Shown here piece by piece: positions 1 to 64,000 of a DNA stretch of 64,000 bases. The DNA lies in contig RPFO01000188.1 of the NCBI GenBank assembly GCA_009746045.1, forward strand, positions 1,628,955 to 1,692,954, written 5' to 3'. Position numbers and translations under genes: made by a program. Numbering within the stretch: position 1 is the stretch's first letter; each line of letters opens with the position of its first letter. A model generated the notes under the pieces. That model saw nothing but the letters and a program-made list of their open reading frames with translations, had not been told where the DNA came from and did not search any database. This stretch comes from Mesostigma viride. Lineage: Eukaryota > Streptophyta > Mesostigmatophyceae > Mesostigmatales > Mesostigmataceae.

Positions 1-428
1 CTCGCCCACCATCCCCCGCCCATGCCCTCCTCGCCCACCATCCCCCGCCCATGCCCTCCTCGCCCACCATCCCCCGCCCATGCCCTCCTCGCCCACCATC
101 CCCCGCCCATGCCCTCCTCGCCCACCATCCCCCGCCCATGCCCTCCTCGCCCACCATCCCCCGCCCATGCCATCCTCGCCCACCGTCCCCGCCCATGCCC
201 TCCTCGCCCACCATCCCCCGCCCATGCCATCCTCGCCCACCGTCCCCCGCCCATGCCCTCCTCGCCCACCATCCCCCGCCCATGCCCTCCTCGCCCACCA
301 TCCCCCGCCCATGCCCTCCTCGCCCACCATCCCCCGCCCATGCCCTCCTCGCCCACCATCCCCCGCCCATGCCCTCCTCCTCCACCAACCCCCCGCCCAT
401 TCCCTCCTCGCCCACCATCCCTCGCCCC
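1..428. repeat. 29-bp minisatellite in acyl-CoA dehydrogenase intron
   Basis: Tandem 29-bp units (core CATGCCCTCCTCGCCCACCA) run from the window edge to just before a splice acceptor at 441-443, about 14 copies with a few substitutions and one shortened unit. The array is C-rich, so all three plus-strand frames are open and encode meaningless Pro-rich peptides. It lies in an intron of the gene that continues at 444. Confidence 0.9.
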
Positions 429-443
429 CCGTCAACCTCCCAG

Positions 444-1859
444 TTTGGCTTACCCATCGCGGACTTCCAGAACACCCAGTTCAAGCTGGCCGACATGGCC
501 ACGGCCATCCACGCGTGCCGGCTGATGGTGATGGACGCGGCGGCCGCGATGGACGTGCAGGCGCCCGACAGCACGCTGCGGTCCGCCATGACCAAAAGGT
601 GGGGCCTGACCTCGAGGCGCGCAAGGGGGGCAGCTGCCACCAGTGCACTGGCGTGTGTGGATAACTCTCCACTGTTACCTGGATAACGCTATTTGCTTGT
701 CCTATAAGAGTTCCTTTTGCGCTATTATACAAGTGCCCTATCATTACGTAAGCGGGCTAGTACGGCTCATGCAAGCTCCCGCCGCTGATGCACGAAATGC
801 CGCTGAGGCGCAGAATCGTCCAAGTAGCGGGGGTTCGGGGCGGGAGCCACCGATCTTGTCAATGACACTTTCCTCGTGCAGATTGTGACACTGCTACTGT
901 GGTTATGTGTCTCTTACTATTATCTAGTGGCACCTGTCTGGGAAGCACTTTCTTGGAGCATGCAGCCAGCGCTGCCCCTGCATTGTGGGATGTGTCACTG
1001 TTGCGTGATGGTCAGAATATCCCCGCTGGCAAGGGGTCAGCGTCCAGCCGGGGAGCGCTCTGAATTCCAACGTAACCGCAGTGCAGGCATGCCCATGCCG
1101 CCAAGCGACCAGCCTGAATGGCACGCTCCAGCTCTAAGCTGGATACGCCACCCATGTCAAATTAGGACTGAAAATTCCAGTGCCCAGAAACTGCCACGTT
1201 TTCCGTCATCCTATGAACTTTGCACATTCTTTGGTAGTGCTTCTATGCACTACCATGGATGAATACCGATGCCTTATCTTCCACCCTCACCCCTTTGCAG
1301 ATTTGTGACGGATGCTTGCTACAGTGTCTGCAACGATGCCCTACAAATGCTTGGAGGCTACGGATACCTCAAAGAGTACGCGGTGCGTGGCTCGCATTCC
1401 ACGGTGCTGTCGTCTCATGCACGCAGTAACTGACATGTTCTCTGCTCTGGTGACTTGCTGACAGTGCATTAGACCACGTCTACTTGTCAAGCTTTTCAAT
1501 CATGCTGTGAGCCCAGTGCGGAAATAGCTGGGTGTTGGACACACATTTGGAACTTGTGCAATAGCTGTCAAGTTCAATTGCACGGGTAAGGATGTCTGCA
1601 TTGTAGACATGACTCCCAAGCAGTTATTTCTGCTATAATCGTTTCTGGCTGATGGCCAGGTAATCTGCAGCACCTTGTGAAGGAAATTGACATGCCCTTC
1701 GGCTGCCTTCGCTGTACCGCATCGCTCTACCTTTATTTGTACACGTGCACACACCTGCAGATTGAGAGGTACCTCCGGGATCTTCGGGTGCACACGATCC
1801 TGGAAGGAACCAATGAAATCATGCGTGTGATCATTAGTCGTCAACTCCTGAAACATTAG
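444..1859 (+). CDS. Acyl-CoA dehydrogenase, C-terminal exons (partial; isobutyryl-CoA dehydrogenase-like)
   Basis: Three exons are visible: 444-598, 1301-1382 and 1761-1859, ending in TAG. Introns are GT-AG and the phases agree (AAA AG|A TTT; GCG|ATT). The joined peptide is the C-terminal flavin-binding helical domain of acyl-CoA dehydrogenases: [12 protein letters not shown]-like helix, then [14 protein letters not shown], then [14 protein letters not shown], the family's hallmark near the FAD and CoA site. The order and wording most resemble mitochondrial isobutyryl-CoA dehydrogenase (valine breakdown), but other short or branched-chain members cannot be excluded from the C-terminus alone. 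The N-terminal half lies left of the window. The intron before 444 is a 29-bp minisatellite. No break is visible, so the gene looks functional. Confidence 0.9.
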
Positions 1860-2207
1860 CTGGAAAGGGCAGATCAATCTCGGCTGTGGATGGCCAAATA
1901 CACTTATCTGCGCTGCTCCACTAAATATGGTGTCGATGATGCGAAGTGCAGGGCAGAACACTGTCTACCTAGCTTAATTTCGTAAATAGCTTTCGCTTTG
2001 ACAATTGTGTGGGCCCCGCGCCGGCCCGTCGCACTATGCATCCAACCTGTGCGTGGGCATGCATACCACGTGACTTATTTATTACACGTAGACTGCATCA
2101 CTCGAGCATAATAAGTCCTCAGTGGGATGAATGTGGGATGGGATGGATGGAACTAGCTATCTTATTTCTAGTAAGTACAGGGTTGCGCGGGCACCACGGC
2201 CTGAATT
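1860..2207. other. 3' flank of acyl-CoA dehydrogenase gene plus decayed SINE-like fragment
   Basis: The 3'UTR follows the stop at 1859; I see no clear TGTAA signal. From about 2040 to 2190 the sequence resembles, with many changes, the minus-strand form of SINE-like family D (a degenerate hairpin, then ...AAGTCCTCAGTGGGA...). It runs into the AATT-rich tail of the next element. Confidence 0.45.
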
Positions 2208-2400
2208 AATTAATTAAGTAATTAATTAGGAACATAACTCCGTTGGGAGTATATGTAGCACATATCCCGGAGAAGGGGCATATGGCTTTTAATACATTCT
2301 GGGCTACTTCCTGCAAGGGTGGGGATGTAAACGACGTCTTGCTCTAGGCCGGTGCACCAAGGGCATCGATCTGCACCACCATGATCTCTCAGAGCTCAAT
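2208..2400 (-). mobile_element. ORF1-only retroelement, 3'-end fragment (minus)
   Basis: On the minus strand this is the last ~165 bp of the ORF1-only family's 3'UTR, ending in the terminal hairpin ACTCC-CAAC-GGAGT (2237-2250) and a tail of AATTA units (2208-2229). It is strongly 5'-truncated and abuts an oppositely oriented copy at 2425. Confidence 0.75.
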
Positions 2401-2424
2401 TAAGGCCTGTCATGGGGCTCACTG

Positions 2425-3034
2425 TCATGGGAGCTATGGCGGACCTACCTCCAGCTCCGGCAGACCAAGGCGGGACAGCCGGTGTACTGGAAGGGGGCGG
2501 CCATCTACGTCGGCCACAAGCCCTGGCACGCGACCGGCCCCAGCGAACACCGCGGCCCCAGCGACTCCAGACGCCCCAGCTTAGGGGAATACAGCAGTAG
2601 CAGTGTAGAACAGTTAGACAGTGGCCTTGTACATGCACGCCTACTGCAGGCACTATACCAGCTGGCTTATTAACATTAATTAGTCATGTACATTTGTGCC
2701 CATGACGCGCCACACACCAGATGATGCCTCGCTTTATATTATTTAGTTATGCTGTGACCGCGCAGAGAGCCACTCTCTGCTGAGAAGCCATGCCTTAGCT
2801 TTTGTATAGCCATGCTGATCTTCCCTCCCCACGACAGGCTCCCCTTATAGCTGGGTTGAGCTTGATAGCTAGATCGTGGGGGTGCAAGTGCCCTGGTGCA
2901 CCTCGAGCAAGTGTCGTTTACATTCCCACCCTTGCAGGAAGTAGCTTAGAATGTATTAAAAGCCATATGCCCCTCAGTTCTCTGGGATATGTGCTACATT
3001 TACTCCCAACGGAGTTATGTTCCTAATTAATTAA
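2425..3034 (+). mobile_element. ORF1-only retroelement, 5'-truncated copy
   Basis: Starts inside the last ~50 codons of ORF1 (peptide RQTKAGQPVYWKGAAIYVGH-like, here reading ...GQPVYWKGAAIYVGHKPW), followed by the family's ~440-bp 3'UTR. It ends with hairpin ACTCC-CAAC-GGAGT at 3002-3015 and a CTAATTAATTAA tail. Together with 2208-2400 it forms an inverted pair of 3' ends. Confidence 0.8.
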
Positions 3035-3316
3035 TGGGGCTCACACCCGGGCAGCCTCCTGGTTTGTCTGTAATATGGAGGCAGATGGTACGCAAGGATA
3101 GATGGCAAGTGGTGATCAAGGAGACCACCCGCAAGTCTGTGGGGGCTCCGCGTGTGACCGCGTATGGCATTCATAGTGATTCGGGCCGCGGTGCCCACAA
3201 CCCTGTAACTAGGACCTAGATAGCTTACACCATGTCCATTCCATCCCATGTTCCCCTCTCACTGAGGACTTATGCTCACGTGACGCAGTCACGTGTCTAT
3301 TGATTAATAATAAATG
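3035..3316 (+). repeat. SINE-like family D copy
   Basis: About 280 bp without coding capacity, ending in the perfect hairpin CACGTGA-CGCAG-TCACGTG (about 3277-3295), then TCTATT and an AT tail. Related sequences occur on the minus strand near 2040-2190, 15173-15340 and 60150-60240. The hairpin-plus-AT-tail architecture is shared with family C, which has a proven target duplication at 63035/63178. Confidence 0.6.
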
Positions 3317-3504
3317 GGGTGCATGGAAGATCATCATGGCTATACAAGAGCTAGGGCATGGCTTCTCAACAGAGAGTGACTCTCTGCATAGGCAGAGCGT
3401 GGCTGAATTCTTGATGCAACATCCATGGGGCGTCCCATTATAGGCGTGGCTCGGGCTAAATTCTTAAGGCGTCATCCATGGGGGGCCATTATGGGCGCAC
3501 ATGC
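3317..3504 (-). repeat. Fragments of ORF1-only element 3'UTR and low-copy filler
   Basis: 3325-3400 matches the minus strand of the ORF1-only 3'UTR (the GCTTCTCAACAGAGAGTGAC segment). 3400-3504 contains two imperfect copies of a GGCGTC/CATCCATGGGG sentence. No gene is seen. Confidence 0.5.
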
Positions 3505-3522
3505 CCGTAGGCTATCGAGGTC

Positions 3523-4170
3523 TTGCAGAACACAGCAGGCCTCACCGCCCAGGCAGTGAAGGACATTGCCGCCAAGCCAGCCCCGGCTGGCCTAGCCGGC
3601 GATGCTCCTCCCATCACGACCTGGGCGGACATGCTTAAGCAACATACCACCTCCACCACCTCCGCCGTCGCAGCCCAGCTCCAGCGGCAGACGCTTGACC
3701 TCCGCGAGGAGGCCGAGCTCGCCAAGCGCAGCCTCAACGCCATACTCAAGAACTTCGACATGGAAGAAGGTGAGAATTCCGAGAAGCTTGCACGTGCGTT
3801 TGAGAGCAAAATCCTTGCACGCATGGGCCTTCTTGGTGAGATCAAGCTGACCGCCCACCGCCTCCCCCGCGCGCGGGGTAAGGCAGGGGCGCCTCCGCTT
3901 CTTCTCATCTTTGATAGCCCAGCGGACAAGATTTCGTTTCTCAGACGCCGCAAGCGGCTCGAGAATACTCCCTTCACCGTGGACGACGACTTGACCCTGG
4001 CACAGCAACAACGGCGACGGGAGCTATGGCCGACCTACCTCCAGCTCCGGCAGACCAAGAAGGCGGGACAGCCGGTGTACTGGAAGGGGGCGGCCATCTA
4101 CGTCGGCCACAAGCCCTGGCAAGCGACCCCCTCGACCACCGCGGCCCCAGCAACTCCAGCCCCAGCCTAG
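3523..4170 (+). pseudogene. L1-type ORF1 protein, C-terminal part
   Basis: The open frame encodes the last ~215 residues of the ORF1 protein found whole at 23099. It contains a helical, charged stretch (LDLREEAELAKRSLNAIL) likely to form a coiled coil. It is followed by an RRM-like segment (LLIFDSPADKISFLRRRKRL) and a C-terminal domain with DLTLAQQQRRRELWP and YWKGAAIYV. This order (coiled coil, RRM, C-terminal RNA-binding domain) is that of LINE-1 ORF1p, an RNA-binding chaperone of the retrotransposition particle. The copy lacks the N-terminal ~240 residues through 5' truncation but has no stop in what remains. Confidence 0.75.
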
Positions 4171-4831
4171 GGGAATACAGCAGCAGTAGTGTAGAATAGT
4201 TAGACAGTGGCCTTGTTCATGCCCGCCTACTACAGGCACTATACCAGCTTAGGCCTAGCCTTTTTAGTCATGTACATGTGTGCCTATGATGAGCCACCCT
4301 CCAGATGATGCCTATAGCTTTATTTTATTTAATTATGCAGTGCCCATCAGAGTGAGATCGTACGTTATACGCGTCGTACGGTCACGGTGGAGTATAATAA
4401 TGTATAATACGGTATAATACGGTATAATACGGTATTATACGTTTTCGTACGGACACACTCAGAATACTCTGATTTTACACATTTTAAGACACCCACCATC
4501 AATCCACATGTTTTTAACACTGTTTTGGACATAATCCAAGGTTGCCCTATGTGTATTCTGATCAAGGTTGCCCTATGTGTATAACTGTATATATGTGGCT
4601 TTGCGGTGCAGCAGGGCTATTAGGTTCCTCCCGTTAGGCGTTTCCATTGGTCTTATCGTAGTATAGAGCTTTGACATGGCTCTGTATATAGGTTTATAGC
4701 TGGGCGTTTGCTTTGGTTTGAGTGATTTCACTCTGTTGTAAGTAATTATATTTTTTATATATGTGGCTTTATATTGATCATGTTTACTTGGGTGCCTTCA
4801 CTTTGATGCAAGTAATTATATATGGTAAAAA

Positions 4832-4950
4832 GGCCAGCAATAACTAGGGGACCGTGCAGTGGGCCAGCAAGGGGCCAACATGTTAAACATGGCCAGCACT
4901 AACTAGGGGACCATGCAGTGGGCCAGCATAGGGCCAACATATTAAACACA
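4832..4950. repeat. 59-bp tandem duplication
   Basis: Two copies of a 59-bp unit beginning GGCCAGCA.TAACTAGGGG (4832 and 4891), differing at several sites, lie in the non-coding 3' part of the hAT element. The rest of 4450-4990 shows only AT-rich sequence with short repeated phrases (TATATATGTGGCTTT twice). Confidence 0.7.
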
Positions 4951-4996
4951 TCATCAATTCAAATACCACACATGTGGTAGTTGACTATTGCATGCT

Positions 4997-5063
4997 GCCC
5001 TTGCCATTAAATTAAATTAAATTATAACATGCCTCCGTGGGGAGGTCATGTAGCCCTTGCCAT
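4997..5063 (-). repeat. Extremely 5'-truncated LINE insertion (45 bp) with target duplication
   Basis: Between two copies of GCCCTTGCCAT (4997-5007 and 5053-5063) lie only an AAATT-repeat tail and the LINE's last ~25 nt: hairpin CTCC-CCAC-GGAG on the minus strand at 5033-5044, then CATG. It sits in the hAT 3' region and proves that the hairpin is the physical 3' end of the LINE transcript. A third GCCCTTGCCAT at 5071 is pre-existing. Confidence 0.8.
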
Positions 5064-5402
5064 GCATGTAGCCCTTGCCATGGTGCAACTGTTTTCTGCA
5101 GGCTCATAAACAACACCTCACTAGCTTTACTCCCATGGAATAACCGTGTTCTGATCGTCGTAATCCTTTATGGCGTCAATCGCGCGGAGGTTGTGGTGCA
5201 CGTAGATGAGGCGGTTGTGGTTGACATGCGTCATGCGGTTTCGCTTGAGCGACTTGATCCAGCCGGCTTCGCTGTTGACACGCTCGACAGAGCCCGAGGA
5301 GACCGGCTGGGCCAGCACCTTGATCGCCACCTCCTGCAGCTCGGGCGTGGAGCCGCCCCAGGTGCGCCACAACTGGTACGGCACCATGCCCGGCGCCTGT
5401 GC

Positions 5403-5886
5403 CAGTTAGCCTCTAGTCGTGGACATAGGCTAAGTACCAGATAGCAATGTGCTATCTGGGGTTTCGCACGTGTAGGCTCGGTCAGAAGTCCCGGCTATAT
5501 GTGATTCGGCAGGCTAGACTATTCGATAGCCGAGTCCTGGTGACGGACGCCAGTACCCAAGTAGGATTGGCGGTACGGCGTCGCCAGTACCCACTCGGGA
5601 CTGACATTGAGGTGTCGGATGTTGGACTGGTTGGACTAAGGTCCTGAGAGTCTAGCAGTGGCGTCGCGCCACTCAGGCTGCACCACAGAGCCCAACGGCC
5701 ACTGTCGGCTGCTCCAGACGTGGCAGCCAGGCAGAGCGTTGCTTGTCGACAATGCTAAATGCCCTTGTGCACGTTGGGTGCGGGGCTTGTGATTTATTGT
5801 AATAAACACATGCGTTAGGCCATTGAGCATTGAGAGGTCCACTCGTTTATTAACTTGAATTAAAGTCGTTTACCATAGACAAAATC
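5403..5886 (+). promoter_or_regulatory. Leader (possible 5' LTR) of the gag-integrase element
   Basis: 484 bp of non-coding sequence precede the ORF. It includes a perfect 9-bp inverted repeat (CCAGATAGC-AATGT-GCTATCTGG, 5437-5459) and an AATAAA-like stretch near 5800 that could be a polyadenylation signal. Without a second copy, LTR boundaries and a primer-binding site cannot be assigned. Confidence 0.4.
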
Positions 5887-8800
5887 ATGGGAGATCCTAT
5901 TATGCCAGGCCTGAAATTCAAAAAGAAGCGGATAGATGATGCTGGCTGGCAGACGGTGCCAACAGTAGAGGAGAAGGCTGCGGCCAAGAAAATTAAAAAA
6001 GCAAGAAGGGCGCAGGCGGAGCAGGAACAGCTAGTGGCTAGGCAGCTAGCGACAGCGATGGCTCAGCAAAGCGTCAAGGCAGCCGCCCAAGAGCGGCAGC
6101 TGGCAGCCCTGCAAAAACAGGTAACCTCCTTGGCCGAACAGGCCGAAAAATCTGTTTTTTCTAGCCCAGCTAGCTCGCAAAAATCCGTAAGCAGTATGCG
6201 GTCCCCCAGCCCTCAGGCAAGCCCCGCTGACCTCCCCGCTAAGGCACCGTCCCAACCTCCTCAGGAGGAGGGCGGAATAGCCAAAAGCGGTGGAGAACAA
6301 GCGGGGGTGCCGATCGTCCCCTCATCCGCTCAGAAAGCGGGGGGGTACGAGAGGAAGCTGAAGAGGGACGCATACATGTTCAAAATGCGGACCAAGAAGG
6401 TCCCAGGACCCGTCATCGGCAGCATTCAGCTGTCTGATGACGAGGTCACCCTCTCCCCAGGGGTTTCTGATGGGGAGATTGAGATGAATCCACTCAATCA
6501 GGCGGTCGAACAGGCCGCCGCCCAGTTTGTAGAGGCACGCCGTCTTGCACAGCAAGAGCGGGACCGCAAAAAGACAGCGGCCCGCAACATGACTGCTGAA
6601 AAGCAGCTGGCTGCCATGCAAGCTGGAGAGGTGCTCCATGAGCGCCTCTTCAATGAGCTGGTTGTTGCACAGGGGGACGAGGGGGTCACGCTAACAGCGG
6701 ACCAACTCAATTCCCTCCTGTTGCAGCTGACCAAGCTGCAGGAGAAGATGCAGGCAACAGAAACGCCTGCACTCCCTGCACATACCCTCCCCACCCCTGG
6801 CACTGATTTGAGCCAAAGGGTGGTTGGAGGGGCCGTGTCACCAAGGGTGCTGCAGGGCAAGAGCCAGGGCACTGTCCCCAGCTCCCCCAGCAAACCCCCA
6901 AGTGACCCGGATGCCCAGGAGCTCCACCGCCGCAAGGTGGTGGAGAATAAACTCCTAGAGGCCATGATAGCCCGTGAGGGCGGCCTGGCAGCCCAAGCAG
7001 CAGCGCTGCAGCAGCTTGGCCAGGCCAAGGGTTTTCCTACCAGCAGTGGAGTAAGGCAAGGGGAACAAGACCCTGCGCCTGCAGCTGGAACACCACCAGC
7101 CACTGCACTAGCACAGCAAGCTGGAACACAACCACCTTCTGCGGAGGCCCAGCAGACTGCACCCACACCAGGGCAGTCAGATAAGAGCAAGGCGGTGGCA
7201 AAAGGGACCCCAGTGGACCCAACCCCACCCACCCTTAAGGGGGACGTCCAAGAGCTGCTTGCCATACTCACGGCACAGCTCAAGACCATGGCCACCAACC
7301 CCATGGACGACCTGTCGCGCACCCAGCTGGATGGCCTCCTGGCCAGTATCTCCCAGCTGGAAAGGGGCAGGGCGAACATGGAGGAGGCTGATCTTCAACA
7401 AGCAGTCAAGACTTTCTTGGCTGAAAAGAAGGACCCGGTCAAAGGTACGTTTAACCCAAAACAAAAAGAATCTAAAATAGAAATCCCTGGCTTACCTGAG
7501 GGTTACACCCAGGAACAGGCCAAGGAATTTTTGTTTAGCCTGAACTACTGTTTTGAGTCTCTGAATGTCCAGAACTGGTTCAGTGCCTTGCGTGCATCCA
7601 CCACCATCCATAGGTCAGCCCCAGCCATTAAAACCTTGGTCCAGATTTACCAAGAAAAGGCTGGGACACCTAACCTAGCAATTGCATTGTGGCCAGCCTT
7701 CATGGATGAGCTTAAGCACTTGCTGGTGGATAGGACACAGTTTGAATCCATCCGTGGTTTCAACTGGCTTAATGCTTACCAGGTCAACAAGCAAGACTAT
7801 GCCACTGATTGCAAGAATTATAGGTTGGCTGTAGAAAAGGACCCTGATCTCAGGGGTCTGCCTGCTAGCTACCTGCTGTATTCATGGTTGTCAAATGCTA
7901 ACCTGGACAAAGCTGTGTACGCCACTGTGGTTGCAGGTCTCAAACCTCTGTGGAACGATTTCCGGGCGGGGATGAACCATATCCAAGACTGCCTGACTCC
8001 CCTGGCTATAGGTGCTCCGTCTGCAACCCCAACCCCCAAGGTCCAACAGACCCAAGGGAAGGGGCAAGGAAAAAAGCGCCAGCTAGGGGGGCAGCAGGGC
8101 GGCCAGTCCAAGAAGGCCAAGGGCAACCAGCCCCAAGGCCAGCCGGGACAGCCTGCTCAGCTCAAGCCAAACCAGTGGAGGCGGCCCACCCCCCCCACAC
8201 CTGCCCCACCCACCCCTGCACCCACTGCTCAGCCCCCCCATGCAGGTCCCAAGAACAAGTGCACCCGGTGTGGCACCAAGGGACACCAGCGGGCGGACTG
8301 CAAGTGGAACCCCGCAGTAGGCGACGTGGACCTCTGCTTCGGTTGCAAGCACCCCCGCCATCTGCCCCCCGGCACGTGGTGCGACCGGCAGGACAAGGCT
8401 CCAAAAGGATGTACGTCCTCACAGCACGCCTATGTGGATTTATATGATCTCATTATCATTGGGGATAAAGACAAGGGACTGCTAGATTTTGAGGCAGCTC
8501 AGAAAATCTCCTCCACGTATAATGTGATACTGCCCTACCTCAAAGCTCTTACCCCAGCTGCTGTTGACACAGTAGACTTAAGGGAACTAGCAACCCAGCT
8601 CCACATAGCCATGGGTCATGAGGTGGTGGCAGAAAAGATTGCCAGAAGAGCAGGAGGTTCACGACTCAGGAATGCTGTCAGGTTGGCTAGAAAACACTGC
8701 CAGCAATGTCAGTTCCATGGCCCAAAACCTCCCAAATGGCATGTCGCAACACCACCCACCCAAAGGGGAATAATTGTGGGTGATGTCGTGCATATCGATG

Positions 8801-9971
8801 GTGAACAATATCTGATCCTAAAAGACACATGGTCCAGATTCACTGTCATGGAACCCCTACCTGGCATGGCTAAAGAGCAACTGCGTGCAGCACTTGTGAT
8901 AGCATTGCCCAGATTCTACCCAGTTGACACTATACTGCTTGATCAACAGTTTAGCTGTCTGGCTGAGTGTGAAGGATGGGATGCTAATATTGAGATTGCT
9001 GGATTGCAAGATCATGAAGGGCAGGGTGTCATTGAAAGAACCATCAGGTCAGTCAAAACTTTAGTGGCGAAATCCACTGACCTGAAAGCCACATCTGGAA
9101 GCTATGCTGACAGAGCACTGTGGTGCAGTGAAATCTGTGCTACACTTAACCTTAGACCTGTGTTGCATGCACCATGGGGGGAAATCCTTCCCATTGGCTT
9201 ACAGGCAGGTGTGTACCCTCCAGAGGTATTAGCTCTGTATAACACAGTAAGGGCTAAAGTGGCTGATAAGCTAGCTGAAAAGGACATAACACACCCCAGA
9301 ACAGTATTCCAACTGGGTGAACAAGTCCTATATTTCAAAGAAACCAAACATGGCAAGACAGGCATGTGGTATGGTCCGTGCACTGTTCTAAGAATGACCA
9401 AAAAAGGAAAAAATATGGATATTCGAAGTTTGGAAACAGGGAGAAAACACAGGGTGAGCAGTCATAGAGTTAAGAAGTATTTCCCTCCTTTGGCAGACGT
9501 GCCAGGGGAAGAGTCCTTGAACATGGATTCCCTCCTTAACTCTGGTGAGCAAGCAGAACCACCCAGCATTCCAACACCAGGAGCTGATGATGGCACTACC
9601 ACACCCTCTGTCATTCCTCCACCCCTCAGTGAGGTACGTGTCACCCCACAACCTGGTGTAAGTCCCTCTGGGCAGAGTTCAACCAGGCATGAGGTACCAG
9701 AGCAAAACAAAGGCAATCCAGCTGAGTTCAAATCCAAGCTAGAAAAAGCCCTGGCAGCTCTGCATAAGGCTCACAAGAGCAAGGCTAAACAAGCCTCAGG
9801 TTTGGCCAAGGTCTCTGCTGTGTGCTCCGATTATAGCCAGGAATCCTGCATCCTAGCTGTGGACACTCAGGCACAGGTCAGTGTGATCAGTGCACAAGCC
9901 ATTCCTGGTCTGCAACTTGCACCCTCACCATGGACACAGGTGCAAGATTTTTCAGGCCTCTTGCAGTCGCT
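5403..9971 (+). mobile_element. Gag-integrase retroelement inserted in hAT transposase exon
   Basis: Flanked by a 6-bp duplication CTGTGC (5397-5402, 9972-9977) within the hAT exon, so both boundaries look like genuine integration ends. It holds one long ORF on the plus strand. No reverse transcriptase or RNase H is present, and no second copy of the 5' leader (5403-5886) is found at the right end, so a 3' LTR is not visible. Either the 3' half was deleted up to the last bases, or this is a non-autonomous derivative. Short similarity exists between the ends (AGCCTCTAGTCG versus GCCTCTTGCAGTCG). Confidence 0.75.
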
Positions 9972-10053
9972 CTGTGCAAATGCACCCTGCTGGTCGGTGT
10001 ATTGCTCGTACTGCTTGATGGCCAGGTCGAAGGCTGCCTTGTCGCCCAGATGA
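5887..10053 (+). CDS. Gag-integrase polyprotein with a retropepsin-like segment after the integrase
   Basis: Intronless ORF of 1388 codons; the last ~26 come from antisense hAT sequence. Residues 1-780 are a basic, coiled-coil and Pro/Gln-rich gag-like part. A CCHC knuckle lies at 792-805 (CTRCGTKGHQRADC) with a second Cys-rich motif near 817. An integrase zinc-binding site follows (LHIAMGH near 906, CQQC near 937). The catalytic core has D971 (HIDGEQY), D1019 (LLDQQF) and E1050 (GQGVIERT), and a GPY/F-like MWYGP motif near 1160. At 1323-1335 comes ILAVDTQAQVSVIS, which looks like the active-site strand of a retropepsin with DTQ instead of DT/SG. Integrase before any RT recalls copia-type order, but a protease after integrase is unusual. 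Start is the first ATG in a long open frame. Identity as retroelement gag-integrase is firm; the protease call is inference. Confidence 0.85.
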   Translation: MGDPIMPGLKFKKKRIDDAGWQTVPTVEEKAAAKKIKKARRAQAEQEQLVARQLATAMAQQSVKAAAQERQLAALQKQVTSLAEQAEKSVFSSPASSQKSVSSMRSPSPQASPADLPAKAPSQPPQEEGGIAKSGGEQAGVPIVPSSAQKAGGYERKLKRDAYMFKMRTKKVPGPVIGSIQLSDDEVTLSPGVSDGEIEMNPLNQAVEQAAAQFVEARRLAQQERDRKKTAARNMTAEKQLAAMQAGEVLHERLFNELVVAQGDEGVTLTADQLNSLLLQLTKLQEKMQATETPALPAHTLPTPGTDLSQRVVGGAVSPRVLQGKSQGTVPSSPSKPPSDPDAQELHRRKVVENKLLEAMIAREGGLAAQAAALQQLGQAKGFPTSSGVRQGEQDPAPAAGTPPATALAQQAGTQPPSAEAQQTAPTPGQSDKSKAVAKGTPVDPTPPTLKGDVQELLAILTAQLKTMATNPMDDLSRTQLDGLLASISQLERGRANMEEADLQQAVKTFLAEKKDPVKGTFNPKQKESKIEIPGLPEGYTQEQAKEFLFSLNYCFESLNVQNWFSALRASTTIHRSAPAIKTLVQIYQEKAGTPNLAIALWPAFMDELKHLLVDRTQFESIRGFNWLNAYQVNKQDYATDCKNYRLAVEKDPDLRGLPASYLLYSWLSNANLDKAVYATVVAGLKPLWNDFRAGMNHIQDCLTPLAIGAPSATPTPKVQQTQGKGQGKKRQLGGQQGGQSKKAKGNQPQGQPGQPAQLKPNQWRRPTPPTPAPPTPAPTAQPPHAGPKNKCTRCGTKGHQRADCKWNPAVGDVDLCFGCKHPRHLPPGTWCDRQDKAPKGCTSSQHAYVDLYDLIIIGDKDKGLLDFEAAQKISSTYNVILPYLKALTPAAVDTVDLRELATQLHIAMGHEVVAEKIARRAGGSRLRNAVRLARKHCQQCQFHGPKPPKWHVATPPTQRGIIVGDVVHIDGEQYLILKDTWSRFTVMEPLPGMAKEQLRAALVIALPRFYPVDTILLDQQFSCLAECEGWDANIEIAGLQDHEGQGVIERTIRSVKTLVAKSTDLKATSGSYADRALWCSEICATLNLRPVLHAPWGEILPIGLQAGVYPPEVLALYNTVRAKVADKLAEKDITHPRTVFQLGEQVLYFKETKHGKTGMWYGPCTVLRMTKKGKNMDIRSLETGRKHRVSSHRVKKYFPPLADVPGEESLNMDSLLNSGEQAEPPSIPTPGADDGTTTPSVIPPPLSEVRVTPQPGVSPSGQSSTRHEVPEQNKGNPAEFKSKLEKALAALHKAHKSKAKQASGLAKVSAVCSDYSQESCILAVDTQAQVSVISAQAIPGLQLAPSPWTQVQDFSGLLQSLCANAPCWSVYCSYCLMARSKAALSPR

Positions 10054-12663
10054 ATCTTGTTAATGCACGCGTGGAGGCCATCTGTCACCTGAGCAGGAGA
10101 GGGATAGTACGATGGGGGAAATAGTGGCAGTGCAATTAAGGATTGCAAAGAGGTTAGAGGACGTCTATTCAGGAACTGACAACGAAGGCTTCAGCCCTTC
10201 AATACCAATTTCCCACACATTGCTCAAAAGCCAAAATTAGCCATGGACTAATAACAAATAGCGTGCCATGAAGAAAAATAAGAATTACTTAGCCATTTAC
10301 TCACTTCCTTGATGGTATATTGTGCGTGGTCAGGGCCCCAGTACTTGGGATTGAGCGCGTAGCCAGCGGCGTGGATGATGGAATGCATGTAATCCCAGCG
10401 CTTGCACACGAGGACCTGCAGCTGCTTGGACAGGTCTTTGTGCAGCCCGCGGATGTCTTGCACAGCTATGAGGAGCTCGTACATCATGTAGTACAGCTCG
10501 CCTGTTGCTGGCTTGTCGCCGTCGAAAATCTTGAGCACGGCCTTCATGGGCTTGAAAATGTCAACGAGCATGCGCACGCCGGACCAGAACTGCGGGCTGC
10601 CCACAATATCCTGGACCTGCGTGAATGCGGGCCACCACTTCTGCGTCTCGGCATACTGCACCAACTTTTCGTCCTCGAAGGTGACCATGAGCCGGGTCTT
10701 GGCGTCGTGAACGCTCTCCGCCGAGTAAAACCTGAAGCAGCAATGCCATGAAAAAAATGATGCCATCGTCACAACTGTGAAAATGGAATTAGTAACACGC
10801 CAACAACAGTATGATTGTGTCTCAATTAAAGCAATGATAAACTAGCAGAATTAAGCGAAGATGATGAGAAAAAAGAGGGCGTAGCAAATTGTGGATATAA
10901 CTCATGAAATCACAGCGATATACCTGGTGCCAAAGCGGGTGTCGCCGTACTTCTTGAGAGTCTTGGCGCTCTTGTCCAGGCCCATGAAAAAACTGTTGAT
11001 CTTCTCGTGCCCCAGCACGAATACCACCACCGTGTTCACTTGTGTCAGGACCCTGTCCACCGCTGGCTCCTTGCCGATGTCCTCGAAACACAGGTCCAGC
11101 GAGTGGGCACAGCACCTGGAGATGATGATGTGCGGGAATGATGCCTCGAGGAGTTTCTTCATGTTCTCCATGGATGTTGTGGTGTCCGTAATCACCTGCA
11201 CGACGTTCGCTGCGCCGACGGCCTCGATGTGAGGCTGTGCCAGTTCTGCCATGACTTCAGCAGACTTCACCTGCCCCGTCACGTGGTCGGATCCGACGAA
11301 GTATGTAAAGGTGGGCAGATGGAAGACGTTCATGATGTGAGATTCGCGACTGCAGTCTTTCCAGCCATCCGTGATGAACGTCCCTCCCGTGCCTGTGGCC
11401 AGCTGGGTCTTCTCCTTGACGTCCCTCTCCAAGTCCTTGGCAACGAGGGGTGCGTCCCGGGTCCGCATGGTATAAGAGCTTGGCGCCAGGTACTGCACCC
11501 CTCCTCGGCTGATGGCGGACAGAGCAGCTTTGAAATGCGCGTTATTCACAACGTTGAATGGGATACCGGCCGACATAAACCCCTTGCAAAGCAGCTTGTC
11601 GATGGCGGGCTTTCCCAGCCCGACAGCCGCGGCCATGGTCTGCTGGCGCAGTGCCGGCTGAGATGACTTGATCTCGACGACGTCAGCAGTTGCACGTCCG
11701 GTCGAACCGGAGCCCGGGAGGAGGACGCCATGCGTTTGCCAAGTGCAGATGCGGGCCCGGCACCTCGCAGGAAGGTCGGCAGCTGTTCGCCGTTCTCGTC
11801 GACGTCGATGTCGTCTTCATCTCCGATGAGGCCGTTGTCGCTGTCATCATCGGCGCGAGCCATGTGCCTCTCTTCTGCGATGCACTCCTGCTCACGGCGG
11901 GCACGAACCGCCTTCCTCCTGGTGGTTTGCAGCTTCGCCTGGAGCAGGCGTGGCCGCAGCTCGGTGGGCGGCTTCGAGCAGGGACTGACTCCAGCCGAGT
12001 GGGCAAACTCCCCTCCAAGAAAATGCGCAGTTGCCCTGCTCGTGCTGCCACGCCAAGCATGGTAACATCGGCTGCAGGTCATATCGTAGTTGTTGGTCAG
12101 CTTGTTGCCCTTGACAATTCTGTGCTTGGTGATGTACGTCCACACCGTTGTTCAGGACTGACAAGTCGACGTCTTCGCCATCCTCGTCAGACATTGCACG
12201 ATCCTCGTCAGACATTGACATTTTTGCTCGCAATTCTCGTGTGCGGCCTGCGGCCGGGTGACAATTCTGCCTTTGCCAACAAAGCTCGCAGTTCTTAAGC
12301 CTTGCATTTCTACAGATTCCCGCCCAAAAAAGGGGCCGTGAAGTGGGCAGCACGTACCCGACTGAAATTTCAAAATAAGATCGCGTCGAATTGTGAAAGT
12401 TCAGACGGGTCACTACTTAGTAGAGATACGAAATCTGTGCCTTCAAATCGTTGCCCTGTCGTTCTGGCATCCTAGCCGCGCAAAACGTAAAAAAAACGCG
12501 GAAAACACGCCATCATACGGTATTATACGGTATTATACGTCATTATGCGCTAAAACGTATTACGTATGAAAAATCATACGCTCAAAGCCAGCGTATTACG
12601 TATTATACCGTATTATACCGTATTATACGGCGTATGATCTCACTCTGGTGCCCATGCAGGGAG

Positions 12664-13250
12664 CACTACATTTCGCCACCGCGGAAACCCAATTTATGCG
12701 AGAATGTGGTTCCGTCAATACGGCGGGGGTTACAAATTCAATTTCGAAGTTCGGCACCGTCGGATACCAGTAAAGCAACACTTGTTATCTAGAATCGCGC
12801 CATTTGGCATCAATTGGCCGGTTCTGAAAATTCGATGAAATCTCTAGTCCTTGGTCGAATATTTCCCTCCGATTTGGATGACGAAAATCGAGTACGAATT
12901 TCTTAGTACAGTCCACCGTTTAGTTCAGTTCAGTTTATTCCCACGCCGCTTGCTGACCTGACGGAGGCCAAATTCGTACTGAACACTATCGCAAGTCCGG
13001 TCGATACTAAAAATTGCTACTTCCGAGATGTCTGACGGAATTCCTGCTAGGTCCATGCTTTGGTACTGGACGGATGCTGAAATTCACTGGGGTTCTGTCC
13101 GAATGAGGAAAATTGTCAGAAATCTACTCTCGATACGAACGTAACGAGAATTTCAAGTATCTGACGCTCGGAGAGCTGCCACCGTTTTCCCCTACTTGAC
13201 CGAACCACCTTCCCCGCTAAAAAAGGTGTCCTAGGCGGCGAAATGTAGTG
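12664..13250. mobile_element. CACTA-type MITE, 587 bp
   Basis: Terminal inverted repeats CACTACATTTCGCC...GGCGAAATGTAGTG (14 perfect bp, continuing imperfectly) bound a non-coding 587-bp segment. The target ...GGGAG|TCACTC... is duplicated by AG on both sides, compatible with the 2-3 bp duplications of CACTA/EnSpm elements. It interrupts the same retroelement 3'UTR as the hAT, 8 bp beyond the hAT's right target duplication. Confidence 0.8.
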
Positions 13251-13524
13251 AGTAACTCTCTGCTGAGACGCCATGCATGCCCTAGCTTTTTGTATAGCTA
13301 TGCTGATCTTCCCCCCCATGCATGACAGGCTCCCCCTTCGCTGGGCATAGCTTGAAGATCATGGGGATGCAAGTGCCCTGGTGCACCTAGAGCAAGGGTC
13401 CTTTACATCCCCACCCTTGCAGGAAGTAGCTTAGGATGTATGATAGGCCATATGCCCCCCTCTCAGGGGCTATGTGCTACATATACTCCCAACGGAGTTA
13501 TGTTACAATTCAATTCAATTCAAT

Positions 13525-15172
13525 GCGCGTAGGCCACGTGCTAGGCTATTAAAGCCTGATTCTAATCTACACTACTGTTATATATTCCCTAGACTGAGGT
13601 TGCTGGGGTGGCAGGATCGAGACCTGTGCCTGCCATGCAGGGCTTGTGGTCCGAACGTGTGAACGTGGATGACCGCCCCCCTCCAGTATACCGGTCTCCC
13701 CCCAGCGCTCTGCCGGAGCTGAAGGTAGGTCGGCCATAGCTCGCGTCGCCGTTGTTGCTGGGCCAGCCTGGGTCAAGTCGTCGTCCAGCGTGTAGCGAGT
13801 CCGCGACAGCTTCTTGAGGCAGCTTATCTGCCATGTACCTACAGGTGAGGAGCACGAGGGCCGGGCCAGCCTTACCCCGCGCGCGGGGGATCGAGGCGGA
13901 CCGGCTGACATCCGCAACTCACCAGTGAGTTGCATGGGGGCAAAAATGTCACGCGCATGAACGCGCCATGAGAAGCGTCTCGGAGGTCTCATGCATCGAT
14001 CTACCGGCTGGTCGAAGTGCTTGACTATGACATTGTGAATGCGCTTGTCGAGCTCGGCCTCCTCATGAAGGTCAACTATAGGGCTTGTTGCTTGAGCTGT
14101 GCCGCGATGGTGGAGGTGGTGGAGGTGGTGTGGTGCTAGCTTAAGCAAGTCCGGCGCCCAGGTCTCAGTGGGTCAGTGGGAGGAGCATCGCTGGCCGGGC
14201 CATGGCAGATGCCGGCTGGGCAGTGATGTCCTTCACCGCCCGGGGCGGTGAGGCCTGTGGTGGTGTCTTGCTGGCACTCAATGGCGATGGCGTTGGCGTG
14301 GATGCGCTTGTCGATGTCGCGGAGCTGGGCCTTGATGTCGGCAGTGGAATTAATTAATTAAAGGACCGTGAGGGAGCTCAGTATAGCCAGCGTGCCCCCC
14401 CAATTGCTGCCACTGCAGCGAGGGGGGTCACGTGCTGCTGGAGGGCTTCCGGCGTAAGGATGGAACGGAGTGTGGGTGCGGAGATGGATGGAGCCCAGAT
14501 CTCGCCATCAGAGTGCATGAGAAGGGAGTTGAGAATGGTGTGCTCAGAGTTGGGGGCGCCGGGCTTGCCCGAACAGAAAATCTCGGCGCATGTGGGTGCC
14601 GTCGATCGGGGTTGATGAGGACGGGCGGTTGATGTCGTGGAGATTGAGGCCCAGGTCGTAAAGCGAGGCCCGCGTAGTCCCCAAAGAAGAGGAAATGCAT
14701 GGCAGTTGCTGGAGCCATGTCGACCGGTCCAGTCGTGATCGTCGACCTTGAAAGGTTGGGGCCGAAAGTGCGGTTCAGTTGGGCGTGGTTCTGCTGGGCG
14801 ACTGCGTTTAGGATCTGGCGATGCCGAGGGCAAGGCCGCATCTGGGGCCGCGAGTGTGCCACTACTAACGCTTGAGTAGTGGTCTCGATGCCTGGCAGGC
14901 CGGGCGGAGTTACAGCCGAAGCTGCAGGCGAATTTTCTTGGCTCATCGCAGCCGCCAGCCGTGCTGCGTTGCGTAGTCGAGCGTTTGCTTGTCATAATAT
15001 TGTGTTTTAGTTTCGGAAAGATATATCAGCGTGTGCGTGACTTATGAAAGACCAAGCGATAGTGTCAGATATTCACGGCCGAATTGGGTGCCCAAACGTG
15101 AAAGTTATGAGCTCCGCCGTCAGCCATGGCTACCTCGTGGCTCGTGGCTTGTGGCCTGAATCACTATCACTT
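13525..15172 (-). mobile_element. ORF1-only retroelement, degraded full-length-like copy (minus)
   Basis: Read on the minus strand: a 5' region (15172-14960) with the family's CTCGTGGCTCGTGG phrase and the ATG context, then ORF1 homology down to 13600 (ELDKRIHNVIVKHFDQ; YTLDDDLTQ; YTGGGRSS-type remnants), broken by many frameshifts and stops. A TTAA-rich insertion interrupts it near 14345-14360. The 3'UTR is short and lacks the usual hairpin. It is clearly older than the copy at 22.9 kb. Confidence 0.75.
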
Positions 15173-15900
15173 AATAGACACGTGACTGCGTCACGTGAGC
15201 ATAAGTCGTCACGGGGAGGGGAACATGGGATGCCAAGGGATGATGCTAGCTATCTAGGTCCTAGTTTCAGGGGTGTGGGCACCACGGTCCGAATCGCTAT
15301 ATGAATGCCATACGCGGTCACATGCGTCCGGAGCCCCCGTAGTCACTGCATGCCGCCATGGCAGCCATGCTTATGAATGTTTGCCTAGTTGTGCCACCTT
15401 ACCTAGTCACGTGCACCGCTAACGCACGGTACACAACCAGCCATAGCCTTCTTCGCTTTCGGTCCTTGTACAGCCATGCTACGTACGTCCTGGCTTCGAT
15501 CACTGAGATTACTTGCCCACGCTCCTTGTTATGATATGCTCACATGGGTCTTATTGCACCCACATGCTGCCGGATCGTTAGCGTGTCCGTTTAGCTAGCG
15601 CGCCCGAATGCAGCTGTGGCATGCCTTAGGCATGAAGGAGACTAGGGGTCCGTCTGCCCTTTCTCCTGTTGTGCACACACAGGGATTAAAAGCACTTCGG
15701 TGCTCCGTGACTCCCCAATTAACGGGAGCATGAGTTTAATTAATTAATTAAACCCCCGTGGACAGACTTGGGGGTGGTCTCCTTATCTGAATTATAATCA
15801 CTATGGTTACGAAAAGTGGTCACACGCGGAGCCCCCTGGCACCGACTTGGTCCGGCGGTATCTTTCATAACCATCTGCATGCATGCCACCTACCTTTACA
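15173..15900 (-). repeat. SINE-like family D copy split by family B insertion
   Basis: 15173-15340 is the minus-strand 3' part of family D (hairpin CACGTGA-CTGCG-TCACGTG at ~15179-15197). After the family B element (15341-15752) family D resumes at CCCCCGTGGACAGACTTG (15753 on) and decays by ~15900. Confidence 0.6.
15341..15752 (+). repeat. SINE-like family B copy with 7-bp target duplication
   Basis: Non-coding ~410-bp element between CCCCCGT at 15334-15340 and 15753-15759. Its 3' end carries AGCAC-TTCG-GTGCT, then hairpin CTCCC...GGGAG (15711-15728), CATGAG and a TTAATTAA tail. The GTGCT-CCGTGA-CTCCC-GGGAG-CATG order matches the LINE and ORF1-only 3' ends. Confidence 0.75.
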
Positions 15901-15917
15901 AGCCATGAATCTGCCGA

Positions 15918-16060
15918 CCTCCATTAACTAATTAATTAGTAGTAATTAGTTATCACGTAGACTGTGTAACATGGGTACCAATAAAGGAACCTTCAACCCA
16001 TGTACACAATGATCGAAGGAGGGAGGGTGCCCTAGCTTCTCTCACGGCAAGTCATGCACG
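15918..16060 (-). repeat. SINE-like family C copy
   Basis: On the minus strand GTGAGAGAAGCTAGGGCACC...GGGTTGAAGGTTCCTTTA runs to a decayed hairpin and an AATTA tail at 15920-15950. It matches the intact copy at 63048-63177 over most of its ~130 bp. Confidence 0.7.
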
Positions 16061-16249
16061 TGGGCACGGGCCACATAGCGTTCTCTCCGCATCATGGTGT
16101 GCGGGCGCAACAGTCTGTGGGTGCAATAAAGCTTTGGCATAGCAGAAGCAAGTGCTGTGGCGGATGCAGTAAGGCTAGTGCCCCGCAGTGTCCAGAGCCC
16201 ACAGATAGGCTTGGAACGCATTTTGAGGCGCCGCATGAATTTGGATCGA

Positions 16250-18455
16250 ACATATATCAAGGCCTCTCCTGGATCCTGAGGGACACTACTGCTATATTCC
16301 CGCCTAGGCTGGGGTTGCTGCATGGAGTACACTGGGGCGCGGCAGGGGTCGCCTGCCCAAGGGCTTGTGGTCGACGTAGATGACCGCCCCCCTCCAGTAT
16401 ACCCGCGGCTTCTTCCTGGCTGCTGTCTGCCGGAGCTGGAGGTATACATAGGTCGGCCATAGCTCCCGTCGCCGTTGTTGCTGCGCCAGCTAGGTCAAGT
16501 CGCTCCAGCCACTGAGCGTGTAGGAGGTCCCCATGACTCGCCGCTTGCGGCCGCTTGAGAAACAGCAACCGTTGTCCCGGCCAATGATGTACTCAAAGGT
16601 GCTCAAGGAGCAGCTGGGGCAGCCGGGTCCAGCCTTACCCCGCGTGGGCCGGAAGGCGGACGGCCTCCAGCTTGAGCGGCACCGATTCCGGAGGGCCATG
16701 GGGGCAAGCTAGGATGCCTGGTCGCAAACGCCTTGGCAAGGGATTCGGAGGCCTCACCTGGCATGCAGCTGCATGGTCGAGGTGCTTAATTACGAAGACT
16801 GTTGCGGCTGCGCTTAATTGTCGTCTAGCTGGCGAGCTCGGCCTCCAGCTAGCGGAGGTCAAGCGTCTGTTGCTTGATGAGCTGGGCGGCGATGGCGGAG
16901 GTATGTGGTGCATGGTGGTGCATGGCGTGCATGGTTCATCAGCATGGTTGCCCAGGTCTGGGTGGGAGGTGCATCGCCGGCTAAGCCAGCGCAGGGGCTG
17001 GCCGGGCGGCAATCGGTCCTTCACCGCAGGCCGGGCGCCTGCCGGCAGTGATCGAGGCCCGTGTGGTGTTTTGCAAGCACTCGATTGCGAGACTGGTGTG
17101 ATCCGGCCGCGAGCCGCTTGTCGATTGCGAGGAGCTGGGGGCAGTGATGGCGTCGATGGTGGCGCTGGTCAGACGTCACCACCGTACGGTGCAGGTCAGA
17201 GGCAAGGAGGGCGGGCCGGCGGTGGCGGTGGCGGTGGTGATTGAGAGAAGGGCCGGGAGCTCGGCAGCCAGCATGCCTCCCATTACGTAATTAAACTCAT
17301 GCTCCCGTTAATTGGGGAGTCACGGAGCACCGAAGGGCTTTAAATCCCTGTGTGTGCACAACAGGAAGGAAGGGCAGAGACCCCGGCCTTTCTCCTTCAT
17401 GCCAGAGGCATGTCACAGCTGCAATCGGACGCGATAAACGATCCGGCAAGGTCTGTGGGTGCAATAAGGCCCATAAGAGCATATCATAACAAGGAGCGTG
17501 GGCAAGTAATCTGAGCATAGCCAGGACGTAGCTAACAAGGCTGTACAAGGACTAAGCTAAGGCTATGGCTGGTTGTGTACCGTGTGTTGGCGGTGCACGT
17601 GACTAGGTATGGCACAGCTAGGCAAACATTCTAGGCGCATGCCTCCCAATGATGGCCGGCCGGCGGCCACCTCTGCAGCGAGGGGCCCATGGGTCACGCA
17701 TGCATGCTGCTCGAAGGGAGTGAATGGTGGTTTCGGTCAACTAGGTGGCCAGGGGGTGGTGGGCGCCCGCAGCTCCTCGATCGTCGGACAGAGCGCCCGA
17801 GGAGGGAGCAGAGGGCCGGCATACTTCTAAAGGCGGGCCGCGGGGTGAGGGTGGCTGTTAAGAGGGAATCATTCAACCGAATGAGTGTAAAGCGCTCGTG
17901 GAGTCATCACGGAGGCGGTTCCGTTGGTGGAGGTGCTTGCACAGTTCAATAAGCGAGACATGCCATATCCCCAAAACACGTAGGACTAGCTGGAATCCGT
18001 CGGGGTTGAGCTTGTAAAAAAAGCCGGGCTGGCTAGTGGCGGGCGTCAAAGTCGAACGTTCGCGTCCCAGCCGCGAGGTTTGGCACTGAGGGCGCGACTG
18101 CACTTGGGCTCAGGCGATGCCGACGGCGAGGCGAGCCCGGGGGGAGCCGAGGCAACCACGAGTGCTTGACTAACTTGGCACCGCTGCCTTCCGGGCCAAA
18201 GGGCGAAGCTGCAGCCGAAGCTGCAGAGGTATTTTCAGGGCTCTGCGCAGCCACCAGCCGGGCTGCATTGCGTAGAGGAGCATTTGCTCAGTCGTCATAA
18301 TATCGCGTGATAGCTGCGGGAAAATAAATCAGCGTGTGCGTCTTAGAAAGATGACGAAGCGATTGTGATAGTCACGGCAAACTTTGGAGCCCAAACGTGA
18401 AAGTTATGGGCGCCGCCGTCAGCCATGCCGTATCCCGTGGCTCGAGGCCAAAGTC
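16250..18455 (-). mobile_element. ORF1-only retroelement, degraded copy split by family B
   Basis: Minus-strand ORF1-only element: 5' part near 18455-18290 (same leader as at 22931), ORF1 remnants through 18250-16300 with many frameshifts (ALNCRLAGELGLQLAEVKRL-like remnants on the shadow strand mark the coiled-coil region), then a truncated 3' end. A family B element with a 12-bp target duplication interrupts it at 17283-17636. The stretch 16061-16249 between it and family C contains nothing I can identify. Confidence 0.75.
17283..17636 (-). repeat. SINE-like family B copy with 12-bp target duplication
   Basis: Flanked by GCATGCCTCCCA at 17271-17282 and 17637-17648. Element is 354 bp, minus strand, ending in hairpin CTCCC...GGGAG (17302-17319) with a short AATTACGTAA tail. 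Removing it and one duplicate restores alignment of the surrounding ORF1 copy to the intact one. Confidence 0.9.
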
Positions 18456-19419
18456 AGTGAGTGGCAGTGGTCTATGCTATCTATTCTACCTATTCTAGAT
18501 CTAGAGTTCACGAGCCAGGCCCTAGGGGTCTGGCCTAGCTGATGCTTCCCGCGCTTGCAAACACGCGGCTTCCCCACTTGCCGCGGGGGGTCATGGTCAT
18601 CTATATCCTGAGCCCACTTGGCTTTGTCCATCATCGATCTTCCTTTTTCCGAATCACGGAGAGACCGAGGCCCCCCATGTCCTCTACTAGCTGCTCTTTG
18701 AAAGTGCGGGCCTTCAGGCAAAAGTTTTAGGGATTATATAGATACAATAGAACCGGTAGGATTGTTTGTCCATCTAATTCAAGATTTCCATAATTGAAGT
18801 TGATTAATTTTACCCCGACTAATTTATTTTTACTGACTAGGTTGTCCCCAGTTTACAAATTAACAAAATTAACAAATTAACGCCGGCGGACTACCTGCGG
18901 ACTGCTCTACGTGGAGTCGCCGGGCTACAAGTTGCGTACTTGACCAAACTCAGCCGTAGAGGCCGCCGCACCAATTTTTACTTCTTTTCGTCACATGGCT
19001 TGCGTTGGGTTCATCGACGAGCATCGACGCTCATCGACGGTGCAATCTGACGGCGGAGAATAAGTTCGCCACAGCACAGCGCGACGCAAGGGCTAAGATC
19101 CGACAACGTGACATGCAAAGCTTTAGACCGCATCGCTAACCGGAAATTCCGTCCAACACCGTCGTACAGTACTGCCAGTCGACCGCACCTCTGCCTCTTA
19201 ACCGTCGAATGCGCAATCGATCTAGAAAGTAGAAACGTCTCCGCGACACTTCCGCGATTTCAGTACATGCCGTCACCCTTGACAGTTGTCGTACAATACT
19301 GCAAATTTACGCCAATAGAAACTCGCCTGCAAACATATATCTCGATAGAGGCATGCGTCTTATTTAATTTCAAGGTACCTCTTAATTAATCTCGCCCCCC
19401 GGCCTCCGCTAATTTGCTA
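18456..19419. other. No identifiable gene
   Basis: AT-rich, unique-looking sequence. Only short ORFs are present, none with recognisable features. The phrase AATTTTACCCCGACTAA at ~18806 recurs in the tandem repeat at 19420-19581, so this may be the interior of an unrecognised element. Confidence 0.5.
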
Positions 19420-19581
19420 ATTTGCTAAATTTGCTAAAAAAGAGCCAATTTTACCCCGACTAACTACTTTTTTTATTAATTTGCTAAATTTGCTAAAAAA
19501 GAGCCAATTTTACCCCGACTAACTACTTTTTTTATTAATTTGCTAAATTTGCTAAAAAAGAGCCAATTTTACCCCGACTAA
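19420..19581. repeat. 59-bp tandem repeat, ~2.7 copies
   Basis: Units beginning AGAGCCAATTTTACCCCGAC recur at 19441, 19500 and 19559 with period 59 and almost no differences. Directly after, 19583-19616 holds a 34-bp scrap of the family B 3' end (CCGTGACTCCCCAACGGGAG). Confidence 0.85.
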
Positions 19582-19807
19582 TACTCCGTGACTCCCCAAC
19601 GGGAGCACGTGCTGCATTAATTTCACGCAAAAGGCCAGATTCTTTTACGGATCGAACCATTTGTGAATAAAGGCATGAGTTGTCATCTAGGGTCACATGT
19701 GAAGTCGCGGTCATGACCAGACCCCGCCCTGTGTGAAAACCATTATATCTCTTCGTTGAATCAGTATATGGTAGGCTGGTAAGTAACCCTAAACAGTTGT
19801 CGCTCGG

Positions 19808-20200
19808 ATTAATAAATTAATTAATTAAACTCGTGCTCCCGTTGGGGAGTCACGGAGCACCGGAGTGCTTTTAATCCCCAGGTGTGTGCGCAACAGGAAG
19901 AAAGGGCACAGACCCCCTTTCTCCATCATGCCAGAGGCATGCCACAGCTGCAATCGGACACGATAGACGATCTGGCAAGGTCTGTGGGTGCAATAACACC
20001 CATGTGAGCATATCATAACAAGGAGCGTGGGCAAGTAATCTGAGCATAGCCAGGACGTAGCATGGCTGTACAAGGGCTAAGCTAAGGCTACATGGCTGGT
20101 TGTGTACATACTGTGTGTTAGCCATGCACGTGACTAGGTATCAAGGAGACAACCACGTGACTAGGTATGGTGGCTCAGCTAGGCAAACACTAGGCATGGT
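19808..20200 (-). repeat. SINE-like family B copy
   Basis: Minus-strand family B: tail of TTAA units, hairpin CTCCC-CAAC-GGGAG (19836-19849), AGCACCGGAGTGCT stem, and a body matching the copy at 17283-17636 up to about 20195. The sequence 20200-20354 is unassigned. Confidence 0.8.
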
Positions 20201-20358
20201 TGCCATGGCGGGAGTGACTACCAAGGAATACAAGCTAGGGCTACTCTAGCCCGCAGGGGGCGTCCACATCTTGTGGTTGATCAGGTCCCCGCCCCTCCCG
20301 CTCGGATGGGGATCGATTATATCCACCTCTAGTGACTAACACGCAAGTACTTACTTAA

Positions 20359-22648
20359 GGGGACGGGACACCCCCGAATTTTTTGGCGCCAAAAAATTCG
20401 CGCCGGAGCCGAAGGTCACAAATTTCACGTGCACGGTGCGCGCACCCCTTGCGGAAGTGGCCATGGCGACTGCGTTCAGGCGAAACTACCACACTAAGGC
20501 AGGCGAAATGCAAAAATTTTACTCGAATCTAAAAGGAGATGAGTTTATGATGTTAGTTTGTGGCGGAAATCAGCTGGTTTACAATATCGCTGTTGTTTCT
20601 TGATGCCATCGGCATGGGGGGTAATCTGAATTTTTTGGTCGCGCGGAATGAAATAGAATTCATGATAGCGGCTGTAAAATAGCGGTTTTGGGAGCTGTTC
20701 TGACCGTGAAGCAGGCATTAATATCGGTTGCATCGAATTCTAAACTGAGCGGGTGCTTTTTGCTACATTTTCGGCAGTATTCTCGGTAAGTAATTGTTCA
20801 GACCTGCGCAGTGCGTGTCTGACCTGTCCATGGAAGAACGGCTGTTGTTGCGCGCCTGGGCGAGGGATTTACGAGGGCAAGGTACAGCTTTGTCGCGAAT
20901 GTTATCTGCTATCGGTGCTTTCTTCTATGAGCTCATCGTTCGAGGTTTTTTGCGTTCTTTTTGGGCAGTTTCCGCCAGCTAGCTCGCCGTCGCTTGCCGT
21001 TGTGTTGTCGAATACCTGGCAGCTTTAGATTGTTTTCGTTGATGTCGTGATCAGGGCCGCTTCAGTCGCAGCCTATAGCTCTTCGGGAAGGTATAAGGCA
21101 TTTCATAAAAGGTGTTCTGGCAAGGATGTTGTGCGTATGGACGCTTCTTGTTGTTTGAGAGTGACGCACCCTCTCTCCTCGCAGGCCGCAGCGGCATCAC
21201 AGCGCTCATGCGGTGAAGGGCCGCCAATGGTTTCTTTGCTTTTTATCGTGCAGGGATGGAAGTGTTATAGTGATGATGATGTTGGAGATATTGCATTTGT
21301 GTGACTGCATGTAGATAGCTGGCACCAATGGTTGTTTGAGCTTTCCTTTGTTATGATGATGTGACAAGACTACAATGTGCTGAGCCAACCATGGTTGACA
21401 TGCATGACTGCATGCAAGCTATATATACCATGTTCTTACTTGGTTCCTTGCCCTCCATAGTCCCAGTTTGTCATCCATGCCGGGGAGGACAGTTTAGGAG
21501 GTGTTGTTGTGTTGATTAGCTTGGTTTGCATCAACCTTACACTCTAACCTCGGAGAAAAATAGGAAATGCTGCTTAGGCATGTTAGGGCTACCATCGTCA
21601 AGGCTATGCACATATTTACAAGGCTGGCCATGCTGGAGGGATGATGAAGACATATGAGGTGCGTGGCCACCCCTTCGTACTTTGTAAACATACTCTGCAT
21701 GGTTTTGGTGCATGTTGGATGGCATATTCAGTGGCACTGTGGGGTTACTAACTTACTGAGTGGTCCTTAGCGCCTTGTCATGTGGTCAAATAGGAAACCC
21801 ATCAACTTGAGCAGTTCTTGTCGCAATGACCCCCCACATTGAGCATGCGTTGCCGTCAGCGTGCAAGAGTTGATTATGTGTGCTTTGGTCAGTTTGCAGA
21901 TGTCTTTGATGAAGAAGGAGGTGCTAGTGTGGCTAAATGGTTACTCTAATTTCCTTGTAGCGTCTACATGGGTGGCCGTCTTGGAATGGTTGTAACTTGG
22001 GCAGTTCTTGTCAGAATGGCGTCAAACCTTGAACATAGGAGGTACCATATGTGCAGAGAATGGTAGTATGTGGTTTGGCCAGTTTTCATGAGGCTTAGAT
22101 GTATAAAGGGGTGTTAGTGTGGTTAAATACTAGCTAAAACCTCCCTTAGCTTCGTCACAGGTGGCAATCTAGGAATATCCATCAAATAGGGCTGTGCTTG
22201 TCAGAATGACCTGAAAATTTGGGGCTGCATGTCCCCCCTCTCTAGTATTTGAAAATATAAGATATGGCATGATTCCATGTGTTTATGATTTGTTTTATTT
22301 TTTTTGGTGAAAAAAAGTACCCTTTTTGCGGGAAAATCCATCAATGTGTCTAAACATCATTGTTTTGTGCTCAAAATTAGGCAGACTTTCTCAAAAGTGG
22401 GGGAACTATATGGAAATATATGATTTGGTCCAAATATGTTTGCCCATTGTCCTAGGGAAAATATGCCAAAAGTAGCGTCTTTTTCTATTTTTAGCGCGTA
22501 ACCGGCATCTGGTGGGGGCTAGTACCCCCCCCAAGTGGTTGGAATTTTTTTTTAAAATCATATTTATGGTCCCCAATCATATTTGGATTTTTAGAACATG
22601 CATAGGTATGGTTTCCAGAAAAGTGCCCTTTAGGGGTGTCCCCTCCCC
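20359..22648 (+). mobile_element. TTAA-flanked DNA element (piggyBac-like ends), copy 1
   Basis: Inverted ends GGGGACGGGACACCCC (20359) and GGGGTGTCCCCTCCCC (to 22648) are bounded by TTAA on both sides (20355-20358; 22649-22652), the piggyBac target. The flanks extend the symmetry (ACTTAC/GTAAGT). A perfect 24-bp palindrome centred on GGCGCC lies at 20376-20399. Only short ORFs occur (the longest, 20753-21028, is unrecognised), so it is probably non-autonomous. A diverged inverted copy occupies 58183-60078. Confidence 0.7.
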
Positions 22649-22652
22649 TTAA

Positions 22653-22918
22653 GTAAGTTCTGGTAGGCAGGTCTGAGACTTGCTTAAAAGAAACTGTGAA
22701 TCATGGGCTTTCCCGAGAGCATGAGCATGTCCATGAATTTTTTTAAGTGCATGCTATACGTATTCTACAAAAAGCTAAAAGCTTACAATGCGATACATCG
22801 CGTTCTAAAAAAAAAAAAAAAAACAGGGTTAATGTTTCTCAAGTTAAGCACCAGCCATACTTCAAACACATCCTGGCATTTATTGCACTCAAGAAATCTC
22901 TGGCAGCTTGCAATAGGT
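22653..22918. other. Unassigned spacer with poly(A) tract
   Basis: Contains a run of ~17 A at 22807-22823 and no gene. The last 12 bases are the 5' copy of the target duplication of the next element. Confidence 0.5.
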
Positions 22919-22930
22919 TTACACTCCTGG

Positions 22931-24906
22931 TTTACACGAGCCACGAGCCACGAGCCACGAGCCACGAGGTAGCCATGGCTGTCGGAGCTCATAACTTTCA
23001 CGTTTGAGCGCCGAATTCAGCTGTGAATATCACAATCGCTTCGTCTTTCTAAGACGCACATGCTGATATAATTTTCCGACGCTATTACGCAATATACGAT
23101 GAGCAAACGCCTCTCGACGCAACGCAGCCTGGCGGCTGCGCTTAGCAATGAAAATACGTCTGCAGCCTCGGCTGCAGCTTCGCCAACCGGCCCAGATGGC
23201 AACGGTGACACTAGTAGTGCACTGGTGCTCGCCCAGCCTTCCGGGCTCGCCTCGCCATCAGCATCGCCTGAACCTAAGCGCAGTCGCTCTGCTGAGCCGC
23301 CCTGGGAAGAGCGCTCCTTTGACATCAACAGCCCCGGCTTCTGGCAACGCAGCGCCGGTTGGTTCATGGAAGACTTGTTTTTCGGCAATCACGCCTCGCT
23401 TCTAGCCCTGTGCGTGCACCTCACGTCCCACAACCGTGGACGCTGGCCTGGTGATGGCCGGCTTGTCGACCCCGCCGAGGCTCTCCCAATCATCCACCGC
23501 ATGAGTCGCCCCAAGCTCCAACGCTTCGCCCTCTGCTCCCTTGTTGGACGCTCCGAATCCGAGATCTGGACTCCCAAACCGCCCCCCTTCCCCTCCGAAG
23601 CCTCCATCCGCACCCTCCTCAAGGAAGCTTTCGAGCAGCACGTGACCCCTCTTGCAGCAGATGTGGCGGCAATTGGCGGCACGCTGGCTGCTGAGCTTCC
23701 CACCATCCCCACCGCCACCGCCACCCTCCTCGCCTCCACCCCCCCCCCTCCACCGACTCCATCACCGCCCAGCTCCGTGACATCGACCAGCGCCTCAAGG
23801 ATAATGCAATCGCTATCGAGGTCTTGCAGAACACAGCAGGCCTCACCGCCCAGGCAGTGAAGGACATTGCCGCCAAGCCAGCCCCGGCGGGCCTGGCCGG
23901 CGATGCTCCTCCCATCACGACCTGGGCGGACATGCTTAAGCAACATACCACCTCCACCACCTCCGCCGTCGCAGCCCAGCTCCAGCGGCAGACGCTTGAC
24001 CTCCGCGAGGAGGCCGAGCTCGACAAGCGCAGCCTCAACGCCATACTCAAGAACTTGGACATGGAAGAAGGTGAGAATTCCGAGAAGCTTGCACGTGCGT
24101 TTGAGAGCAAAATCCTTGCACGCATGGGCCTTCTTGGTGAGATCAAGCTGACCGCCCACCGCCTCCCCCGCGCGCGGGGTAAGGCAGGGGCGCCTCCGCT
24201 TCTTCTCATCTTTGATAGCCCAGCGGACAAGATTTCGTTTCTCAGACGCCGCAAGCGGCTCGCGAATACTCCCTTCACCGTGGACGACGACTTGACCCTG
24301 GCACAGCAACAACGGCGACGGGAGCTATGGCCGACCTACACCCAGCTCCGGCAGACCAAGGCGGGCCAGCCGGTGTACTGGAAGGGGGCGGCCATCTACG
24401 TCGGCCACAAGCCCTGGCAAGCGACCCCCTCGACCACCGCGGCCCCAGCAACTCCAGCCCCAGCCTAGGGGAATACAGCAGTAGTGTAGAATAGTTAGAC
24501 AGTGGCCTTGTACATGCCCGCCTACTACAGGCACTATACCAGCTGAGGCCTAGCCTTTTTAGTCATGTACATGTGTGCCTATGATGAGCCACACTCCAGA
24601 CGATGCCTAGCCTTATTTAGTAATGTTGTGCCCATGCAGGGAGTCACTCTCTGCTGAGAAGCCATGCCATAGCTCCTGTATAGCCATGATGATCTTCCCC
24701 CACATGCCACGCTCCCCCTTAACTGGGCATAGCGCGATACATCATGAGGGTGCAGGTGCCTTGGTGCACCTAGAGCAGGGGTAGCTTACATTCCCACCCT
24801 TGCATGAAGTAGCCTAGAATGTATTAAAAGCCATATGCCCCTTCTCAGGGCTATGTGCTACATCTACTCCCAACGGAGTGATGTTGATAATTAATTAATT
24901 AATTAA
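22931..24906 (+). mobile_element. ORF1-only retroelement, full-length copy with 12-bp target duplication
   Basis: Exactly flanked by TTACACTCCTGG (22919-22930, 24907-24918). The 1976-bp element has a 5' leader beginning with CACGAGC heptamer repeats, an ORF1-type gene (23099-24468), a 438-bp 3'UTR, the terminal hairpin ACTCC-CAAC-GGAGT (24866-24879) and an AATT-repeat tail. It has no endonuclease or reverse transcriptase ORF, so it must be copied in trans. The target sequence contains TGTAA on the minus strand ~295 bp downstream of the peroxidase stop, possibly that gene's polyadenylation signal. Confidence 0.9.
23099..24468 (+). CDS. L1-type ORF1 protein (one -1 frameshift)
   Basis: Two overlapping frames (23099-23860 and 23824-24468) read as one ~456-residue protein with a shift at a run of ten C at 23739-23748. 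The copy at 56.7 kb reads through here without a break (TAQLRDIDQRLKDNAISIEVL). N-terminal ~60 residues are Ala/Ser/Pro-rich. The middle is unassigned, then comes a coiled coil (~290-330), an RRM-like part with LLLIFDSPADKISFLRRRKR, and a C-terminal domain with VDDDLTLAQQQRRRELWP and GAAIYVGHKPW. This is the layout of LINE-1 ORF1p, an RNA-binding trimeric chaperone. The frameshift could be a mutation, a homopolymer sequencing error, or slippage on the C-run. The start is the ATG after GCAATATACG, conserved in position in the other copies. Confidence 0.7.
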
Positions 24907-24918
24907 TTACACTCCTGG

Positions 24919-25200
24919 AATTCAGAACTGCTGCGCGGCTGGGGAAATGGCCCACAAGGCCGCTAGCGTACCCTGCCGAGCCCAACACAGGAGGCATTTG
25001 CCTCCCAACTCCCTCTCATGCGCTGATGGTAAATCGCACGATCAGTGGTAGTTTCGCTCTTGCGCATGCTGGGGTTGCGGCAGCACCCCACCCGAGGATA
25101 GCACGCACGCACACACGGACAAGTACTTGCTAATTGATAAATGCCCCAAACCTCCATTCAAGGTTGCATACTGCCCGAAGGCAACTATTAGTCACATGAG
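24919..25200 (-). other. 3'UTR and flank of the peroxidase gene
   Basis: Downstream of the minus-strand stop at 25201. No other ORF of note. A TGTAA (minus) occurs at the junction with the retroelement at ~24905-24911. Confidence 0.5.
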
Positions 25201-37770
<12,570 letters not shown>

Positions 37771-38931
37771 GGATTCAGCCTTCCAGACAGAGAGGCAACC
37801 GGCGACCTCCCTCACGGCGTCGAAAGAATGGTCAATTTACGCAATCCCGCGAGGAGCATATTGTCACCCCTCCTAAGATCTCGTTTAGGAAAAAGATCTC
37901 AGAGGCAGATATTCATCGGGCTTGCGAGTTGCAACGCGGACCCGAGCAAGGAGCTGACGAGCCGACCTTGGTTGAGGTGAGTTTCCCGCGCCGGTTGTCC
38001 GACACTCGACAGGCGGCAGGGTTATTGAATACATAGTGGAGCCATAGAGTACAAACTGGTCCTGCTTTCTGTTGAATAGAGTCGTCAGTCGAGCGACCAA
38101 TACATAGGGATAGTCGAGCCGACCTGAATCCTGAATTCCTGATGCCATGAGGGTTGTACAAAGGACGTTTGGTTTTTTTGAACAGGGTAACTTACCGTAG
38201 TTCCGTAGTTCCAAAAGGTTGGAAATCCAAGATATCCATTGGCTTACGCCTTGCAACAAGTTCAATTACAGTCATTCACGCCTTAAGTTGGGTTCGTGGT
38301 TTTTGAGGGGTCAACCCAACTTAAGGCGTGAACCCAACTTAAGGCGTGAATGACTCTACTAAATTCTACTAATTTGAACTAAAGATACTAAAACATAGTA
38401 TTCTGAACTACTTTGAACTTAGAACGCCGGAATTCAATTCGACCCAACTTAAGGCGTGAACCCAACTTAAGCCAACCCAACTTAAGGCGTGAATGACTGT
38501 AATGCATTCCCGTTCATGTCCCGTTTGTAGAAAAGAACTTTAGAAAGCATAAGCGGGGATGTTCGCTTGGGCGCTAGTCGAGAGAGCACAGCGAGGGCGA
38601 TGAAGCACTCATTTCTAATGCCTTCATGACCTGATTTTACTGGCAGCTTGCCTGATTTTACTGGCAGCCTTTGGTCGACTTGCTGTCGTGTCTTTTTGCT
38701 GTAGAATCAGCGAGAAATTGTATTGGTAGATGCTTTGATTTTGGCAATTTGGTAATCTAAGAATTACCCTCCCGGCGTGGTGTGTGGCGCGCGCGCAGGC
38801 AGCATAAACTCAAGAGAGGCGGCAGTGCACAGTAGATGCAGAGGTGATGGACTCACCGAGACCATAGGAACACCCTTGTCCTCGTGAATATATTGTCCCT
38901 CTTGGCAGTTCTACGGTGGTCTCCGACGGAA
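37771..38931. promoter_or_regulatory. Shared upstream region of divergent peroxidase and TIP41-like genes
   Basis: 1.16 kb between the two start codons (37770 minus, 38932 plus) must hold both promoters and 5'UTRs. I see no convincing TATA box. A 231-bp TA-flanked MITE sits inside (38269-38499). The remaining sequence shows no gene. Confidence 0.6.
38269..38499. mobile_element. Tc1/mariner-type MITE in the divergent promoter
   Basis: Inverted ends start CAGTCATTCACGCCTTAAGT (26 bp perfect) and are flanked by TA on both sides (38267-38268, 38500-38501). Inside, the TIR core AACCCAACTTAAGGCGTGAA recurs four more times. It has no coding capacity. Confidence 0.8.
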
Positions 38932-41900
38932 ATGGCGGACCCTGCAACCGTAGCGCTGCAGCAGTTAGGTGGTGAATGGATAGCAGGCAATCACGGCGTT
39001 CGCGTCTGTGGATGGATAGTGTACACAAGAAAAAGCCCTATTCTGAGCGGCCCTGAACGCTCAAGGTAAGTGGCTGTTCCTCTCTTTGCGGACGGCAGTA
39101 ATAATTACTACTTGTGAGCTGCAGCAGTGTAATGTACGGGTCATCACTCGCCGCTGCCTTAGCTGACGCTTTTGTTTCAAATGATATTTGCCCATTAGCT
39201 TGCCCATCAGAACTCGATAGTACCGGCTACTCCGTGAAGGCGTACCGGGGGCATTTCGCTTCTACTTGTGTTGTTGACAGTCGTCGGAGAGCATACCAAC
39301 CTGTGCGTCCGTACCTGTGGCTGCTTTGCCGTCGCGCCCAGCTGGGAGGAACAGCTGGGGACTCACCATCTTCCGGACATGCTGTTCGGCAATAGCTGCC
39401 TCGAACTCATCCATGAGGCTACCGGCGTGGTCATCTCCTTCAACGCCAAGGACGCCCTGCAGGGATGGCTCCAGGAGAAGTCCCCCCCTGTGCAGGTGTC
39501 CTCGGCATCCGAGTGGCAGAAACGACAGTACGTGACCCTTCCTGCCCAGCATGCAATAGGGTCTCTTCGTGCTTCCTAACTGTCTATGCTTCTTATGCTC
39601 CAGGCAATGGTTTTGCCAGCACATGCTGGCTGTTGCTGTCGTGACCACGTCCCGCCGTCCCCTCACGTCCCCTTGCGCCATGTGGCACTAGGTTAGCAGC
39701 AACGTGCCCTTTTCATGCGTGGTGTGGCTGGGTGGTAGTGGTCGTTGGACGTGACCGCGGATGGGGATGCCTGCCTGGGTGACCGGCACACGGGGTAGGG
39801 AGCCTGGGCAGCGGGGCAGGCGTCGGTGTACGGCGCCAGCGGCGTGCTTCCGCCGGTCAGAAGATACAGCCAGCATGTCGGGTGGCGGCCACGATTGGCC
39901 ATTGGGGAGCGGACAGCACCAGCGTGCCAAGCAGTGCATAGCTTATTTTTGTGGCCCTTGCGTGGCGTGTCCTCTCCGCGTGTCCTCCCCCAACCTCACG
40001 ATGGACGCGGCCATGCTCCTCGGCCCCCCTCGCTCCATGGTTGACGCTCCTCGACCCATCGTGGATGCTGCCTGTGCCTCCTGCCCGTCGTCCTCTTCCC
40101 CCTCCCACCCCCTGCCAGGGACGTGCGGCGGGACAAGGTGCTGGACTACGACTACACGTACACCACGCCCTACACAGGCACCCTGGTGCGCCGCATGGTA
40201 GGTGGCTGGTGGGGCATGGCAGCTCTTTGTGGCAGCGCTTTGCTGTGGCAAGTCCGTTGAGGTTTGGTGGCGCATTTTGCAAATCGTGAGGCCGGCAGTA
40301 TTAGTGCTTCGCGTAGCATTCCGTGCTCCTGGGCATCCCAGCGCTCTCGTTGCACACTGTGTCCAGTGCGTTGCTCTTCTTGCGCCGGTGCATTGCTGTT
40401 CCTGCGCCGGGAGTTGCTGCCTGCGCCGCCGCTTCCGCTCCAACACATGGGTAGTTGCTGCCTCCCCCTGCAGTCCTCCTATGTCCCTGGATGTCGCCAC
40501 ATGGCATCATGGCGATGGTCTGCCCTAGCTGGGGAGGGGTGCGACGGCAGCAAGTGGTAAAGCACAGCACACGCATCGAACAAGCTACAGTCAGCCCCGC
40601 GTTAAATTACGATCGCCGCCGAATTCTGGGCGTCGTAACTTAATGTGGGGCTGACTGTAGCCATCCGCTTGGGGTGGTGCATGCCGCTTTCGTCACCAAA
40701 TGTCCTGCCCTAACGTCCACGATGCTCCACACCCCCTGCTTCCCCCCCGCCTACGTGCCCTCCACCACCATCATTGCGCCTTGTTTCACATGTTGGATGC
40801 GCCAGCTGTGTGCAGGCGACGGCTGCGGCCATGGCCACCACAGTGACCCCAGCAAGGGCCACGGCCACAGCCACGGCCACCACAAGGACCACGGCCAGCA
40901 CGGCCACCAGCACAAGGGCCACGGCCACAAGAGCCATCAGGACGATGAGCGCCACGCGTGCGGCGGCGCCAGCTGTGCGCATGATGCAGGCGCCGAGTTG
41001 TCACGAGAACTCTCATCATCAAACGCATCGACGTCTGCCAGCAGTGGTCACGCTGCCGACGATGGCCACGCTCATGGCCACTCGCTGACCTTGGTGGACG
41101 CGCGGGGACCTGCGGGCGTGGACTGGCAGGTGCAACTGCCAGACGCCAGCGGGCTGGACATGAGCCTGCTGACGGGGCGCGACCCGATCCTGTTCTATGA
41201 CGAGGTGGGCGCGGGTGTGCGTGCTGTCACGCAGGGTGGGCGCGTGTGGGGTGCTGGCTGGGGTGTTGTTTTTGGGTGCTGCATGGGCGCTGTACGCGGT
41301 TTAGCGACAGGTGTGCCTGTACGTGTGGCCACTCCAGTGAGTCATGGGGTACGGGTACTTGGGGCGAGTTACACATACTCGGGCAGTCAAGGGGGAAACC
41401 CTGGGACCGTTGGGGACATGTGCCAGCATGCGGCTGTCACCTGCGTGTGTGTCGCTTCCCAGTTTAGAGATGGTGCGCCATCATCGGTCAGTCTGGTGGT
41501 TTTGCTCGATGAGGTATGCTCCGGTGCTGAGGCGGCAGGGAAGGGGGAGGGGGGTGGCCAACCGCGATGGCCGAGATATGCAGGCGCCCGTCCATGGTGG
41601 GGGGAAACCGCACAGCGCTGGTCACGCAAGCCGTGTGCCCGCCCGCCCCCCCCCCCCCCCCCCCCCCGCCCGCGGTCCCCATTGGGGCATCTCTGTGTCC
41701 ACAATGGCCACCCCTTGATGCTGATGGTGTTGTGGCTGTGCGGCCATGCCTTGATGCTGATGGTGTTGTGGCTGTGCGGCCATGCCTTGATGCTGATGGT
41801 GTTGTGGCTGTGCGGCCATGCCTTGATGCTGATGGTGTTGTGGCTGTGTGGCCATGCCTTGATGCTGATGGTGTTGTGGCTGTGCGGCCATGCCTTGATG

Positions 41901-44900
41901 CTGATGGTGTTGTGGCTGTGCGGCCATGCCTTGATGCTGATGGTGTTGTGGCTGTGTGGCCATGCCTTGATGCTGATGGTGTTGTGGCTGTGTGGCCACC
42001 CCTTGATGCTGATGGTGTTGTGGCTGTGTGGCCATGCCTTGATGCTGATGGTGTTGTGGCTGTGCGGCCATGCCTTGATGCTGATGGTGTTGTGGCTGTG
42101 CGGCCATGCCTTGATGCTGATGGTGTTGTGGCTGTGTGGCCATGCCTTGATGCTGATGGTGTTGTGGCTGTGTGGCCATGCCTTGATGCTGATGGTGTTG
42201 TGGCTGTGTGGCCATGCCTTGATGCTGATGGTGTTGTGGCTGTGTGGCCACCCCTTGATGCTGATGGTGTTGTGGCTGTGTGGCCATGCCTTGATGCTGA
42301 TGGTGTTGTGGCTGTGTGGCCATGCCTTGATGCTGATGGTGTTGTGGCTGTGCGGCCATGCCTTGATGCTGATGGTGTTGTGGCTGTGTGGCCATGCCTT
42401 GATGCTGATGGTGTTGTGGCTGTGCGGCCATGCCTTGATGCTGATGGTGTTGTGGCTGTGCGGCCATGCCTTGATGCTGATGGTGTTGTGGCTGTGTGGC
42501 CACCCCTTGATGCTGATGGTGTTGTGGCTGTGCGGCCACCCCTTGATGCTGATGGTGTTGTGGCTGTGTGGCCATGCCTTGATGCTGATGGTGTTGTGGC
42601 TGTGTGGCCATGCCTTGATGCTGATGGTGTTGTGGCTGTGTGGCCACCCCTTGATGCTGATGGTGTTGTGGCTGTGTGGCCATGCCTTGATGCTGATGGT
42701 GTTGTGGCTGTGTGGCCATGCCTTGATGCTGATGGTGTTGTGGCTGTGCGGCCATGCCTTGATGCTGATGGTGTTGTGGCTGTGTGGCCATGCCTTGATG
42801 CTGATGGTGTTGTGGCTGTGCGGCCACCCCTTGATGCTGATGGTGTTGTGGCTGTGCGGCCATGCCTTGATGCTGATGGTGTTGTGGCTGTGTGGCCACC
42901 CCTTGATGCTGATGGTGTTGTGGCTGTGTGGCCACCCCTTGATGCTGATGGTGTTGTGGCTGTGTGGCCATGCCTTGATGCTGATGGTGTTGTGGCTGTG
43001 TGGCCACCCCTTGATGCTGATGGTGTTGTGGCTGTGTGGCCATGCCTTGATGCTGATGGTGTTGTGGCTGTGCGGCCATGCCTTGATGCTGATGGTGTTG
43101 TGGCTGTGCGGCCATGCCTTGATGCTGATGGTGTTGTGGCTGTGCGGCCATGCCTTGATGCTGATGGTGTTGTGGCTGTGCGGCCATGCCTTGATGCTGA
43201 TGGTGTTGTGGCTGTGCGGCCATGCCTTGATGCTGATGGTGTTGTGGCTGTGCGGCCATGCCTTGATGCTGATGGTGTTGTGGCTGTGTGGCCATGCCTT
43301 GATGCTGATGGTGTTGTGGCTGTGCGGCCATGCCTTGATGCTGATGGTGTTGTGGCTGTGTGGCCATGCCTTGATGCTGATGGTGTTGTGGCTGTGTGGC
43401 CATGCCTTGATGCTGATGGTGTTGTGGCTGTGTGGCCACCCCTTGATGCTGATGGTGTTGTGGCTGTGCGGCCATGCCTTGATGCTGATGGTGTTGTGGC
43501 TGTGTGGCCACCCCTTGATGCTGATGGTGTTGTGGCTGTGTGGCCATGCCTTGATGCTGATGGTGTTGTGGCTGTGTGGCCATGCCTTGATGCTGATGGT
43601 GTTGTGGCTGTGCGGCCATGCCTTGATGCTGATGGTGTTGTGGCTGTGTGGCCATGCCTTGATGCTGATGGTGTTGTGGCTGTGCGGCCACCCCTTGATG
43701 CTGATGGTGTTGTGGCTGTGTGGCCATGCCTTGATGCTGATGGTGTTGTGGCTGTGCGGCCATGCCTTGATGCTGATGGTGTTGTGGCTGTGTGGCCACC
43801 CCTTGATGCTGATGGTGTTGTGGCTGTGTGGCCATGCCTTGATGCTGATGGTGTTGTGGCTGTGTGGCCATGCCTTGATGCTGATGGTGTTGTGGCTGTG
43901 CGGCCATGCCTTGATGCTGATGGTGTTGTGGCTGTGCGGCCATGCCTTGATGCTGATGGTGTTGTGGCTGTGCGGCCATGCCTTGATGCTGATGGTGTTG
44001 TGGCTGTGTGGCCATGCCTTGATGCTGATGGTGTTGTGGCTGTGCGGCCATGCCTTGATGCTGATGGTGTTGTGGCTGTGCGGCCATGCCTTGATGCTGA
44101 TGGTGTTGTGGCTGTGCGGCCATGCCTTGATGCTGATGGTGTTGTGGCTGTGCGGCCATGCCTTGATGCTGATGGTGTTGTGGCTGTGTGGCCATGCCTT
44201 GATGCTGATGGTGTTGTGGCTGTGTGGCCATGCCTTGATGCTGATGGTGTTGTGGCTGTGTGGCCACCCCTTGATGCTGATGGTGTTGTGGCTGTGTGGC
44301 CATGCCTTGATGCTGATGGTGTTGTGGCTGTGTGGCCATGCCTTGATGCTGATGGTGTTGTGGCTGTGCGGCCATGCCTTGATGCTGATGGTGTTGTGGC
44401 TGTGTGGCCATGCCTTGATGCTGATGGTGTTGTGGCTGTGCGGCCACCCCTTGATGCTGATGGTGTTGTGGCTGTGCGGCCATGCCTTGATGCTGATGGT
44501 GTTGTGGCTGTGTGGCCACCCCTTGATGCTGATGGTGTTGTGGCTGTGTGGCCATGCCTTGATGCTGATGGTGTTGTGGCTGTGTGGCCATGCCTTGATG
44601 CTGATGGTGTTGTGGCTGTGTGGCCACCCCTTGATGCTGATGGTGTTGTGGCTGTGTGGCCATGCCTTGATGCTGATGGTGTTGTGGCTGTGTGGCCATG
44701 CCTTGATGCTGATGGTGTTGTGGCTGTGCGGCCATGCCTTGATGCTGATGGTGTTGTGGCTGTGTGGCCACCCCTTGATGCTGATGGTGTTGTGGCTGTG
44801 TGGCCACCCCTTGATGCTGATGGTGTTGTGGCTGTGTGGCCATGCCTTGATGCTGATGGTGTTGTGGCTGTGTGGCCACCCCTTGATGCTGATGGTGTTG

Positions 44901-47900
44901 TGGCTGTGTGGCCATGCCTTGATGCTGATGGTGTTGTGGCTGTGTGGCCACCCCTTGATGCTGATGGTGTTGTGGCTGTGTGGCCATGCCTTGATGCTGA
45001 TGGTGTTGTGGCTGTGCGGCCATGCCTTGATGCTGATGGTGTTGTGGCTGTGCGGCCATGCCTTGATGCTGATGGTGTTGTGGCTGTGCGGCCATGCCTT
45101 GATGCTGATGGTGTTGTGGCTGTGTGGCCATGCCTTGATGCTGATGGTGTTGTGGCTGTGCGGCCATGCCTTGATGCTGATGGTGTTGTGGCTGTGCGGC
45201 CATGCCTTGATGCTGATGGTGTTGTGGCTGTGTGGCCATGCCTTGATGCTGATGGTGTTGTGGCTGTGCGGCCATGCCTTGATGCTGATGGTGTTGTGGC
45301 TGTGTGGCCATGCCTTGATGCTGATGGTGTTGTGGCTGTGTGGCCATGCCTTGATGCTGATGGTGTTGTGGCTGTGTGGCCACCCCTTGATGCTGATGGT
45401 GTTGTGGCTGTGCGGCCATGCCTTGATGCTGATGGTGTTGTGGCTGTGTGGCCACCCCTTGATGCTGATGGTGTTGTGGCTGTGTGGCCATGCCTTGATG
45501 CTGATGGTGTTGTGGCTGTGTGGCCATGCCTTGATGCTGATGGTGTTGTGGCTGTGCGGCCATGCCTTGATGCTGATGGTGTTGTGGCTGTGTGGCCATG
45601 CCTTGATGCTGATGGTGTTGTGGCTGTGCGGCCACCCCTTGATGCTGATGGTGTTGTGGCTGTGTGGCCATGCCTTGATGCTGATGGTGTTGTGGCTGTG
45701 CGGCCATGCCTTGATGCTGATGGTGTTGTGGCTGTGCGGCCATGCCTTGATGCTGATGGTGTTGTGGCTGTGTGGCCATGCCTTGATGCTGATGGTGTTG
45801 TGGCTGTGTGGCCATGCCTTGATGCTGATGGTGTTGTGGCTGTGCGGCCATGCCTTGATGCTGATGGTGTTGTGGCTGTGTGGCCACCCCTTGATGCTGA
45901 TGGTGTTGTGGCTGTGTGGCCATGCCTTGATGCTGATGGTGTTGTGGCTGTGTGGCCATGCCTTGATGCTGATGGTGTTGTGGCTGTGCGGCCATGCCTT
46001 GATGCTGATGGTGTTGTGGCTGCGCGGCCATGCCTTGATGCTGATGGTGTTGTGGCTGTGCGGCCATGCCTTGATGCTGATGGTGTTGTGGCTGTGCGGC
46101 CATGCCTTGATGCTGATGGTGTTGTGGCTGTGCGGCCATGCCTTGATGCTGATGGTGTTGTGGCTGTGTGGCCATGCCTTGATGCTGATGGTGTTGTGGC
46201 TGTGTGGCCATGCCTTGATGCTGATGGTGTTGTGGCTGTGCGGCCATGCCTTGATGCTGATGGTGTTGTGGCTGTGCGGCCACCCCTTGATGCTGATGGT
46301 GTTGTGGCTGTGCGGCCATGCCTTGATGCTGATGGTGTTGTGGCTGTGCGGCCATGCCTTGATGCTGATGGTGTTGTGGCTGTGCGGCCACCCCTTGATG
46401 CTGATGGTGTTGTGGCTGTGCGGCCATGCCTTGATGCTGATGGTGTTGTGGCTGTGTGGCCATGCCTTGATGCTGATGGTGTTGTGGCTGTGCGGCCATT
46501 CCTTGATGCTGATGGTGTTGTGGCTGTGCGGCCATGCCTTGATGCTGATGGTGTTGTGGCTGTGCGGCCATGCCTTGATGCTGATGGTGTTGTGGCTGTG
46601 CGGCCATGCCTTGATGCTGATGGTGTTGTGGCTGTGCGGCCACCCCTTGATGCTGATGGTGTTGTGGCTGTGTGGCCACCCCTTGATGCTGATGGTGTTG
46701 TGGCTGTGCGGCCATGCCTTGATGCTGATGGTGTTGTGGCTGTGTGTCCACCCCTTGATGCTGATGGTGTTGTGGCTGTGCGGCCATGCCTTGATGCTGA
46801 TGGTGTTGTGGCTGTGTGGCCATGCCTTGATGCTGATGGTGTTGTGGCTGTGCGGCCATGCCTTGATGCTGATGGTGTTGTGGCTGTGTGGCCATGCCTT
46901 GATGCTGATGGTGTTGTGGCTGTGTGGCCATGCCTTGATGCTGATGGTGTTGTGGCTGTGTGGCCATGCCTTGATGCTGATGGTGTTGTGGCTGTGTGGC
47001 CATGCCTTGATGCTGATGGTGTTGTGGCTGTGCGGCCATGCCTCTGGCCATGCGGCTGCGTTATCGCTACGGGGCATGCGCTGGGTGTCTGCGTGGGGTC
47101 TGTTGCCAGGTGGTGCTCTACGAAGACGAGCTGGCGGATAATGGCTGCGCGTCGCTTACTGTTAAAGTGGTAGGTGACACGGTGCAACAGTGGTAGGTGT
47201 GGTGGCAGTAAACAGATGTTGTGTATGTCGCTTATGTTCCTGTAAGAGTTGGCCTTGGAGAGCAGGTCGCAAGACTTTGCTTTGGAATGATTGCTCTGTC
47301 TGCCACCTGCCAATCTGGCCGGTGACAAGGATGTCATGGTCCCCCCTGCATGGTTTGCCTCGGTCCTGTTGCATATGTGCGCGTGTGTCTGCTAGCATTG
47401 CTGCTTTGTTTCTATAGCGAAACATGTGCGCGTGTTTGCTAGCATCGCTGCTTTGTTTGTATAGCGAAAGATGTGCGCGTGTGTCTGCTAGCCTCGCTGC
47501 TGCACGTTTTGCAGTGTTATAGGAGCACATATATCCCCTAATAGTGTACGCTGTTGCATGGTTATAGCGGACTACATAGGAGCACGTTTATCCCCTAATA
47601 GTGTAGGCTGTTGCATATGTATATAGCGGACTACATAGGAGCACGTTTATCCCCTAATGGATGTTATTTGCAACTGCATGGCTAAAAGTCCTTCCCTCTT
47701 CTCAGCTGTGATGGTAAGCCCCTTCCTGCGTTCTGATACATGATACTGCCAAAGGTGTATGGCATAATGTGGTGAATCGGCCAGCCAGCTATGAGGTCTG
47801 TTACATCGCGTCTGTCAGCTGCCGACTTCACCCCTCTGCTCAGTCCTTTGATGCTGGTTGACAGCAGTTGTTGTGTGCTGACCCTCGCCCCTGCTCCTAG

Positions 47901-50900
47901 GCATACCCCACTGACAAAAGACACACGCGTGTGGCTGTCGCGCGTCGGCCACTTCTGTCACCTGCCTTCCCCCACCCCCTCACCCCCACAGCGCGTCATG
48001 CCCAAGTTCTGGTTCGTCCTCCTGCGCTACTGGGTGAGCGTGACTGGTAGCACTATATATATTCATTGAGAATGATAGATTACGGAGGTGAGATAGGCAT
48101 GCAACATAAGGAAAAACCCGATAACTGGGAGAATAACCCTGAAGAAATTAATAGTAATCTGACACGGACATCCAAGGATCACGCCAGCTGCACAAGGTAC
48201 AACTAACTATACATCACAAAACTACACGCAGCAACAGCGCTGCCGGCCCACCATGCAGGCCTGGAAGGGATCTAGACCGCATGGGTCGCGACAAAGTCGG
48301 CCCGGGTGCGGCGGAATAACACATCAGCCACGGTGCGAGTGAGGGCGAGTGACAGGCGCTGCCGCCAATACGAGGACCACGTGCGGGCCGACCACATATA
48401 TATCCGCACACTACCCACTGTCACCCTGCGCGACTGGGCGAGCACAGCAAGCATCATGGCTCAATCTCAAATAGCCAACACACTACCTTATCTACTGCCC
48501 TTCTGAGCTACTGACCGAGCCTCAGCTCACCTAGTAGTGTACATCATGATCGCAAGCAGTGTGCCACCATCATCACGAGTGTGGCAAGGGGCACAGGGAG
48601 CGCGGGCATGCTGATCCTCACACTTGTCGTTGCTATTACCGCGGTGCTTCTGGGTGGACATGATTAGTGTTCGATAGCTTCGTTGCTATTGCCGCGGTGC
48701 TTCTGGGTGGACATGATTAGTGTTCGATAGCTTCGTTGCTATTGCCGCGGTGCTTCTAGGTGGATATGATTACCGTAGTGCTCAAAATCACTTTGCGTCT
48801 AATTGTTTGCGAATCGACCTCGCAAACTGCTACTAATGGGCTTCATTTTGGGTCGCAAAGTTCAAATGTTACCGCGCCGGCCGCGCCTGCGCCGCGCCGC
48901 ACAGCCCCAAGCCTAGCTATTTAATCAGTGTTGTACCCAATGGATCAATAAAATTACTCAGTTGGGTAGTTGGGTTACGTCGAAAGGGGGCCAAGGGATA
49001 TGAAGTCGGTGAGATGAAGCCACTGACCACAAACAAGTCGATCAGCTCGCAAACCTAAAACTTTGCCTTTGTTTTGGGTCGCAAAGTAATTATTCGCAAA
49101 GTGATTTTGACCGCTACGGTAGTGTTCGATAGCTTCGTTGCTATTGCCGCGGTGCTTCTGGGTGGATATGATTAGTGTTCGATAGCTTCGTTGCTACCGT
49201 AGTGGCTGAAATCACATTGCGAATAAATCTTTTCGAATGACCCCCCGAAAAGTGCTAAAATAATACTTCAATTTACCCCGTAAAGTATGAAAACCGGGAG
49301 GCGCTACACCTGTTTCTGGCTGCAGGACGCGGCGCAGCTAGATGAAGTGGAGCGCCGCGCTTGCCGCGCCGCGCCGCGTTGCGCCAGATTGAGAACCCGT
49401 TCAATTAGCACTGATTAGGGGCCCTATTAGCACTGATTAGGGCCTTATGTCATACTGGTACTCACTTAATTGTCAGATAGGAACTGCGCTTGGTGGGTAA
49501 TTAATGTACTTGATAGGTTAGAATCCAAGTCAGACACTGAACTAGGTGCCCTAATATAAACAAGCTCCCGGGCTCGAAGTTTACCTAACCCGGGCTGAAC
49601 TTTCCCCGCAAAGTGTCAAAACCATGCAGAAAAACCCTCGAAAAATTATTTATTCGCAATGTGATTTCAGCCACTACGGTATTGCCGCAGTGCTTCTGGG
49701 TGGATATGATAAGTGTTCGATAGCTTCGTTGCTATTGCCGCGGTGCTTCTGGGTGGATATGATGAGTGTTCGATAGCTTCGTTGCTATTGCCGCGGTGCT
49801 TCTGGGTGGATATGATAAGTGTTCGATAGCTTCGTTGCTATTGCCGCGGTGCTTCTGGGTGGATATGATGAGTGTTCGATAGCTTCGTTGCTATTGCCGC
49901 GGTGCTTCTGGGTGGATATGATGAGTGTTCGATAGCTTCGTTGCTATTGCCGCGGTGCTTCTGGGTGGATATGATAAGTGTTCGATAGCTTCGTTGCTAT
50001 TGCCGCGGTGCTTCTGGGTGGATATGATGAGTGTTCGATAGCTTCGTTGCTATTGCCGCGGTGCTTCTGGGTGGATATGGACAATGGATGATGGTTTCAC
50101 TGGTGTATTTGTGGTTTTGCTGTCAGCATGACGTGTGAACACGCTGCGGGTGCCTGCCATTGCATGGCCCTTGCCCCTTGGTATGAAGACGGTGTATCCG
50201 TGCTTGAGAGTGTTTGTACATGCAGGAGGCATGCCTGCTGCAGGAGGGGGGACATCCCCCCCTAAAATCGTACATGAGCGTACTCCAGAGTTTGGCCTAC
50301 CGCGCCGCCCGGCGCCAGCCAAAGTGAAAAGTGCTGGAGTGCACTCAGTCTGTCAAAAAGCTGCGCCGGACCGACTTGGGAGTGTGCTACGTGCTACGTG
50401 GCTTGTAAGACACGTGGCACTTTTTGTAGAATCTCTTAGTAGAAGCTCTTAGTAAGCGATATTATTAGCATATTCTCCAAGTAGAAGAATGACGTCAAGC
50501 CGGCGGAAATTCGATGCCTATTGCCTGACGCCAGGTCCGGTGTCAGAATCAACAACAACAACCTGACGCCTGCCTGAAAGTCGATACGTCTTCCTAGAAT
50601 CAACCAATACTTGGTAAGTTCTCAGCGTAAGTTGTTAGTACAGCAGGGCCGAAGCGGACACCTGCACTTTAAAATCAAACGCCTGACCGAGCTAGCGGGA
50701 TCACCATGAGAGCGCACTAGCGCACTCCTTTCCTAAAACCAGGCGCCGGACCGCCAAAAGGAGTTCGCTCCACAAAATTTTTCTTCGCGCCGCCCTAAAT
50801 TTTCGACTGGAGTACACTCCGTCGCAAAAAATTCTGCCGCCGGACACGTTTTTGGAGTTAGCTCCACGTTTGGAGGTGCCGCGCCGGACACACGAGTGAG

Positions 50901-52371
50901 TGTGCTGTTTTGGCTGGATGTCCCCCCTCCTCCTGCTGCCTTGTGCGTGGGGTGGGGGAGTTCATGTAGGGGAAGGTTTGCAAGCGTGAGGTAGGGGAAT
51001 GGGCCGCTTATGGACGTCAGCTGATGTTTCTCAAGTTTGTGGCAGCAGTCGGCTGCCCGTGGTCGGCGGAAGGAGGTAGGCCAGAGGAACTGGAGGGCAA
51101 CTCAGCGGTAGTGGGTCGAGTGGGATGACCTGCGGTGGCGAAGCAAGTGAAATGACGTGCCGAGGAGAGGGCCTCCGTACCCCTCGGTGCTGCACACGCG
51201 CTGACATGATTCTTGCTTACCAGATCGGGCTAACAATCTGTTCATTGAGCTATTGCTCACTAGTTGTATCATTTATGCTAGGGCTCTTTGGTGAAGCTGC
51301 CTATCTGCCTGTCTCTTCTTCCCCTCCCCTGCTAAGCGGCCGTTCTCCCGTACCCCTGCCCTGACCCCCCCCTGACCCCCTGACCCCCCCTCACCTGCTT
51401 ACCGGCCGTTCTCCCGTACCCCCCTCCCTGACCCCCCCTCCCCTGCTAACCGGCCGTTCTCCCTTGCGCCACTGCCCCCCCCCCTTTGCCCAGCTGCGGG
51501 TGGACGGCATGCTGATGCGCATACGGGACACGCGGCTCTTCTGCCCCTTCCCTGCGAGGGCGGCAGCTAACAGCATTACCAGCAGTGGGGTGGCAGACGG
51601 CAGTGGCGCCGCGGCCCCTGCCCCAGCTGGTGGTGGCAGCAGCGCGCAGGCGCCAGCACAAGGGTGGGCGCAGGAGGCCGTCGTCTACCGCGAATGCACT
51701 AACAGCGAAGAGACATTTGCGTCGCTGGCACAGGTGAGGTTTGATGAGGGAAGAGTTGCGGTGCTGCTGGCACAGGGGAGGGGGAGAAGGGCCGAGATGT
51801 CGCTGGCACAGGTGTGGGGGGGATGAGTAGTTCAGGTTGGACCGTATGACCGGCTGAATGGCACAGTGGCACAGACGCGTGTTGAGAATAGCTGTAGGGG
51901 CAGACCAGTACACAGGCACCATAAATCGTCCCCCCCAAAAGCCGTTTGGAACTTGTGGTCCTTGAGATTTTGCCACCGTAGCTTGTACAGTGAACTGCTG
52001 CATACCCCCCTGGCAGGGTTTCCAGCCATCCCTGGGTGGGCTCAGCGGATCGTCAGCGTGGTGCTGCCGCATGCTTAATCTCTTAATGATCATGGTATAA
52101 AGCAAGCCGTTACTACCTCGTTTCGGGTGCGAGCAGGAGTTGTGGGCAGCATATGCACCCACTAACTTGTTCATGGGATTGGCTGACATGCCCCGGTGGC
52201 CTCCTGCCCCTGCCTGTGCCCCTGTCCCGACTCCTGCGTGTGTGTCTCCAGCGTGGGCTGGCAGCCGATTCGCTGGCGTACGTGGACTCAGCCGCCGCTG
52301 CCCAGGTGATGCTGCCTGGTGCCAAGTCGTGCGCCAAGCTGGTTCTCGCCGCTCACGTCCATGCCAAGTGA
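38932..52371 (+). CDS. TIP41-like protein (PP2A/TOR pathway regulator) with His-rich insert, 8 exons
   Basis: Exons: 38932-39065, 39342-39527, 40119-40197, 40806-41204, 47110-47169, 47992-48033, 51494-51733, 52252-52371 (TGA). All phases close to give 419 residues. TIP41 hallmarks in order: GWIVYTRKSPIL; LPDMLFGNSCLEL; ISFNAKDALQGW; LDYDYTYTTPY; GRDPILFYDE|VVLYEDELADNG; VMPKFWFVLLRYW|LRVDGMLMRIRDTRLF; VVYRECTNSEETFASL; SLAYVDSAAAAQVMLP. TIP41/TIPRL proteins bind PP2A-type phosphatase catalytic subunits and act in TOR signalling in the cytosol. Unusual here is residues 142-192, with 17 His in 51 positions (GHGHSHGHH style), inside a Ser-rich insert before the conserved LLTGRDPILFYDE. Exon 4 could instead begin at 40816 with a donor 4 bp downstream of the one used. 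The start ATG is the first in frame with the conserved part. Confidence 0.92.
40588..40657. mobile_element. 70-bp palindromic MITE in TIP41-like intron 3
   Basis: CAGTCAGCCCC...GGGGCTGACTG with almost the whole element self-complementary, flanked by TA (40586-40587, 40658-40659). It is a minimal Tc1/mariner-type MITE. Its ends begin CAGTC like the one at 38269. Confidence 0.75.
41703..47049. repeat. 36-bp minisatellite, ~148 copies, in TIP41-like intron 4
   Basis: Units with core CCTTGATGCTGATGGTGTTG and period 36 fill 5.3 kb of the intron 41205-47109. Nearly all variation is at two places: TGTG versus TGCG before GCC, and CATG versus CACC at the unit end, giving four unit types in a non-random string. 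Because 36 is divisible by 3 and the unit lacks stops, several frames on both strands stay open over the whole array. Those giant ORFs are not genes. Confidence 0.96.
48773..49119. mobile_element. MITE, 347 bp, TA target duplication
   Basis: Imperfect ~25-bp inverted ends starting CCGTAGTGCTCAAAATCAC, flanked by TA (48771-48772, 49120-49121). Removing it restores the satellite phrase GATTAGTGTTCG. Non-coding. Confidence 0.85.
49197..49679. mobile_element. MITE, 483 bp, 32-bp perfect inverted ends, TA target duplication
   Basis: Ends begin CCGTAGTGGCTGAAATCAC and are perfect over 32 bp. They are flanked by TA (49195-49196, 49680-49681). Terminal sequence is related to the MITE at 48773, so both belong to one superfamily. 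Removing it restores the satellite phrase GTTGCTATTGCC. Confidence 0.9.
50240..50935. mobile_element. Probable inverted-repeat element in TIP41-like intron 6
   Basis: CAGGAGGGGGGACATCC near 50241 and GGATGTCCCCCCTCCTCCTG near 50916-50937 are inverted complements bounding ~0.7 kb of non-coding, GC-rich sequence with repeated GGAGT/ACTCC phrases. I could not define a target duplication. Confidence 0.45.
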
Positions 52372-53264
52372 TGCAGCACTCATGGTGCTGGCTGTGGCGG
52401 CTGCATCTCTCTCACATGCGGCAAAAGGAAATGCCTGTTGTCGTGTGGGGAGGACACGCCTTGATATGAAACGGCTATGCAAGGTGTGCTACCATTACGA
52501 CCAATATCAACATGTGCTAGTATCAACTTGGGAGTTACCATGCCTATTGAATCTCACTTCATCCCGCTGGGTAGCCGTCGTGGTAGAGTGGTATGCATAT
52601 GGTACCAGGATGCATTCCTGTGTCACCGTTAATGTGATTAATTCTCGTGTCAGGGATGTGGAATATCTGTGCAAGGGCGGGCTACATGGCATGGACTGCG
52701 ACCATAAGCATGACATGGAAGTTGACAACCCCATTCAAGGGGGAAAGCGTGCTCGTTCTTTGCTAAGATGACGAGTCGTGAATGCGTGAATGTTTTCCTG
52801 CTTTCCCAAAACTGCCTGTTGCAAAGCGTTGTGCTGCGCTATAGCAGGCAATATTTGGTCCTGGGTAATCCTTACACCTATGTAAAGAGAACTTGGTGAT
52901 CGTTTGTCGCCTAATGCAAGTGAATCGTGGCTGAAAAAATCAGCCATCGGGGCTCAAAAATCAGCCATCGTGGGTAAAAAATAATCCATCTGGGTGTACT
53001 CAGGAAATCGGCGGACAAATCGGGCAGATACAGTACGCGCCAAGCGCCAAGCGAGCGGCCGCTTCAGCGGCCTCCTCTCCGGAGCGCAGCGAAGGAGCCC
53101 GTTACGATTCCTCTCCGGAATGCAGCAAAGGAGCATGTTACTACTAGGAAAAAGGGACGTCCGGAAGGAATTTCAGGCGACAGACAAACAGGCAACTACC
53201 TCTAGTGCAACGGGCAGTTTTGGCGAGGGACAGAAGGAATTTCAGCGGCGACGGGCGGCGGGCC
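52372..53264 (+). other. 3' region of TIP41-like gene and unassigned sequence
   Basis: A TGTAA at 52881-52885, about 510 bp after the stop, is a candidate polyadenylation signal of the green-algal type. The ORF-sized stretches here show no recognisable protein. 53000-53264 has short GGAGC/GCTCC repeats. Confidence 0.45.
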
Positions 53265-53545
53265 ACTCATTAATTACATAATTAAACACGTGCTCGATCC
53301 CGTTGGGGAGTCACGGAGCACCGAAGTGCTTTTAATCCCTGTGTGTGCACAACAGGAGAAAGGGCAGAGACCCCCAGTCTCCTTCATGCCTAAGGCATGC
53401 CACAGCTGCATTCGGGCACGCTAGCGAAACGGACACGCTAACGATCCGGCAATCTGTGGGTGTAATAAGACCCATGTGAGCATGGCATAACAAGTCCTGA
53501 TCGAGCGTGTGCAAGTATCTGACCGTAGCCACTAGCCATGGGCAA
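53265..53545 (-). repeat. SINE-like family B copy
   Basis: Minus strand: AATTA tail, a hairpin variant (CCC-CAAC-GGG) at ~53298-53310, AGCACCGAAGTGCT stem, body similar to the copy at 17283-17636 but ~70 bp shorter at its 5' end. Confidence 0.8.
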
Positions 53546-54479
53546 CTATCAAGGAGACAACCAGCGCAGGCCAGAAATTGGGAGAATCCGGCCCATGGTA
53601 GAGCTCTCGAGCCTGCCGTTATCTTGTCCGCGTGTTCGAGTCGTTCAGGATGATGAAGATGAATGGTGATGGAAATGTGTATCCTTGTGCATTGAAATTA
53701 TGGCTGGCTTACGTGTAGAGCGACTAGATGACCTGGACGGTGGGGCCGGAAACAGCATGCTTGATCAGGGCGTGTGTTTCGAGCCTAACTGGCCAGGAGT
53801 GTCTAGTGGTGAGCACCATTGCTGCGATCGCTCTCCCACCATTTACGAGGAAATACCCGCAAATGGAAAACCACTGAAAAGGTAGCTAGTCAGTCATCAC
53901 GTTAGCCATGCCATGACTCCAAACGTCCAAGAACTGCACACGGTGCAAAGGCAAAAAGCCGGAGGACAGCACTTTCAAATGTGCGGCGGGAACCAAAAGC
54001 CCGCGGATGCCAGAAAACATCGTGTTGCTGCAGCGACGCGACGATGTGGACAACGAATCCAGTGCCAAGCTCGGAACGGCCGCAAAGGAGATCTGGCATC
54101 ACAGGGTTCAGATGTGCGGAGATACTATGCGATCCAGCCGGTCCACGACCTGTTTGTAGAGCTTGTGCCAAGGGGCAGCACCGAACAGATGTGGGTGACG
54201 TTGCAAAAACTATAGCCACGGCCAATTTCAGCAAGGGACAGAAGTAATGACGGGCGACGGGCCGCTACTTAAGCCCCGGGCAACTAGCCAGTAGCCACGG
54301 GCCACTAGCCACGGGCAAAAATGTTCAGCAACGGAGGGACGAAAGGAATTTCAACGGGCAACAACTCGCACCAGCCAGTAGCCATCGGGCCACTAACCAG
54401 TATACCGGGCCACGCCGGCGACGCGACGGGACACTGGCACAGCCGGGCCACTGGCCGACTTTAGAAATAGGATTCTCCA
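53546..54479. other. Unassigned, weak repeats
   Basis: No recognisable gene. Short ORFs on both strands at 53890-54240 have no motif I know. 54270-54420 contains repeated GGGCCACTAGCCACGGGC-type phrases. Confidence 0.4.
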
Positions 54480-54648
54480 ATTAAATTAAAATTTAAATTA
54501 TAACATGACTCCGTTGGGAGATCATGTAGTAATTAAGTAAGTACTTGCGTGTCATGATGCGCAAAGGCATGCCACGGAGTACTATTAATTAATTAATTAA
54601 TTAATTAATTAGGAACATAACTCCGTTGGGAGTATCTGTAGCACATAG
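54480..54648 (-). repeat. Two tandem, severely truncated retroelement 3' ends
   Basis: 54480-54529 has the AAATT tail plus hairpin (CTCC...GGAG, 54508-54520) of LINE type. 54584-54648 has the AATT tail plus ACTCC-CAAC-GGAGT (54620-54633) of the ORF1-only type. Each keeps under 40 nt of element body. Confidence 0.75.
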
Positions 54649-54654
54649 CCCAGC

Positions 54655-55104
54655 CAGAGCCGCCCTTGGTCTGGCTGGCCCCCAGCGGCTTGGCCAGCCA
54701 GGGCGCCACATTCTGACCTGGCCTGGCCCCGAGGGCATTCCCAAAAGGGTAGGGAAACCTGTCACGAACTACATCCAAATGTTGCTGGACGACCTAGTGG
54801 TCCCAGCCCAGTTTGAGCACCGCATCCACTCTCTCTCCCGTCAGTTTGGACTGCCATGCAGGACAAGACGCGGTGGAAGAAGATTGTCAAGGCTCACACG
54901 CCCGACCCTGTGGGCAAGCCCCCTCCCCCCAAGCGGAGGAGGCGTTTTGATGAGTAGTGTACATAGTTAGGATTTTCTAGACTAGATAGCTTAGAGTTAG
55001 GATAGTTCGATCACGCGGCTTCCTCCACCCCATCCATCATGGAATATGTGCTACATGATCTCCCCACGGAGGCATGTTATAATTTAATTTAATTTAATTT
55101 AATA
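54655..55104 (+). mobile_element. LINE, 5'-truncated copy (C-terminus of RT ORF and 3'UTR)
   Basis: Encodes the last ~95 residues of the LINE protein (LAGPQRLGQPGRHILTWPGP; KPVTNYIQMLLDDLVVP; KRRRRFDE-type basic end, here frameshifted). Then comes the 3'UTR, hairpin CTCC-CCAC-GGAG (55060-55071) and an ATTTA tail. Confidence 0.85.
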
Positions 55105-55866
55105 GCCCAGAGAAGACTGGCATATGGCCTATAATACAGCCTATAGGTCTAAGCTACTTCCTGCAAGGGTGGGAATGTAAACAACACTTGCTCTACAGTA
55201 GGTGCACTAGTAGGGCACCTGCACCACCCAGAGTCTCGGGCAACACCCAGCTAAGGGGAGCCCGTCATAGGTGGGGAAGATCAATATAGCTATACAAGAG
55301 CTAGGGCATGGCTTCTCAGCAGAGAGTGACTCTCTGCATGGGCACTGTGCACATAATTAAATAAAGCTAGGCATCATCTGGAGGGTGGCTCATCATAGGC
55401 ACACATGTACATGACTAAAAATGCTAGGCCTCAGCTGGTATAGTGCCTGTAGTAGGCGGGCATGTACAAGGCCACTGTCTAACTATTCTACACTACTGCT
55501 GCTGTATTCCCCTAGGCTGGGGCTTCTGGAGTCGCTGGGGCCGCGGTGCATGGTCGAGGGGGTCGCGTGCCAGGGCTTGTGGCCGACGTAGATGGCCGCC
55601 CCCTTCCAGTACACCGGCTGGCCCGCCTTGGTCTGCCGGAGCTGGAGGTAGGTCGGCCATAGCTCCCGTCGCCGTTGTTGCTGCGCCAGGGTCAAGTCGT
55701 CGTCCACGGTGAAGGGAGTGTTCTCAGCGAGCCGCTTGCGGCGTCTGAGAAACGAAATCTTGTCCGCTGGGCTCTCAAAGATGAGAAGAAGCGGAGGCGC
55801 CCCTGCCTTACCCCGCGCGCGGGGGAGGCGGTGGGCGGTCAGCTTAATCTCACCAAGAAGGCCCAT

Positions 55867-56096
55867 TAAATTAAATTAAATTAAATTAAATTATAACATG
55901 CCTCCGTGGGGAGGTCATGTAGCACATATTTCATGATGGGTGGGGTGGAGGAAGCCGCGTGATCGAACTATCCTAACTCTATCTAGAAAATCCTAACTGC
56001 ACTACTCATCAAAACGCCTCCTCCGCTTGGGGGGAGGTGGCTTGCCCACAGGGTCGGGCGTGTGCGCCTTGACAATCTTCCACCGACGGGAGAGAG
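55867..56096 (-). mobile_element. LINE, 230-bp truncated insertion with 12-bp target duplication
   Basis: Between AAGAAGGCCCAT copies (55855-55866, 56097-56108). Contains on the minus strand the basic C-terminus (KIVKAHTPDPVGKPPPP), the 3'UTR, hairpin CTCC-CCAC-GGAG (55902-55913) and an AAATT tail. Confidence 0.92.
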
Positions 56097-56322
56097 AAGA
56101 AGGCCCATGCGTGCAAGGATTTTGCTCTCAAACGCACGTGCAAGCTTCTCGGAATCGATCTCACCTTCCTGAGTCCATGTCGAAGAGTCTTGAGTATCAT
56201 TGGCGTTGAGGCTGCGCTTGGCGAGCTCGGCCTCCTCGCGGAGGTCAAGCGTCTGCTGTTGGAGCTGGGCTGCGACAGCGGAGGTGGTGGAGGTGGTATG
56301 TTGCTTAAGCATGTCCGCCCAG

Positions 56323-56628
56323 TCTCTCGCGTGCAGACACGTGTGTAGTACTCCTACACACACAGATCTCGAATGATTTATCTAGTACCGAATCCGAAAG
56401 GCTTGCATCACTCCCCGGAAAGGAGAATTTTTGCGGATGACTGTAGGTGTAAGTTGGCGATGCCCTAGCTAGGATCCGGAGACGTCCGTCCTATAGTCAG
56501 CGAAAGTTGGTGCGAGAGGTCCCCAGTTCGATTCCGGTCGGATTCATTTGCAGATCGCGTTTTCCGCGTTTTCCGCGGACCGGCACTGAACGCAAATGGT
56601 TTTCACCTTTGCGGCGTGCCAAATCAGA
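56323..56628 (+). mobile_element. 306-bp insertion with tRNA-like segment and 12-bp target duplication
   Basis: Flanked by ATGTCCGCCCAG (56311-56322, 56629-56640). At about 56490-56550 there is a tRNA-like stretch: TCCGTCCTATAGTC (acceptor and A-box-like), AGTTCGATTCC (B-box-like, T loop) and GGTCGGATT closing the stem. It may be a tRNA-derived SINE or a tRNA pseudogene carried along. It lacks the AT tail of the other families. Confidence 0.5.
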
Positions 56629-57009
56629 ATGTCCGCCCAGGTCGTGATGGGAGGAGCATCGCCGGCCAGGCCCGGCAGGGGCTGGCTTGGCGGCAATGTC
56701 CTTCACCACCTGGGCGGTGAGGCCCATGCGGTGTTCTGCAGGACCTCGATAGAGATGGCATTGTCCTTAAGACGCTGGTCGATGTCGCGGAGCTGGGCGG
56801 TGATGGCGTCGGAGGAGGGGGTGGTGGCGGTGGAGGAGGCGAGGAGGGTGGAGGTGGCGGTGGAGATGGTGGGGAGCTCAGCAGCCAGCGTGCCGCCCAT
56901 TGCCGCCACATCTGTGCGGCAAGGGGGGAGTACTAGATGCTAATCTCATTAGAAAAAATAATTACACAAAAGTTTAAACAAATATCGTCTGCATCATTCC
57001 CCAACCATT

Positions 57010-57633
57010 AAGCACTAGATGGGGATGTAATCCTCATCCGAACTGTCCTCTACTAGCTGTAATGGCAGACGAGGCGGTAGTGTAGCGGCTATCCTCAGGG
57101 CCAATAACCTCCACCTGCGGACTTCTACTACCCTTGCTACTGAGCAACGGGCCGCGGGGCCCGTGGGGAGAAAACAGGAGCACACCCCTCAGGAAGGTGC
57201 TTATCGCAGATGGCAGCCCATTTCTCCTTGTCAATCATGCGAGCGCGGAGTACGGATAGTCCCAGAAGCCCTGCATCTTCAAGCAGTTGTGTCACATAGG
57301 TCCGGGTCGCGCCGCGCCGGTGCCGGGCGCGCGCAAGTTTGCCAGTGGGTTGTGATGCATGGGACAAGGGGACCCTGCCATAGAAGGAGGTGTCTACCCA
57401 TGGTTGGCCCGTCTAAAGCCCCCCGGCAGGGCCCACATTGGTATTCACCTGGTCTGTGCGGGCAAGATGGCCGCGGGCAAAGAGGAGGCGGCGGTGTCGG
57501 ATGGTACTGGGTGACAAGAGGGAGCTCGCAGTAGAGGTCGGCCCGGGTGCGCCGCGTTCTTCATGGTAGCGGACGCCGAGGATATGACGGAGCATTCTAG
57601 TGACGGTGCCGTCAAGCTGCTGGCTCAGCGCCT
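57010..57633 (-). mobile_element. LINE fragment, RT C-terminal region
   Basis: On the minus strand, MLRHILGVRYHEE and RHRRLLFARGHLARTDQVN, then RTYVTQLLEDAGL and DKEKWAAICDKHLP, with frameshifts. It is the continuation of the LINE protein that runs off the right end of this window (MLRHILGVRY at 63960). No clear 3' hairpin is seen. 56931-57009 is unassigned. Confidence 0.75.
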
Positions 57634-57960
57634 GGTCATGTAGTACGTATTCCCTTGCTGATGGGTGGGGGTGAGAAAAGCCGCGAAACCTAACTAAGCT
57701 AACTCTGCTAATCTACAAAAATCCTAGCTAGTCATGGACGTCAGCAAAGCGCCCCTTCCTCCTCGGGGGGGGGGCCGGGCTTGCCCACAGGGGCTGGCGT
57801 GTGGGCCTGGACAATGGTCTGCCACCTCTTCTTTTCCTGCATAGCCTAGTCCAAGCAAGAGAGAGGGAGGAAATGCGGTGCATATATAAACTCATGGGCT
57901 GGGACCACTAGGTCGGCCGGCAACTGATCTGTATAGTTCATGGCAGGTCTACCAAACTTG
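57634..57960 (-). mobile_element. Diverged LINE 3' fragment
   Basis: Minus strand reads a relative of the LINE C-terminus (KKRWQTIVQAHTPAPVGKPG) and its 3'UTR down to CTACATG at the joint with the preceding fragment. The hairpin and tail are absent. 57961-58182 is unassigned. Confidence 0.65.
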
Positions 57961-58182
57961 GGCCAGAATTAATTAATAGCGGAGTCCAAAATAGTTGGGG
58001 GCTTGGCCGGCCCCCGCCGGGTCTACTTGTTGGATGTAATTGACACTTACATTGTTGCGCCATCATTGCATATGCAAGGAACGTAGATCTTATGCAGATG
58101 CTCACGTGTAAGCAGAACTGCGCATTACCGACGATGCATTGTGACAACTGCCAATTGCACCGACTAGTTGTCATGTAAATAA

Positions 58183-60078
58183 GGGGAGGGTCCCATAGAA
58201 ATATATCAAAACTTACCCCCCCTAATAACTACAGAAATGCAACTGACAACCACTGAATGATGTTTGGGGACCATAAACATGATGTTTGGGCATGCATACC
58301 ACCACTTGTTGGGGGTACTACCCCCAGCCATACACCGGCTATGAGCTAAAAATAGAAAAAAACGCTGTCCGGGGCACATCTTGCCCAGAACAGTGGGAGA
58401 ACCAGTTGCATGAAAAAAGCACACCCCATATAAAAATGTCATGGGACATTGTTTCTACCTAATTGGATCAACAAAATCAGCACATCCCTTTGAGTTATTA
58501 ATTTTTGGGCCAAAAATACGCTTTTTTAGGCGGGGCGTCCCCATACACACTCATAACACATCAATTAGGCCTGAAAAGCACAAGTCAAATTCTGTCATGA
58601 CCATAGAAGGCACTGTCAAAGTTTGGTGGCATTCTGAGCTCAGCTGTAGCAGTTATTAATTTTGGCAGTTGGCCACCTGTGCAGACGCTAAGGAAGGCAT
58701 TAGTGAGTATTAAGGCACACTAACACTTCCTATGCCATCCAAAAGGCTCCTGACCATGCCCAATTCGACCACAATGTACAAGGAGGTGGCTGGGCACGTC
58801 ATGTGCCCTTGCCTTACCTCGACACGGGCAACCTGTTGCGTGTGTGCACAACAATGAGGCAGGTAGCTCTACATGCCTAGCCAACACTTCTAAAGCATAT
58901 TCCAGGTTTATGGTGTGGGCATCATCCCAAAACCAAGCTCAAACACACCCTAGAAAGCCATATCCACTAATTGCCCAACAAGGGTAACAACAGACAGTCC
59001 ACAGAGAAAGCAGAATTATCATACATGCTGCTTGCCAAGGCTTCTTACCATGGTTACCTTGCCTTGCTAGCATATGAATTAGGGCTCTCCCATTTTAGTG
59101 GGAGAAAGGCCAACAAGACAACGATAACCCCTACCTACGTGCAGTTCCACCCATGCAGTATGCCCCTCAGAAAAACCACTGCCACCTTTCTTTCCAGCGC
59201 AATTGTTTGCCAAGAAACAAACTCAAGCTTGTGAGCCTCTAACCACAATGAAGCCTCTGCTAAGAAAGGCCGCGTCAATATTCACACAAAACTGAGTGCT
59301 GTTAGCAATCTCCTTCCAAGAAAACACTCAGCAAATCCCTGACAACTTGACGATATGCCACGGTCACGCTTTGACACATCCCGCCATGCAACGTACATAA
59401 AAACCACTGAAAGGTGCCAGGAATCTGGCGATGCGCAGCACGGAATGGCATTATACCTGGCGCTAACTGCACGGAAAGAAGCCGAAAACTTGCGTTGATA
59501 ACCCATAAAGGAAGCGAAACATTCATAGGGTCACGTTGATCACACGATCGTACCATTACCGGAATTGTCCTTCGCCCAGCGGCGCAAGAAAGAACAACCT
59601 TCCATGGAATAATAAGACGCGCATCCCGCGAGCCTGGAGAGTGTCTTACCGATCATGACGGAAATCTTGCCGAAACCCAGCAAATTTTTTAAAGCTTTAC
59701 CAATAACGATTTAAACGCATCCTTGACGCTAGGTAAAGCCCATAAAACCTGACAATCACCGCCGCCAGCGTGCATTCTAATTTATTCCTCTCGACGAAAA
59801 CATCAGATTGGACCCCCGTGGCGATGGTCATCAATAAAATCATCGACACTGCAAAAAACGCGAACTCCGCTACGAAGTAGTATCATTTACTCATCGTCTT
59901 TAAGATTCGCTCAGTTTCTCTGCATTCCGCGAGCTATCTTTTTCTACTCTGCCTGAAAGCACGTCGCCATGGCCAGCTCCGGTAGGGGTGCGCGCCCCGT
60001 GCACCACTTTTTCACGGTACGGACGGGTACCGCGAATTTTTCGGCGCCAAATTAAATATTCGCGCCGGGACCGTCCCC
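58183..60078 (-). mobile_element. TTAA-associated DNA element, copy 2 (inverted, diverged)
   Basis: The minus strand matches the copy at 20359 in order: GGGGACGG end, the palindromic GGCGCC region with GAA/TTC flanks, GTGCACGG.GCGCGCACCCC, later TGGGGGTAGTACCCCC and TGGTCCCCAA phrases. The other end is GGGGAGGGTCCC at 58183. The right flank is TTAA, the left ATAA (probably a mutated TTAA). No transposase ORF. Confidence 0.65.
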
Positions 60079-60240
60079 TTAATTAATTAATTAATTAATT
60101 AATTAATTAATTAATTAATTAATTAATTAATTAATTAATTAATTAATTAGTTAATAGACACGGGACTGCGTCACGTGAGCATAAGTCCTCAGTGGGAGGG
60201 GAACATGGGATGGAATGGATGGTGTAAGCTATCATGTATA
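60079..60240 (-). repeat. (TTAA)n tract and SINE-like family D 3' end
   Basis: About 70 bp of pure TTAA repeats join the DNA element to a minus-strand family D end (TAATAGACACGGGACTGCGT, hairpin slightly decayed) that continues to about 60240. The length of the tract suggests repeated insertions into one another's tails. Confidence 0.75.
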
Positions 60241-62232
60241 CGACCTGGACTATCGTCCCCGCCAGCCTCCCCCCAACCCCCTGCCGACACCGCGGGTCCC
60301 CGGCGCCCCCTGCTGGGCCAACGCCGGCACCACTCGCTGCGAATCGCTACCTACAATGTCCGCACCCTGCCCGGCCGGGGGAGATGCCCCCCCGCGGGCC
60401 AACGAGCTTGTCCACTACTGCCGCCTATATGGCATTGATTTGGAGTGCTTGGGGTCCAAGAGCACCGACGCTCCTTTGAGGGCCCCGTTCAGCGTGTCAC
60501 CCTCGCACTACAATGGCAACTGCTGTGCGGCCCGTCGCATGCAACGGGTCAGGGAGGACTGGGCCAGGCTGCTGTGCTCCCCCACCGCTGCCGCCCAGCT
60601 CGTAGACCACAAACTTTGCTCTAATCGGATCCTTCAGTGCACTTTCCGCTCCCTTGAAGGACGGACCCCCATTATGCTCTCGGTAATTGTCGGATATGCC
60701 CCACATGCTGGGCACCCGGCCGAGGACCGCGCAGCGTTCTTCAACCAGTTGCTCGACATAGAGAAACAGATCCCACGTCACTACATCGTTGCCATCTTGG
60801 TGGATGCCAACGCGACCCTGCCCGTGGGTCGCGGGGGCTGCATGTATGCGCCGCGCCTAACCGATAGCAATGCCAACACCCCCCTACTTGAGCAACTACT
60901 CACTGAGGGGGACTTGACTGCTGCCAATACGCTGTTTGCTAAACCGCCTGATGCACTAGTGACCTTTGTGGGCCCCATGCGCAAGGCGGCTGGCTCGATG
61001 CTCCCTCGGCGGCGATGTGTATGCTTGGACTACATACTTGTGCGCAAGTGCTGGCGCTCTTCCGCCAGATCGATGCCCGTACGCTGACCACCCCCAGTGT
61101 CGCATCGGATCACCGCATGGTCACCGCAACCTTGCGCCTACGTCTCCTACTTCAGGCCCCAGGCTGCGCGCCGCCGCCCCCGGCCCCGCCCTGACTGGAC
61201 CTGCTTACGCCCCGTCCATATGGGCGCAGGGAGAAGTGGTCAGAGGATGACTGAGATACGCCGCGATGCAATCAGGTCTGCCTTCGTGGACGCGCAACCT
61301 TTGATGTACCTGGACGCAGATCGCGGTGTAGATCTCACGCCACCCTACGAACTGTTCATGCAATCGGTGGAGCTTGGCTCTAAGCTTCTACCCGAGCAAC
61401 CCCGCGCCCGACCAGCCCCGCTCTACCTGCGCGACGCCCGGGTGGTTGCCGCCCGGCTGCATGGCGCTAGCGCAGGCCCGCCGCGCCGCGGGGAGGACCT
61501 GTACCCGTACCAGGAACGCGGCTTACTCAAGCATATATACTGCCGCACATGCGGAGGCATGCTCTTCAAGGTCCTCGTCCTCACGGTGCTCACGTATGGC
61601 GCCGAGGCGTGGACCCTCCCACCCAAACTGGCAGCTCGGCTCGACGGCACCGTTTACAGGATGCTCCGGCAGGTCCTTAATGTAGGTTTTTCCGAGCGTC
61701 CGTCATCAGAGTCTCTGTATCATGGCATGCCTCGTGTTTCGGACGAGATTAGGCAGCGTAGGATAGCATTTGTAGGACACCTTGCCCGCACCAGCCAGGT
61801 CGACACCACCCTTGGTCTGGCCGGCCCCCAGCGGCTTGGACAGCCAGGGCGGCACATTCTGACCTGGCCTGGCCCCAAGGACATTCCCAAAAGGGTAGGG
61901 AAACCTGTCACCAACTACGTTCAGATGTTGCTGGACGACCTAGTGGTCCCAGCCCAGTTCAGTGAGCACCGCATCCACTCTCTCTCCCGTCTTTGGACTG
62001 CCATGCAGGACAAGACGCGGTGGAAGAAGATTGTCAAGGCGCACACGCCCGACCCTGTGGGCAAGCCACCTCCCCCCAAGCGGAGGAGGCGTTTTGATGA
62101 GTAGTGTAGTTAGGATTTTCTAGATAGAGTTAGGATAGTTCGATCACGCGGCTTCCCCCACCCCATCCATCATGAAATATGTGCTACATGACCTACCCAC
62201 GGAGGCATGTTATAATTTAATTTAATTTTTAA
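60241..62232 (+). mobile_element. LINE copy with endonuclease and C-terminus, RT core deleted
   Basis: EN-type protein with several frameshifts: LRIATYNVRTLPG (60335), NELVHYCRLYGIDLECLGSK, VIVGYAPHAGHPAEDR, VDANATLPVG, CLDYILVRK, then SDHRMV (61106). This is an apurinic-like endonuclease layout. After LYLRDARVVAARLHG the sequence jumps to GGMLFKVLVLTVLTYGAEAW, so the RT palm with YADD is missing. The C-terminus (RRIAFVGHLARTSQVD...KRRRRFDE) is intact, followed by 3'UTR, terminal hairpin (~62191-62204) and AATTT tail. The ...LTYGAEAWTL wording and AT-repeat tail recall RTE-like LINEs. Not autonomous. Confidence 0.85.
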
Positions 62233-62233
62233 T

Positions 62234-64000
62234 GCGGAGGAGGTGGAGACACTTGCCGCCGAAATCAATCGCCACACGGCCGCCAACCAGCACAAGGCGG
62301 CCTCAGTGGCGCTCTCTCGACCGTCTCACCGGACGGCGGGAAACGCAACGGGCTGACATCCCAGGCACCCCCAGTGAACGCCTAGCTTGAGATTTGGTTC
62401 AGCTCCCAGGCCAAACTATCGGGCCGGGGGCCCTGGCCCGCCCCCCCCGCTTGACCCCGCTGCCGCTGCACGCCCTGCCGCCAGCCGAGGCGGCCCCATT
62501 GAGCCCCCGCAGGCGCCCACCAGTGAGACGGACTACCTGGTCCCACCGCTCTCCGGCCCCCTGGTGGAAGGCCCCACGACCAGTGGACTCCCCAGGAATG
62601 GGCTGCTGCCATCTCCACCCTCCGCAATGATGCTGCCATGGGAGTGGACAATATTTCACCGGTGGTGGTTAAGATGCCTGAGCTTGAGCCTTTCCTCCGG
62701 GGTGTTTGCAACCGGATTCTAAGAGATGGCCTCCCCCCGCCGACGTATTGGAAGACCGCTGTCCGGGTCATGCTCTACAAGGGCAAGGGGTCCGCCGCGG
62801 ATACCGGCAACTACCGCGGCGTATGCCTCCAAAGCTGCGTGCTGAAAGTCTTCATGCGTCTCCTGCTGAACCGCATGCGCGCCAGCCTCGATCCCCACCT
62901 AGGTGAGTCCCAGATGGGCTTCCGTGTTGGTCGCAATTGTGTTATGGTCCGACCATTACCGCGCGCCGCCTGATCGAGGAAGTGGGCCGCCTGGCCCCCG
63001 GCCTCTTGCCATTGCTATTGATCTTCGATCGTGGATTACACCAAGGCCTGCCCCGACCTGCGGCAGTGAGAGAAGCTAGGGCGCCCTCCCTCCTTCTCGC
63101 TGTGTATATAGGGTTGAAGGTTCCTTTACTCTGTATTGGCACCCACGTGACGGTTTCACGTGCTTATTAATTAATTAATTACACCAAGGCATTCGATACG
63201 GTTATATGGGACGCCCTGTGGGTGGTCCTTCACCTGTTCCGTGTCCCATCGTACATCGTTGAGATCATCCGCCAGTTCTATGAAGGGTCCCAGGCCCAGG
63301 TCCGTACCGCCGACGGCGTCACTCCGGCGTTCCCCCTGCACACCGGGGTGTGGCAGGGCTGTGTGCTCTCCCCATATCTATTCATCAAATGTTATGGTGG
63401 ACTATATTATGCGGCATGCACAAGCCCGCTTCGCCCGGGTGGAGGGGCGCCCGCCGGGGATCGAGGTCACGGAGTACGCCAGCTACGTACGGCGGGGTTG
63501 ACCCACCCTACCGCCTGAGCGATCTGATCTACGCTGATGACACGACACTTGTGGAAACCCCGGAGTCAGCCCAACTCTGGCTAGACAGCTTATCACTGGA
63601 AGCGCGGGCGGTGGGGCTTATGATCAGCAAGAAAACGGAGGTCATGGCCATCGGCTTCCCTTCTGGGATAGCCCCACCCACCCTCCTCTTGCTGGACGGC
63701 AGCCCCGTCCCCCCCGCGACTCGCTTCAAGCTCCTTGGCAGCTGGCTTCCCTCCACGGCCGACGACATCAACACCCGCACAATTGGCCAGGCCTGGGCGG
63801 CCCTCCGCCGCCTCGACAGGTTCTGGACCTGCCGCTACCTGAGTGAGCGACGCAAGCGCATTCTGTTCAAGGCCCTTGTCCTCAGCATCCTCCTTTATGG
63901 CTGCGAGGCGTGGACCCTGGACCAGGCGCTGAGCCAGCAGCTTGACGGCACCGTCACTAGAATGCTCCGTCATATCCTCGGCGTCCGCTACCAAGAACGC
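62234..64000 (+). pseudogene. LINE reverse transcriptase, 5'-truncated, frameshifted, split by a SINE; runs off window
   Basis: RT motifs in order: YKGKGSAADTGNYRGVCL (62770), RMRASLDPHLGESQMGFRVG, then motif A VDYTKAFDTV split by family C at 63048-63177, GVWQGCVLSPYLF (63350), LIYADDTTLVETPESA (63525), LISKKTEVMAIG, LFKALVLSILLYGCEAW (63865), MLRHILGVRYQER at the edge. At least two frameshifts occur (near 62950 and 63390) besides the SINE. The catalytic YADD is intact as sequence. The preceding 62234-62640 is the poorly conserved linker after the endonuclease. Clade is probably RTE-like (inference). Confidence 0.88.
63048..63177 (+). repeat. SINE-like family C, intact, with 13-bp target duplication
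   Basis: Flanked by ATTACACCAAGGC (63035-63047, 63178-63190). 130 bp with no coding capacity, ending in hairpin CACGTGA-CGGTT-TCACGTG (63145-63163), then CTT and an ATTA tail. It sits in RT motif A (VDYTKAF) and so inactivated this LINE. Confidence 0.93.

Follow-up and report, generated by a model that had tools for sequence, protein, structure and literature searches.

Thousands of copies of otherwise unrelated elements in the genome of Mesostigma viride share one RNA hairpin followed by an AT-rich tail. The initial annotation had described this end on at least 13 insertions in a 64,000-nucleotide stretch of contig RPFO01000188.1 (the window), and the observation is confirmed in a stronger form than first stated. 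With a probability of roughly 80%, we read the shared end as what a LINE of the stringent type (L) recognises at the 3' end of an RNA, its reverse transcriptase (RT) copying an ORF1-only element (O), and probably also a short family (B), in trans.

A structured 3' end on unrelated bodies

All 13 ends listed in the initial annotation are present at their positions, comprising 4 of L, 1 L/O intermediate (54508), 5 of O and 3 of B (Table 1). The pattern ACTCCCNNCGGAGNNATG, with ≤3 mismatches, gave 17 matches in the window against 5.5 expected, a number reached by 0 of 100 shuffles. Genome-wide collection of end loci, which had been proposed as a check, yielded 10,094 exact matches to the core pattern CTACATNNNCTCCCMACGGAGNNATGTT in the 440-Mb assembly (5,080 + 5,014) and 0 matches to its reversed control. 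The bodies at the first 30 genomic loci listed, all on contig C1, were 12 L and 18 O, with the solo end at L049 counted as L and with L047 and L036 placed in O partly by eye. Furthermore, a model trained on 10 L, O and 54508 ends found 14 non-training matches (E ≤ 0.5) in 264 kb, and 13 of these were real ends, as judged by an AT tail or a known body; L011:6005 was dropped from this search as a chance match. Viral contigs held 0 copies of one exact end pattern, a tRNA gene search found none, and an Rfam scan returned only subthreshold Plasmid_RNAIII matches on a (TTAA)n run.

Table 1. Shared-end hairpins, the elements that carry them and the related LINE L2 in the window
Feature	Positions	Strand	Details
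O2237 3' hairpin, O-type	2225..2258	-	
O3002 3' hairpin, O-type	2994..3027	+	element 2423-3033, duplication ATGGGGCTCAC at 2412 and 3034
L5033, L-type hairpin in 45-bp insertion	5020..5053	-	insertion 5008-5052, duplication ATGGCAAGGGC read by eye
O13485 3' hairpin, O-type	13477..13510	+	tail (AATTC)n
B15711 3' hairpin, B-type	15703..15738	+	4-nt loop insertion
B17302 3' hairpin, B-type	17294..17329	-	loop insertion; element 17283-17636, duplication TGGGAGGCATGC
B-type solo hairpin	19586..19617	+	no clear TTAA tail
B19836 3' hairpin, B-type	19823..19857	-	
O24866, full-length ORF1-only element	22931..24906	+	duplication TTACACTCCTGG at 22919 and 24907
O24866 3' hairpin, O-type	24858..24891	+	
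B53273, fourth B copy	53285..53319	-	absent from initial list; stem broken by 4-nt insertion
54508 solo end, intermediate type	54496..54529	-	L tail, CAAC loop
O54620 3' hairpin, O-type	54608..54641	-	element about 56930-54583, duplication TAGTACTCC
L55060, 5'-truncated LINE copy inside O54620	54654..55101	+	duplication ATAGCCCAG at 54645 and 55102
L55060 3' hairpin, L-type	55051..55084	+	then (AATTT)n tail
L55902, 5'-truncated LINE copy within O54620 ORF1	55867..56096	-	duplication ATGGGCCTTCTT
L55902 3' hairpin, L-type	55889..55922	-	
L2, LINE related to L	60234..64000	+	interrupted by L62191 and D
L62191, 5'-truncated LINE copy nested in L2	61558..62231	+	duplication ATGCGGAGG at 61549 and 62232
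L62191 3' hairpin, L-type	62184..62217	+	one stem mismatch

The end is a two-part stem-loop with a 5-bp lower stem, one 5' bulge, a 5-bp upper stem and a 4-nt loop. The hairpin as first drawn was right in its upper half and missed the lower stem, which in L RNA is ACAUG/CAUGU below a 1-nt 5' bulge; the L loop is CCAC or CAAC, and the stem-loop is followed by AUGUU and then by an AU-rich repeat. The compensatory changes that the initial annotation had suggested looking for were found, 5 of the 10 pairs being altered on both sides with pairing kept. Over 25 ends (19 distinct), 91.6% of cells were paired, compared with ≤46.3% in slid controls. Support comes from the cells paired, the doubly changed cells, the covariation score and these slid controls; the numbers of two-sided-change pairs and of pair types showed no excess over column shuffles, either in one alignment (77/500 and 399/500) or in the 25-end alignment (273/500 and 417/500). 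Alignment A6 omits L5033, the core of which is the same as that of L55902, and B53273, the stem of which is broken, and A1 includes both.

In 100 listed genomic ends, we tested pairing at the five positions left free by the search pattern. The free lower pair was standard in 96 and unpaired in 4, and the free closing pair was standard in 85, or in 98 when a shifted bulge is allowed, and unpaired in 15; over 17 distinct variants, the shuffle p values for these two pairs were 0.007 and 0.015. Folded as single sequences, two L copies had z scores of -1.9 and -1.4, with 10/200 and 16/200 shuffles folding equally well, a slight edge that counts against our explanation; the O, B and 54508 ends did better, at -2.4 to -4.6. 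Identity among the five O copies is 94.6% within the hairpin and 74.7% in the 150 columns preceding it.

The LINE and its ORF1-only partner

Of 22,727 first-look candidates from a search with the L ORF2 C terminus, 150 were scored, and one L copy among them carries a 1064-amino-acid open frame, then a stop, an 85-nt untranslated region (UTR) and the shared hairpin. A LINE with endonuclease (EN) and RT does occur among the end carriers, as had been proposed. At the start of the frame is an EN-like motif, matched over 12 residues at E 0.66, and L loci match an EN-RT composite across its RT and C-terminal part; a C-terminal motif may be RTE-like, which would suit the RTE/RandI clade. Searched by itself against proteins, the EN ORF gave no match, and a Pfam scan of single LINE ORFs and O ORFs gave nothing meaningful. 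L has what is expected of a stringent-type LINE, namely, an ORF2 with EN and RT, a conserved 3' stem-loop ahead of a short tandem repeat, target-site duplications with 5' truncation (TPRT), and partners with the same 3' end, these being O and, only as a variant, B.

Target duplications are 9 to 12 bp, and many copies are 5' truncated; L62191, for example, consists of the C-terminal part of the RT and the 85-nt 3' UTR. When the flanks of L55902 are rejoined, 100 of 101 positions match O24866. The target duplications and rejoined flanks bear out TPRT-type insertion, and the rejoined flanks lack tails, which rules out the tails as preexisting target DNA. The 45-bp insertion had been offered as proof of the minimal 3' end, but a truncated copy marks where the cDNA stopped and not what the RT requires. 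Moreover, it lies within a larger repeat, another copy of which, identically flanked, is found at L049, and it is therefore not an independent event.

O is predicted to encode an L1-ORF1p-like protein and has no ORF2. The ORF1 of O24866 spans 23099-24468 with one frameshift; this full-length copy, flanked by a target duplication, holds an ORF1 without an ORF2, as in HAL1. O54620 is interrupted by L55060, L55902 and a tRNA-like SINE. The predicted model of the O protein (pLDDT 73, moderate confidence) has a coiled coil-RRM-CTD fold, in which the RRM part is best supported. The fold of the full-length ORF1 was unusable (pLDDT 44), and the protein matched no PDB sequence at E ≤ 1.

L and O have unrelated bodies, as first claimed: over the part of L that was read, downstream of its 5' end, they have only the last ~50 nt in common. 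It is nonetheless possible, if less than even, that O descends by deletion from an L-type LINE, as HAL1 does from L1; ORF2 would have been lost, ORF1 and the constrained end retained, and the remainder of the 3' UTR would have diverged. Two-ORF LINEs do encode L1-ORF1p-like proteins, and 1.7 kb upstream of one L copy (EN at C1413:4067517-4067602, minus) an O-type ORF1 lies in the same orientation (C1413:4069329-4069970, minus). However, this ORF1 could belong to a neighboring or nested O, as at L054, and the absence of similarity outside the ~50 nt speaks against descent from L. So does the finding that four L copies have in common ~430 nt ahead of the region where ORF2 starts, as does tblastn (E ≤ 1), which did not find the O ORF1 in the sequence read upstream of five L copies. 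Likewise, 264 kb contained no O-type ORF1 within several kilobases upstream of a same-orientation ORF2 match. Derivation by deletion would leave the copying mechanism unchanged and alter only the origin of O, which may otherwise have gained its end by capture.

A more doubtful idea is that L and O form a split LINE, in which L would give the endonuclease-RT while O, as an RNA of its own, would give the L1-type ORF1 protein that binds RNA, with only the stem-loop linking them. If so, O would be a partner under selection and not a mere parasite. An ORF1-only partner with an intact, selected ORF1 raises the question of whether the two ORFs of a LINE can be maintained in different elements.

Family B and the LB end

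The initial annotation had assigned one end to L, O and B. A common structured end on unrelated bodies holds, but the B hairpin is a distinct, compensated variant, also found on a LINE-like 3' UTR (LB). Because LB carries this variant, B is probably better paired with LB, a putative sister LINE, than with L; LB would be a complete LINE. B17302 is short (354 bp) and has a 12-bp target duplication, as expected of a SINE. A pol III B box (≤2 mismatches) is absent from 4/4 B copies and A-box-like sites with 2 mismatches occur in 3/4, and since the pol III promoter was not found in full we call B only SINE-like.

By sequence alone, the likeness of B to L is weak, plain alignments scoring within the shuffle range, and the case depends on structure. 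A model built from L and O only had B19836 as its best non-training match in the window (E 0.0024) and clearly detected only one of the four full B copies there. The weak alignment scores and the single clear detection would suit a convergent hairpin on a family that relies on an unrelated LINE, which we consider unlikely. The B and L/O hairpins agree in bulge position, loop and place before the AT tail, their register is gap free outside the loop, and B-type copies are the next-best class in the flanks in the model search. LB, which bears the B hairpin, also has a 3' UTR resembling that of L (score 29 versus a shuffle maximum of 24 in 2000).

Proposed copying in trans and comparison with other systems

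Under the recognition reading, the L ORF2 protein (endonuclease plus RT) would bind the stem-loop and nick the target, leaving a primer that terminates in ...AT. The primer would anneal to the AU repeat, where the cDNA would start, and slippage on this repeat would yield a tail of (AATTT)n or (AATT)n. Copying in trans would be open to every RNA that has a compatible end. Among these would be O, an mRNA that lacks ORF2 and encodes an RNA-binding protein like L1 ORF1p, and the short B, for which the variant hairpin suggests LB. Recognition of the hairpin by the RT is proposed by analogy, and we infer ORF2p binding, trans copying and slippage. The tails differ among L (AATTT), O (AATT, AATTC or TTAA) and B (TTAA), which counts against a single RT, as one RT need not produce them all.

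The hairpin is terminal in every family seen, as it would be if selection for transcript 3'-end formation, termination or RNA stability explained the sharing, but this is quite improbable given that it directly precedes slippage-type tails belonging to the inserts and that the related LINEs L2 and C own distinct hairpin-tail pairs, as expected of enzyme-specific ends.

HAL1 (half-L1) of mammals is an ORF1-type element lacking ORF2, and according to Bao and Jurka (2010) it reportedly derived from L1. O resembles HAL1 in having ORF1 without ORF2; unlike HAL1, its body shows no similarity to L. Compared with the LINE-1 ORF1 protein, that of O comes from an element carrying no ORF2. The passage on HAL1 in PMC8535693 presents it as a shorter version of L1. 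As described in PMC4176376, eel UnaL2 and its SINE and zebrafish ZfL2-1 and ZfL2-2 have a stem-loop with upper and lower stems and terminal short repeats, and in this type binding of the stem-loop was demonstrated for the part of ORF2 that lies between EN and RT. The L end likewise has two stems, short repeats and partner elements with the same end, a likeness by description from which recognition may be supposed; unlike the partners in that description, O encodes a protein. Chlamydomonas RandI/L1 LINEs and SINEX-1 to -6 share 3' sequence and repeats such as (ATT)n (PMC3747384). Compared by description, those pairs and ours are both of the green lineage; the RandI/SINEX account, as given there (PMC3747384), has no ORF1-only partner, and its host is Chlamydomonas, whereas Mesostigma is a streptophyte. 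A stringent LINE with trans partners is of a known kind; what is unusual here is a partner that has ORF1 alone. Probable stringent 3'-end recognition is now extended to a streptophyte alga, which bears on the proposal, in the same account, of a stringent LINE as the ancestor in green plants (PMC3747384).

Because a single genome here holds several related LINE families that differ in hairpin and tail, coevolution of RT and RNA could be tested by exchanging these ends. L2 pairs TTTGCG-CATGACA-CGCAAG with (ACTT)n in 4 copies, and LINE C pairs CACGTGAC-GCA-GTCACGTG with TTAA. The class-2 and L2 hairpins were considered as members of the shared-end family and rejected because their sequence differs. 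The "62 kb LINE," annotated initially as one element, proved to be two, with L62191 nested between the EN (60234-61557) and the RT (about 62500-63047 and 63191-64000) of L2, the linker of which starts at 62241 and the 3' end of which lies ~0.6 kb past the window edge. The RT domain matching RVT_1 in Pfam (2.3e-23) is that of L2; in PDB, it matched L1 ORF2p (6.8e-13) and R2 (2.9e-11).

Structure of the shared 3′ end

All 13 hairpin-and-tail ends listed in the initial annotation proved to be real when checked against the window sequence. Exact matches to the pattern CTACATNNNCTCCCMACGGAGNNATGTT number 10,094 in the 439,911,974-base assembly of the streptophyte alga Mesostigma viride, against 0 for the reversed pattern, which served as a control. 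Folding of eight ends bore out the stem-loop described there but showed that the structure is longer than had been noted, with a single nucleotide bulging from the 5′ strand between a lower stem (ACAUG/CAUGU) and a 5-bp upper stem, which is capped by a CCAC or CAAC loop. Two copies of the LINE encoding EN-RT (L), folded singly, were only mildly better than shuffles (z = −1.9 and −1.4), and the remaining six ends gave z values of −2.4 to −4.6.

Across 14 ends from the window, 13 of them distinct, pairing held in 92.3% of cells, versus at most 45.4% in a slid-partner control; with the 200-kb flanks included (25 ends, 19 distinct), these values were 91.6% and at most 46.3%. Compensatory changes, the check originally proposed, were found as two-sided changes at 5 of 10 pairs in both sets. 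Neither the count of such pairs (reached by 77/500 column shuffles for 14 ends and 273/500 for 25) nor the number of pair types (399/500 and 417/500) was higher than in shuffles; paired cells, doubly changed cells, and the covariation score each exceeded all 500. In the 100 matches listed, the free lower pair was A-U (38), G-C (38), C-G (9), U.G (6), G.U (5), or unpaired (4), and the closing pair was standard in 85, or in 98 if the bulge may move by one (over the 17 distinct variants from these matches, shuffle p = 0.007 for the lower pair and 0.015 for the closing pair).

Insertion and the elements that carry the end

Duplications of 9 to 12 bp flank L55060, L55902, L62191, L5033 (read by eye), the ORF1-only (O) copies O24866, O3002, and O54620, and B17302 of the short SINE-like family B; 7 exact bases are repeated around B15711. 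An automated search found no duplication at O13485, O2237, B19836, B53273, the solo end x54508, C15165, or C2084 and only weak 7-mers at C3315 and C60079. The rejoined flanks of L55902 are identical to an uninterrupted O copy at 100 of 101 positions, and those of L55060 and B17302 align across the joint. The nick reads C/AT at 5 of 9 sites (6 with B17302 shifted by one base), a small count with an ambiguous tail boundary; the background frequency of CAT is 0.023 per position. The proposal that the LINE reverse transcriptase recognizes the shared end and copies unrelated RNAs is probably right. It would place an ordinary principle, predicted stringent 3′-end recognition, in a new setting, with an uncommon protein-coding partner. 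Among the paper titles listed, none concerned SINE/LINE pairs in Mesostigma; in the text available for two genome papers, LINE appears once, as a chart-legend class (PMC6947507), or 0 times (PMC7027972), and “SINE” 0 times in either.

The data did not support the claim that the three families share a single end. Plain alignment found no sequence link between B and L. A structure model built from ten L, O, and x54508 ends gave 24 matches in 264 kb (E ≤ 0.5), the ten training ends and 14 others (3 L, 3 O, 7 B-type including B19836, and 1 chance). Within the window, B19836 was the model's top nontraining match (18.6 bits, E = 0.0024), followed by another B-type end (12.6 bits). The B-type ends L016:860 and L005:8926 have upstream bodies that differ from B. 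The L016:860 body resembles the 3′ UTR of L (local score 29 versus 24 for the best of 2000 shuffles); we take it to represent a candidate sister LINE, LB, which is a likelier partner of B than L. No pol III B box was present in four B copies, allowing up to two mismatches.

The 45-bp insertion was said to prove the minimal signal, a claim that was not supported; the insertion's entire context recurs at L049. An 18-bp duplication at 5047-5082 consists of the target and the first bases of this insertion.

Relation of L to the ORF1-only element

All homologues found for the O protein (51/51 clusters; 7,996 candidates scored) are Mesostigma viride gene models. In the L copy with a 1064-aa frame, a different repeat is joined ~20 nt before the EN motif, and 39 other copies of that repeat cease matching at 182-188 of 271. 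Among five further copies read, L055-L058 extend the L sequence ~430 nt upstream, with no similarity to O ORF1 in that stretch. At C1391:4718751-4719220 (L054), an O tail directly abuts 5′-truncated L sequence, through either nested insertion or a template jump; on contig C1413, coordinates place an O-type ORF1 in the same orientation as EN and 1.7 kb upstream of it. L and O may, with low probability, form a split LINE, with L giving EN-RT and O giving the ORF1 protein from a separate RNA.

Other hairpin classes and neighboring features

Elements C and D have a common terminal hairpin, CACGTGAC..GTCACGTG (loop GCA), with TTAA tails, a second class on two bodies; sequence resembling an ORF2 C terminus (by eye) precedes the C hairpin, and D has the target duplication GATTACACCAAGGC. 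A third hairpin, TTTGCG-CATGACA-CGCAAG, followed by an (ACTT)n repeat, forms the end of another LINE, L2; the 264 kb hold 4 copies of it. The joined RT frame of L2 matches RVT_1 (2.3e-23). Related LINEs each with their own hairpin and repeat fit enzyme-specific recognition.

Copies of the other terminal hairpin classes
Feature	Position	Strand
CACGTGAC-GCA-GTCACGTG class	3277-3315	+
CACGTGAC-GCA-GTCACGTG class	15197-15165	-
CACGTGAC-GCA-GTCACGTG class	60177-60079	-
CACGTGAC-GCA-GTCACGTG class	63048-63177	+
Same class, degenerate copies	2084 and 15933	
L2 type	L002:618	+
L2 type	54563	-
L2 type, two others	flanks	

At 60234-64000 LINEs are nested, with L62191 and D both inside L2 (EN, RT). A 306-bp insert in O54620 (56323-56628, +) has a tRNA-like B box at 56525, the duplication ATGTCCGCCCAG, and a terminus with neither hairpin nor AT tail; related pieces occur at L005. 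In the minus-strand chimera at 57560-57948, perhaps a template jump, a diverged LINE 3′ UTR up to CTACATGACC is joined to sequence from the RT C terminus, and the join shows GACC microhomology. A 1388-aa ORF (5887-10053), integrase-like by eye, has no Pfam match. The repeat at L052:1-2514 carries an uncharacterized ORF; of 211 first-look candidates, 150 were scored, at 98-100% identity.
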